Assembly: GCA_039619475.1 (NCBI GenBank)
Contig: CM077116.1
Coordinates: 198,485,117 to 198,549,116, forward strand
Direction: 5' to 3'
From: Icerya purchasi
Taxonomy: Eukaryota; Arthropoda; Insecta; Hemiptera; Monophlebidae
Length of the DNA: 64,000 nt
In this document: piece by piece, positions 1 to 64,000 of the stretch
Position numbering within the stretch: position 1 is the stretch's first letter
Layout: every line of letters starts with the position of its first letter
Position numbers and translations under genes: made by a program
The notes under the pieces: generated by a model
The model's input: the letters and a program-made list of their open reading frames with translations, nothing else
The model's database searches: none
What the model was told of the DNA's origin: nothing

Positions 1-258
1 CTTTCTGTGGCCAAGATGTTGCTCCCTCAACTCCTCCCATACAGTACGACTGTCCAGCATTATCACCTCACCGGCCCCCTTCAATTAATAACAAAACAGT
101 CATCAACATTCTTGAGAATTCCCTCAATGCTATTTTATCTGTAACACAATTTATCAGAACTAGTGGAATAAGCAGATATCTATAAAAACAAACTACTGTA
201 ATAGCCACAGCAGTTAAATACGGTACAGGATGTTGCTTTCACAAGAAAAAAAAAAAAA
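1..258 (+). mobile_element. LINE 3' end (C-terminal zinc motif, 3' UTR, polyA), cut by the window edge
   Basis: Reading the plus strand from base 3 gives an open frame to a stop near 175. It contains CGQD, then C-P-A-L about 16 residues on, and ends in ISRYL. This is the layout of the zinc-binding C-terminus that follows RNase H in I/Jockey-type LINEs (CxxC, then a C-P-x-L motif, then a helical tail). A short 3' UTR and an A-run at 244-257 follow. Only the last 60 or so residues lie in the window, so the family within the clade cannot be fixed. The frame is too short to tell whether the copy is intact. Confidence 0.65.
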
Positions 259-344
259 TATAATATCTGATCAATCCTTAATTATTGGAGAGCCTTATTT
301 GATTCAAACGTATATTCCTTCACACTCATTTCCCAAAACCACAA
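258..344. repeat. Short remnant of the 3-kb satellite
   Basis: The stretch with TATTTGATTCAAACGTATAT and CACACTCATTTCC matches the satellite at 42150-42200 (TATTTGATTCAGATGTATAT, then CACTCGCTTCC). It shows that the array already occupies the left edge of the window. Confidence 0.6.
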
Positions 345-680
345 TTTTTTTTTTTTTTTTAAATAACATATGGAGAACCCACAAGTCCGTACATTCTTAT
401 CACAGTTACAACGTTTATTTGTAATAAAGTTACAATCGATCATATACAATTAACCGCTTAACTAACAAATGTGTCACAAAACAAAGTAAAAACAAACGTA
501 ATATAATTTTCCACTAAAAACAACAGCATAACGCATAATTCAAAACCTAAACAAAACAAGGCAAAAAATACAATAGCAATTCGTATGAAAACCCAGTGCA
601 AGAAAAAAAAAATATATATATAATTAACTGGAAAAAGATAAAGAGAGAAAAAAAAAAAAAAATCATATATCAAACACTCC
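345..680 (-). mobile_element. PolyA-tailed unit T, diverged copy
   Basis: A T-run (345-360) is followed by TAAATAACATATGG, an ACCCACAAG motif and AACGTTTATTTGTAAT. The same order (polyT, TAAATAATTTG, CCCACAAG, TCGTTTATTC) occurs at 20799, 21073 and 51101. Read on the minus strand it is a short sequence ending in polyA, with no coding frame seen, so it is either a SINE-like unit or the 3' UTR of a LINE not otherwise present. The right boundary (about 600-680) is uncertain because two A-rich runs lie there. Confidence 0.45.
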
Positions 681-1060
681 TTTTTCTTTTTTTTTTTTTT
701 TCGGCTTGGCCAACCACAATTGGACTAGATTAAAGATTAAATTTTAATCCAGTCAGAAATCGATGACAGAAAAGAGACAAGAATAGGAACCACATTGGAT
801 GATGGCAAAGCTAAGATATAGGAAGCATTGTATGGAGTAGCAAAATTCAGCTTTAACAGTTGAACATACAGGATATTACGTTCGGAGGAAAGACTGGAAC
901 ATTCAAACAGCACGTGGTCAGAATCACAAAGGAAGGAACTGTCGCCAGAGTTCAAAGAACAATAAGGGGTTGGGGAAAGAGCAAAACGCTACCGTGAGGA
1001 TGGGAGCAAAGTATGATTGAATCGTAGACGACAGATAGCGATGATCCCCTTCTTTCAATT
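681..1060 (-). mobile_element. LINE family A, 3'-terminal fragment
   Basis: A T-run at 681-701 is the polyA tail of a minus-strand insertion. The minus-strand frame 955-737 carries CDSDHVLFECSSL and PTPYNASYILALPS-type motifs (here ATPYNASYILALPS) and ends in ISDWIKI. These match the C-terminus of the near-complete family A element at 51.4-55.3 kb (CDTDHVFFECSAL, ISDR-like end). A frameshift or stop near 960-1000 separates it from a further match (ICRLRFNHTLLPSS) reaching about 1060. It is a 5'-truncated dead copy; only the zinc motif region survives. Confidence 0.8.
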
Positions 1061-1530
1061 GCTTTCATTGCAGTTGCTCAACAGCCAATTTTTAATTTCT
1101 AAGAGACAATTTTTTTTATTCTTTATTTTTATAATATCCATCGGAATTTTGCCTAATAAGTCAATTAGTACAGAGTTCTTTATTTTATCAATATAATTTT
1201 AGGCTTAATATATGTAATTTTGGACGAAGCTCTAGTTATCTTCACTATATTCCTAGTCTCAAGGTCGGGAGGATTCAGTTTCTAATCATATAAAATAAAT
1301 AAATAATATCTTAATTTAGGCGGGAATTCTTCCATTTATTTCCACCAATTAAGATTACCTCTTCTTTGACATAAATCCCTTTTTACTATGAGTTTTAAGC
1401 TTTTTTTATGAATGGCGTTTATTTTTTATGTTCAGATTTATTTGCCCCTCCCCATGTTTATATAGCGTGAGATATCCTCGATGTTATCAGAGCATTATAG
1501 TATTGTCTCAGAATTTTAGAAGGTAACAAT
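1060..1530. other. AT-rich stretch with nothing recognised
   Basis: No coding frame, terminal repeat or clear match to the satellite blocks was seen. A short (AAAT)n run at about 1290-1305 could be the end of an eroded retroelement, but nothing else supports that. Confidence 0.4.
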
Positions 1531-4284
1531 GGCCTAAGTCTAAATATAATCAAGTATATATGAATCATGAGATTTTCGTAATTACATTGGCAATAATGAA
1601 AGGGACATCCTTTATTTTTCTCTGAATGTTCATTGGATCAATCTTATCCCTTAATTAATGCAAGATCAGAGCAGTTTTTTATGAATAGCATCTAAGTTGA
1701 TGCATTGTTTTTATTTCTAATTGATTAGTGTGACATACAACAGATCGCGAACCTCGTGTTTAGATAAAAAGATTTAGACAAATTAACGTATGGAAACCCA
1801 ATCTTATTCCCTTTTTTTTATAGAAAAAAAAACAAAAAACGTAAGGAAAACAATAGGGTACATATGTAAAGTTCTATCTACTACTCACAAATATACATCT
1901 AATTTAACACACCAACTAGTGTGTCCATCAAATGTCCGGAAATATGTACATGCATTACTACATTGTAAACACTTTGTTTTGCTGATTCATGCTATGTTAC
2001 TTAACAAGTTGAAATTTTTTTGTGAATTGTAATATTCGGTAACCTGATTGTTGCAAATTACATGTTAAAACAGCATAAACGAATAATTTTATTAACATAT
2101 ATCAAATTTATTCTTCACTAATAATTTATAAAAATTTTATTTTTGTGAATTTCATAGTTGGTAAGTACGATTTCATGAAATTAATACATTTAGCTGTTAT
2201 CAACTTCAATAATTTAATTAGTATCATAGTAAATGTCATTACATCTCATTGACTAGTTCAAAAAAATCAGAAGGTGGTTTGTTTCTAATAAAATTTTCTG
2301 ATACAACTGAATACATTCTTATTAATTTATGATTATATTAAAATATTTAACAAGACCAGCTGAATCATAATATTATTGGAAACAATTCATTACCCCTTTC
2401 TCACTGGAGCTATCTTATAATTTGGCTGCAGTAAATGTGTATAAAATATTTCTTAAAAGGCGGCATGTGCTGACGTATTCCTTCTTGTTTAATTTGAAAA
2501 TCTTCTATTACAATGAAAGATGTGAAGTGATATAAATATGTAGTGCCCTGCAACTCGCGAATATGCATCCAATTCGACACTCTAACCGGTGTGTCCATCA
2601 GAAGTATAGCAATATATTCACGTATTACTACTATCTAAGCACTTCATATTCCTGCTTCATGCTCTAATTTTGAACTAGTTAAAAAATTTTTAAAATACTA
2701 TAATCTTGTAATTTGAATTGTTGAAAAGTACACTATTAATGTGTAACAATTTTTTTTTGATCACTAATTTGTATAATTTTATTTTTGTAAAATTCATAGG
2801 AAGTAAGTATGATTTCATGGAATTAACATATTTGGCCGTTAGCAAACTTATGTTTTACAATCACAAACTGCAGAAATCAACTGCCATATTCCACTTGTTA
2901 TTATATTGGAATCAATTTCTAAATCTAGTAGTATGTTCTGTGCTTAATGAATTTCATTTACATAACTTAGCACCTTCTAAATAAATACAAATATTGAAAG
3001 ATACATAATAAGTTCATCTCAAGAGAATAAAATGAAAACCAAACTACACAATACATGTTACAGTGTTACCATTACAAACATTTATGCTGCATGGTCAGGA
3101 ATCAGACCTTTTGTATAACTCTTTTATATGATCCAAACTCTCGCCTTGCACTTGTAGCAAACCCACAATTTCACATCAGGTAAATGTTGTGATCATGGTA
3201 CAGCTGCATTGCATGAAACGTGCCGATTAATGTCCAAAATCTTGATGGTATATTGATTCTTGTTTAACACTAACGATTAGAAATTTCAGCAGAAACGAAC
3301 CGCCTCCGTGTTATTGATCCGTTCAAAAAATATTTTCACTGTATTTAACATCTTAGTATTTCTGTTCATTCAGCAATAATGTTTCCCAGATATATTTAAG
3401 TTGACGGACATTTTGCATGACTACTTATACATGTATGTTCGATATCGATTATATTGTATTTCAAAATAGTAAATCCATAAAATTTAATTTTAATTTAATT
3501 AATATCCTAGAAAATTCCATTACACCTTTTTAACTTGATCAAAAAACCAGAAGTGTTTTTTTGTTATTGGTCAAGAAAACTTGCTTATGTGACTGAATAC
3601 ATTTTTATTAATTCATGATTATCCATAAATATTTTACTGGACCAGTTGAATCGCTATATAATTGGAAACAATTTATTACCTTTTCCTTACTAGAACTATC
3701 TTATCACATGACTGTGGTAAACGTGTATAAAATATTTCATAAACAGTGGCATGTGTGGACATGTTATGCATTCATTCTTCTCACTTCATTTGAAAATATT
3801 CTATTACTATGAAATTCACAGAAGGTAATTATTACACAGGTAGGTAGAAAATCCAGGATATATTACACGATATTCTTTCAATTAATTACATACTAATATT
3901 AAATTTCCTGCACTTTGCGCAGCTTAGCTTACATAGCTATGCAAATTTTAAACTTATTCAAATATTGAAAAATATGTGATTGATCAAGATATTCCTTATA
4001 ATGACATTAGATAGATGGAAATACTATATTACACATAGCATTATTACTGATTATATATATTTAAACAACGTGTTCAAATTATCCAAGTATTGTATAATGT
4101 AATATCATAATATCAAGGATTAAATTTACACATTTTTCATTTATATACAGTATCCATGCTATCTTCAATTCTGAATACCTTTAGAAATATAAATCAAATC
4201 AATACCGTTAGAATTGAATCAAGAGAGTAGCTAATTCATCATCTCATTCACTTTTATCATTTCTGTATTACATCAATTCTTGTC
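1530..4284. repeat. 3-kb satellite array, first segment
   Basis: Ordered blocks are visible: TATATGAATCATGAGATTTT (1556), the CACCAACTAGTGTGTCCATC-type block (1909), the GTAAGTACG block (2161), and a second round with the ACCGGTGTGTCCATC block (2584), the GTAAGTATG block (2801), CCATTACAAACATTTATGC (3069), CCATTACACC (3515) and a GATTATATATATTTAAAC block (4050). The same blocks recur in the same order downstream. The first GTAAGTA copy is only about 640 bp from the second, so the left unit has an internal deletion. Short open frames here show no conservation and are taken as chance. Confidence 0.85.
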
Positions 4285-4560
4285 CAATACTCTTCTTCTT
4301 CTTCATTCTGCTGTCTCCGTCCGAAGTCGGGCGATCATCATGGTTATTGTTGATTTTGATTGTACGGCCTATTGTAGTTCGGCTGTGGTACGTCCATACC
4401 ACCCCCTCACATCTTCTAGCCAGGACATTTTTCTTCTACCTGGTCTTCTCTTTCCTTCAATTTCATCCTCTCGTACTAACTGCAGAAGATGGTATTTTTC
4501 CAGATGCCTGGAGATATGACCAAAATATTCGAGTTTTCAGGCTTGTATAATTTTTAGCAT
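4285..4560 (-). mobile_element. LINE family C (RTE-like), C-terminal fragment
   Basis: The minus strand encodes KLEYFGHISRH, EKYHLLQLVREDEIEGKRRP and GRRKMSWLEDVRGWYG in one run, then a stop and IARLRTE. This is the very characteristic C-terminus of RTE-type endonuclease-reverse transcriptases found widely in insects (GHVxRH...GKRxxGRRxxSWL). At the low-coordinate (3') end lies a CTTCTTCTT run, that is (GAA)n on the element strand, in keeping with RTE elements ending in short tandem repeats rather than plain polyA. It sits inside the satellite block between CAATTCTTGTCCAATACTC and TTCAAAATTTCAGTCAG. It is truncated and has an in-frame stop. Confidence 0.75.
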
Positions 4561-7548
4561 CGTACTTCAAAATTTCAGTCAGAATAAACTGCACATATGT
4601 TACTAGCTTTTCAGTAAAGTGTTTTTTACACATACAAGTTCATAGTACTTCTATTTTTACACCACGTTTATTTTTTATAATTTTGTATTTAGGGAAAAAC
4701 GGTATTTGTTGGATTAAATTTTTCACAGCAGATATGTAGCATATAAAAAAAATTAATCATACTTATATCAGTAGGTTAAAATATTCTATATATATGCCAC
4801 TAATTTTAATAAACAGTATTTAATTTAACATACATAAGTTTCCTGAAGAAAAAAGAGGGCTATTGAAATATTAGATTAATTGTGGTTGTAGGTTTATTTG
4901 TATTGTGAAAAACCACTGAGCTCAGTTAAGTAATACGTCATAAAAATTTTAAGTTCTATTCAGTATATTAGACACACACTTTTATTACTAGTCAAAGAAT
5001 CTTGCTATAATAACTTGATTTCTTTCAGTTCAGTTACAGCTTACTATTAGTGAACATAATGCCTTCAAACATAACTCACAGCTTTGGGTATCCTTTTAGT
5101 TTATTTTTTGTTAAATAGGTTTATTCCATCTAAGAGTAAATTTCATAAAGAATTATATATGTTTCATAAATTTTCTACAATTTTCCCAGACACCTGAAAT
5201 TAAAAAACATTTGACTAGTAGGTATTAGCTAAAGAAACTAATCAAAATTGTATTCCTCTGCTCTATTTTCCTGAAACCACAGATATAATCGGGTTTATGT
5301 AAATCATGATATCTTTATAATTAAATTGACAATAATGAAAATGACAATATTGATTTCTCTCTGAATGTTCATTTGATCAGTTTTATGCTGCAATTTGATT
5401 GTGAGCAGCATCTGAGTTTCTGCATTGTTTTTATTTCTATCTGATTAATGCAAGTTGCAAGCGATCAGGAATCACTTGTTTACATGATAGGATTTGGTCA
5501 AATTAACATATAGTAGGCATTGGAATATGTATGTAAAGTGCTAAGAATTTGTGGCACCCTACTACTCACAAATATGCGTCCAACGCAACACACTGGCCAG
5601 TGTGTCCATCACAAGTATGACAATATATTCATACATTACTGTTTAGCAAGCACTTTATTTTGCTGCTTCAAGCAATAATTTTTAACAAGTTGGGCAATTT
5701 TTGAAATGTAATATTTCTGTGATTTGATTGTTGCAAAACTAAATTTTATTACAGCATAAATAAATCGTTTTTATTAATTGTATAAACAATTTATCTTTGA
5801 TTACTAATTCAGATAATTTTATTTTTATGAAATTCATAGGTAGTAAGTATGATTTCATGAAATTTATACATTTAGCTGTTGGTACCCTTCTGCTTTACAA
5901 TCACCTAATGTTATATTGGAATTTATTTTAAAATTTAGTAGTATATTCTGTGCTTAATGAACTTCATTTACATAACATGGCATCTTCTAAATAAACACAA
6001 ATAGTTAAAGCGACATAATAAGTCTCAATTTTGTCTCAGCAAGCCTGAACTTAATCCAAACTTTATGTGCACATTACAGTATTACCATTACAAACATTTA
6101 ACCTGCATGTTCAGAGAGCAAACCTTTTGTATAATTCATTTGCATAATGGAAATTATCACTTTGCCCTTGCAGCATACCCACAATTTCGTATCATACATA
6201 TAAATATTGTGATCATGGTGAACCTGCATTGCATGACGCGTGCAGACTAACTTTTTAAAATTCTGATGGTATATTGATTTCTGTTTAATATTAGCTATTA
6301 ACTATTTCACCCCCTCTATATTAATGATGCATTCTAGAAATGTTTTCGCAGCATTTAACATAATTTTATTTTTGTTCATTCAGCGAAAATGTTTCGCTGT
6401 GACATTTAATTAGAGGGATATTTTCTTTGACTACATAAACATTTGATAATTATTCTATTGTATTAGAAAAAGTTTAAGAATTAAAATTGAAATATAATTT
6501 AATTAGTATCCGAGTAAATTCCATTACACCTTATTGACTAGATCAAACTAAATCTGAATTGTGTCCGTTTTATAGTTTAATAAAACTTGCTAATGCAACT
6601 GAATACATTTCTATTAACATATGAACTATCCCTAAGAATTTGATTAGACCACAAGGAACATAATATTATTGGAAACGATTCATTACACCCCCCCTCCAGT
6701 ACTCTCTTATCATCTGGCTGCAGTAAGTGTGTACAATAATTTTCTTAAAAGGTGGCATGTGTTGGTGTGTTATAAATTCCTTCTCCTTGTTTAATTTGCA
6801 AATGTTCTATTACAATGAAATTCACACAAGGTAATTATTATACAGGTGGACAGAAAATCCAGTATATCCAAATCGATATCTTGGCAATTAATTACATCAT
6901 AATATTAAATTTTCGGCACTTTGTTGATCATAGATGAAATAGCTATGCTATTTTTAAAATTATTCAATCATTGAGAAATATGTGATTGATCCAGGTTTTC
7001 ATATGATGGCTTTAATTAAACAGAAATACTATATTACACATTGCAAATTTACAATAATATAAATATTAGAGCTGTGTATACAAATTAGCCCATTGCAGTA
7101 TAATGTAATATCATATCAGGAATTAAAATTTTCACAGGATTCATGTACATGTTTTATCCATGATATACACAATTCTGATCATTTTTGGAACTTGGAGACA
7201 TATCAATATCGTTATAATTGTATTAAACAAGTATCTAAGTTATCATCTTATTCACATTTACAATTCCTGTATTAGATAAATTCCTGCTTAATACTCCTTA
7301 AAAATTTGAGTCACAGTATACTGCACTTCTATTACTAGCATATCAATAAAGTGTTTTTTACACATACAAGTTTGTGGTACTTCTATTTTTTCAACAACTT
7401 TATTTTTGATCATTTGGTATTTAGAGAAAAATTGTATCCTTAGATTAAACAATTTACAATAGAATTGTACCATATACAAAAGATGATCATATTTACATTT
7501 GTAGGTTAAAACATTCTTTATGTACGCCATTAATTCTAATAAAAAGTA
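4560..7548. repeat. 3-kb satellite array, second segment
   Basis: A complete round of blocks: TTTCAGTCAGAATAAACTGC (4575), GTTAAGTAATACG region (4925), CAGATATAATCGGGTTTATG (5279), ACTGGCCAGTGTGTCCATC (5591), GTAAGTATGATTTCATG (5841), CCATTACAAACATTTAACC (6085), AGTAAATTCCATTACACC (6511), ATGTAATATCATATCAGG (7101) and a repeat of the CAG-TCA-AT block (7310). The distance 2798 to 5838 between equivalent positions gives a unit of about 3.04 kb. Confidence 0.85.
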
Positions 7549-9582
7549 ATTAATTAGGATTCCGTAATAACTTACGAAATCCTAATAAGATGGTACACAA
7601 ATGACAAAAATATCAAATAAAAATCAATAACTCACGAACAGTTTGACTTATAAACTTTAAATTTGGAACATGAATCACAATTAAAATTCTCTTTAAAACG
7701 ATCTATAACTTAAAGATTACCGATTGCCCTGGGCGGCAAAAAACAGCAAAAACCGTTAAGAATATATAATATGGTACATAAAGCGACCTCAAAAATCACT
7801 TAAAAAATCATAACTCATCTCACGATAAACCTATAAAGCTGAAATTAAAAATATAAACTAAAATGCAGGAGTACTTTCATAAAATCAAAAAAATATGCTA
7901 CATAAGTTATGTAAAGTTGCCGAAAAGTTCAAAAAAGTGTAAAAAGTGACGTGTCCCCCCTCCAGCGTCGCGAGTATTACAGCTTAAAATTTTAAATGCG
8001 ATTTAAAATACGCGCATCCCCGTATATTTCTCTAGTTTGGAACATCTGGCCTTCCAACTTTAAACCTGGACCTTCGGGGCGCCGAAAGCTCGAAATTTTG
8101 TAAAAAAATATCTTTTTTTCCCGGACATGTGATATATCGTTGGAAAGATTGCTGTCTGGAACGAAACCGTATTTCATATCCTTAACAAAACTTTCCAAGT
8201 TGCCGTAAAGTTCAAAAAATCACGAAAAATGACGTGTCTCCCCCCTCCTAGCGGCGCGAATATTATAGCTAAAAATTTCGAACACGGTTTAATATATGCG
8301 ACTCCACGTATATTTCTCTAGTTTGGAACATCGAAATTTCCAGCTTTAAAATTAGACTCTCAGGGCGCTAAAAGCTGGAAGTTTAAAAAAAAAAAAATGT
8401 CCCGGGCTTGCGATAAATTATTAGAAAGATCGCTATTTGTAGGGAACGAACCCGTATTTCATTTTCTTAACAAAACTTTCAAAGCTGCTGAAAAGTTCAA
8501 AAAAGCGCGAGCTCTAATTTGTAGCCCCTCTTCCCGACGTGAGTATTATAGCTATACATTTGGAACATGATATAAAATATACGGATCCACGTATATTTGT
8601 CTGGTTTGAAACATCCGGCTCTCCGGCTTTAGAATGAGATCTCCGAGGCGCCGAAAGCTCAAAATTTTGGAAAAAAATATTGTTTTTTCCAAGCACGTGA
8701 TATATTGCTGGAAAAACCGCTATTTGTCCGGAACGAAACAGTATTTCATTTCCTTAACGAAACTTTCAAAGTTGCCATAAAGTTCAAAAAAGCGCGAAAT
8801 ATGACATTTCCCCCCGCTTAGCGATGCGAATATTAAAACTGAAAATTTTAAACGTGGTTAAAAAAATGCGCATCCCCGTATACTTCTCTAGTTTGGATCA
8901 TCCGGATTTTCAACTTGAAAACTGGACCTTCGGGGCACCGAAAGCTTGAAATTTTGGAAAAAATATTTTTTTTCCCGGGCATGTGATATATCATTTGAAA
9001 GATTGCTATTTGTCGGGAACGAAACCGTATTTCGTTTTCTTAACCAAACTTTCAAATTTGCCGAAAAGTTCAAAAAGCGCGAGAACTAATATGTATCTCC
9101 CTGTTTGCATCGCGAATATATTGTAGCTATTAATTTCGAATGGGGTTGAAAATATTCTCATTCTGGCATGTTTGAGTAGTTTATTTAAAATTTTGTGTAT
9201 ATATCTAAATAAATTTTATTTAAAAATCGTAATCTAATAAATAGTGACAAACGAGGAATGTGGTTTAATTAATAGTATTCAAATATAACTATATAGAAGT
9301 TCGGAAAACAAACAAGTACAATTACAAATTTTTAAATATTTATTGATAATTAATCCTTCCAAAAATCTAGGACTAAATAGCGTTTATTTATTAGAATTTA
9401 TTTTTTTTTGCAGTACAATATGATGACACTGCGTGATGTGTGAAAAAGAACTGGACTAAAAATATCTGTTTTGGAATTATTGTTGTTTTGTATTTAGTAT
9501 TATGTAAATGAAAATTATGGTTATCTTTAACTTAACATACGGAATCCTCAGCGCATGAAACCTCATGCTTGACTGAACTTGT
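7549..9582 (-). mobile_element. Helentron-like (Helitron-class) non-autonomous element
   Basis: Satellite sequence is interrupted between AATAAAAAGTAATT (7548) and TTTTACATATATACATTTTC (9583). Read on the minus strand, the right end has AGGATTCCGTA and the left end has a hairpin, GGATTTCGTAA-gtta-TTACGGAATCC (11 pairs, one wobble), followed at once by TAA and then T. A 3' hairpin next to a CTAA end, a short inverted repeat between the 5' end and that hairpin, and a central tandem repeat are the features described for Helentron-derived elements (HINE/DINE type). No Rep/helicase frame is present, so it could only move in trans. A related plus-strand copy lies at about 19958-22195. The exact 5' end is uncertain. 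Confidence 0.5.
7870..9150. repeat. 286-bp tandem repeat, about 4.4 copies
   Basis: The landmark CCCTCCAGCGTCGCGAGTAT recurs as variants at about 7957, 8243, 8524, 8811 and 9098, giving steps of 281-287 bp. Other landmarks keep the same phase: CCCGTATATTTCTCTAGTTT (about 8020, 8306, 8593, 8876), GGCGCCGAAAGCT (8079 and variants) and AAAGTTCAAAAAA-type (7925, 8209, 8495, 8781, 9066). Copies differ at many sites, so the array is not young. Three minus-strand frames of 60-68 codons share words such as NLSNDIS and EKK-FF; they arise from the repeat itself and are not evidence for a gene. Confidence 0.9.
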
Positions 9583-11367
9583 TTTACATATATACATTTT
9601 CTGAAGAAAAAAAGGAAATTGAATATGCAAATTTTAGATGATTTATTGAAACTGGTTTATTTGTATTGCGGAAAACTACTGAATTCAGTTAAAAAATCGA
9701 CTTAAAAATTATAAGCTGCATTCAGTATTTTAGAAACATGCTTTTATTGACAGTTAATGAAAGTCGTTATAATAACTTGATATATTTTAATGTACTCATG
9801 ATTGCTATTAAGTATTCCTTCAGTTCAGGTGCAGCTAACTACCAATGAACACAATGTATAATGCTTCAAACATAATTCACTGCTTTAGGATTCATTTTAA
9901 TTCAATTCTTGTTGAACAGTGTTATTCCATGTAAGAGAAAAAAAATTTATAAAGAATTATATAGGCTACTCCAATTTTCTAGAATTTTCCCAGACACCTG
10001 AGATTAAAATAACATTTGACTAGTATAAATATTAACTGGAGAAGCTTATTTGAGTCAAAAGTGTATTACTCTACCCTCTCTTCCTGAAATCACAGATATA
10101 ATTGGGTATATGTAAATCATGAGATCCTCATAATTAGATTGACAATAAGGAAAGCGACATTCCTCATTTCTCTCTGAATATTCATTTGATCAATTTCATC
10201 CAGCAATTAGATGGTGAGTAGCATCTGAGTTGCTGTATAGTTTTTATTTCTCTGAGATTAAAGTTGACTTGCAAGTGGTCGGGAACCACTTGTTTACATT
10301 ACAGAATTTAGAGAAATTAACATATAGTAAACGTTAAAATATATATGTAAAAAATTTGACATAACCCACTACTCACCAATATGCAACCAATGCAACACAC
10401 TAACAGGTGTGCCCATCACAATTATGACAATATATCCATGTATTACTGTTTCCTCAGCACTCTATTTTGCAGTTTCGAACTACAATTTTTAACAAAAATT
10501 GGAAAAATTTGAAATGTAATATTCTTCTAGTTTCATTGTTACGAATATACACTGTAATACGACATAAACAAATACTTTTTATAAATGTTTAAAAAATTTA
10601 TTCTTGATTACTAATTGACATAATTATATTTTTATTAAATTTGTAGATGGTAAGTATGATTTCATGGACTTAATACATTTAGCTGTTAACAACCTTATAC
10701 TTTATGATCACAAACTGCAGGCAGTCAACAGCTATGTTCCAGCTGATATTATATTGGAATCAATTTCTAAATTTAGTAGTGTATTATATGCTTAATGAAC
10801 TTCATTTACATAACTTGGCACCTTCTAAATAAATACAAATATAGAAAGATACATAATTCTCAACAGGCTAAAAGGAAAACCAAACTATGTATAGTGCACC
10901 TTACAGTATTACAATTACAAACATTTATCCTGCATGTTCGGAGACAGGCTTTTACATAACTGTCTCACATAACGCAAACTCTCGCCTTGAACTTGTGTCA
11001 TACCCACAAATTCGCATATGACAAATTTTGTGATCATGGTGAAGCTGTCCAAAATTCTAATGGTATGTTTAATACTAACAATTAGAAATTTCAGTAGAAA
11101 CAAACCGCCTGCATATTATTGATCCGCTCAAAAAATATTTCCACTGTATTATATATCATTGTAGTTTTGTACATTCCACAAAATTGTTTCACAGAGAGGT
11201 TTAATTTAAGGGACATTTTCTTTGACTACATAAATATTTGAAAATTATTATATTGTATTTGAAAAATTTTAAGTATTAACATTGCATTATAATTTAATTA
11301 ATATTCTAAAAAACATCACTGCACTTTATTGGCTAGATTAAACAGAATCAAAATTATGTTTTTTTTA
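9583..11367. repeat. 3-kb satellite array, third segment
   Basis: Blocks in order: TATATACATTTTCTGAAG (9589), AGTATTTTAGAAACATGC (9724), CACAGATATAATTGGG (10091), CACTAACAGGTGTGCCCATC (10398), GTAAGTATGATTTCATGG (10649), the CAAACATTTATCCTGC block (10917) and TGCACTTTATTGGCTAG (11319). The segment stops abruptly at 11367, where Helitron-like DNA begins. The satellite continues at 22970 in the expected next block. Confidence 0.85.
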
Positions 11368-11874
11368 TCTTTTTATATGTATATAGAAATGATTTGCCTT
11401 ATGTGGGTCTCGCTTCTCCTACAATTCGCGAAAAACGTGTATCTCAAGAACGGCTCGACCGATTTTGTTAATTTTTTTTTCTAAAATATTGGCTAAGGTT
11501 CAAATTAAGTTTTTACAAAAAAAAATTGAAGCGCGGAAATTACAAAATTTGCCTAGGGTTTTCAGTACGATACAAATCAGGGTTGGTGGCGCGATCTTTC
11601 GACGACGATCTAATACATAATTTGTTTTGCCTTTAGTATTATTTTTTGATTTTCGCTCCGGTAGTGTCTTTGCATACGAGGCGGTGGTGTCAATACTGGT
11701 AGTGCAAAGCAATAAAACATATTGTAATGTGTACATTACATGCATAATAAATATAATAAACAAATTAGTAATTAACATAGAATTCAAGGCGAGCATGAGT
11801 GTAAATGTGTGTGTAGTGTGGCGAAGGATCGGGGTTGATGATGCCTGGAGTGATGTTACGTCACGTCTGACGTA

Positions 11875-12135
11875 ATGGAAATAGTGCTGGAGGAAACGCC
11901 GTCCGACGGTGGAGGGATCTTCGATTTGGCTTGGAGATCGGAAATACGTTCACGAACGATCAGTCGTTCAATTCAGATTTTGGAGTCGGAAAAAGACGGT
12001 TTAAATAAAGGCGGAGTGGGAGTCCGCGCCGGTGGCCTACGATATCGGCCACACGCTTTCCGTGGTTGTCATATTCGGCCGTATAAAATAATAATTATGT
12101 TATCGCGTTTATTAAAAAAAATATCAATGAATTAA
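11875..12135 (+). CDS. Unrecognised 86-codon open frame
   Basis: It starts MEIVLEETPSDGGG and continues with EIRSRTISRSIQILESEKDG before a less convincing tail. It sits in a CpG-containing stretch unlike the surrounding satellite, between ACGTCACGTCTGACGTAATGG and AATAAAGGCGGAGTGGG. No domain was recognised. It could be a captured exon, an LTR fragment or chance. Confidence that it is a real gene is low. Confidence 0.15.
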   Translation: MEIVLEETPSDGGGIFDLAWRSEIRSRTISRSIQILESEKDGLNKGGVGVRAGGLRYRPHAFRGCHIRPYKIIIMLSRLLKKISMN

Positions 12136-12159
12136 TTTAGTTAAAATAAAACGAAAGAA

Positions 12160-12477
12160 AAGATTCGAATACCAAAAGTCTTACGTCAGAAAATATCAAC
12201 GAAGAGGAACAACAAATCAGCATCATCATATCATCGGCATCGACACCCCCGGAATTCGAGATATGTATATACTTTATATAAGTTTATATTAACCATTCGG
12301 TAGAAATTTATTATTTAAATTGTAGTATTTTATTATTTTGGATTTTAAATAAGAATATTCAAATTTTATTACGGTCGACCGTCCACGAAAGATTTATGTA
12401 CAAGTTGATAATAAATAACTAAATAACAATTAACATTCTTGTGTGCGTGAATAAAAAAAAAAACAAAATAAATAAAT

Positions 12478-12515
<38 letters not shown>

Positions 12516-13035
12516 ATATATAAAGAAAATAATAAATTAATTAAAAATAATAATACTAATATAATATTAATAATTATTATTATGATTAGAAATTATATTA
12601 ATTAATAAAAATCATCATAATAACAGCATAATAAAATAAGTCCGCGGGAATAAAACTCGCGGTGGCATCCCTGGGATAAGAAATAAAAAGCCAAATAAAA
12701 ATAGAAGATTAACACTTCAATATGGTAGCAAAACATGCGAACGCGTGATTCCAGATACCTGGAAACGGCAAGGAACGAATAGGCAAAAAAAAGGCATCGG
12801 TCTTGGCTCTCAGCCGATCAGCGGGCGGTCGTATAATGGCGGTTTGAAAATCATGCGCTACGCATGCAGTAAAATATATATAACAAAACAAAAACATAAA
12901 CAAATCGAAAATATCGTAAGAAACAGTTCATTTTTTATTTTTTTTTGTATTAATTTTATATTTAAATAAGAAAAAACAACTGCTTTTTAATAGCTACTAA
13001 ACAAAAAAAGAAAAAGAAAATTGGTTAATAAACCA
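12160..13035 (+). other. Helitron interior, AT-rich with microsatellites
   Basis: This stretch has an (AT)n run at about 12493-12513, several A-rich runs and a GC-rich patch at 12640-12680 (CCGCGGGAATAAAACTCGCGG, a short palindrome). No coding frame with family resemblance was seen. Confidence 0.4.
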
Positions 13036-13977
13036 ATAAGGATTTTGCCTATTTATATTATGGCGTTATAGCCATAACTGGGTCTGAGAGAAATTTAATA
13101 ATACTCTCAATGAGAAGGTCTCACATCTTTTACACCGATGCTTCGAAATTGCAGAACCACGCAGGATGTGCTGTTATCCAAAATTCCGTCGTGGTGGATA
13201 GTTGTTCACTACCGGCAACCTTTTCAGCAACATCTGCGGAGCTATACGGAATAAGGCTGGCAGTCGAATGCGCAATCACCGCGAACAAAAACAAGATAGT
13301 AATCTGTACAGACTGTCTCGGAGCCCTAAAACGCATACAGAAAAGATCAACGCACCTAATTGCTGATGATATTTGTGGTCATTTACTGCGTTCTCCTGCG
13401 CTGGTCGCATCGTTCCTCTGGATACCTGGACACGCAGATATTCCGAGAAACAGACCAGCGGATGCGGAATCAAAGAAGGCTGCTAAAAATTGTGTCCCGT
13501 TGAACATCATGAAAAACTGGTTAAAAGAGCTTCTGCTGGAGTCATGGAAACATGATTGGATAAATAAATCAGAGGAACCTTCTCATCTACACTCTATCAA
13601 AAAGGAAATATGCGCATGGAATTACCAGCCAGATAGCCGCAGGGAGCAGGTCGTCTTGTGCCGCCTGCGTTTAGGGCACACTAGCCTGACGCACAAGCAC
13701 ATCCTCGACAAAATTCCTCGCAGGCAGTGTCTCGTATACAATGCGAACATGACCGTAAAACATCTCCTGCTAGAATGTCCTTCCTATTCCGTTGAACATC
13801 AGCAGTAACATTGCTACCACCCTCCAGGATGACCCTAACACAATTTACTCTATGTCCTCTTTCCTAAAATCTACTAGTTTATTCCATTTAATATAACCTG
13901 TTATTAAATTAGCTTGCACACTCTTAGCCTAGTTGCTGTACATGGCGTGTAAAGAAAAAAAAAATAATAATAATAAA
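13036..13977 (+). mobile_element. LINE family B-like, 5'-truncated, RNase H to polyA
   Basis: The fragment begins within the linker before RNase H, runs through RNase H and the C-terminal zinc motif, and ends in a 3' UTR (GCTGTACATGGCGTG) followed by A/AAT repeats at 13951-13977. The 3' UTR resembles the ends of the family B copies at 26.9 kb (TTATACATGGCCAACG) and 50.9 kb (GTATGTACATCG). It lies inside Helitron-like DNA, so it either inserted there or travelled with it. Confidence 0.75.
13110..13808 (+). CDS. Stand-alone RNase H domain frame of a LINE
   Basis: The 232-codon frame has the RNase H order: FYTDAS (first Asp), SAELYG (Glu), ICTDCLGAL (second Asp), SFLWIPGHADI, and PADAESK (last Asp). 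All four metal-binding acids are present, although the usual G-N-E before the last Asp is replaced by R-N-R-P. The C-terminal part has CRLRLGHTSLTHKHIL and KHLLLECPSY, the normal end of I-type LINE polyproteins; the usual CxxC is reduced to C-L-V-Y. In the complete family this domain follows RT, which is missing here. The frame stays open upstream to about 13037, so the ATG at 13110 is probably not a natural start. It is most likely a 5'-truncated copy that happens to remain open. Confidence 0.7.
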   Translation: MRRSHIFYTDASKLQNHAGCAVIQNSVVVDSCSLPATFSATSAELYGIRLAVECAITANKNKIVICTDCLGALKRIQKRSTHLIADDICGHLLRSPALVASFLWIPGHADIPRNRPADAESKKAAKNCVPLNIMKNWLKELLLESWKHDWINKSEEPSHLHSIKKEICAWNYQPDSRREQVVLCRLRLGHTSLTHKHILDKIPRRQCLVYNANMTVKHLLLECPSYSVEHQQ

Positions 13978-14189
13978 TTATTTCGTAAAGCCGTAAATTA
14001 TTGCGTAATTCGGTGGGAATATTTAGAAAGTTAAAAACGGAAAATATGTATATTCAGTAAATAAAATTCCAAATACGAGTTGACAGATAATGCATAAGCC
14101 GGGGAATTGCGCGATAAATTAAAATTAACAAAGAGAACAGAAATGTTTATTATTAATAGTATTATTATAGTGCAAAGTCGGAATTAGCG

Positions 14190-14670
14190 GTAAAAGGGAA
14201 TTTTCAAAGTGTCGCGGACAATGGCTTGTCGGAATGATAAGAGATCGAGGGAAGCCTATGCTTCGGCCGAGAGCAGTATCGAAACAGATAACGTTTACGC
14301 TGGTCCGAAAACGCGTCATCTCGTGAGATGCGTTGAAATATCGCTAATTAATTTATGTATGTGCCACGGTTCATGTTCAAGTTAATCTAGTCAAAGTGAA
14401 ATAAATTAATTACGTCATAAAAAATAAATAAATAAAATAAAATAAATAAAAAATTAAATTATACCGCGAATAGTCAAGTCACGTCAAAAACCCTAGTCCT
14501 CACGCGATCTACCGTTAATTTTAAAAGCGGCTTAAAAGCTGCCAGAGTTAAGAACGTCGATGATAAAAAAGATCCATCGGAGGCGAATCATCCAAGCAGT
14601 ATGTGTAGCGGAAACGATCTAAGAACAGCATCGTCTGGACCGGTGAAGATCCTGGAGGCGACGGACTAAA
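14190..14670 (+). other. Possible captured gene fragments (two exon-like frames)
   Basis: One frame starts with ATG at 14221 (MACRNDKRSREAYASAESS) and reaches CGTCATCTC followed by GTGAGA, a good splice donor. A second open stretch, ending at a stop at 14669 (SGPVKILEATD), is preceded by a possible acceptor CTGCCAG near 14545. Both have mixed codon use with CpG, unlike the AT-rich flanks. Helitron-class elements are known to carry host gene fragments, so a capture is plausible, but I recognise no protein. Confidence 0.25.
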
Positions 14671-16260
14671 CAGGCCAGATTTTGTATTTTTATTAATGTT
14701 GTAAATATTTCGGTGTAGATGTGTGTACGTATAACATTTATGTGTGGATATTAATTCTGGTTATATAGTTCGTGAATTCGTATTGTCTATTTATTTGTCT
14801 TTTGGTGCAGCTGCAGTTCCTTTTCGATATTGTGCGGCGATTTTATAATAATAAAAGAAATAATGAAAAAAAACAAAACAATCGCGAAATAATTTTATTG
14901 TATGAGCGTGGGTGTGAGATGTTCTCGGCCTAGTCGGCAATCCCATTAAATTTACGTTTGATAAAAAAAAAGAATAATAAATAAATAAAAGAAAGAAAAA
15001 CGAATAAATAAAAGAAAAATAAATAAAAAGAAAACAAAACTAGATAGAGATTAACATACATAAACAAATTGGTGATTTATCACGTGTTTTACTATAGTTG
15101 TATATTTGGTGAGATACGTGGTTGGCGACCACTAACAAGCCCTGCTAGAAAAAAAAATTGATCGTAGTTTTATTGGGCTACTTCCGACGGAGCTGCGATA
15201 ATATGCAGATATTAAATGTTTTGCGTATTTATGTTTGTGAAAGTGAAGTACTGAGAATATGTTGTGCATATTTTAAAAACCCCTTAATGTGCAGTATACC
15301 CTTATTATTATATTTCGCAATGATTTAGTCAAAAGTTTTTTCAAATTGGTTGGATCAGAGACGTGCTTACATCTAACATTAGTGAATTGTAGCGAACCAC
15401 ATTTACCGTCGTTAAATGGTCGCAACCGCTAAACCATATATATGTATATAATAAAAAGATGTAGGAGAACAATGTAGGTGAATGATTGTTTAGCGAGTAC
15501 GGTGCAAACCGGTCTGCATTTCTCTTAAACATGGTACACTCTAAATCGGGAAAAATAAACGAAAATAATAAACGACCCGACTTCACAAGTACCACGAGAA
15601 CTATAAGAAAAATGAATCATTCACACGTCTCGGCGATCTGGTCACGAAAGAAATTTGAGGAGCTCAAAGAGATTGTTCCAACAATGAGACATTTATAACA
15701 ACTGAAAGGTCCTTAATCCGAAAAATTAGCGACCGGCAGGAAATCGAAAGATCAACTGCAAACATTACAGTAGGTGCATCAATAATTTTTTGTATGTTTT
15801 TCGTGTTCCGAGTTATTCAGACCTATTCATATTTTCGTTTTAGTAAATGTGCTTCATCCGTCCGTCCGTTACCCGTATTCGTTTTTGAAGTGTGTTCGGT
15901 TTTTCGCAACTTTCGGTAATATTCTATGCACATTTGTACCGTGTTTTATATTTCAGTCGTAAAAATATTGCGATTTATTATTTATCTTAGCAAGAAAAAC
16001 AATTTAAAAATCTTGTGAAAAGGTTATATATAAAGAGACGTCTATCATTTCGCAGTAAAAAAACACATAGAAATATATTCATAAAAATCAACATGTGCAG
16101 TCATTGAAAACATTTTCCAACCATCCAGAAAGTGAATTCGAAGGCTCAATCCTGTGTGTTTTTAGATTGGCTAAAACGTTTTTATTTTTATCAGTAAACA
16201 TTAGTTTGACTGTATTGAATGGATTAGTATAATATTAATTCAACGTATTACAACTGTAGC
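14671..16260 (+). other. Helitron interior, nothing recognised
   Basis: AT-rich DNA with several A-rich runs (14950-15040) and a CCGTCCGTCCGT run near 15862. A 70-codon frame at 15486-15698 (VHSKSGKINENNK...) has no recognised relatives. No terminal repeats were found inside. Confidence 0.35.
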
Positions 16261-16761
16261 AATGCGTGGCCGGGTCTGCTATTTATATACAATATCTGTC
16301 CCATGGAAGTTGAGAGTAGTTTTGGTGTGAGTAGGTAACTACTCACAGCGCGTTCGCTCCGGGAACATCTTAAAGCCTATTTAATTAGGTATCGAATGCA
16401 ACAAACCAGAAGTTCATACCTCACCCCTTCACCCGCAGTATCTATTTGAAAAAAAGTGTTTCGTCAACCCCTACCATTTTCTTCAAGCGGGCCGGGTGGG
16501 TTTAAAACGCATCGTAACGGGTCTCGCAATAAAATAATCTTAAAGGGCATTCCACCAGCTGTCGAATGCAATAGACCGGACATTTCTACAAGCATTATTA
16601 CGTGTTTTATAGTCGAAAGAGTGAGACACACATTGTGAAATCCCCGTGTAGTTTTGTGTTGTCCAGATGGAATAAGAAAGGCATCGAGCACGAGCAGCGG
16701 TATGTGATTCGCTACTATTATCGATTGCCAAAAACCTCTAAAGAGACGTTAGATTTATTAA

Positions 16762-19484
16762 GGGGTTAGGGGCAGTCAGAATTTTCAAAAAAACGATTTT
16801 TTTTTTGCATTTTCTCCGAGTATAATATTTTTAAAATATTCTCTGAAAATTTCAAGAGAATCCGACAAATACTTTTCGAGTTATTCAACAATAAACGGCG
16901 GGCTCTTTGACGCTCGAGAACAGGAAGCTGGCGGCAGCTATAGACAACTGTTATTTCGGGTTCTATTGTCATAGATTGTTTGTTATTATACACTCATACA
17001 TACATTTACCAATTTTAGGTTGCAAAAGTGCTGAAAGTTGTTTGTTTGTCATCAGTACACCGCCTGTGATAGTTGCAGTGAGCAGTTAATAGTTAAGCGT
17101 TTAAAAAAAAATTTTCGAGTAATTTATCATGGGACGTGATTTTGCAAAAGGTTCGAGAGAACTTCGGAGCTCTAAGAATTTTCGTGAATCGCGTGTCATT
17201 AAGAGAAAAAAATGTCTTCAATCCGAAAACAGCGGAACGTGATGAAAGTATTAGCAGTACGTCATCTAAAAAATTGAAACGGAGCACACTGAAAAGAAGA
17301 TGTACCCGAAGATAGTAGTACTGAATTCAGAGTTATTAACTTTATTATGGTATTTAATGCTATTTCGAGTATTGTTAAGTGTAAAAAGTGTAACGGGAAT
17401 GTTAAATTTCAAACGGCAAGCACACGTGGTCTGGGATTTAAAATTGTAGTTTCATGTGAGAATTGTGTAAATGAATACATTCCTTCCTGTTCTTTCGTTG
17501 GACATTCGTATGAAATAAATAGGCGTTTTATATTAGTAATGAGAATACTAGGAATAGGATTCGAAGGAATGCGAAAGTTTTGTGGTCTAATGGACATGCC
17601 GTCATTTTTGGATAAAAACACTTATATAATATTATTGAAGCAAATATTAGATTGTAGTACAGCTGTCGCAGAATCTTTGTTGAAAAAAGCTGTGAACGAA
17701 GAAAAGCAAGCAACGTCAACAAGTGAAAATAAAAATACGAATGAATTGACTGTATCTGGGGATGGAACATGGCACAGCGTGGATATACATCTTCATTTGG
17801 AGTTTCTTCTTTAATTGGTTATTTTACCGGTAAAATTCTTGATTCAAATATTAAAAATGCATATTGTAAACAATGTGAATATTGCAAGAACAAAATAAAT
17901 ACGGCTGTGAATACGAGGAGTGGCATGATACGCATGAAAATGAGTGTACTGCTAATCATAAGGGGTCATCTGGGAAGATGGAAGTAGATTCAATGGTCGA
18001 AATGTTTCAGCAGTCTGAAATTAAATATGCGGTTAAATATGCTAATTATATTGGAGATGGGGACTCAAAAACTTATTCAGGGATTGTAAAAGCAAATCCC
18101 TACGTTAATACATCCGTAAATAAGAAGTAGTGTGTAGGACATGTTCAGAAGCGAATGGGGACTTGATTACGAACATTGAAAACCAAAAATAAAGGTCTTG
18201 GCGGTAGAGGTAAACTTACGGGAAAAATAATTGACAAATTAACTGTGTACTATGGTTTAGCAATACGTCGACACTGTGATTCTGTCGTAGATATGAAATC
18301 TGCAATCATGGCGACATTTTATCACTACGGCTCAACCAATGACAATCCAAATCACAGTATGTGTCCAAAAGGCGAATATTCCTGGTGCTCTTATCAGCGC
18401 TCTGAAGCGTATGGAGAACTTGATACTTACACTCAAGATTTTGCTTCCTTACCTCCTGATGTTTTAAAGGCCATCGAACCAATTTATAACGACCTGCGTA
18501 GTGACAACTTACTCTCAAGATGTGTCGGTGGATTTAATCAAAATAGTGAAAGCTTTAATCAACTAGTGTGGAAAATATGCCCAAAAACTATAAATACTAG
18601 TTATACCATCGTACAGATTGCTGCATACATTGCTACTGATATATTTAATGAAGGTATACATTCATTATTGATAATTATGAATAGACTGGGATTAAATTGT
18701 GGGCCCAATTCTCATCGGTATGCCGAAAAAACGGATGCTGCCCGTATGAATGTGGCAGATAAGCGCGCTAACGATAACACTCGAGAAGGCAGAATGCAAC
18801 GTAGACAACAGCAAATCGATATTACAGAAGCTGCTACATCGACTGAAGAATTATTATATGGCCCAAGAATAGATGACTCGGTGTAAGTAATTAAATGATT
18901 CCTCTTTCTATACATAAATCGAGTGTAAAACTTTAAACGCGTTTTTCTCAAAACTATGTTTTCAAAGTCGGTGACCACTATCATTCAAAAACCGCTCGGT
19001 GGATTTGAATGAAATTTATACAACTTTTTTAAAACATATTAAACTAGTGCCTGATCGAAGGATTTTTTTCCCCCCCAAAAAATCGATTTTTTATAAACAA
19101 TTTACTGTTGCTTTTTTCCTGAAAATTCGCGAATAAATTGTCTGAGTCAGCCATTTTGTTTATTTTCAAAAAAAAAAAAAAAAGCTTCGATCAGGCACTA
19201 GATTAACTGTTAAAATACTAATTTTTTTTTATTTCAATGATTTTAGGTAAACTGTTGAGAAGTTATGGTGGTCACTGCAAAGGGCTACTTGTGGAACAGG
19301 GGTCGATACATATAGCGATAACTTTTTACATAATTAATATTTTTTTTTCAAATTTGGGTGAAATCAAGTTGAAACATGACATAATGATGTAGTATTCTTA
19401 CTTTTATAAAATAAATAAAATTACTGATAAAAAAAAATGATTAAAAATACTTGTTTTTTCGTGCCTCTGACTGCCCCTAACCCC
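16762..19484 (+). mobile_element. Sola/Mutator-like DNA transposon with TTAA target duplication
   Basis: Terminal inverted repeats of 19 bp, GGGGTTAGGGGCAGTCAGA, lie at 16762-16780 and, inverted, at 19466-19484. Both are flanked by TTAA (16758-16761 and 19485-19488). Excising the 2,723 bp plus one TTAA restores an unbroken coding frame in the mariner relative around it, which fixes the boundaries. Subterminal DNA is AT-rich. The single gene inside is a decayed transposase. Confidence 0.85.
17129..18886 (+). pseudogene. Mutator-like/Sola-type transposase, frameshifted
   Basis: The start is taken as ATG 17129 (MGRDFAKGSRELRSSKN), after which a stop and frameshifts divide the protein. Segments in order: a zinc-like CKKC...CENC region with SFVGHSYEINRRFILVMRIL and GIGFEGMRKFCGLMDMP (17347-17770); GDGTW, then GYTSSFGVSSLIGYFTGK with YCKQCEYCK in another frame (17769-17930); EEWHDTHENEC, GSSGKMEVD and IGDGDSKTY in a third (17900-18129); then GLGGRGKLTGKIID, YYGLAIRRHCDSV, NSESFNQLVWK and HRYAEKTDAAR to the stop at 18886. 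GDGTW, GDGDSKT and the E of SESFN are the likely catalytic D-D-E. This is the arthropod family usually annotated as Mutator-like transposase. At least three frameshifts and two stops (18128, 18165) make it inactive. Confidence 0.8.
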
Positions 19485-20290
19485 TTAAAAGAAGAAGCGT
19501 ATCCTGGTGATATTCGGCTCGGTAATTCAACAATATTTCGATGGCGTAGCGCGTTGAATGCGTTACAGACCATTTTAAACAGAACACCTGTCAACGAGTT
19601 TAAAGCGACCTTCCTAAAGTGGAGAGAGCGCATGAATCGTTGTTTGTAAGCCAGAGGTGCCTATTTCGAGAAGATTAATATGAATGATGAAGACGGGTAA
19701 TAATTTATGTAAAAATTTCGAAATACAATTTCTTCCAAAATGTTGCAATTTTTTTGTCTAAAGAAACGGTGGGGGTCGACGAAACACGTTTTCTTCAAAT
19801 TGATGCTGCGGGCGAACGGGGGGAGGTAGGAACTTCCGGTTTGTTGCATTCGATAGATAATTAAATGGGCTTTAAGATGTGCTCGGAGCGAACGCGCTGT
19901 GAGTAGGTGCCTACTCACACCAAAGTTACTCTCACTTCCTGTGAGACAGGCATTGTATATAAAACAAAGTCGGCTTAGTTGCACCAACGGCTGGACCGAT
20001 TTTTATGATCTTTGATTTGTTGGATTTGTTTCCGTCTTGAATAGCAGAATAAAAAGTTAAAAAAAAAATTATGAAGAAAATTCATTTTTTTTGCTATTTT
20101 TGGTCCAAAAGGGGAGTTCGAATAATTTTTTAACCATAATTTTTAAATTTTATGAAAGGGCTGCTGAGTTTTGTTTTATATTTTGAATTTCGCTTTTAAA
20201 CGGTTATCTGATGATGAGTTATGAAATTTTTAAGGGCGATTTTTGAGGTCGTTCTAAATTCTATATTATATATTGATACGGATTCGGTAC

Positions 20291-20777
20291 TTTTGGCGCT
20301 ATCTGTTATTCGACGTTCAAGCTAGAAATTATTCTTCGATTTATTCATTAATTTTCGGCTTCTCGTACGTCGATATATTTTACGTCGCCGCTTTGTCGTG
20401 TCTTAGTTGCTTATTTGGCCGATACCAAAAATCCGCGAGTTCGGTGGTGTGATGCGTGTGCGGCAAGAATCGCTGAATAAGATGTGCCGAGTAATGTCGA
20501 GCGGCGAGAATATTATAAAAACCCGCAAAGGCAGGCAGGCTAATTATTAACGCGGTGGTATTATAATTCGATATATTAAGATTAATTCGTTGTTCAGCGT
20601 TGTCAGTCGTATTATATTGGTCAGCGGCTCACGTCGTCCAGCGTGACAGAATAATATCTAGTCGTCGTGTTACCTTTCTTTCGTGAAATCTTATTGCGCC
20701 ATGTGGCACGTTTTCAATTCCGGTGCCACTATTTTATGTTAATAAGTAAAATTTTTTCGTACAATTTTTTTCTAGTC
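20291..20777. other. Unassigned insertion, CpG-rich
   Basis: This segment is absent from the related element at 7.5-9.6 kb. It contains many CG dinucleotides (for example TACGTCGCCGCTTTGTCG) and GAATATTATAAAAACCCGC, a possible TATA box. It could be the 5' part of a retroelement, but no frame is recognised. Confidence 0.3.
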
Positions 20778-21054
20778 TTTTTTTTTTTTTTTTTTTTTAT
20801 ATATATATAAATAATTTGCGGGTCCCACAAGGCAATTGCCCGTCTGTGGGTTCCCAACATAATTATATCGTTTATTCATCATCTACATCTTAAATCTAAT
20901 ACATCATATTCATCTTATATCTAAATACTTAATTCAATTTAACTTCTATTTTTACTATTCTACGTCTAATTTTAATTCACAACAATTATACCCATCGCAC
21001 ATCGTACCACAATATTTACACATAAGCCATAAGTAATGCAGCTAGAACTGAGCA
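20778..21054 (-). mobile_element. PolyA-tailed unit T, copy 2
   Basis: A T-run (20778-20798) precedes AATAATTTGCGGGTCCCACAA, GCCCGTCTGTGGGTTCCC and ATATCGTTTATTCATC. On the minus strand it ends in polyA after a small hairpin (GGGAACCCACAGAC... GTGGGACCC) and carries AATAAACGAT. It is nearly identical to the next copy. Compared with it, this copy has about 30 extra bases (AAGTAATGCAGCTAGAACTG) at its 5' side on the minus strand, as does the copy at 51101. Confidence 0.7.
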
Positions 21055-21297
21055 TTTTTTTTTTTTTTTTTTGTAAATAATTTGCGGGTCCCACAAGGCA
21101 ATTGCCCGTCTGTGGGTTCCCAACATAATTATATCGTTTATTCATCATCTACATCTTAAATCTAATACATCATATTCGTCTTATATCTAAATACTTAATT
21201 CAACTTAACTTCTACTTTTACTATTCTACGTCTAATTTTAATTCACAACGTTTATACCCATCGCACATCGTACCACAATATTTTCACATAAGCCTTT
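21055..21297 (-). mobile_element. PolyA-tailed unit T, copy 3
   Basis: A T-run (21055-21072) is followed by TAAATAATTTGCGGGTCCCA and 220 bp that match copy 2 with only a few differences (for example CATATTCGTC for CATATTCATC). The two copies lie head to tail with only polyT between them. The near-identity implies a recent duplication or two recent insertions. Confidence 0.7.
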
Positions 21298-21540
21298 CTT
21301 TTTTTTTTTTTTTTTTTTTTTTTTTGATTACATCATTTATAATTATTTACTCTTTCAATCAACTACCCGTCTTATCGCTGTTCCTTTACTATGGCTATCC
21401 ATTTCTCATTCTTTGTACCACGCAATCAACCATATTTTTATTTTGTCTTTCCATATATTCAAATTACATTCGTCTCTTAATTCCTTTGGTAAGTTACCTT
21501 CTGTGCGTGTCCGTTTTGTTTGTTTGTAATTTTTTTGAAT
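21295..21540 (-). mobile_element. LINE family D, C-terminal end and polyA
   Basis: A T-run (21299-21325) is followed on the minus strand by a frame NLPKELRDECNLNIWKDKIK with IWLIAWYKE and a stop. This is the usual end of CR1/Daphne-type RT proteins (WNxLPxEI....FKxxLKxWL). The same end occurs at 55261-55455 (IPKEIKDEDNLKIWKDKIK, WLIAWCKD). Only about 30 codons remain. Confidence 0.6.
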
Positions 21541-21837
21541 ATATACGCGTTTCTATAGAAAGGTTTCATTATTGGACACGTGGTAGGGCCCGTGACGTCT
21601 TCGCTTAGGAGAAATTTTTTTTTTAATCGAGAGAATATTTTTTTATATATTTTTTTCTTCGCGTTCTTTCTAAAAGCCTATTGTTCTGCCGTTACCAGAG
21701 CCTCCGGTAGTGGTATCCGTTACTTGCCAATGGCGTCCGGTATATCTTCTGTTATTTTTTATTTCTTCATTTTTTATGTAAAGTTAATCAATATTGGAAA
21801 AGAGGATTCCGACTCCCAAAGAAGAGAGAAGGATTAA

Positions 21838-21985
21838 TTCATATCAACTGGCGCTCTGAAAGAGGAACCAATAGTCGGAGTCATATCAACTGGCCCCCTA
21901 AACAGGGACTAGAAGTCGTAATTCACATAACTAGAGTCATATCAAATAGCTTCCCGGAAGCAGGGACACGAGGAATAATCTTGAA
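21838..21985. repeat. Three imperfect copies of a ~48-bp repeat
   Basis: CATATCAACTGGCGCTC (21840), CATATCAACTGGCCCCC (21884) and CATATCAAATAGCTTCC (21936) are each followed by a purine-rich segment (GAAAGAGGAACC, AAACAGGGAC, GGAAGCAGGGAC). The spacing is 44-52 bp. No function is evident. The surrounding 21540-22010 holds no recognised gene. Confidence 0.45.
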
Positions 21986-22221
21986 TTCATATCAATATTC
22001 TAGACGGTTTCTTGCCGGCCAGGTTAATCGCTCGGCTTAAAGTTGTAAATTGTCATAGATAGAAGTTTAATTGTAATTTATGATCCAATTCCGATAAGTC
22101 GAACCATTTCCGAGCTACTGTATAATTGAATATTTTTTTCGTTTCTGAACCATCTTATTGGGATTCGGTACATTATGTGTGTACGAAATCGTAAAAATCG
22201 ATATAAATTTACATTAAGAAG

Positions 22222-22372
22222 TTAAATTACTTTAGAAACACGTTGTTTTTTTCGTGTATCATCATCAGCTCTAACTGCACACTTTATTAAGAAGTATATA
22301 AATTGAGTGTGTACTCTGTGTTGTTAGCTGATGATATAGCCCGAAAAAGCATGTTTCCAAAAAGTAATTTAC
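22222..22372. repeat. Long imperfect hairpin (fold-back, MITE-like)
   Basis: The left arm TTAAATTACTTTAGAAACAC ... ATCATCAGCTCTAA (22222-22274) pairs with the right arm GTTAGCTGATGATATAG ... GTTTCCAAAAAGTAATTTA (22322-22371). The arms are about 50 bp with several mismatches and a loop of about 45 bp. A fold-back transposon remnant is the simplest reading. Confidence 0.6.
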
Positions 22373-22377
22373 TTTTC

Positions 22378-22790
22378 TTTTTTTTTTTTTTCTTTTTTTG
22401 GGTGCGCCAGCGGCATTGACCCAACAACAAGAAAACTAAGCTAAGAAATTAAATAACTAAGCGGTCCGAAATGGACGCAACAAAGGACAGCAGTGCGGAC
22501 ACCATAGAAGATGAAGGAAAGGACAGGATAAAGGACGAGTTATAGGGAGTAGGGAGACCTAATGACAGGAGCTGACTGTATAAAAGGGAGCGTTCGTTAC
22601 GAAGAGCAGGACACTCAAAGAAAATGTGATTAGCATCACATGTACGAGGAGGATCACAATCGTGCAGAGAACAATCAGGAGAAGGCGATAGAGCAAATCG
22701 AAAGCGAGAGGGAGGGAGGAGAGAATGATTGATCTGGAGACGAATTAGGGAGACAATAGAAGAGCGACGACTGAGATTTATACTGACTTT
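22378..22790 (-). mobile_element. LINE family A, 3'-terminal fragment
   Basis: A T-run (22378-22399) is followed by GGGTGCGCCAGCGGCATTGA, a family A 3' UTR. The minus-strand frame 22874-22449 carries IVSLIRLQINHSLLPPSRFR, CDANHIFFECPAL, GLPTPYNSSFILSFPSSS and ends ISDRLVI, matching the C-terminus of the 51.4-55.3 kb element. Upstream codons of that frame belong to the flank. The zinc ligands are intact and no frameshift is seen in this piece. Confidence 0.8.
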
Positions 22791-22934
22791 TGTTATTAAG
22801 GGAAATCTTGCTGCCACGTGAATTACATTTATTTCAATGTAATTAAAATACTTTTCATTTTGATTTTTGTACATTTATTGAACTTAATTCTTTTTGAGTA
22901 TTAATTGCTGATAAGTTAACACAATATTTATTGG

Positions 22935-22969
22935 TTCTGGGGTGGTACGAAGTTCGCCGGGTCTACTAG
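22935..22969 (+). other. Helitron-type 3' end
   Basis: GGTACGAAGTTCGCCGGGTC then TACTAG lies exactly where satellite sequence resumes (T at 22970, then ATGCTAATAAAACCAGCTG). Ending in CTAG before a T is the Helitron rule (CTRR|T), and CGAAGTTCG just upstream can form a small hairpin. Very similar wording closes element 1 at 16268-16281. Confidence 0.55.
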
Positions 22970-25941
22970 TATGCTAATAAAACCAGCTGATGCACTGAAT
23001 AAATTTTTATTAACCTACGACTATCCCTAAATATTTAACTAGTCCAGCTGGAGCATAATATTATTGGAAATAATTCATTACGCTTTCCCTATTAGAACTG
23101 CCTTGTAAGTGTGTATAAAAGTTTTTTTTAAAATGTGTCATGTGTTGACGTGTTATAAATTCTTTCTTCTTGTTTAATTTGAAAATATTCTATTACAATG
23201 AAATTCACAGAAGGTAATTATTACACAGGTGGGCAAAAAATCCAGTATATCCAAACTGTTACTTTGGCAATTAATTACATGATAATATTTAATTTTCTGT
23301 ACTTTTCTGGTCATGGCTAAAATAACTATTCAATTTCTAAACTTATTTAAACATTGAAATACATGTGATTGATCAAGATATTCTTATAATTGCTTTAATT
23401 AAATGGAACTACTGAATTACACATTGCGGTATTACTGTTTATAAACATCATAACTATATATGCAAATTACCCATCACTGTATAATGTAATATCATCATGT
23501 TAAGGATTAAAATTTACACACGATTCATGTATACCTAATATGCATGATATCTTCAATTCTGATCATTTTTAGAAATTGGAAGCAAAACAAAATCGTTAGA
23601 ATTGAATCAAAAGAATAGCTAAGTTATCGTCTTATTCACTTTTACAATTCCTATATTACATCAGTTCCTGCTTAACACTGCTTCAAAATTTCAGTCATAA
23701 TATACTGCACTTATGTTACTAGCTTTTCAATAAAGTGTATTTAGTACATGTAAGTTCATAGTATTTCTATTTTTTCAACAAATTTATTTTTGATCATTTG
23801 GTATTTAGAGAAATATTGTATGAGCTAGATTAAATGTTTCACAACAGAAATGTGATGTAATCAAAAAATTAAACATCCTTAAATCAGCAGGCTAAAACAT
23901 TGTTTATATACGCCACTAATTATGATAAACAGTATTTAATGTGACGAATATAAATTTTCTTAAGCAAAAAAAGAAATTGACTATGGAAATTTTAAACTAA
24001 TTATGTCATAGGCATATATTTGTATTATTAAAACTACTGAACACAGTTAATTAAATCGACTTAGAACTGTTAGAACGATTCATTATTATTAAAAATTGTG
24101 ATTTATTATCAGTTAAGAAATATTGCCGTAATAAATTGGTATATCTTAAGCTATTTATGATTGCTGTTAAGTAGTCCTCCAGTTTAGTTTCAGCTAACTA
24201 TTAGTGAGTACAATGTATAATGTATTCAAACATAATTCATTACTTTGGGATTCTTTTTAGTTCCATTTTTGTTCAATAAGATTATTCCATGTAAGAGTAA
24301 ATTTCATAAAGAATTTTATATGTAACTTCAGTTTGCTAAAATTACTAAGAGACCTGAAATTAAACTAACATCTGGCTAATAGCTAATAACTGGAGAAGCT
24401 TATTCAAATCAAAATGGTATTCCCCTACAGTACCTTCCTAAAAACGCAGATATAATCAGGTATATATGAAGCGGGGGATTTTCATATTTAGATTGGAAAT
24501 AATTAGACGGACATCATGTTGCTGCATTGTTTTTCTTTCTATTTGATAACTATGTCTTACAAGTGATCCTAAACCTCTTGTTTTGATGACAAGATTTAGA
24601 GAAATTAACATATGGTAAGCGCCAGGATACGAATGTAAAGTGCTATAAAATCTCCGTACCCCACTACTCACAAATATGCATCCAATGCAACACACTAACC
24701 GGTGTGCCCATCACAATTATGCCAATATATTCAGGCATTACTACTCTCTAAGTACTTTATTTTTCTGCTTCAAACTATAATTTTTACCAAATTGGAAAAT
24801 TGTACTTTATTTTTCTGCTTCAAACTATAATTTTTACCAAATTGGAAAATTCTTGAACTGTAATATTCTTGTAATTTAATTGTTTGCAAGTACACTTTAG
24901 TACGACATAAACCAATATTTTTTATTAATGTATAACAAATTTATTTTTGATTACTAATTTATATAATTTTTGTTTTATGGAATCCATAGGAGGTAAGAAT
25001 TTCATAGAATTAATATATTTAACATTTAGAAACCGTATGTTCTATTATCACAAACTGCAGCAATAAACCAGTATATTGTAGCTGACATGATATTGGAATC
25101 GATTTGGACATGCGGAAATATTTTCTGTGTTCAATGAACTTCATTTATATAACTTGGCACATTCTGAATAAAAGCAAATATTCAAAGCTACATAACAAGT
25201 CACAATTTCATTTCTACATCCTTAAATGAAAACCAAGCGCACATAACAGTATTACCATAAAAAATATTTATCGTGCATATTCAGAGATCGGACCTTTTGT
25301 ATAAATCATTCTCATAATACAGACTCTTATCTTGCACTTATGGCGTACACACAATTTCACATCAGATAAATGTTGTGATCATGGTGCACCTGTATTGCAT
25401 GATGCGTGCGGACAAACTTCTTATTGATTCCTATTTAATATTAACTATTGGCAATTTCAGCAGAAGTGAACCGGCTCTGTATTAATGATCCGGTCAAAAA
25501 TATTTTCACCATATTTTACATCATAGTATTTCTGTTCAGTCGGAAAAACCGTCTCACAGAGAGATTTAACCGAACGACATTTTGTGTGACTACTTGAACA
25601 TTTGATAATAATCCTATTGTATTTGAAAAAAGAAATGACTTCAAGTCTAATTATAATATAATTAGTATTCTAAAAAATGTCGTTACACCTCATTGAGCTG
25701 ATCAAACAAAATCGGAAGTGTGTTTGTTTTATAGGTCAATAAAATTTGCTGATACAGCTGAATACATTGCTAATAACTTATGGTTATATTTAAATATATA
25801 ACGAGACAAGCTGGAGCATAATGTTAATGAAAGAAATTCATTACACTTTTCCGATTATGACTGTCTTTTGATCTAGCTGCAGTAAATGTGCATAAAAAAT
25901 TTCTTAAAAGCTGGCATGTGCTGACATGTTATGCATTCTTT
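22970..25941. repeat. 3-kb satellite array, fourth segment
   Basis: Blocks in order: TAATAAAACCAGCTGATGC (22975), the GGTAATTATTACACAGG block (23213), CTGTATAATGTAATATCATC (23477), TTTCAGTCATAATATACTGC (23690), CAGATATAATCAGG (24448), CTAACCGGTGTGCCCATC (24696), GGTAAGAATTTCATAG (24993, the one copy where GTAAGTATG is altered), the CCATAAAAAATATTTATCG block (25253) and GTCGTTACACCTCATTGAG (25679). The satellite phase continues from 11367 across the Helitron nest. Confidence 0.85.
24753..24851. repeat. Exact 50-bp tandem duplication
   Basis: TACTTTATTTTTCTGCTTCA begins at 24753 and again at 24803. The two 50-bp copies are identical over about 49 bases, in contrast to the decayed surroundings, so the duplication is recent. 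Confidence 0.9.
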
Positions 25942-26599
25942 TGTTGTGCTCCAAACTTCCGTTGATGTCGCAATGTTTTTATAATTTCGACAATTGCTGT
26001 ACACGCGCTCCGCTAAAATATCATTCGCTGACGCCCGTTTTTGATGTTTTTTTTATATTTAGTTTGGTTCTGGTGCTGGGCAAAACCTTTGCCAGAATTA
26101 AGTCTCCGCGGTATCGTATTAACCGATAAAATCGAACAAGTCTGTCTGATTATTTTTTCGCCGCTCGTAGCGGTAATCGTGTATTCGCCGGCTAACGAAT
26201 CTTTATCTCTATATCCATGGCGTCGCCAGCGGGGGGTAGTGGGCAGCTTCCTCCCTGAAGCCTTGAAACTTTTTAATCAACTGGCCATGATGAGTATTTA
26301 TAGGCGCGTAATCATAGGCAGTTTGCCAGAAACCCACGAAAATGATGTTTTAATTAAGATTTTATTCCTGTTTAATAAAATATTAAACCTTTACAACTTA
26401 TAAATCTTATTTTTCCTATAACTCATATCCTCTTTTTACCATCTTCCCCCCTCCCCCCGGCTCATCGGCTGGCGAGACGCCCTTGTCTATATCTTTTATT
26501 ACCGCGTAATTTGATCACCACTTTTGTATTTACGTGAAATAAACGCGAAATCAAATCAGAACGTTTTTAGTTTATTTTTCACCAAAAAAAAGTACAACA
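25942..26599 (+). mobile_element. Solo LTR (658 bp)
   Basis: The insert starts TGTTGTGCTCC and ends GTACAACA, giving the TG...CA ends and a 6-bp inverted repeat (TGTTGT/ACAACA) of an LTR. It interrupts the satellite between ATGCATTCTTT and TTTCCTTCTTG, so a short T-rich target duplication is possible but not exact. TATTTATAGGCGCG (26297) and GAAATAAACGCG (26534) could be promoter and polyA signals, which favours the plus orientation. No internal retroviral-type gene is attached, so the rest was probably lost by LTR-LTR recombination. Small open frames inside are not taken as genes. Confidence 0.65.
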
Positions 26600-26888
26600 T
26601 TTCCTTCTTGTTTAATTTGAAAATCTTCTAATACAATATAATTCACAGAAGGTTATTATTATACATGCGGGCAGAAAATCCAGTATAATGAAACTTAGAT
26701 TTTGCAATTAATTACTATATGATGTTAAATTTTCTGCATTTTACATGTATTGGCTTACATGATTATTCAGTTTTTAATCTTGTTAAAACATTGAAAGACA
26801 TGTGATTATTCCCGATTTTTTGTACATTATTTTTAATTAAATGGAAAAACTATATTACTTATTAGAATATTACTGATTATAAACATTT
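26600..26888. repeat. 3-kb satellite array, fifth segment
   Basis: TTCCTTCTTGTTTAATTTG, GGTTATTATTATACATGCGGG and ATTACTGATTATAAACATTT are satellite blocks in the right order after the LTR. The last ten bases (26879-26888) are the target-site duplication of the next LINE. Confidence 0.85.
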
Positions 26889-26975
26889 TTTTTTTTTTTT
26901 TTTTTTTGTGTGTAATCTACTCGTTGGCCATGTATAACTGCCAGGGTCATTACGGCACAACGAGTATCGGATTTA

Positions 26976-29900
26976 TTACAATTTGTTTATTAAATTATTT
27001 CTGTTAAGGAAGATTAGCATTGTCTGAACCTGTTCTGGACGGTTATCTAAAAGAAGGTGTAGTGGTTCGTCCTTGATTATTGTTAAGTTTTGACATTGTT
27101 TCAGGATGTGTTCCACTGAAGGTAGCACTGCTGCATTACAGAATGGGCAGGAAATCGGTGGAGGGGCTCCCTGGAGGACATGGTTGTGAGATATCGATGT
27201 GTGTCCCAGTCTCAATCTATTAAGGGCAGAGAATTCTTTTTTGGACATTTGGATCGGTGGCCACCAAGGATCAACATTTGGTTTAATATTCCTTAGGAAA
27301 GTTGCATGTTGGGACCAGGATGAGATCCAATGTTCTTTCATATTTTTGTGGAAGAAGGGAGTGATTTCTGGTGGTGGGACATTGGGTGGCATAGGGACAG
27401 ACAACATTGACTTGGCGGCCCGGTCTACACATTCGTTTCCGGGTATTCCAACATGTGCCGGCACCCACAAGAAGCCTACTTGTATCCCCTCTTGGGTAAG
27501 GCGATGTGCTGTAGATCTTATTTTATAGACTAATGAACTGGTTATAGTAAGTGACTGAATAGTTTGAAGGGAGGCCAGTGAATCTGTGATAATTATGTAT
27601 TGTTTGTTCTCAGATTTACAACACGCACATGCTTCCAATCCAAAGAGAATTCCGTATAGCTCGGCTTCTAATGCGGAGCTGTCATCATGTAGCCTCACTG
27701 CTTCGGCTTCACCTGAGATTAGGTAGGCACATGCTGTGGGAGTGGACAGTGTGCCAGCGACATTTGCTTTAGCTCCATCTGTATAAACGTGTGTATCATG
27801 TGTGTAAGTTTGTATTTTTTCGATACTTTTTTGGCGAGCTGTATATTGGTCCTCGTTAGATGTACGGTGGATAAAGAGTGATAAGTCTACCATCAATGGG
27901 GGGTATTCCCATGGTGGTTCTTTTGGGAACAGGAGGAGATCTGGATTGTATTTGATGTTTTTCTCAGTCAAAAAATTTAGAATATTAGGTATTGGATCAT
28001 TTTGAAAGGCTGGAGGAGGAATGACAGTGTTCCTCGAAGAGAAGTGATATTGTTGGTACCAGTATAGATGATCACGGGAGGTGTAGAAGTCAAATATATA
28101 GGATAATGGCGGAATTCCTGATAGCACACAGACACCCTGCGTGGGAGATGTTCGATGCGCCCCAAGTATGGACCTTAAAGCAGCGTGATGGATTGATTCA
28201 AGTGATTTTATGAGCTGCTTACTAGCCGAATAGAACACCTGGCAGCCGTAGGTTAATCTGCTTAGAATAAGTGATCTGTATACAGATAGAAGTAGTTTTG
28301 GATTATTGTTATATTTATGATGTGATAAACATTTTAGGATAGCTATGATTTTATTACATTTGCGTTTGAGTTCTTTAATATGAGGAGACCATGTCAGATG
28401 GGAGTCAAATGTTAGACCCAAGAATTTAGCTGAGGATGTGACTGGAAGAGGAAGTCCATTTAGGGTAAGGGAAAAATCATGGTTTGGGTTTACTCGACGA
28501 CTTTTCTGGAATTTTACACAAGAAGTTTTATTTAAGGAGAAAGTAAGGCCGTTACTTTCGGTCCACGAATATAACCTATTGATTGTGGATTGTAGTATAG
28601 ATTTGGCGTTGGAAGGAAAGTTTGATGCTAAGGATATATTGAGGTCGTCTATAAACAATCGGGATGTTACCGGCGGCTGTATGCAGTCCGCCACATCATT
28701 TATGTATAGGATAAAGAGTGTTACACTTAGAGGAGAGCCTTGAGGAATACCATTCTCTATTAGGACAGGAGAGGATACAGTTGAGCCAATTTTTACTTGA
28801 ATGTGTCTGTTTGACAAATAATTCATTATATAGTTGCCCATATTGCCTTTTATATTGGCGTTCTTCAGCTTTGTAAGCACTTTATATCGCCATATCCGGT
28901 CGAATGCTTTCTCTATGTCAAAAAAGACAGTATAGAAGCTTGTGACCTCTTTTGGGCTTCAAGTATTTGTCTTTTTAGGCTCAGGAGATGTAACATTGGG
29001 GATTTTGATTTGCGACCTCCAATTTGTATTGGGGAGAGAACGTTTGAAGATTCTAGGAAAGAGGATAGTCGTCTGTTCACCATTTTTTCCATGATTTTGG
29101 AGAGTGAAGATAGTAAGGAGATAGGTCTGTAATTTTGAGGAATGAAGGTTTCTTTATTAGGTTTGAGGATAGGAATAATTAAAGCTGCTTTCCAGGATTT
29201 TGGGATGGAGGAAGTTGTCCAAATTTTGTTGTATACGTCAAGGAGTAGTTGTTTAGCTAGATTAGGTAGGTATCTGATCATGAATGGATGAATGGAGTCG
29301 GCTCCAGGTGCACGGTTTTTTAGCTTTTTATCGAGCTGGTAATTTAGTTCAGACATTGAAAAAGGATCATTGTATTTTTCTTTTTGATCTGGAGGAAAGG
29401 ATATTTTTTGCTCCTCTAGTCTCGCTTTGTGTTCTAGGAAGGAATCGGTGTAGGATGCTGAGGAAGATACTTTAGCAAAATGTTGCGCAAAGGCATCTGC
29501 CACTTCTTTGGTGTCTGTGAGCAGGACATTGTTAATGAGTAAGGAAGGGGTAGTTGGAGGACGATAGTTACCACACAACGACTTGATTCTTCTCCAAACC
29601 ACCGTCGCAGGCATATCTTTTGAGATAGATGATACAAATGCTGTCCAGCACTCCTGTTTTCTCATTTTGATAAGTAGCCTGGCTCGAGCTCTAAATCTTC
29701 TGAATTCAATCAGGTCTGTAAGTGACTTCGTTGTTTTATACTTCCTCAATGCTCGTTTCCGTTGTGCGATCGCCATTTTGATTTCGGGGCACCACCATGG
29801 TACTCGCTTTTTCCGAGGAGCTGTTGTTGTTTTCGGTATTGTTGCTCTCGCTGCTTCATTCATCGCGTTGATGAGAATTTTCAGATTTTCCTCTACCGAT

Positions 29901-30679
29901 TCCGTTTGAATTTTAGGGATAGTAACCTTTGTTTTGTAACCCTTCCAATCTGCTTTATGGAATGCAAATTTTTTTGTTACCTGGGCTGAGTGCAATTTTT
30001 GCAACTGGTGGGGAAAGTGTATGAAAATAGGGAAATGGTCACTTGAACACAGATCACCATGTACATCTATGTTCAAGTAAGGAAATAGTGAAACGGATGC
30101 AAATGCTAAATCTATTATTGAAAAAGTGTTATGAGTTGTGTTGAAATGTGTATGTGATGGAGGAGGGAGGAGTACCAGGTCACTATTACGGATGCTATTT
30201 GAAATCATATTTCCTCGTCTATTTGGCTGTGTTGAACCCCACTCAGAAGAGTGGGCATTGAAATCTCCCAGTAATAACACTGGGTCCCGCAGTTGAAATA
30301 GTAATGTATCAAAGTCTATTTTGGTTATGTTTGTAGCGGGTGGGAAGTAGCAATTACAGATTGTAATGGATGAGAGTGGAAGGGACGGGATTTTCATCTT
30401 CACTGCTACCGCTTGAAACATGGTACTTAACCTTATTTCATGTGATGGAATCGCTTCATGCACTAGTATCGAGACTCCTCCACATGCTGCTTGTCCCTGT
30501 GTGTAGTCAGAGCGAAATATTCTGTAGCCTTTAATAAGTGGTGAATGGGAAGAGTTTAAGTGCGTTTCTTGTAAACAAATGATTATTGGATTGTAGTTAT
30601 TAATGAGTAATCTCAGTTCGTCTATACGTTTATAAAACCCTCTGCAATTCCATTGCAGAATACTGAGATTTGCAGCCAT
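26976..30679 (-). pseudogene. LINE ORF2: endonuclease, reverse transcriptase, RNase H; one frameshift
   Basis: ATG 30679 opens an APE-type endonuclease: LQWNCRGF (Asn), CLQETHL (Glu), LGDFNAHSSEWG (Asp/Asn) and SDHFPIF. RT begins with RAPGADSIHPFMIRYLP and PISLLSSLSKIMEKMVNRRL. Near 28935-28950 one frameshift falls just before motif A: FFDIEKAFDRIW is intact in the other frame, and the rest (28880-26976) is open. Motif B is GIPQGSPLSVTLF; motif C reads LFIDDLN, where FADD is normal for such LINEs. RNase H has YTDGAK, EAELYG, IITDSLASL and NECVDRAAK, so all four acids are kept. CPFCNAAVLPSVEHILKQC ends the protein with a zinc motif. Apart from the frameshift the 1,220-residue protein is complete. 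Confidence 0.85.
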
Positions 30680-30722
30680 TTTCTCTAATTATTGTTGACA
30701 GTGTTACTTAAGATGACTAGTT

Positions 30723-32468
30723 TTATATCTTAGTTTCAGGGTCATCCTTGCTAAGGAGAGGTTTTAATTTATTAATTATGCGAGTACATCTGTTCTTAAG
30801 TTCTACGCTGCCTAATAATGGTCTTACTTGAGAAAGCATGTGTAAAAGGTTATCCCTATCTTCTGTGAAAGTCAGTGCGTAATTAACAAAATCCTGACTT
30901 GTGGCCACCTGTCTTATGAATTCTTGAAATTCTTGATAGTCTAAGAAGAACGGAGTCTGGCCGCTAGTAAATAGATGTAATGTTCCTTCTGTTAATAGGT
31001 TAATATCAACTCCTTTGTTTGCTTCTTTAGAGGCTGGTTTGGCAGCATTGTCCATGACGTTAATTTCTACATTGTGCGCCGTAGAATTTTGATTTTCTAG
31101 GTTTATTCGCTTAGTAGCAGTTTTATCTGGAAATGGCGGTTGAGTTGAATTGTATGTTTCATCGGGACTAATGGGGTGTGGTCGTTTTTGAAGGGGGTTG
31201 TTATTATCAATGTTCATTACAGTAGAGGTATTGTCGGTAGAAGGGGCAATATTTAATTGTAATTGATTGCGTGTTTCTTCTATGTTTTGGTGCTGCTCCT
31301 GTCGGACAGTTTGCTCAGTTACCATTGTCTTAGTTTGTTTGGTGTATGTTGCATCTTGTTTGTCGCTATTGGTTGTTGGTTGATATCGCTGTTGATTATT
31401 ATCAGCACAGGCATTTTCGACCGGCGCTGGAAATGTCGTTATGGTTTCGGAAAAAACTTCTTGATTAACTGTTCCTTCTTTCTTCTTGCAATTTTCACAT
31501 GAATGGTCATTGAGCTGCGTGTAGATCCTGTATTCGTAGTCGTTGTGCCTCAATGTGAAGGAATCAGGGATATTTTTGCAATTAAACTGTTCGACGTAAA
31601 GCTGCCGCCTGAAACTTACTACGTGAGCAAATTCATCATCCACCGGATTCACACGTAAAATGGAAATTTGCGAAAGGATTTTTATTGGATAAACTTCTTG
31701 CAAATGTCGAACTAATATTTCGTTCGGGATGGTTGGACAGACATTTGATAGAATGAGTTTATTCGCCGGTTGTTTAAGTCTCCGCGCAGTAATTGTTCTA
31801 TTATTTATGGTGATCCGGCCACCTTTTGCTAGAAATTCGTCTGTTATTTGTCTGGATTTTAAAAATATTAGAATTCTATCACCGCTAATACGGGAGCCTG
31901 CTACAATGTTTAAGCTGCCTGCTACATGGTTTTTAAGCGCGACAAAATAATCACGTATAACGTAGGGTGCGATATAATCAAAAATAATTCCGCATTCACG
32001 GGAAGGGTAGTTGAAATTAATTAATGGGGCGATCTTTTTATTCGATTTGATTTTATCTGCGAAGGTATGTTTTGAATTTCTATTTTGTTGGTTTAAATTA
32101 TTTGGAATTTCGTTATTTATCAGTGCGGGAAACTGATAATTGTAATCAGTCGTACTACAAGAAGCGGTAGTTAATTCGGAGATAGATTTTATCGCATCGC
32201 TGTGTACGACCGCGGTATCATCGTTATCAGCGGTATTGTGCATGTGTGAGGTGTGTGTTGTGTTTCGATTCGCCGTTGGCTTACCTGAAGTCTGCGATTT
32301 ACCACCATACTTACCGTCCGGCGCTAATGCAGTCGTTGCGGCTGTCAGCTGTTTTTGAGGGGTAGGAGGGCGCGAAGGTGGTGAATCGGTTTGGTTTTGT
32401 TCACCGATCGGTTCCGATGTTGGAACGGTCTGCCTTCGGTGAGAGGCAGGGGACGATGGCATTATCAA
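30723..32468 (-). CDS. LINE ORF1 protein (gag-like, nucleic-acid binding)
   Basis: A 581-codon uninterrupted frame starts at ATG 32468, the first ATG after the 5' UTR. The first 150 residues are low-complexity and rich in S/T/P/N/Q (PPSRPPTPQKQ, NTTHTSHMHN). Residues about 155-330 form a folded region with alternating hydrophobic strands (SGDRILIFLKSRQITDEF, KLILSNVCPTIPNEILVRHL) resembling the RRM-like region of ORF1 proteins in insect LINEs. A zinc-knuckle position is marked by HSCENCKKKEG, but the His and last Cys expected downstream are missing, so the knuckle looks degenerate. The last 90 residues are helical (EFQEFIRQVATSQDFV). ORF1 proteins bind the element RNA to form the retrotransposition particle. 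Confidence 0.8.
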   Translation of the reverse strand: MIMPSSPASHRRQTVPTSEPIGEQNQTDSPPSRPPTPQKQLTAATTALAPDGKYGGKSQTSGKPTANRNTTHTSHMHNTADNDDTAVVHSDAIKSISELTTASCSTTDYNYQFPALINNEIPNNLNQQNRNSKHTFADKIKSNKKIAPLINFNYPSRECGIIFDYIAPYVIRDYFVALKNHVAGSLNIVAGSRISGDRILIFLKSRQITDEFLAKGGRITINNRTITARRLKQPANKLILSNVCPTIPNEILVRHLQEVYPIKILSQISILRVNPVDDEFAHVVSFRRQLYVEQFNCKNIPDSFTLRHNDYEYRIYTQLNDHSCENCKKKEGTVNQEVFSETITTFPAPVENACADNNQQRYQPTTNSDKQDATYTKQTKTMVTEQTVRQEQHQNIEETRNQLQLNIAPSTDNTSTVMNIDNNNPLQKRPHPISPDETYNSTQPPFPDKTATKRINLENQNSTAHNVEINVMDNAAKPASKEANKGVDINLLTEGTLHLFTSGQTPFFLDYQEFQEFIRQVATSQDFVNYALTFTEDRDNLLHMLSQVRPLLGSVELKNRCTRIINKLKPLLSKDDPETKI

Positions 32469-32559
32469 CAGATAATGCCTCTAAACACGAGACAATCTCT
32501 TTAATAGACGCGAAAAACGAACGCGAGACAATTAAACTTTATCACTTCGTATATTATTA

Positions 32560-32685
32560 ATAAACATTTAAACTATGCATTCAATTTAGCCCAGTACTGT
32601 ATAGTGTAATATCATAATATCAGGAATTAAAATATACACATGATTGATGCACATCTAATCTCCATGCTATTTTCAATTCTGTGTT
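32560..32685. repeat. 3-kb satellite array, sixth segment
   Basis: Starts with the right-hand target duplication and continues AATTTAGCCCAGTACTGTAT, ATCATAATATCAGGAATTAA and CTATTTTCAATTCTG, the expected next blocks. It stops where a plus-strand LINE begins. Confidence 0.85.
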
Positions 32686-34590
32686 GATTTTTTTGTTATC
32701 TTTGTTCCGATAAAGTTTATTCGCGTTGCGTTTAATTGTTTCGGAAGAACTCGGTGAGATCGTTACATTTATTTATCTCGATCTATTTATCTCTTTTACT
32801 TATTTTTATTTCGTTAGTTTTATTTTATTTCGTTTGCGCTAATCATTTTCTTCTCTCGCTCCGTCGTTATCTGATTTTTCGATAATCTATATTTATGCCG
32901 GACTCGTCTGACGGGGGAGGTAAACCTCCCCCTCATTCTTCTCGCACGACTACCAAGAGTGTCAGTAATGCGGCTGTACCGGTTAAATCTACAACTAAAA
33001 TAAATAAAACTGGCCAACAATTATCTGCTTCGTCCGCGTCTACTTCTTCTGCTGCGAAAGGCAATAATTCTCCCGTTCAGAATATTAGCGAGTCCGTCGA
33101 CATGGATATTTCGGCCGGTTCCACTAATATAGTTATCAGCAATCCTCCCGCTTCTCCGGTCAAGTCTAGCCTTGCCTCTGTTACTTTTCCCGATCACTAC
33201 GTTGGTCAAATCGTCGTCTTGGTCGAAAGCTTGGATAAAGAAAATATCGCTTATTTACATCCGATGTTTTTAGCTAGAAAATTTCACAATAGAGTTAGTG
33301 GTATTTCGCTAATCTCTCGTTCCGGTAAAAACTTAGTTAAACTTAATTTTATATCAACCGAGGCAGCTAATAAATTTTTACTTTCCGACGGCGTCCATAA
33401 AGATCTCAATATTCGATCCTTCATCCCGCAATCCCTTTTATTCCGTTTTGGTGTAGTACGCGATATTCCGGTTGATCTTTCTGTGGAAGAACTTTATCGT
33501 CACTGTTCTTCCGATATACCGATTCCTAATATTCGTCGTTTACAAAAATGTACTGCGAATAAGACTCTAAAACCTATCCCGGTTGTTAAATTTAAATTTA
33601 GATTCGTAAACCCAAACTATGTCACAATTGCCTCCGTTTTGGTCACTTCAGTGCTTCATGCCGAAGTAAAACTACTTGTCCCACTTGCGCTGATAAGCAC
33701 TCCTCTTCAGAATGTCCCAAAACTAAACAAAATAACCCCTCTTCATATCTTTGCGTCCTCTGCGGCGGTAACCATTCCGCACTCGACCCTTCTTGCCCGA
33801 CTTATAAGGAGCAAGTCAAAATTCATAAAATAATGAGTTTAGAAAATGTCTCCTACTCCGAAGCCAGAAACATCAGCGAGGGTTCGACAGTTTCTCCCGC
33901 TTTTACCTTTGCAGAAGTTTCAAATCCCGCGAATTTCCCAGCCTTACCGAATTCTGCACCTACTACCAAGAGGAGGCGTCAGAACTATTCTAGCAGTTCA
34001 TCGTCCTCTCATGTCAGGATTCCATCTCGTAAACACCATTCTTCTTCGAAAGCACTCAATCCTCTCAATTCTTATTACTCCAAACTTACACTAAACGCTG
34101 GCACTAAAGTAGACCGTTCCGTTATTCCTTCCCATCCTTCCAATTCTCCCACATGTCCATCTTCCTCTAATGCCGCAAATGCCGAGTCGGCTCCAATTAT
34201 TAATAACGTTTCTCCTAGTAACTCTTCCTCCATTTCCTCTAATAATGTCTTATCCACAACTTTGCTAACCGCTCTCAGTAAATTTGATATTCCAAATTTG
34301 GAGAATAAAATATTATCCGTCTGTCAAGTTTTGCAATCTTAGATATGATGGATGTTACCTTTTTTTCTACTTCTAACTTCTTCTTCGTTCTCTCTTTCCT
34401 TTTTTCTTCTTCTCTAAATTTTCTCCTTCCTTTATGTACCATCTCGTTCCATTACCGTAAAACCAACGCCATGGTTTTTCTCCTCAGTTTTTACTTTGGC
34501 ATAATGCTGCCGCTTTTACAATTTTACATGGTGCTCCTTCGGTGTTGCTTACCTCCTTTAACTAGGTTGGTTGATAGAATACTCTGTTAA
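32686..34590 (+). mobile_element. LINE, 5' part only (probably family A)
   Basis: A T-rich 5' UTR of about 210 bp leads to ORF1 (32895-34342, frameshifted). After ORF1 comes a pyrimidine-rich linker and, at about 34510, GCCGCTTTTACAATTTTACA, which resembles the ORF2 start of the family A copy (GCTGCGTTTAATCTGCTACA, minus strand near 55170). Everything after that is missing. LINE copies normally lose the 5' end, so retention of only the 5' end points to a deletion or a junction with the minus-strand LINE that follows. Confidence 0.6.
32895..34342 (+). pseudogene. LINE ORF1 protein with zinc knuckles, one frameshift
   Basis: The frame from ATG 32895 begins with an S/T/A-rich disordered region (MPDSSDGGGKPPPHSSRTT) and, from about residue 95, a folded region (DHYVGQIVVLVESLDKENIA, LKPIPVVKFKFRF). 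At about 33605 the reading frame slips. In the new frame the zinc knuckles follow at once: CHNCLRFGHFSASC, CPTCADKHSSSEC and CVLCGGNHSALDPSC, three Cys/His sets in a row. That frame runs straight into the second open stretch (KIMSLENVSYSEA) and ends at 34342 after a serine-rich tail. One indel therefore explains both pieces. The protein would package element RNA. The Ser/Pro-rich composition matches family A. Confidence 0.75.
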
Positions 34591-36840
34591 TTGCTCATCT
34601 ATTAATATTCTTGCATGTTATTTTTCATACAGCGTTTGTATAATCTTAATATCCGACTGGCAGATACCTATATCTTTTAATGTTTTTATTTTAATTCCGT
34701 GTGCCGTCCTTGTCGAAAGCTTTGTAATAGTCTATAAAACAAATGTATTCTGTAAGACCATAATTAATTTTCAAAGCCGCTCTCTGTCTCCAATATATTT
34801 GTTATATTATATTTATATCTTGTTGGTCTACTCCAGCTCTTTCCAAACAACTTATTAGTGTATCATGCTTTACTGTATCAAATACCTTCTGTAGATCCAG
34901 GAAACGCACTATTACGTCATTGTTGTATTCCCAATATCTTTGTATCAATGTCGTCATGCACACTATTGCTTCCCTTGTTCCTAGTGATTTCCAGAATCCG
35001 AAATGTTTGTTTGATATTGCTTTTTCGCATGTCTTCCTAATTCGGCCGTGTACTATCTTTATGAATATATTTAATATGTGGTTTGTTAAGCTGATTAGTC
35101 TGTAGTTTTGACATTTGGCGACGTTTCCCTTTTTGCGGTATTTCTCCTGTTTCATAAACATTGTTGAATAGCCCAGCTACTATATCCAAGTTATCTTCCT
35201 CAATCATTTTTATCATTTCCACGCATATATTGTCGGGATCCGGTGCTTTCCTGTGATGCATCGATTTTATTGTTTGTGCAGTTTCTGATGTTAGTATTGG
35301 TAATGTAGGATCTGTGTAGTTTCCGAGATCCGAATGGCTTTTGTCTTTGATGAGTTCCTTTATGAATTCTGTCCATTCTTTATTTACCTCTTCCTCTTTT
35401 ACTATCAATTCGCCGTTTTCATTCCTCAGAAATTGTTTGTTAATCGTTTTGTATATTCCTCCTACTTCATCAATTTTTTTGTGTATGTTGAAGTTATCAA
35501 ATTTTTTCTGTAGCTCTTCAATTTCTTCACATTTATTTTTGAGCCATTGCTCTTTAGCTTCTCTGCAATTTTCTTTTATTATGGTTTTTAGGAGAAGATA
35601 TTATTATTAGTCTGGTTTGATTTTTGTTTTTCTCTTTTCTTCCATCAATTCTAGTGTTTCACTCTTCATCCATCACTTTTTCTTCTGCCGTTACTCTGAT
35701 TTCAAATGTTCAGTTGATACCCCTATGAATATTAGCTTTAGTTTTTCCTATGTTTTATTTATTCTTTCTCTGCTTGTTATATCCTGCACGTTTTTTACTT
35801 CTTTCCTTTCTTCTTCTTTAACGCATGTAATATCTTTGTTGATGTCTTTTGCGATTTTATATTTTATTTGCGGCTCATGTAATAGTGTCACGTCCAATCT
35901 TTTTGGTTTCCTAGTTCTTACAGTTTTTAATTTGATTCGTATTTTGGTTGTCAACAGGATATGATCGCTCTGCACATCCACTCCTGGCAGGGTTTTTGTG
36001 CCAATACAACTATTCCTATAGCGCTTATTTAATAGTATATAATCTATCTGGCTCCTTACCGCATTGCTAGGTTTCTCCTGAGGTGATCTCCAGGTATACA
36101 GACGTCTGCCTGGTAGTTTGAACAATGTATTTTTCACCATAAGATTGTGTTCTTGACAGAATTGTACCAATCTGTTATCCCTTTCATTTCGTTTTCCTAG
36201 TCCAGTTACCTACTATATCGTCTGTTTTCTCTGCCCCGATCTTGGCGTTGAAATTACTCATTATTATTGTCACAGATGTTTTCTACTTCTGCTTGCTGTT
36301 TACACCTTGTTGGTTCGTATATCTGTATGACGTTTATGTCAAACGGATTTCCTTTTAGTTTTAATAATATCATTTGTTATAGTAGGGCACGTATCCTAGT
36401 ATACTCCTACTGGTACTTGTATTTACCATTATTTCAACTCCGTTTCTATGTTCCTTCGTATTATTTCCTGCGAAATACAAGGTCGTTCCTTCTAGTGCGC
36501 AAGTACCAATTCCAGGCCACCTTGTTTCGCTTAAACCCATGATTTCCATTCCCGTTCTTTTCATTTCTGCTATAATGTTATGCGTTTTTCCTATCTTGAA
36601 CATGCTGTTTACGTTCCACGTTCCGATTTTTAGCGTTCTTGATAATTTTACCTTTGGTATTGAAGATGTGTCTTCCTTAACTGTAGCTACGGGATACTGT
36701 GTGCTGACGACCTGAGGTCCCCGTTCCGTATTTCTGTCGGATCTGGCGTAAATGAGCCCGCCTGAATCAGTAAACTTTCTTCCCTTTGTACTTTTAATGC
36801 GATGGTTTTCCGTTGCCTTCCGTATAATTTTCTGTTAGGG
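34590..36840 (-). mobile_element. LINE family C (RTE-like), decayed, with endonuclease and partial RT
   Basis: On the minus strand, 36603-36370 gives MFKIGKTHNIIAEMKRTG and MGLSETRWPG, the start of RTE-type endonucleases; 36170-35748 gives MVQFCQEHNLMVKNTLF, RRLYTWRSPQ, RSQIDYILLNKRYRN and VQSDHILL, the rest of that domain. RT follows as 35408-35037 (NKEWTEFIKELI, HRKAPDPDNICVEMIK) and 35161-34802 (CQNYRLISLTNHILNI, LQKVFDTVKHDTLI). From about 34770 to 34600 there is a second motif-A-like stretch (FIDYYKAFDKDGT) and QSDIKIIQTLYEK, so the 3' part is rearranged. At least four frameshifts or stops are present and the catalytic FADD region was not found. The 3' end has no clear tail at 34590. Confidence 0.75.
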
Positions 36841-37222
36841 TTTACTCACTTAGCCGAAAGGACCCGGTTATGAGGCGCCAGATACTCGTCTGCTCGCTCT
36901 AGATTAATATACATTAATCCGACTGGGACACACTGTCACGAGCGAGTTGCTGATAGTCTGCTATTGTAATTGCAGTGGAATGCTTAACGGTATCCATTGG
37001 CAAGCACACCTTCAGCAAGTGAACCTAACTCCGTTTCCCTATCAGCGGTATAGTGTGAGTTCTGTTTTTGCTTTCCTGATCAGTGCTTAGTCAGCCGAAT
37101 AGAAAATTACCACCCTGCACGACGTGAACGTACAAAATTCACATGGTTGTTGTTTCGTTTCGCCGTCGGTGGGACTAGCACCCTATGACGGTCGAGTGAC
37201 TACTTACTAGAGAAGGTACTCT
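36840..37222 (-). other. Probable 5' region of the RTE-like LINE
   Basis: This GC-richer stretch has no long frame. On the minus strand it lies directly upstream of the RTE-like endonuclease, and it is clearly not satellite. CTAGAGAGTACCTTCTCTAG (minus strand near 37210-37225) is a perfect-looking short palindrome at the junction with the next LINE. A tRNA-type promoter was looked for and not seen. Confidence 0.35.
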
Positions 37223-38090
37223 CTAGTTACAATAACCTGTGCCCCGCAGGGCGAAACAATAGATAAGATTAGGATATTTTGAAATTTCAAAGGAGTAAAT
37301 TGTGAAAATGATGTGGGGATGGTAGACGATTTTGGAAGATTTAAGTAAATTGAAATTCATATCTACAGGGGTTAGAAGCCATGGAGTGGGATTAGTAAAG
37401 AGTGGCATAATTGGAGGAGTCAGGAGAATTTGAGAGAATTGAGGAAACAAAGATTTAAGATTGGTTTTGAGATGGTTTGTGTATTTGGGGAGGTTTTGTG
37501 AAACAAGGGGATTGTTTTGAAATAGGATACTGAAAATCGGGAGATCCAGAATGCACAGAGTAGAGACAAGAAAGTTGAATGATAAAACTAGTCTTCTATA
37601 GTGGAGAGGAAGAAGACTAGATTCACTATTCACGCTGACAGCAGGTCTATAATAGAAGGCGCCCGTGGCAATGCGGATGGCAGAGTTTTGGATGGTATTA
37701 AGAGCGGATAACAAACTCCGGCTGGCTGACCCATACGCCTGACAGCCATAGTCGAGTTTCGATCTAATTATCGATTTGTACAGAAGTAGCAAAATTTTAC
37801 AATCTCTTCCTTTATAGTGGTTGTTGATCTTCTTTAGCAATCTCAAGGCGTCGATACTGGACTACTTCAACCATTTGATGTGGCCGGTCTGTGAGAGTCT
37901 CATATCTAATAAAAGGCCTAGGTAACGTACGGAATTCTCAAATATGTGTGGCCGGTCTATGAGAGTCTCATATCCAATAAAAGGCCTAGGTAACATACGG
38001 AATTCTCAAATATGAGCTGATGATCGTTTTAGTACAGTTTCGGAATTCTACTTCGTTTGTATGTTCGGTGGAAGTCGACACTTTTAGTTC
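37223..38090 (-). mobile_element. LINE fragment, RT thumb region
   Basis: The 207-codon minus-strand frame (37846-37223) reads MRLLKKINNHYKGRDCKILL, LYKSIIRSKLDYGCQAYGSA, LNTIQNSAIRIATGAF and so on, the segment that follows the RT palm in Jockey/I-type LINEs. Upstream in another frame is SVRYLGLLLDMRLSQTGHIK, the motif that precedes it, present twice because of a 68-bp duplication. RT motifs A-C and the RNase H are absent, so this is an internal piece with both ends lost. Confidence 0.75.
37879..38014. repeat. 68-bp tandem duplication inside the LINE
   Basis: TGTGGCCGGTCTGTGAGAGT starts at 37879 and TGTGGCCGGTCTATGAGAGT at 37947. The two 68-bp copies differ at only about three positions. The duplication doubles the YLGLLLDMRLS codons and shifts the frame, so it happened after the copy lost function. 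Confidence 0.9.
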
Positions 38091-40140
38091 TTTCTGCCGA
38101 AAATTTAATATAATTTACTACAGAAATATTAGATTAATTAGGGTCATAGGTTTATTTGTATTGCGGAAAAACACTGAGTTCAGTTAATTAAATCAACATT
38201 AAAATTTTAAGTTCTATTTAGTATTTTAGAGACATGATTTTATTATGAGTTAAAGAATTTTGCCATAATAACTTGTTATATCCTAAATTATATGTGATTG
38301 CTATTAGATATCCCTTCAGTTCATTACAGCAAATTATTAATGAACTCAATGTATCATGTCTTCAAACATAATTCACAACTTGGGATTACTTTTGATTTAA
38401 TTCTTGTTAAATAAGATTATTCCTCATAAGAGTAAATTTCACAAAGAACTTTATATGTTACTTTAGTTTTCTAAGGCATATGAATTTTAAATTACATCAG
38501 AGAAATAGTTATTAAGTGGAGAAGCATATGAAGCATGAGATTTTCATAATTAGATTGACAATAATGAGTGGGCATCCTTTATTTCTTTCTCAATGTCCAT
38601 TGCATCAGTTTAATCGTGCAATTAGTGCAATAGTCCAGTGGTTCATTGAGAGCAGCACTTAAGTTGTTAGATTGCTTTTATTTATATTTAGTTAGTACGA
38701 CTGACAAGTGATTAGAACCTCCTGTTTAGATGACATAGTTTAGAGAAATTAACATATATGGGATATAAATGTAAGGGACCGTAAGTATGTAGTACCCAAA
38801 CACACAAAAATATGTATCCAATTCAACACCCTAACTGGTCTGTCTATCACAAGTATACAAATATATTCATGCATTATAAATTTTTAAGCTTTTTATTTTG
38901 CTGCTTCGAGTTATATTTTTCAGCAAGTTGGAAATCTTTAGAAATGCAGTATTTATGTAATCTGATTGTTGTAAAGTACAATATTAATGTATAACAATGT
39001 AATTCTTGATTACTAATATATATATAATTTTATTTTTATGTAATTCATAGGGAGTAAGTATGATCTCATGGAATTAATACATTTAGCTCTTGGTAAATTT
39101 ATGCTTTGCAATCTCAAACTGCAGCAATCAACCGCTATATTCCAGCTGTTATTATATTGGTATCAATTTCTAAATTTAGCAGCATATTTTGTGTTCAATG
39201 AACTTCATTTACATATCTTGGCACCTTCTAAATAAACACAAATATTAAAAGCTACATAATTAGTCTCAATTTCAACTCAACGGAACTAAACAAAAACCAA
39301 GCTACATGTGCACATTACAGTATTACCATTACAAATATTTAACCTGCATGTTCAGAGATCAGATCTTTTATATAATTCATTCGCATAATGGAGACTACCA
39401 CTTTGCCCTTGCGGCATACCCACAATTTTGTATCATATAAATATTGTGATCATGGTGAACCTGCATTGCATGACGCGTGCAGACTAACTTTTTAAAATTC
39501 TGATGGTATATTGATTTCTGTTTAATATTAGCTGTTAGCTATTTCAGCAGAAGTGAACCGCCTCTATATTAATGATGCTTTTTAAAAATGTTTTCACTGT
39601 ATTTAATGTAATTTTATTTTTATACATTCCACAAAAGTGTTTCACAGTAACATTTAATTTGAGGAATATTATTTTTGATTACATAAATATTTGATAACTA
39701 TTCTATTGTATTTATGATTTATTCGAATATCTTCTTTTCAAAATTTCAGTCGGAGTACACTTCCGTTAGGTTGCTTGATTTTCATTAAAGTGTTTTCAAT
39801 ATATATAAATTCAAGTATTTCTATTTTGTGACATTTTTCTTTTTTATCATATGATATTTAAAGAAAAATTTTATCTCTCAAATTAAACGTTTCACAGCAG
39901 AATTGTTGCATATACAAAAAATTAATCATATTTACACACTATTTCATTTAGGATATATAAATTTTCTGAAGAAAAGAAATACGTCTATCCAAATGTGAGA
40001 TTGATTATGGTCAAAGGTTTATTTGCCTTGTGGGAAACCACAGAGCTCAGTTAATTACATGGTCTTAGAAGTTTTAAGTTGCATTCAGTATTTTAAAAAC
40101 ACGCTTTTATTATCAGTTAAGCAATCCTGCTAATAAGTCA
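38090..40140. repeat. 3-kb satellite array, seventh segment
   Basis: Blocks in order: AAATATTAGATTAATTAGGG (38124), TGAGATTTTCATAATTAG (38547), CCTAACTGGTCTGTCTATC (38829), GTAAGTATGATCTCATGG (39054), CCATTACAAATATTTAACC (39326). It then jumps at about 39715 to TTTCAGTCGGAGTACACTTCC, skipping roughly 700 bp of the unit, an internal deletion. Confidence 0.85.
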
Positions 40141-41903
40141 TTATCCACTATAGAAAATTCTCTTTTCAATATTCATCTTTTTGTCTCTCCTCATAAATCC
40201 GCGGCCATGGTTTTTACTTTCCGTTCATATAATCCTTCCTCAATCAATCTAACCTTTAGTCATTATCCTGTCCCTCTTGTCGAGAGCTTCTGTTATTTGG
40301 GTGTGCTTCTTAACGGCCGTCTGTCCTTTCAGGAGCACATTAGTTGCATGTATACTTCTTGTCTTAAAAGAATTAATCTTTTAAAATCACTCTCATCATA
40401 CAGGTGGTGTGGTGATCCTTACATTCCTTCCTTATTGTATAAGTCGCTCATTCTTTCTAAGTTGGACTACTGTTTCTATATATATATATACGGCAACGAT
40501 TCTAATAAAGCTTGGTCGCATTCTAAATTCCTGTCTTCGTCTTTGTCTGGGTGCGCGTAAATCTACTCCAATCCCTGCCATCCTTTCCGAATCAAAATCA
40601 CTCCCTTTGTTCATCCGCAGATCCTATCTAGGCTATCGTTTCCTAATCAAACGCCTTCCCTCTTTTTCCTCTAGGATTATAGCTGCCTATTGCGCTATTT
40701 TTCACAACTGACGTTTTACTCTCAACAGAATTCCAATTTTATCTTACATTTCTGTTCATCTTGCCAATTTCTCTCCCTATATTTTCTCTTATGATAAATC
40801 TCCGTACTTTTCTCTTAATTATTTCAGTCACTTACATCCTCCTCACGTATTTCATTTTTCAAGTTCTGCTAAATTCCTTCTACACTCTATAGTTAGATAT
40901 GAATTTCACATGGTTTTAAGCTCTTTATATCCCAATCATTCCGTTTTTTTTACTGATGGGTCTAAGAGGGCTGATGGGGTTGGTGCCGTCTTTGCTTTTC
41001 CTTCTCACAACTACTCAAAATACGTTAAACTTCCTTCCTGCTGCTCTATATTTACTGCTGAATCTGCTGCCATACTTCATGCAATTCTTTTTATCTCTTC
41101 CTCTTCTATCCTCTCGGATAGATTTCTTTTAATAGCTTACTCTGAAAGTGTCTTGCAGGCGATTTCTTCTCCCTTACTGTCTTTTGAACCTTTCATTCTC
41201 CTTATTCGCAATCTAATTCACAAATTATTTTCAAATTGATTTATTGTGGATTCCTAGCCATGCTGGGATTAAGGGTAATGAGGTGGCTGATTCTTTGGCT
41301 CGCTCAGGAGCTTTCAACGGAACTCCTCTTCATAAATTTTCCGCTCACAATATTAATCATACTTCAAAACAGTTTCACCTTAGATTATGGAAAGATATTT
41401 ATTTTTTCTCTTTTCTCAAATCCAAATTCCTTTTATCTTTCCGTTTAGCCCTTACCTTCTTTGACCAGATGGTTCGACATGTTTCTTTCCCTTTGTCGTC
41501 TCCTGATCACCGCTATAAATCTTCTTCGTTTCATTCATACTTTCTTCCTTCATCACTTTTTCGTTTCTCCCTCGTCTCTTCTCCGCGGTTCCCTCTTCAC
41601 ACAGAGGATTTTTTTTCTGTGTGATATTAATCATGTCTTCTTCGAATGTTCCTCACTCTCTTTAGAACGTTCTCTCTTCTATTCTCGGCTTTTGGATCTT
41701 TGTCTTCCTACTCCATACAATGACTCATATGTTCTCTCATTTCCTTCCTTGTCAGTTGTTCTATTCTAGCTTCTTTCATTCACTCAATCTCGCACCAGAT
41801 TGAAATCTAATATGTTATTCACCTTTTGAGCTATTACTTAGATTCCTTGGCTGATTGGGCTGTTGCTCTTCGTTGGCGTACCCATAAAAAAAATAAAAAA
41901 AAA
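40141..41903 (+). mobile_element. LINE family A, 5'-truncated copy, frameshifted
   Basis: The copy begins after RT motif C (FTFRSYNPSSINLTF, VESFCYLGVLLNGRLSFQEH) and runs through KRINLLKSLSSYRWCGDPYI, RNase H and the zinc region to AAAA/T at 41885-41903. It aligns piece by piece with the 51.4-55.3 kb element. RNase H keeps FTDGSK (40948) and FTAES (41050), but the third acid position reads IAYSES where ISDS is expected, a Tyr for Asp, and WIPSHAGIKGNEVADSLARS follows in a different frame. At least three frame changes are present (near 40560-40900, 41240 and 41440). The copy is inactive. Confidence 0.85.
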
Positions 41904-44034
41904 TTGCTTGATATATCTTGTACTATTTATGATTGCTATTGAGTGTTCCTTCATTTCAGTTATAACTAACTCCTTAGTATTTAAGTATAATTCATCACAT
42001 TGGGGTTCCTTTTTATTTATTTCTGTCAAATAAAGTCATTCCATTGAAGAGTAAATTTCATAAAGAATTTTAAATGTTACTTCAATTTTCCACCAATTTC
42101 TAAAAAAACCGAAATTAAAATAACATTTGACCAATCGGCATTACATGGAGAAGTCTATTTGATTCAGATGTATATTCCACTACACTCGCTTCCTGAAACC
42201 ACAGATATAATCTAGTATATATGAATCACGAGATTTTCATAATTTCATTGACAATAATGAAAGTGGCATACTTTATTTTTGTCCGAATGTTCATTTGTTC
42301 AATTTTATCCTACATTTAGTGCAGGATCACAGCAATTTATTGTGAGCAGCATCTGTATATTGCTTTTCAGCTAGTATGACTTACAAGTCTTCAGGTACCT
42401 CCTGTTTAAAAGACTGGTTTTAGAGAAATTAACATATGGTAGTCATTGGGATACATATGTAAAGTACTAAGAATTTGAAGTACCCTACTACTCACAAATA
42501 TGCATCCAATACAACACACTAACCTGTGGGTCCATCACAAGTATGCAATATATTCATTCATTACTACTTTCTAAGCACTTTATTTTGCGGCTTCAAGCTA
42601 TAATTTTTAACATGTTGGAAAAATGTGCAATTTGATAGCTGCGAATTAAATTTTAGTGCAACATAAAAAAATATTTTTTATTAATGTATAACAAATTTGT
42701 TCTTGATTACTAATTCATATAATTTTGTTTTTATGAAATTCACAGGCAGTAAGTATGATTTCATGTATTAACAGATTTAGCTGTTAGCAACCTTACGTTT
42801 TACAATCACAAACTGCAGCAATCTACCGCTATATTCCAGCTGATATTATATTGGAATCAATTTCTAAATTTAGTATTATATTCTACATTTAATGAACTTC
42901 ATTTACATAACTTGTCACCTTCTAAATAAATACAAACATTGAAAAATACATAATAAGGCTCAATTTATCTCAACAGGATAAAATGAAAACTAAACTACAT
43001 AATGCATGTCACAGTATTACCATTACAAACATTTATCCTGCATGTTCAGAGATCAGACGTTTTGTCTAACTCTGTCACATTACGCAAACTCTCGCCTTGC
43101 ACATGCGGCATACCCACAAATTCGCGTCAAATAAATGTTGTAATCATGGTGCACTTGCATTGCATGAAGCTCAAGGAAAACGACACAAATTGTGATGATT
43201 TATAGATTCCTGTTTAATATTAGCTATTAGCAATTTCAGAAGGATTGAACCGACTCTATATTACTGGTCTGCTCTAAGAATGTTTTCGCTGCATTTAACA
43301 CCTGACACCATAATATTTCTGTTCATTAGGCAGAACTAAGTGCAAAATAAAAAACAATTTTTTATTAATGTATAACAAATTTGTTCTTGATTACTAATTC
43401 ATATAATTTTGTTTTTATGAAATTCACAGGCAGTAAGTATGATTTCATGTATTAACAGATTTAGCTGTTAGCAACCTTACGTTTTACAATCACAAACTGC
43501 AGCAATCTACCGCTATATTCCAGCTGATATTATATTGGAATCAATTTCTAAATTTAGTATTATATTCTACATTTAATGAACTTCATTTACATAACTTGTC
43601 ACCTTCTAAATAAATACAAACATTGAAAAATACATAATAAGGCTCAATTTATCTCAACAGGATAAAATGAAAACTAAACTACATAATGCATGTCACAGTA
43701 TTACCATTACAAACATTTGCCCTGCATGTTCAGAGATCAGACCTTTTGTATAACTCTTTGATACGACCCAAACTCTCACCTTGCACTTGTGGCATACCCA
43801 CAAATTTGCACCAGATAAGTGTTGTGGTCATGGTGCACTTGCATTGCATGAACCTTGTGGACAAAGATCAGAAATTCGAATGGTTTATAGATTCCTGTTT
43901 AATATTAGCTGTTAGCAATTTTAGCAGAAGTGAACCGCCTCTCTATTACTGGTCTGCTCCAAGAATGTTTTCATTGTATTTAACACCATAGTATTTCTGT
44001 TCATTCCGCAGAATTGTTTCACAGAAAGATTTAA
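41904..44034. repeat. 3-kb satellite array, eighth segment
   Basis: Blocks in order: CTTGATATATCTTGTAC (41907), CACAGATATAATCTAG (42199), CTAACCTGTGGGTCCATC (42517), GTAAGTATGATTTCATG (42748), CCATTACAAACATTTATCC (43020), then the GTAAGTATG block again (43432) and the next CCATTACAAACATTTGCCC (43704). The second pair comes from the recent duplication listed separately. The segment ends at a TTAA-flanked insertion. Confidence 0.85.
42674..43740. repeat. Recent ~380-bp satellite duplication, offset 684 bp
   Basis: From about 42674 to 43055 the sequence recurs at 43358-43739 with almost no differences (for example CACAGGCAGTAAGTATG at 42741 and 43425, and the odd shortened TTCATGTATTAACAG in both). 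Beyond 43740 the two copies diverge to the level seen between ordinary satellite units. This is what unequal exchange or gene conversion between units would leave. Confidence 0.9.
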
Positions 44035-46292
44035 GGAGGTATTCTAGTCTAAAAATATGAAAGAATGAAAACATTTTTTTGTATACTCTGATAGTTTAGA
44101 TGTTTAAGAATTTGTCGCTAAAAGGATTTTTTAAACTTAAAATTATTTGCGGAGTTATAGCTATTTTCGTGGCGCGGCAACTAGATCGGCTCAGTCAGAG
44201 CGTGTCAAACAATAGACGGTAGACATTTTGCAGCTACATGAGGATAACTCAAACTCTTCTATACATTATATATATTTAAAAATCGATTAACTGAAGGTCA
44301 TTGTAACGTATTTTTTTGTAACCTTTTCTTGTTTAGTGTTGAGTTCAGGTCAGTTTAGTTTCAATCAAGCAACGTAGACGTGTGTAGTCTGTGTACAGTC
44401 CAAAAATATAAAATTTTGAGTGAATATTTTATTTATTAAGTTTAAAATGGATAAAAAAAACGAAAAAAGGAAGTGCTGTGCGTCCGGATAGACAAAAAAT
44501 ATGATCATTTAGATTGTCAGGCGAGACGCAGTTCGGATTGAACGCTCTGAAATCTGAACCTCTGATGCTTCAAAGGAAGCTAGGACTGTTCGTCGAGTAG
44601 AAAGGACTTCAGAAAATATACAATTTGAGGTAGAAGACGGTCCATTGTATGAAGTAGGAATCGCTGATTAATAAAATATAAGTATAACGTACCGTTCTAT
44701 GAATTAGACTGCCTGAAACTTTACTTGAATCTTTCAAAACTTGATACGCGTTTTTCAGCACGGTTGACATGATATCTCAAGTTCTAATAAACCGATTTAC
44801 TTGAAATTGGATATGGATCTTCTTTATATATCCCTCTATAGCCCCTACTAAAATAAAGTTAAAATTTTAATTTCACCTATTTTTAAAAAATTCAAAGAAG
44901 TCAAAAAACAGTTAAAAAGTTGACCTTTTTTTCAAACAGTTACTGTTTTAGGAGAACATATTTTTTTTCTCTGAGGTAGGGGCTATATCCACATCCTTTT
45001 TTGTTTTCGATCACTAGAATCGTTGGAATCGTGTCAACCAGAACACGCCCTATTTTTTACCGCTCCATCTGTAACTTTGTGAACTTCGGATTTTTCTTTT
45101 GATAATATTTTTATGTATTCTTTTCTTTTTTTCTTTTTTTTTTTTTTTTTTTTTTGATGGGGGGGGGTCGTCTACAAGGACATTGGCCCAAAAATAGAGG
45201 GAAAAAAACGACGAAACTTAGATCTTTATACGATCAGAGATAGCCGACAAAAAGGAATCAAGAGCCTGAACAACAGGAGGAGAAAGAAGGGAGAGAATGA
45301 ACGAAGCACTGTATGGAGTGGGAATACCACATTGTAAAAGGGAGGAATAGAAAACAGCTTGATGGGTTACAAGAGATGCACACTCGAACATTACGTGATC
45401 GGGATCACACACAAATTGCATATTGGAGTGGTGCAATGGACAAAAAGGAGACGGCACAAAAGAGAAACGGACAAGCGAGGAAGGAAGCAAACTGTGCCCA
45501 AAGCGCAGACGGCAAATTGCAGAGATGTTGGAGCGACGCATGGAAGGAAAGTCAAGAAACCAGGGGAAACGAGGAAGGGAAGGCTGAATAGATAAGAAAA
45601 ATGAATCCGGGTTGGAGAAAGAGGAGACGTAAGAGTCAAACCATAGATTGGAATGAGCAGCAGAAGACAGAAGGGTAACATTGGAAGAAGAGAAAACAGG
45701 AAGAAACCTACCGGAAGAGGAAGATAACCGAGCAAATGAATCAGCTAACTCATTACCCTCAATTCCGGCATGACCCGGTATCCAATAGAAGTCCGTTTGG
45801 ATTAAGTGTGAAAGGAAAATATCATGAATCAAGGAGCGAATACGAAGAATAACGTAATCGGCTGAGTGAGGAGAGAGAGGAGATGTGATAGTTTGCAGCA
45901 CGCTTTGAGCATCCGACAGGATAAGGATATTGCGAGAGACAGGAGAGGACCTGATAAAAAGAAGTGCATGCAGAATAGCGGAGGACTCCGCATAGAAGAT
46001 AGAGCAAAAGGAGGGAAGTTTAAAGGACGACATAATTTAGAGAATGACAGAAAAAAGCTACACCAACACCATTGGGTCTATTGGAGCCATCGGTAAAAAT
46101 CAAAAAATGATTAGGGAAAGAAAGGTTTAGATTCTGTAAAAATTCTGATCTAACAACATTGTGAATGACAGGTTTTATGTATTCTTAAAACATGAATAAA
46201 TAAATGGTAAGAAATTGATACTAAAAATGTTTGTTTTTTTTTTATTAAGCTTCAAAAAACCTAAATTCGTGTCTCTAGACTAGAACAACCCC
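44035..46292 (+). mobile_element. Second TTAA-flanked Sola/Mutator-like element, internally deleted
   Basis: TTAA stands at 44031-44034 and 46293-46296, and the satellite reads through when the insert is removed (AGATTTAA / TTAATTTGAGGGACATTTTG). The ends GGAGGTATTCTAGTCTA and, inverted, GGGGTTGTTCTAGTCTA match at 14 of 17 positions. Without the LINE inside it is about 1.19 kb. Traces of a transposase remain: an N-terminal MDKKNEKRKCC (44448) and, after stops, ENIQFEVEDGPLYEVGIAD (about 44617-44670), which resembles the C-terminus STEELLYGPRIDDSV of the 17-18.9 kb transposase. The following ACGCGTTTTTCAGCAC also recalls ACGCGTTTTTCTCAAAAC there. It appears to be a non-autonomous relative. Confidence 0.7.
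45123..46172 (-). mobile_element. LINE family A, 5'-truncated, with 14-bp target duplication
   Basis: TTTTATGTATTCTT at 45109-45122 is repeated at 46173-46186, a perfect 14-bp target duplication. The insert begins with a T-run (polyA, 45121-45155) and a short 3' UTR. It contains RNase H: TDGSNRPNGVGVAF in one frame near 46095, then after one frameshift (about 46030) a 271-codon frame (46033-45218) with CSIFYAESSAIL, ILSDAQSVLQ and WIPGHAGIEGNELADSFARL, and the zinc region CDPDHVMFECASL, ending ISDRIKI. Perfect target duplications and a single frameshift indicate a fairly recent insertion, later than the TTAA element that hosts it. Confidence 0.9.
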
Positions 46293-46760
46293 TTAATTTG
46301 AGGGACATTTTGTGTGACTACATAAGTGTTTGATAATAATTCTATTGTATTTGAAAAATATAAAGCCTCAAAGTTAAATTACAATGTAATTTGTATCATA
46401 AAAAATGTCATTACACCTCATGAAATAGATCAAACAAAACCAGGTGTGCATTTGTTTTATAGGCTAATAAAACTTACTGGTGCAACTGAATACATTTCTT
46501 TAACTCCTGATTATCCGCAAATATTTGAGTGACCAACCGCAGCATAATATTATTGGAAACAATCCATCACACTTCCCCATTAGAATTATCTTATGATTTG
46601 GCTGAAGTAAATATTTGTAGAAAATTTCTTAAAAGGTGACATATGCTGGCATGTTGTATATTTTTTCTTCTTGTTTATTTTGAAAATCTTCTACTACTTT
46701 AAAATTCTTAGAAGGTAATTGTTATACAGATGGGAAGAAAGTCCCGAATATTCAAATGTT
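46293..46760. repeat. 3-kb satellite array, ninth segment
   Basis: TTAATTTGAGGGACATTTTG, CATTACACCTCATG (46410), TAGGCTAATAAAACTTACTG (46460) and GAAGGTAATTGTTATACAG (46711) follow the unit order. It ends at a small LINE tail. Confidence 0.85.
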
Positions 46761-46950
46761 TTCTGGGACTCGGTCATCCTACCCCATATTGCGCGTCTTA
46801 TGTCCGACCTTTTCCCTCCCCACAGATTGTTTCTATTATTAGTTCCTTCCTCCAACAATAGCTGACCGTAGTAAGATATATTTGACTCCTTCCCATTGGA
46901 ATTGTTTTTAGGTAAACGGCGAACTGAAAAAATTAATAAAAAAAAAAAAA
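46761..46950 (+). mobile_element. Very short LINE family A 3' tail
   Basis: The plus strand gives LGLGHPTPYCASYVRPFPS-like words (TCATCCTACCCCATATTGCG) and a stop at AATAGCTGA, corresponding to the PTPYxASYILSFPS end of family A. It ends in a run of A (46937-46950). Less than 190 bp was copied. The satellite on the far side resumes in a later block, so a deletion accompanied or followed the insertion. Confidence 0.65.
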
Positions 46951-48777
46951 GTTATCGGGAACATCTTTTAAATTACAGGGTTTAGAGAAATTATCATATG
47001 GTAATCATTAGAATATATATGTTAAGTGCTATAAATTACTCACGAATATGAATTCAAAATAACACACCAACCAATGAGTCCATCACAAATATGCAATCAT
47101 ATTAATGCTCTGTGAGCACTTTATTTGGCTGCTTCAAGCTATAATTTTTAACAAGTAGGAAAATATTTGAAATATAATATTCCTTTAATTTGATTGTTGC
47201 GAATTACATTTTAGTACATCATGAACAAATAGTTTTTATTAATGTGAAACACATTTATTCTTAATTACTAATGTATATAATTTAATTTTTATTAAATTGA
47301 CAGAGAGTAAGTATGATTTCATCGAATTAATATATTTAGCGGTCAGGAACCTTATATTTTAGAATCACAAACTACAACAATAAAACGCTGTATACTAACT
47401 GATATCATATTGGAATGGATTTCTAACATATAGTACTATATTCTGTGTTCAATGAACTCTTGGCACCTTCTAAATAAACACTAATATTAAAAGTTACATA
47501 ATTAGTCTCAATTTCATCTAAATGGGACTAAACAAAAACCAAAATAAATGTGGCACATTGCAGTATCGCTATTACAAACACTTAACCAGCATGTCCAGAA
47601 ATCGGAATTTTTATATAGTTCATTCGCATAATACAAAATATAATCTTGTACTTTTGTCACACCTACATCAGATAAATGTTGTGATTGTGGTGCATCTACA
47701 TTGCGTGAAGCCTGCAGATTAACTTCAAAAATTCTGATGGTATTTTGATTTATGTTTAATATTAACTATTACAAATTTCAACACAAGTGAACTTCCCCTC
47801 TATAACTGATCCATTAAAAAAATGTTTTCGCTATATTTAACAAAATAGTGTTTCTGTTCATTCAACAAACAAGGATATTTAATTTGAGGTACATTTTGGG
47901 TGACTACTTAAATGTGTGATAAAAATTTCTATTGCCTTTGATTATAATTTAATTAGTATTTTAGAAAATTTCATCACACTTCATTGATCAAATAAAACAA
48001 AATCAGAAGTGTGTTTGTTTCATGGGTCAATAACATTTTCTGATGCGACTGAATACAATGTTATTAACTTTTGATTAAGTAAAGTAAAGTAGGGCTTAGT
48101 ACATTGTGAACCTTAACTTCACAATCCCGACGCCCTGTCAAGGGTATGGAACTCACTTTACTTTACTTTTACTTTACTCAACTTTTGATTGCTCCTAATA
48201 ATTTTGGACTACATCAGCTACACTATTATATTATTGGAAACAACTTTTTACATTTTCCCCATCACAATTATCTTACGATCTGACTGTATGAAAAATTTCT
48301 TAAAAAATGGCAAGCGTTGACATGTTATATCATTCTTCTTCACATTTAATTAGAAAGTCTTCTATTACTATGAATTTCAAAGAAAATAATAATTTCACAG
48401 GTTGGTGGAAAATCCAGTATATTCCAACTAATATTTTTGCAATTAATTACATCATAATATTAAATTTTCTGCACTTTACAGTAGCTAATATGTATATGCA
48501 ATTTTTAAATTTATTCAAACTTACAAAGACGCGTGATTATTCCAGACTTTTCTTATAATAACTTTAATGAAATGGAAATGCTATATCACACATTGCAGTA
48601 TTATTCATTATAAATGTTTATGTTTCAAATTAGCCCAATATTGTATAATGTGATATCATGATATCAGGGATTAAAATTTACAAAGGGCAAAAAAAAAAAA
48701 AAAAAATTTACACATGTTCCATATATACCTAATATCTGTGCTGTTTTTAATTCAAAACATTTTTAAAAACTAAAATT
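46951..48777. repeat. 3-kb satellite array, tenth segment
   Basis: Blocks in order: CACCAACCAATGAGTCCATC (47068), GTAAGTATGATTTCATCG (47308), the CGCTATTACAAACACTTAACC block (47566), AAAATTTCATCACACTTC (47964), GTTGGTGGAAAATCC (48402) and TATTGTATAATGTGATATC (48640). A 103-bp palindromic insert lies at 48077-48179. The final AAAAACTAAAATT (48765-48777) is a LINE target duplication. Confidence 0.85.
48077..48179. mobile_element. 103-bp palindrome-ended mini-element
   Basis: AACTTTTGATT at 48066-48076 is repeated at 48180-48190, so 103 bp are flanked by an exact 11-bp direct repeat. The insert begins AAGTAAAGTAAAGTAGGG and ends ACTTTACTTTTACTTTACTC, inverted AGTAAAG units. Its centre (CACAATCCCGACGCCCTGTC then AAGGG) has no coding capacity. 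The inverted ends suggest a tiny DNA transposon; the 11-bp duplication is longer than common superfamilies make. Confidence 0.75.
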
Positions 48778-50900
48778 GAATGCAATCATCCTAAAAAAAG
48801 GAGACACTTACACGCAAGACTCTGACGAAACCGCCAACCTACTTAGCCCAAGTTTTACACAGACCTCATCTGATGTAAACTACACCCCGACGTTCCTGAA
48901 TTTCAAAACAGCAGAAGAAATGAACTCATGCGATCTAAACAGTGACGACCCAGAAGAATTCAACACCCTCATCAACATGCTGGAGCTCTCTAAGGCCATC
49001 AAGCGCCTGAAGCTTAACACGTCATATTATCCAGATAATATTCTGTTTGCCTTCATCTAAAATCTACCCGGTACTCTCAGAACAGAACTGCGGGGTATAT
49101 TCAACTCAATATGGACAGAAGGCACATTCCCCAAGATCTGGAGCAAGGCCATCATTATACCTATCTTGAAACCAGGAAAGGACCGCCCCCTGCCAAGATC
49201 ATACCGACCAATTTCTCTTATCTGTGTCATGGGCAAACTACTGGAAAAAATAGTCGCCAACAGATTGACCTGGTATCTCGATAAACAAAAAATTCTATCA
49301 AAAAAACAATGTGCATTCAGAAAGAAACGAAGCACTACCGACCACCTACTGGGACTGCAAAACGAAATCCTGCAGTCGTTCGAACACAATGAATACCCAG
49401 TAGCCATCTTCTTCGATATAGAAAAGGCGTACGACACTACCTAGCTATTTGGAATTATGAAAGAACTCACGAGTTTTGGAATCAGAGAGCGACTGGCGAA
49501 ATTTACCAATAACTTCTTGAATAATCGCACGATAATGGTCAGAGTAGGAAATACTCTTTCAAATGAATACCACCAAGAAAACGGAGTTCCTCAAGGCAGT
49601 GACCTTAGTATCTACTGCTTCCTAATCCTGATAAACACTATTCCTATTAACCACAGACTCTTCGCTGACGACTTAAACATAACTGTTAAAACTACTAATC
49701 TACAGTTCGCAAAGAACCTTCTCCAAGCATGCTTGAACAATTTAGCTAACTGGAGTGAGCGCACGGGGCTCAAATTTTCTGCCGAAAAAACGAAAGGTGT
49801 CATCTTCATGAGAAAACGCAGACACCGACCCGTAATTCTAACACTCAACGATCAACAACTAAAGTTTTCGGAAGAAGCTCGTTTTCTCGGATTAATCTTT
49901 TACATAAAACTTCGGTGGAGAAACCACATCCTATCCTTGAAAAACCGAAGCCTTTCTGCACTGAACATACTGAAGATGCTGAACAACAGGAAATTCGGAC
50001 CCAGCTGCTCCAGATTACTACGAGTATACAAAATCATAATCCGACCAATACTCGACAACGACTGCATCATCTACTCATCCGCCTCCAAAGGCCTACTTCA
50101 AAGACTTGACGCGATCCAAAATTCGGCTCTCTGTATAGCTCTACAAGCCTTCTGAACTGCGCCTGCTTCCAGTATGCATGCGCTCGCCGGTACTCCTCCC
50201 CTGAAATACCGCCGGCATACATTATCAGTCGATTACGCCATATACATCTTGTTACCCGAACCATCCAAACCACAGCATATACAGTCCATCGAACCCATTA
50301 TATAGAGACGGCACCCTCGCTGCCCAAGTCTACTTTAAATGTCAAAACGAATTTACGCTGGACATTCCGAATTACCTACTTAAGCGCATGCCTTCCGCCG
50401 ACCCACGGTGGAGTCCAAACCACCATGAGAGCACCACTTACACCATGATCCTTGATCATCTTCTCACGCTATCGACCAACACCGCCGTACCAGTGTTACA
50501 CCCAAGCGAACTGAAGAAATATGCGAAATCCAAAATAATGTCTGATTGGGAGATTGAGTGGAACAGCAGCCATCCGAACAAACTACTGACAATCAAAAGG
50601 ACGATTACTGACTGGACTAACCTTATAAGCAGAGCTGCATCAAACCGGGATATCGAATCGACTTTGAACAGAATCTATCTAGGTCATACTCTAACCACCC
50701 ATGCATACCTGCTGGACCACCAGGAGCCTCCAGCCTGCACTCAATGCAACTGCTAGAATACAGTCAAACACATCATCACTGAATGCCCGATCTACAGTGC
50801 TGAAAGCCAACAGTCTATACTTACAGACGATCACTCCGCAAATTTAAATATAAATAGTTTACACAGATTAAATAACTTAAAATGTAAATAACCTCGTCCG
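48778..50900 (+). pseudogene. LINE RT polyprotein remnant
   Basis: The frame 48776-50155 is interrupted only by three stops (49058, 49442, 50153). It contains ELSKAIKRLKLNTSYYPDN, RSYRPISLICVMGKLLEKIV, FFDIEKAYDTT (motif A), NGVPQGSDLSIYCF (motif B) and HRLFADDLNITV (motif C, normal FADD), then FLGLIFYIKLRWRNHI and IYSSASKGLLQRLDAIQNSA. A frameshift follows at about 50160-50390, after which 50388-50756 gives ESTLNRIYLGHTLTTHAYLL and a zinc motif CTQCNC with VKHIITECPIY after a stop. No RNase H motifs (TDGS, AELYG) were seen in the expected interval, so that domain was probably deleted. The protein cannot be made. Confidence 0.85.
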
Positions 50901-50951
50901 AGGTGATAGCTTCAGGCAGTATGTACATCGTTAATAATAAATAAATAAATA
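48778..50951 (+). mobile_element. LINE family B-like, 5'-truncated, with 13-bp target duplication
   Basis: AAAAACTAAAATT flanks the insert at 48765-48777 and 50952-50964. The element starts inside the region between endonuclease and RT. It ends in a 3' UTR with CCTCGTCCGAGG (a small hairpin) and GTATGTACATCG, then an (AATA)n tail at 50927-50951. Confidence 0.9.
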
Positions 50952-51089
50952 AAAAACTAAAATTATATCAACATCGTTAGAATTGAATCAAGGAAGTAGC
51001 TAAGTTATCACCCCATTCAAGTTTTTTATCCTAAATTACTCAATACCTGTTTAATACTCCTTTTTCAAAATTTCAGTTATAGTGAACTG
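50952..51089. repeat. 3-kb satellite array, eleventh segment
   Basis: Starts with the right target duplication and continues AACATCGTTAGAATTGAATC (50969), AGTAGCTAAGTTATC and TTTCAGTTATAGTGAACTG. It stops at the polyT of a minus-strand insertion. Equivalent sequence resumes at about 56301 with AACTACGTTTAGG. Confidence 0.85.
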
Positions 51090-51371
51090 TTTTTTTTTTT
51101 TAATTTAAATACTTTGTGGGTCCCACAAGACAAATGCCCGTCTGTGGGTTCCTAACATAATTATATCGTTTATTCACAAATATAATACATCTTAATGCTA
51201 ACACATTATTATATTGATCTCATATCTATTACTTAATTATACTTTAGCTTTTAATTTCAATGAATTACATCTCATTTTCAAAACAAATACATTCATTCCC
51301 AATACACATTCTAAAGCAATATTTACTCGTAAGCCAAAAGGTATGCAGTTAAAGAAAGGAGCTACCGTGCA
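51090..51371 (-). mobile_element. PolyA-tailed unit T, copy 4
   Basis: A T-run (51090-51100) is followed by TTTGTGGGTCCCACAAGACA, GCCCGTCTGTGGGTTCC and TTATATCGTTTATTCAC, matching units at 20799 and 21073. The 5' side (minus strand) ends ...GTAAGCCAAAAGGTATGCAG and GTGCATTTTT, like copy 2. No coding frame is recognised. It is joined directly to the polyA end of the family A LINE. Confidence 0.7.
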
Positions 51372-54300
51372 TTTTTTTTTTTTATTGGGCTCGTCAACCG
51401 AGGACCTTTACCCAGAAACAATTAAGGGAAAACGAAAGTTATACAGTGAGGCGATCAGCTATCGCTAATAAGAAGGAAACAATGGAGGGGATAATAAGTG
51501 TAGAAGGAAAAGACAGGATATAACGAGCACAAAAAGGAGCAGGAAGCCCCAGCCCAAGCAAGTGGGAATATAGAGCCGAGCGCTCCACCGAAAGAGCAGA
51601 GCACTCAAAGAACACGTGATCGGTGTCACAAACAACCGCATCGTTTGAATGGAGAGGACAACATGGGGAAGAGGTCAACGAGAGGCGAAAGCGTGAGGAA
51701 GGTAGCAAGGAATGGTTTAAGCGCAAACGCACAATGGAGACAACAACAGAGCGAGGAAGTGAAGGAAACAGAAGGAACCAAGGATTTGAAGGAAGATTAG
51801 GCTGAACTGACAGATAAAAGGAGCGACAATTAGAAAAGGAGGAAGGGTACATATTCGACCAAAATCTGAGATGGAAATGTTTACACAAAGGCAAGAGATT
51901 AGAGGATGAGATTTTTTTGAAGAAGAATGTGGAAGAAGAAGCAGCAACCCGACCCAAAGAATCAGCCTTCTCATTACCTGAGATGCCAGAATGACCAGGA
52001 ACCCACAGCAAGTCAACATGGATTCCATGGAGAGAAGAGAGAGTCCAAATGAGAGAACGTATGCGGAGAATAGAAAAATCACAGGAATGATTAGGAAGAG
52101 GAGAAGAGATGGCTTGAAGAGCACTCATGGAGTCGGATATGATCAGAAACTGGGAAGAAAGACGATTGGAGGAGATAAAAATAATGGAACGTAAAATAGC
52201 CATTAGCTCGGCTGTAAATATGGAACAGAAAGAAGGAAGACAGAAGGATTCAGAGAAGTTATAGTCTGGAAGAATAAAAGAAGCACCAACCCCATCAGGC
52301 CCCTTAGAACCATCAGTGAAAATGGTAACATGAGAAGGGAAGAGAGAATTGACAATACTGTGGAATTCCTGTTTAATTACAGCTGGAGGGAGAGATTTTG
52401 CAAGTGTAGGCGAAATAAATACTCTGGGAGGATGGCAGAGATCGCTGAAGTTAAAGGAAAAATAAGGCAGACTATTAAAGGAAATTGTATACGGCCAAAA
52501 TGAACTAAGACGGAGGGAAATAAGTGACAGGATAGGAATTTTCTTAGGCACAAAGCGCCAATTCCGAGAAATTGAAAGGTAGGAAAAAATGAGAGAAGAA
52601 GATGAGAGAGAAAGACGTTTAGCAAGGAAGCGATAGCCCAAATAAGATCTGCGAATAGACAGGGGAGGAACATTCGATTCAGCAAGCAATGCTGGAATAG
52701 GAGAGGATTTAAGAGCACCGAGACAGAGTCTAAGACAAGAATTTTGGATCACATCAAGTTTAGAGAGACGGGATTTGGAAGCGCAGGCATAAATGAACGA
52801 ACAGTAATCAAGCTTGGAGCGGACGATGGATTTATATAGAAGAATAAGAATGAAAGGGTCACCACCCCATTTAGTCGGAGACAGGGCCTTCAGCAGGTTC
52901 AACCGTTTAGTAGAGGAGTAGGAAAGATATTTAATATGTTCGGAAAAAGTCAGACGACTATCGAGAAAGATACCGAGATAACGAAAGCAATTAACACGAG
53001 CAATAGCTGTGCTATTTAAGGATAAATTAACAGAAGCAGGGTTATAAGGGCGAAGGGTAAATACAACGCAGGAGGACTTAGAAGGAGAAATCGAAAGGTT
53101 AATTGAGGCAAGAGCACTTTCAAGGAAATTGAGGGACGATTTGAGAGCATCATTAGCTGCGTCAATATCGTGGGAAGAGTAAAAAAGCAAAATATCATCG
53201 GCAAAGAATAAAGAGTGGGAATTTAAAGGAAGGGAAGCGATACTAGCAGTATAAATGTTAAAAAGAGTAGGACTGAGGGAGGAACCTTGAGGAAGACCGC
53301 AGAAAACCTTTCTAGTAGTGTCAAATAATGGAGGAGAGAGGTGGATAGAACGATTGGACATGAGCTTAATAACAAGGGAAGTGAAATTCACTGGAATGTT
53401 AATTGCTGTCATTTTATCTCTTAAAGTTGGGAGATCAACATTGTCGAAAGCACATGAAACATCTATGAAGGAAGCCAAAGTATAATGTTTTTGGATAAAG
53501 GACTTATATAAATGAGACACAAAAAGACTGATACAATCAGGAGGGCCGATACCAGGCCGAGAGCCGAACATATTGTTAGGAAGCACATTATGGTGTTCCA
53601 ACCACCAGACAAGACGCTTGTTTAGCATACCCTCAAACAATTTTCTGATGCAGGATGCCAAGGAGATGGGGCGTAAGGAAGAACTTTTCTTAGAAATAGG
53701 GACAATAATGAAAGAATTCCAAGAGGGGGGGATTGAACCCCTGGAAAGGAAAGAATTGAAAAGACTGAGAAGAAAGTTAAGGGATAGTTCAGACAGATTT
53801 TTAAGAGCAAGATAAGGTATACCATCAAGGCCTGGAGTAGGGCTGGAAGATTTAGATAAAACAGCTAATAATTCATTAAGATTGAAAGCCGAAGTGAGGA
53901 AGTGAGAAGGAGGGGACGAGATTTGCGGAGAGGTGTTGGAATACAGTTCGTCAAAGGAAGGAACGTAGGCAGGAGCGACAGAATCAATGAAGGATATTAG
54001 GCTATCCTCAGATACATTAGAAAGAGAAGGACGTTCAGAGGATGGAGATTTAAAAGCTCTAGCCAACCTCCAAATATGTGAGAGAGAAGTATTTCTAGAA
54101 AAGGAAGAACAGAATTTTTTCCAAGAGGCCTTTTTCACGGCTTTAAGAATAAACCTAGCCCTGGCGTTAGCTTGTTTATGAGCCAGAAAGTTTTGGGTTG
54201 TAGGATTAGAGCGATAGGATCTGAAGGTCGAACGACAATGGTTAAATGCAGCGTTACACTCCTCATTCCACCAAAGAGATGAGGCCGCACAACGATGAGT

Positions 54301-55260
54301 GGTTGCAGGAGAACGACGAGGGGGAGAAGATAGAGAAAGAGCAGACCTGATAGAATGGGAAAAGAAATTATAGAGAGAAATGGGATCCCAATGAATCTGT
54401 GGATCAGGAAGTGATGAATCAACAGAAGAGCGGAAAAGAGTCCAATTAGTTTTGCTGAGATTCCATCGAGGAGAATGGAGATGCCTGGGATAAGTTGGAG
54501 AAGGAAAAATATCAGTAGTAATTATTATGGGAACATGGTCACTGCCGAAAGAACCCGAAAGGGTTCTCCAGGTAAAGTTAAGACCAATTGAAGGGGAAGA
54601 AAGAGTTAGATCAAGAGAACTGGAGACAAAAGCATTCCTAAAATAGGTTGGGGAAAGATCATTAAGGAGCACCAAGTTATCAGAAAGGATAGTATTCTCA
54701 AGGATGGAACCATTGCTATTGTAGGATGTGCAGCCCCACATAGGGGAATGAGCATTCCAATCGCCGCCGATAATAAACGGTTGCGGGATAGATGAGAAAA
54801 ATGTAGAAAGGGGAAGTGACGAAGATCGTAAGTAGGAGGAACATAAATCGAAACAACGTTAATAGGACGCATAGAAGGAGGATTGATGGAGATATGAACG
54901 ATATTAGGAATATTAGGAGTAGAAGGAAGGTTGAGAGAAATCTCGTGAGAACGGAATGGAATGTCATTTCTAACGAGGATCGCAGAACCAGCATAGCCAT
55001 CATCGCGATCGCTTCTGATTACCTTGAAGCCTCTAATGTTAAAATCCACGCCTGACCGAAGCCACGTTTCCGAGATGAGAGCAACTTGGATATTATGAAG
55101 ATCCAACAAACCCTCCAATGAATTTTTGTTGGCTCTGAGACTACGACAATTCCATTGTAGCAGATTAAACGCAGCCGGCATTGTAGAGCTAAAGAGGGAT
55201 TAGGAAAAAAAGACGTAAGAGAATGGAGTAGGAAGCAATAGGAGAGCACAGAGGAGGGTA
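51372..55260 (-). mobile_element. LINE family A, near-complete ORF2 with polyA
   Basis: A T-run (51372-51383) marks the 3' end. The 3' UTR includes GGGTAAAGGTCCTCGGTTGA. The whole ORF2 is present; ORF1 is absent, so the copy is truncated just upstream of ORF2 (about 55190-55260). This is the reference copy used here for family A fragments at 0.7, 22.4, 40.1, 45.1, 46.8 and 55.5 kb. Confidence 0.85.
51439..55181 (-). pseudogene. LINE ORF2: endonuclease, RT, RNase H; one frameshift
   Basis: ATG 55181 opens MPAAFNLLQWNCRSLRANK, with LISETWL (endonuclease Glu). Near 54780-54830 the frame slips; the continuation from 54741 is open for 1,100 codons. Endonuclease ends with SGSFGSDHVPII. RT: PTPGLDGIPYLALKNL, LRPISLASCIRKLFEGMLNK, motif A SFIDVSCAFDNVD, motif B GLPQGSSLSPTLFN, motif C SLFFADDILLFYSS. 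Then FRYLGIFLDSRLTFSEHIKY and SKLDYCSFIYACASKSRL. RNase H has IFTDGSKGPDGVGASF, CSIFTAELMAIL, IISDSMSALQ and WVPGHSGISGNEKADSLGRV, all catalytic acids intact. CCPLH...CDTDHVFFECSAL is the zinc motif, and the protein ends IADRLTV. RT and RNase H look functional; only the endonuclease frameshift and missing ORF1 inactivate it. Confidence 0.9.
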
Positions 55261-55455
55261 TAAATGCAAAGATGTACCTTATTTATAATTATCCTCTTTG
55301 TTTTTTTCCTTCGTCTATTCTTTTCTCAATCTTTGCACCACGCTATCAACCAAATTTTAATTTTGTCTTTCCATATTTTCAAATTGTCTTCGTCTTTAAT
55401 TTCCTTTGGTATTAATCTAAAGGTATGACAGCATTAATGATTATAAAGGAAAAAT
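55261..55455 (-). mobile_element. LINE family D, C-terminal end
   Basis: The minus strand reads FSFIIINAVIPL then IPKEIKDEDNLKIWKDKIK and WLIAWCKD with a stop, followed by AAAGATTGAGAAAAG and an A-rich 3' UTR. It matches the 21.3-21.5 kb fragment over codons and UTR (CAAAGA.TGAGAAA). No polyA separates it from the family A element at 55260, and on the other side it abuts family A RNase H sequence. Confidence 0.55.
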
Positions 55456-56300
55456 ATTAGAAATGGAACATTCGAATGAAGCTAACCAAGGGAGACGGAA
55501 AAGAAAGGATGCTGTGAGCACTGTAGGGCGTAGGGAGGCCAAGACACACAAGACCGGAATACAGTATCGCGCGTTCTGAAGAAATGGAATGACATTCAAG
55601 CAAAATGTGGTTCGCATCACAAACGAAATTTGCTTCCGACGGATCAAACGGACAAAGAGGAGACTGAGTAATGGAGAAACGGAAGAGCGAAGCAGGAAGC
55701 AAGCTGTGGTTTAACCGAAGTCTAATTATGGATGAAATAGTTGATCGCCTTATGTTGGGGGAATTAAGAAACCACGGAAAACCAAGAGGAATGGGTTGTA
55801 TGGATAAGTAAAAGGAAGCAGGATTGGAAAAAGAAGAAGGGTAGAGATCAGACCAACAGTAGCGGTGGCAACGAGAGGAAAGAGGAAGAAGACTTTGAGC
55901 TGGGAAATGCCTAATAAAGCGACCGTCTAAAGCAGCTGAACGTGCCAACGAGTCGACTAACTCGTTGCCCGAAATTCCGCAATGACTAGGAATCCACAAT
56001 AGATCAATACGGACAGAGCGGGAATGAAATAGATGTGAAATTAAGGAACGTATGTGAAGCACGATAGGATCAGCGGATGGTTTAGGAAAGGGAGTAACAA
56101 TGGCTTGTTAAACGCCTTTTGAACCAGAAGATAAGAGAACCTTGGATATATTGTTAGTGGAGGCTATAGAAAATATTGCCTGTAAGATCCCAATAGATTC
56201 AGCTAGGAATATGGAAGAGAACGAGGGGAGTTTGAACGACCCAGAATAGCCGAAATCTGGCAGAGTAAAAGCCGTAAAGCTGACTTTAAGCCATCTGTAA
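55456..56300 (-). mobile_element. LINE family A fragment, RNase H to zinc motif
   Basis: The minus strand begins at FTDGLKSAF (about 56297), continues through FSSIFLAES (RNase H Glu) with a stop at GV-stop-QAIV (56110), and then a 201-codon frame 56062-55457 with IDLLWIPSHCGISGNELVDSLARSA, IIRLRLNHSLLPAS and CDANHILLECHSI. The last few residues of the family (ISDR end) are replaced by family D sequence. The third RNase H acid is not evident because SSGSKG stands where SDS is expected. Confidence 0.75.
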
Positions 56301-58550
56301 ATAAACTACGTTTAGGTTACTTGATTTTTATTAAAGTGTTTTCAACACATACCAGTTCATTGCATTTCTATTTTTTTGACAAATTTGTTTTTTTATGATG
56401 TATTTTAAGAAAAATTATAACTGTTAGATAAAATGTTTCACAACAGGATTGTAGCATATACAAAAAGTTATTCATACTTATATCCGTAGGCTAAAACCTT
56501 CTTTGTATACCGCTAATTTTATTTTGTTTTTATGAAATTCACAGGCGGTAAGTATGATTTCATGAATTTGATACATTTAGCTGTTAGCAACCTTATATTT
56601 TAACATCACAAACTACAGCAGTAAACCACTTTATTCAAACTGATATTATATTGGAATCGAGTTCTCCTAGTATTAGTATATTCTGTGTTAACCGAACATT
56701 ATTTATATTCTTAAAAGATGACATGCGCTGACTTTTATAAACTGCTTCTTCATGTTTAATTTGAAAATCTTTTATTACAATGAAATTGATAATACGTAAT
56801 TCTTATTATATAGGTGGGCAGAAAATCCAGTATTTTTAAACTGTGATTTTTGCAATTAATTACATTATAATATTATTCTTTCTGCGTTTTGCAGGTCTTG
56901 GTTTACATAACTATGCGATTTTTAAACTTATTCAAGCATTGAAACACATGTGATTAATCCAGTTTTTGTTATAATGGCTTTAATTAAATGGAAATACTAT
57001 ATCACATAATGCAGTATTACTGATTATAAATATTTAAACAATGTATTCAAATTAGCCCACTAGTGAATAATGTAATATAATATCAGAGATTCAAATATGC
57101 AAATGGTTTATGCATATTTAATCTCCACACTATTTTCAATTTGGGAAATTTTAGAAATTGAAATCAAATCAATATCGTTTGAATTATTTCAAGAAAGCAG
57201 CAAAGTAATTACCTCATTACCTTTTGCAATTCCTATATTCCTCAATTCCTGTTTAATACTCCTTCCCAAAAATTTTAGTCAGAATTAACTGCATTTATAT
57301 TACTAGCTTTTCAATAGAGTGTTTTCAATACATATAAGTTCATAATATTTCTATTTCTTGAATGAATTTATTTTTTATCATTTGGTATTTTGAGATAAAT
57401 TGTATCTTTTAGATTAAACGTTTCACAGTAGAAATGTGGCATATACAAAAAATTAAATAACTTCATCTATGGGCTAAAATATTCTTTATATACACTACTA
57501 ATTTGAGTAAACACTTTATTTTTATATATATAAATTTTCTAAACAACAAAATATAATTGGGTAGGAAAATATTAAATTAATTACGGTTAAAGGTTTATGT
57601 GTATTGTGGAAAACCACTGAGCTCAGTATAGTAAAACGACTTAATAATTTTAAGTTCCATTAAGTATTCTAGACACATTCTTCTATTACTAGTCAACGAA
57701 TCTTGCCAATATAACTTGACATATCTTAATTTATGATTGCTATTACATATTCCATCAGTTCAGTTACAGCTAACTATTAGTGAACACAATTTATTATGTC
57801 TTCAAACATAATTCGCAATTAGGGAATTCTTTTTAATTTCAATTTTTTAAATAAGGTTATTCCATGTAAGAATCAATTTCATAAAGACTTTATGTTACTA
57901 TAGTTTTCTACATTATCTAAGAAGCCTGAAATTTAAGTAACATTTGACTAATAGCTATCAAATGGAGAAGCTAATTTGAATCAAAAGTGTATTTCTCTGC
58001 ACTCCCTTCCTGAACCCAATATATAATTAGGTATATATGAATCATGAGATTTTCAAAATTTGATTGACAATATTGAAAGGGACATCCTTTATTTATTTCT
58101 CAATGTTCATTTGGTCAATTTAATCCTGTAATTACTGCAATATTACAGCAGTTAATTGTGAGCAGCGAGAATTACAAAGGACCGAGAAATTCTTGTCTAG
58201 ATGAAAGGATTTAGGGAAATTAACATATGGTAAACCTTAGGAGTGCTATAAATACGAACTAATCAGTGTGTCCAACATCAGTATGCTAATATATTCATCC
58301 ATTACTGCTTTGTAAGAACTTTATTTTGTTGCTTCAAGCAATAATTTTTAATAAGTTGCAATATATTTGAAATGTTACATTCTTGTAATCTCAATGTTGC
58401 AAATTACAGTCTAGTAAAGCATAAACAAATAGGTTTTTTAATGTATAAAAAATGTATTCTTGGTAACTAATTCTTATAAATTTATTTTTGTGAAATTCAT
58501 AGCTGGTAAGTACGATTTCATGGAATTAATAGGTTTAGCTCTTAGCAAAA
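56301..58550. repeat. 3-kb satellite array, twelfth segment
   Basis: Starts AACTACGTTTAGGTTACTTG, then jumps at about 56520 to TTTATGAAATTCACAGGCGG with GTAAGTATG (56551), then at about 56705 to TTCTTAAAAGATGACATGCG. The order then is regular: GCAGTATTACTGATTATAAA (57011), TTTTAGTCAGAATTAACTGC (57273), GTTACAGCTAACTATTAGTG (57762), the GTGTCCAACATCAG block (58268) and GTAAGTACGATTTCATGG (58507). Two internal deletions are implied. Confidence 0.85.
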
Positions 58551-58768
58551 TCCACTAAAAAATAAATACTTAAAATATACTCATGAATTTTCTTTGATTA
58601 AAACACGAGAATAAAAATAAAATGTGAAAAAAGCTGTTTTTTGGCACCCTAGGGCCTAAAAAAATATTTGGGACCTAAGACCTGGTTCGCCCTTTATTTT
58701 GAGCCTCCAAAATCACATTTTTATCCTAAGAGAGGAAAAAAAAATTGAGGGTATTTCACCCCACTTAA
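58551..58768. other. Foreign insert that hosts the piggyBac element
   Basis: After TTTAGCTCTTAGC the satellite gives way to AAAATCCACTAAAAAATAAA and, later, GGCACCCTAGGGCCTAAAAA. GAGGGTATTTCACCCCACTTAA precedes the piggyBac end and TTAATGGAGGATACCCTTTG follows it (61730-61749), so the host sequence could fold with GGGTAT against ATACCC. Satellite resumes at about 61750. The insert is about 235 bp without piggyBac and has no coding content. Confidence 0.5.
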
Positions 58769-59057
58769 CCCTTGTGTTCGCACCCAACTTTACCTACGTT
58801 GTTACGCACCCGGGTATCCGGGTACCCACCTCTTATTTTTACGATCCTAAAATCGCTTTTTAAACGTTTATTTCTATAAATAGACGCCACTATTTATAAA
58901 AAAAGCCAGTTCTCACACTTTTGGCTGACTTAGCATCTTTTGCCGGAGAATGTTGAGCATGCACGCTGTCCAAGGAAGCCTGAAAAATAAAAACGATGCC
59001 TGGGAAAAATTATTAAAAAACGTTAACAGGAAATCATAATAATCATCACTATCAATA

Positions 59058-59255
59058 CTATTGCATATCTAACTTTTCTAACTCGGCCAGTGACATAAAA
59101 AATGTCGCAGCTTCCAAATCCGTCTTACTATATAGTCTGGTAGGACCTTTCAACTCAGTTCCCTTTTTATAGTTAAAAAAATGTAGGGGTATGGAAGGGT
59201 CGGCATAGGGTATAGTGAATGTTTCGTGTTTGAAGACTTTGTGGCGACCAACCAC
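59058..59255 (-). CDS. Unrecognised 65+ codon frame, possible captured terminal exon
   Basis: The minus strand encodes GRHKVFKHETFTIPYADPSI, then LHFFNYKKGTELKGPTRLYS and FFMSLAELEKLDMQ before a stop. The composition is like a folded soluble protein and unlike the satellite or other transposon frames. Upstream, GATATTAG at about 59277 could be a splice acceptor; the frame stays open back to it. It lies in the 5' non-coding part of the piggyBac, antisense to the transposase. I do not recognise the family. A host 3' exon picked up by the transposon fits, but a chance frame cannot be excluded. Confidence 0.35.
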   Translation of the reverse strand: MVGRHKVFKHETFTIPYADPSIPLHFFNYKKGTELKGPTRLYSKTDLEAATFFMSLAELEKLDMQ

Positions 59256-59517
59256 GTGTGTTGTCTAATATCACTTAGAGGCATTACTTCCCATTTTAGA
59301 ATATTTTGAGAATAATGCGATTATCATTTGGCAATACTGACAATACAGATGAATGGAACCTGGCAACAATGGCAGGCTGAATGTGTGCATTGTTTAAGCT
59401 TGGATTTCAAGAGCTAAACAGTAGTGTTTTGAAGTTCTATAAGTGAAAACGTAATTCTTGTTACTAAAAAATAAATAAAGCTTAGTTGAACACCGAAAAA
59501 TCCACAACTTTGAAGCT

Positions 59518-61397
59518 ATGGAACAACTATCGAGAGCAGAATTTGCAAGGTAAATTGTTATAGTGTTTTATTTATAAATTTCGATTTCATCCTCTGATTC
59601 TATTGAACAAGTTAGTAATGCACGAATTAAATCTCAGGTTGAATACAGCACAGAAAGAAGTTTATTTGAAAACGATATTAGGAGAAAGCAATATAGATTC
59701 CGATGTGCAATCTGACAGTGAAGACGATGACTGGTTACAAGATGAAGTTTTGAACAAGCATCCTGCTTCTGATGGCAATGAATCTGGCGAAGAAGATGAG
59801 AATACTGACCAAGAGGGAGAAACTGAAAGCAGTGAGAGGTTCAAACGACAACTGTAGCATGAACAGGTTGCTTAGAAAATGCTTGGATAGCTAAAGACAA
59901 AACTGTATGGAATAAATCGCCGCCTTTTCAACATCAAACTGCACGTCACAATATAGTGCGTCAGCGAAGTGGTCCTCACAGAAGCACAGAGACTCTTTCA
60001 AGAAGATATTTACATTGCATGTGATAGATATTATAATTCGTCATACGAATAAGAAAGTCTTGTCAGTCTACGCTGAATTCAATGCGGCGAATCCAAATTC
60101 CCAAAGAGAATGGAAGCCCGTTACTATGCAAGAAATGTACTCGTTCATAGCTGTTTTGATTTGCTTTGGTGCGAATAATGCAAATACTGATCATACAAGT
60201 GATATGTGGCACGGAACTTCATATCCCTTCTATAGAGCGACGATGGGAATTAACAGATTTCGGAACATTATGCGTTTTATTAGATTTGACAATGCTAATA
60301 CACGCCAACAACGTATCAAGGAAGACAAAGCAGCTGCAATCCGTGATCTTTGGACAATACTGAACGCAAATTTATCTCACCTGTACAAGCCGACTGAGAA
60401 TGTAACAATTGATGAACAACTTTATTCTTTCCATGGTCGCACAAAATTTACGCAGTACATTCCTTCTAAGACGGCTAAATATGGCATTAAGATTTGGTGG
60501 ATTTGCGATGCTAAAAATGCTTATCCATTGCGCGGTATCATTTATGTATCAAGGAAAACGAGTCGTAAAAGAGCTTGCAGCTCCGTACCGAGGCAGTGGT
60601 AGAAATATTACCATGGATAATTTTTTTACAACGTTACCTCTTGCCAAACACATGCTTTCATGGAATTTAACTATCGTTGATACTTTGAGACCGAATAAAT
60701 CTTATGTTCCAAGTGTGATGGCTCCACATAAGTCGAGAGAAGTATACTCTACTGAATTTGCTTTCAATGAGAGGGTAAAGATGTGCTCATACATGACAAA
60801 GAAAATAAAACTGTAATTATATTGTCGACTATGCATTCCGACACTGCTGTAAATGATGACAGTAAAAAACCTCACGTTCTAACATACTACAGTATAAAGC
60901 TGGCATTGATGCACCATGGATCAAATGTGCACTCGATACACTAGACAACGCCGTACTCTGAGATGGCCGGTAACTATGTTTTTCAACATGCTGCATATTA
61001 GTTCATTCGCGTCCTATTTGATTTGTTACGAAAACAACAAGATGCTTCCGAGCAGAACAAATCAACGACGACTATTCATGCGCCAATTGAGTGAAGAACT
61101 CGCAAAACCAGAAATTGATAATCGGTCGCAAACGTTCGAATAATGCGAAATTACAGCACAAAAATCGCCATTGAAAGTGTGATCGGGCAGGCATTAAACC
61201 CCGTTGAAATCACTCCAGGTCCTGCTAATAAACGAGATAAGTTAGGGTGGATCAAAGTCATTGGCTCCTGTCATATTTGCTGCAAAGCAACAATAATGAG
61301 CAGGAGAAAAACACGAAAGGCATGCTGCGATTGCAACAAACCTGTTTGCAATGAACATGCTACAATATTCGAGAAATATCATAAATGCAGGGGCTAA
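59518..61397 (+). pseudogene. piggyBac transposase, multiply frameshifted
   Basis: A start MEQLSRAEFAR (59518) is followed by GTAAAT, possibly an intron. Then comes an acidic region (SEDDDWLQDEVLN, SGEEDENTDQEGET; stop at 59857), TVWNKSPPFQHQTARHN in a new frame, and 60015-60602 with WKPVTMQEMYSFIAVLICFG and FRNIMRFIRFDN. The catalytic triad positions are visible: VTIDEQLYSFHGRTKF (60411), IWWICDAKNAY (60506) and, after a frameshift, ITMDNFFTTLPLAKHML (about 60615). Later pieces are DQMCTRYTRQRRTLRWPVTM (60916-61143) and a C-terminal cysteine-rich domain CHICC ... CCDCNKPVCNEH ending at 61397. At least four frame changes and several stops make it non-functional. Confidence 0.85.
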
Positions 61398-61749
61398 TTA
61401 ATTTTCCACCCTTTTTTTTTTCTATTCCATACCATCCAAAAACATATTCGATGTATAAAGATTAAATAAAACTATCCCAAATCAATAATCTAGTCAAAAA
61501 GTTTTTTTTTTTTTTAGGTGGGTACCCGGGTACCCAGGTGCGTCCGTGATGTATTTATACTTTACACTCGATTTTTTCCTTGTAATTTTCGTTATTTTTT
61601 ATTCCAAACAAATTACCTGCTTACAATAGTTAAATAAAGACGATCCGGAGATGTTTGCCGAAATTCCTACTTTTGACCAAGTTACATTCAAAAATGCACC
61701 GTGTGGGTACCCGGGTGCGAACATAGGGGTTAATGGAGGATACCCTTTG

Positions 61750-64000
61750 TTTTGTATTTGATAGTATTTTAAGTAGATTGTATCTCTTAGATTAAATGTG
61801 TCATAACAGAAATATGTCATATACAAATAAGTATTCATACTACTATCAGTAGGCTAAAACGTTCTTCATACGCTACTAATTTTAATAAGCAGTATATAAC
61901 ATGAAGTTTATTAATTTTCTGAAAAAAAAAAAGAAATTGACTATGGAAATTATGGAAATTGGTTTATTTGTGTTGTGGAAAACCACTAAACTCAGTTAAC
62001 GAGATAGATTCAAAAATTATAAGCCGTATTCTCTATTTTAAAAACATGCTTTCATCATCAATAAAAGAAAGTCTCCAGTAAAACTTGATATATCCTGAAG
62101 TACTTATGATTGCATTTAAATATTCCTTAACTTCAGATACAGTTAACTATTAGTGAACATAGTGTACTACGCCTTCAAACATAATTTGCTTTTTGGGGAT
62201 TCCCTTTAATATAATTTTTGTTAAATAAGGTTATTCCATTCGTAAAGAATTTTATATGTAACTTCAGTTTTGCTACAATTACTAACAGACATGAAATTAA
62301 AATAACATCTGGCTAATAACTATTAACTGGAGAAGCTATTCGAATCGAAAGTGCGTCCCTCTGCACTTCTCATCACAAATGATGGATATAATCATGTATA
62401 TATGAATCGCAAGATTTTCATAACTAGACTGACAATAATAAAGGGGACATTCTTTGTTTCTCTCGCAATGTTCATTTGGTCAATTTTATTCTGCAATTAT
62501 ATCACAGCAGTTTATTGTTAGTAGCATCTGAGTAGCAGCATTGTTTTTATTTCTACTTGATTAGTGTGACTTACAAGTGACCGGGAACTTCTTGTTTAGA
62601 TGACAGGATTTAAAGAAATTAACATATTTTAAGCATCAGGAGTACTATTAATTTGTAGCACCCTACTACCCACAAATATGCATCCAATGCAGCACACCAA
62701 TCAGTGTGTCCATGACTAGTATGGCAATTTATTCATGCATTATCGCCTTGAAAGCTCTTTATTTTGCTGCTTCAAGTTATAATCTTTAAAAAGTTGCATA
62801 ATTCTTGAAATTTTATATTCTTGTAATTTGATTTTGCGAATTATATTCTAGTGCAGCATAAAGAACAGTTGCTATTAATTTATAACAAATTTATTCTTGA
62901 TGACTAATTTATGTTATTTTACTTATATGAATTTCATAGGTGGTAAGTATGATTTCATGGAATTGATACATTTAGCTGTTAGCGACCTTATGTTTTAATA
63001 ACACAAACTACAGCAACAAACAGCTATATTCTCGCTGATATTATATGGGAATCAATTTCTACTACTATTATTATATTCTGTGTTAAATGAACTTTATTTA
63101 TATAACTTAGAACCTACTAAGTAAACACCGATATTGAAAGGTATATATCTCTCAATTTGATCTCAATAGGATAAAATGAAAACCAAACTACATAATGCAC
63201 TTTGAATTGTTACTATTACAAACGTTTATCAGGAACGTTCATATATAAGACCTTTTGAATAATTCATTCACATAATCCAAACGCTCGTCTTGCACTTGTA
63301 GCATAGCCACAAATTCACACCAGATAACTGTTGTGATCATGGTATATCTGCATTGCATGAAGCGTGCAGACAAACTTTTAAAATTTCTTAAAAGATAGCA
63401 TATGTTAACATTTTATAGCTTCTCCTTCATGTTTAATTTGAAAATCTTCTATTAAAATGAAATTCACAGGACGTAATTATTATTATGTAGGTGGGAAGAA
63501 AATCCAGTATTTTTAAACTGAGATTTTTGCAATTAATTACATAAAAATAATAAAATTTCTGCATTATGCGGGTCTAGGCTTACATAGTTATGCAATTTTT
63601 AAATTTACTCAAGCATCCAGATTTTTCTTACAATAGCTTTAATTAAATGGAAATACTATATTACACATTGCAGAAATACTGATTATAAATATTTAAACTA
63701 GGTATGTATTCAAATCAGTCCACTACTGCATAATGAAATATCATAACATCAGGGATTAAAATACACACATGATTTGTGCATATCTAATCTGCACGGTTTT
63801 TCAATTCTGAACATTTTTAGAAATTGAATTTCTATATTATTCAATTCCTGTTTGATACTTCAATTGCAGTCAGAATAAACTGCAATTATGTTATTAGCTT
63901 TTCAACAAAGTGTTTTCAATACATATAAGTTCATAATATTTCTATTTCTTGAATGAATTTATTTTTCATCATTTGGTATTTTGAGATAAATTGTATCTTT
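61750..64000. repeat. 3-kb satellite array, last segment
   Basis: Blocks in order: TTGTATTTGATAGTATTTTAAG (61752), GTTAACGAGATAG (61996), ATGGATATAATCATG (62382), CACCAATCAGTGTGTCCATG (62696), GTAAGTATGATTTCATGG (62944), the TACTATTACAAACGTTTATC block (63211), then a jump at about 63380 to TTTCTTAAAAGATAGCATATG, CTGCATAATGAAATATC (63727) and GCAGTCAGAATAAACTGC (63866) at the window end. The array therefore extends beyond the window. Confidence 0.85.

What the first reader, a model, noticed from the sequence alone, without database searches (positions are those of the whole stretch)
258..64000. The whole window is one decayed ~3-kb-unit satellite, invaded by transposons
Seen: at least eight different blocks recur in fixed order across 64 kb, for example the GTAAGTATG block at about 2155, 2798, 5838, 10644, 24987, 39048, 42741, 43425, 47301, 56540, 58498 and 62935. 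The undisturbed spacing is about 3.04 kb. After every transposon the satellite resumes in the correct phase. Such a long non-coding unit is much larger than typical insect satellites (from general knowledge). Inference: this is a megasatellite, perhaps pericentromeric or from a sex chromosome, and it may be undescribed.
Basis: partly seen in the sequence, partly recalled or inferred. Interest (0 to 1): 0.75.

Follow-up and report, generated by a model that had tools for sequence, protein, structure and literature searches.

The report
Decayed 2.7-kb satellite full of transposons
About a third of this stretch of what is probably insect DNA is the worn-down remains of a long tandem repeat whose 2.7-kb unit shows no sign of coding for anything; jumping genes have since broken it up, and repeats of this kind are already known.

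Summary
The window holds 22 aligned blocks of one repeat, all on the + strand and head to tail, covering 21,970 of 64,000 bases; the reversed window gives no hit at E 0.001.

Phase resumes within 60 bp after 9 of 12 insertions, not after all, and it also jumps inside the satellite with no transposon.

Copies differ by K2P 0.295 on average; neighbours are no more alike. I found no coding signal and no site constraint shared by the two internal copies; one conservation scan is suggestive. I read it as a neutrally decaying relic.

Insect satellites with 3.6-kb units are published. Host, genomic extent and chromosomal position are untested: the host-genome search did not complete.

The parts
1543..2204 (+). 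satellite block, unit positions 717-1321
   Evidence: E 4.8e-141
2210..2517 (+). satellite block, unit 1930-2254
2518..4292 (+). satellite block, unit 964-2731
4293..4564 (.). 272-bp insertion between two units; makes the 3.04-kb spacing; kind of element not identified
4565..7557 (+). reference unit (2732 bp, 4565-7296) running on into the start of the next unit: a head-to-tail join
5781..6394 (+). B1, first member of the internal duplication (unit 1216-1829)
6768..7404 (+). B2, second member of the internal duplication (unit 2203-2840, running into the next unit)
7558..9581 (.). insertion carrying a 286-bp tandem repeat (7913-9140); unit phase resumes
9582..11375 (+). satellite block, unit 259-2015
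11376..22967 (.). 11.6-kb composite insertion with an RNase H fragment and a Mutator-like transposase; phase resumes
22968..25941 (+). two satellite blocks spanning more than one unit (unit 2006 through the unit end to 2217), with a 50-bp perfect tandem duplication at 24752-24851
25942..26601 (.). 660-bp insertion, TG...CA ends, looks like a solo LTR; phase resumes
   Evidence: LTR reading is inference
26602..26887 (+). satellite block, unit 2216-2502
26888..32551 (-). non-LTR retrotransposon with long open frames (endonuclease, RT, RNase H in two overlapping frames), 10-bp target duplication ATAAACATTT
32552..32683 (+). satellite block, unit 2479-2614
32684..38117 (.). composite insertion with a broken reverse transcriptase; phase not kept (413 unit bases missing)
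   Evidence: RVT_1 in 1 of 4 open frames scanned there; 32886-33833 had none
38118..39712 (+). satellite block, unit 295-1899
39737..40133 (+). satellite block, unit 1-443
40134..41945 (+). probable truncated non-LTR element; phase resumes
   Evidence: DNA similarity to 52100-52744; RNase H below cut-off (22.7 against 25.8 bits) in 1 of 3 open frames
41946..43335 (+). satellite block, unit 455-1823
43339..44084 (+). satellite block, unit 1183-1898; recent tandem duplicate of 42655-43335 (92% identical)
44085..46292 (-). truncated non-LTR element (RNase H); phase resumes within 57 bp
46293..46759 (+). satellite block, unit 1841-2311
46949..48771 (+). two satellite blocks, unit 894-2060 and 1980-2628
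48772..50958 (+). broken non-LTR element (reverse transcriptase in two pieces) with perfect 13-bp target duplication; phase resumes exactly
50959..51090 (+). satellite block, unit 2629 through the unit end to 27
51091..56299 (-). non-LTR retrotransposon with an 1139-aa open frame, plus a further fragment; phase resumes
56300..58548 (+). three satellite blocks, unit 18-242, 1251-1407, and 2177 through the unit end to 1320
58549..61744 (+). insertion with broken piggyBac-type transposase; phase not kept
61745..63998 (+). two satellite blocks, unit 101-1693 and 2173 through the unit end to 142, running to the end of the window

Best explanation
A non-coding segment of about 2.7 kb, which already contained an older duplication of a 0.6-kb piece, was tandemly amplified long ago. 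Homogenisation then largely stopped. The copies drifted apart neutrally, lost and gained pieces by local recombination, and took in transposons, some apparently recent. It does nothing that I can detect now; it is a dead, long-unit satellite array. Shown: tandem order, one strand, divergence, absence of a coding signal and of constraint shared by B1 and B2, insertions at continuous phase. Inferred: amplification by unequal exchange, and loss of homogenisation. Inferred with moderate support: the founder had a long history of CpG loss, most simply germline methylation, which did not continue strongly in the array.
For: 22 of 22 blocks on one strand, reading through the unit end in five places; reversed window 0 hits at E 0.001. 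Mean K2P 0.295 over 94 pairs with 200 or more shared columns, no correlation with distance (Mantel p 0.20). No 3-base periodicity: 2 of 175 overlapping windows at p<0.05, none at p<0.01; indels 57 of 309 in multiples of three. Longest open frame of the consensus 88 aa, reached by 62 of 200 Markov sequences. No Pfam match above cut-off for 10 of the 17 open frames listed in the reference copy. B1 and B2 score 121 against a null maximum of 68, yet columns identical between B1 and B2 are no less variable among copies (p 0.32; column correlation -0.01), as neutral decay predicts. Phase resumes across 9 of 12 insertions; two show clear target duplications.
Against: Variation along the unit is not fully even. 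The 200-bp stretch at unit 1231 is quieter than in permutations (p 0.004) and unit 822-1022 noisier (p 0.002); the other eight window sizes give p 0.02 to 0.11 for the quiet side, and alignment error may explain the noisy part. The block resembles a splice acceptor followed by a donor (CTAAT, T-rich, AG, three bases, GTAAG in all 10 rows shown; a near-duplicate row and one short row were dropped beforehand). One copy has a 114-aa open frame against 83 on average in shuffles. One pair of copies is only 8% apart, so duplication has not wholly stopped. Only about eight unit equivalents are seen, and abundance elsewhere is unknown.
Confidence: 0.85

Rival explanations
1. The unit is a tandemly duplicated gene, or gene part with introns, now pseudogenes; the recurring blocks are exons and splice sites.
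For: CTAAT, a T-rich tract, AG and GTAAG recur in all 10 rows shown, and a short open stretch follows them in some copies (read by eye). The founder is CpG-depleted with TpG and CpA excess, as expected of methylated gene bodies.
Against: No codon periodicity, no length bias of indels, consensus open frames no longer than chance, no Pfam match above cut-off, and no site constraint shared by B1 and B2. A gene dead since amplification would leave little trace, so a pseudogene origin is not wholly excluded.
Confidence: 0.12
2. The array is functional DNA under weak selection (a bound or transcribed satellite), with the GTAAG block as its conserved box.
For: The 200-bp stretch at unit 1231 has less variation than 500 permutations predict (p 0.004), and the homologous stretch of B2 ranks second.
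Against: The other eight window sizes are marginal (p 0.02 to 0.11). Column-level variation of B1 and B2 is uncorrelated. Heavy fragmentation and insertions are tolerated.
Confidence: 0.05
3. The copies are a dispersed mobile element inserted many times rather than a tandem array.
For: Copies are broken and separated by kilobases of other DNA.
Against: One orientation in 22 of 22 blocks, arbitrary start points, continuous reading through the unit end, and phase kept across 9 of 12 insertions.
Confidence: 0.02

Closest known systems
ApiSat02-3661, Acyrthosiphon pisum satellite (PMC12241859, passages seen)
   Same: A+T-rich insect satellite with a unit of several kilobases
   Different: A catalogued family of that species; its sequence was not compared here; this array is heavily decayed
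CameSat120-3664 and other long satellites of Chrysolina americana (PMC11049206, passages seen)
   Same: Kilobase-long tandem unit in an insect; family divergences from 1.77% to 26.18% are reported there
DXZ4-type 3-kb macrosatellites of mammals (PMC3218863 and PMC3081327, search listing and start of abstracts only)
   Same: Unit of about 3 kb, not obviously coding
   Different: DXZ4 is described as an uninterrupted, polymorphic array; this one is interrupted and old
Transposon-invaded, diverged flanks of human alpha satellite (recalled, no call)
   Same: Old tandem copies that escaped homogenisation and collected insertions
   Different: Monomers of 171 bp next to a live centromere; no live core is seen here

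Membership tests
satellite DNA (tandem, non-coding) | head-to-tail copies in one orientation | tested here: met
   22 of 22 blocks + strand; reading through the unit end in five places
satellite DNA (tandem, non-coding) | non-coding | tested here: met
   no coding signal (10 of 17 open frames of one copy scanned)
satellite DNA (tandem, non-coding) | high copy number or long arrays in the genome | not testable with these tools
   about 8 unit equivalents in the window; host-genome search unanswered in 16 of 16 attempts (first, last)
satellite DNA (tandem, non-coding) | homogenised copies (concerted evolution) | tested here: not met
   mean K2P 0.295, neighbours no more alike; one recent pair at 8%. 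Expected of a relic, and why I call it dead
higher-order repeat | unit made of related smaller monomers throughout | tested here: not met
   of ten segment pairs only B1-B2 exceeds its shuffles in direct orientation; in reverse-complement orientation two pairs (A2-B1 58.3 against 57.4, A2-B2 61.6 against 60.3) slightly exceed the maxima of the direct-orientation shuffles
tandem gene or pseudogene cluster | coding signal or protein homology | tested here: not met
pericentromeric or sex-chromosome satellite | location | not testable with these tools
   no map, reads or host genome
transposable element family | dispersed copies in both orientations with fixed ends | tested here: not met
   one orientation, arbitrary ends, continuous phase

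The most novel reading that the evidence does not exclude
The array is a molecular fossil of a change in methylation. A germline-methylated segment, perhaps transcribed and possibly intronic (splice-like block), was copied into a tandem array that then largely escaped methylation. Each copy independently regained CpG, so the array records both the founder's state and its loss.
Probability: 0.25. Interest if true: 0.5.

Novelty: new member of a known kind. Interest (0 to 1): 0.3.

Why it matters
It adds a very old, neutrally decaying example to the known long-unit satellites of insects. Many diverged copies of one founder next to transposon insertions make a useful clock for satellite death and for neutral mutation. 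The contrast in CpG between founder, copies and transposons gives a direct way to ask whether satellites can be seeded from methylated DNA and then lose methylation.

Tried and rejected
Exon hypothesis: the GTAAGTATG block looked like a splice donor after an acceptor, so I tested the unit as a gene cluster; codon periodicity, indel lengths, open frames and Pfam gave nothing above cut-off (four sub-cut-off Pfam matches, best E 0.023).

Functional box: conservation scans gave mixed p-values, and the B1-B2 column test was negative, so I do not claim constraint. Rows c43311 (near-duplicate) and c56640 (short) were dropped before the counts.

Higher-order repeat throughout the unit: in direct orientation only B1 and B2 are related.

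CpG loss after amplification: rejected as the main cause. In simulations (8 replicates a model) a CpG-normal founder with strong CpG decay misses either the copy level (0.32 at x10; observed 0.50) or the consensus level (0.57 at x6; observed 0.18), and predicts more sites with both TG and CA (0.29-0.31; observed 0.12). A depleted founder with no to three-fold CpG excess fits the CpG levels (0.19/0.54 and 0.17/0.45) but predicts fewer such sites (0.03 and 0.07); at six-fold those fit better (0.10) but the levels do not (0.09/0.33). The fit is therefore imperfect. In the real data the share of such sites (17 of 146) equals that of the GpC control (26 of 213), and CpG in copies is 196 against 227 (s.d. 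13) expected, so a mild excess loss remains.

Host identification: retrotransposon searches gave at most 34% and 43% identity among the 120 listed hits each (of 179 and 174; the 43% covers 43% of the query). The piggyBac fragment is 76% identical to an ant protein over 78% of its length, and 70% to one from Hydra. Insect is an inference from these, no closer. One viral-contig scan with a satellite motif: 0 matches. Rfam: 0 matches at gathering thresholds. Paper search: 0 papers.

Target duplications: 2 of 12 insertions stand out by alignment score (p 0.003 and 0.017 against 300 random pairs, not corrected for 12 tests).

The projection to unit coordinates printed is wrong for blocks that wrap; I use that call's window coordinates and E-values only.
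Full report
Observation. Self-comparison of the window gives 167 direct and 8 inverted repeat pairs, some of them from transposons. A unit taken from 4565-7296 (2732 bp) and turned into a profile finds 22 blocks, 22 of 22 on the + strand, covering 21,970 of 64,000 bases. The reversed window gives no hit at E 0.001, and 12 insertions searched apart give none at E 1. Tandem Repeats Finder did not report the array; its longest period was 500. The satellite is A+T-rich (28% G+C, against 38% in the rest of the window). All 12 listed positions of the GTAAGTATG block are real to within 8 bp: 9 exact and 3 with one or two mismatches.

Unit length. Copies read through the unit end without extra sequence at 4565-7557, 22968-24801, 50959-51090, 56708-58548 and 63381-63998. 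The 3.04-kb spacing comes from 4293-4564, a 272-bp insertion between two units. The undisturbed period is therefore about 2.73 kb.

Phase. Of 12 interruptions of 150 bp or more, phase resumes within 60 bp in 9 and does not at 32684-38117, 46760-46948 and 58549-61744. Several phase jumps have no insert or only a few bases between blocks. The pair 42655-43335 and 43339-44013 is 92% identical, and a 50-bp piece at 24752-24851 is perfectly doubled, so local rearrangement continued after the array had aged.

Age and mode of decay. Divergence from the majority sequence lies between 11% and 18% in 22 of 24 segments; the other two, 8.8% and 20.3%, have only 136 and 69 columns. Mean K2P between copies is 0.295 over 94 pairs, and separation does not predict divergence (Spearman 0.12; 0.10 without the recent pair, Mantel p 0.20). 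This fits one old spread of copies followed by independent drift. I give no date because the host's mutation rate is unknown.

Coding tests. Of 175 overlapping windows, 2 show 3-base periodicity at p<0.05 and none at p<0.01; 57 of 309 indels are multiples of three. The longest open frame in the consensus is 88 aa, and 62 of 200 Markov sequences reach that; among ten long copy segments the longest is 114 aa, against a shuffled mean of 83. Ten open frames from the reference copy (of 17 of at least 45 aa) have no Pfam match above cut-off; the best E is 0.023. Rfam has no match in the window at its gathering thresholds.

Internal duplication. A profile of unit 2130-2880 matches the B1 part of several copies (best E 1.2e-9 at 2886-3381). 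Consensus B1 against B2 scores 121, null maximum 68; none of the other nine segment pairs exceeds its null maximum in direct orientation, though two reverse-complement scores exceed it by about one point. 562 aligned columns are 70% identical. This is an old internal duplication, not a full higher-order repeat.

Constraint. Conservation scans gave p 0.004 for one 200-bp stretch and 0.02 to 0.11 for the other eight window sizes. Columns identical between B1 and B2 are no less variable among copies than the rest (p 0.32), and column variation does not correlate between B1 and B2. I read the unit as neutral, with the 200-bp stretch as the main doubt.

CpG. The consensus has 10 CpG against 50.6 expected, observed/expected 0.20, with TpG 1.30 and CpA 1.40. 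In the copies together it is 0.51 (0.31 to 0.82 in single blocks), and in the non-satellite DNA 1.03 (0.72 to 1.56 in single stretches). CpG in the copies (196) is close to what context-free mutation would produce from the consensus (227, s.d. 13). Simulation favours a depleted founder with no to three-fold CpG excess over a CpG-normal founder with later decay, but no model tried fits all three measures. Simplest reading: the founder had been exposed to CpG loss, usually caused by methylation, and the array has been much less so. Which DNA is methylated in insects varies: the abstract seen for PMC8203789 speaks of little sign of methylation in holometabolous and high levels in hemimetabolous insects, and the title of PMC2747282 of methylated genes and repeats in a stick insect. 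The host is unknown and its background CpG could not be measured, so this stays an inference.

Insertions. They include non-LTR elements with endonuclease, reverse transcriptase and RNase H domains, a Mutator-like transposase and a piggyBac-type transposase. Of the ten further open frames scanned, three have a reverse transcriptase above cut-off, one an RNase H below it, and six nothing. Two insertions have clear target duplications, 13 bp at 48765-48777/50952-50964 and 10 bp at 26879-26888/32560-32569. The element at 26888-32551 and the one with the 1139-aa frame at 51439-54858 look young from their open frames; others are fragments. The insertions at 4293-4564, 7558-9581, 25942-26601 and 46760-46948 were not identified by any domain.

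Relation to the literature. Published insect satellites have units up to 3,661 bp (PMC12241859, passages) and 3,664 bp (PMC11049206, passages), the second paper citing up to 4,228. Searches for 'megasatellite' with insect (10 papers), macrosatellites with Drosophila (12 of 40 listed), ancient or degenerate arrays (9 papers) and long satellites of insects (11 papers and 15 of 39 listed) gave no paper that I recognised from its listing as this array. The sequence itself could not be compared with published satellites, so I make no claim that the family is undescribed.

Limits. Extent, abundance, chromosomal place and transcription are untested.

Noticed in passing
window 7913-9140: A 286-bp unit repeated 4.3 times (72-74% matches) inside the insertion at 7558-9581, which contains GGATTCCGTA/TACGGAATCC-like inverted ends; nearby stretches match 20122-20274 and 22007-22194 in inverted orientation.
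   Followed up: partly
window 51439-55199, minus strand: A non-LTR retrotransposon with one open frame of 1139 aa; top listed relative 33% identical.
   Followed up: partly
window 20782-21294 and 51091-51200: Similar tail sequences (GGGTCCCACAAG...CCCGTCTGTGGGTT) in two places; at 20782 it is tandemly doubled (94-95% alike).
   Followed up: no
window 25942-26601: 660-bp insertion with TG...CA ends, possibly a solo LTR, CpG observed/expected 1.51.
   Followed up: no
window 11376-22967: CpG observed/expected is 1.4 over 11.6 kb, higher than in most other insertions.
   Followed up: no
window 56708 and 63381: Two copies jump into the unit at almost the same point (2177 and 2173) from different left partners (1407 and 1693); a shared junction or a recombination hot spot.
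   Followed up: no
unit 129-280, window about 4694-4845 in the reference copy: The consensus matches its own reverse complement here (160 columns, 67.5% identity, E 9.9e-7): a decayed palindrome in the unit.
   Followed up: no
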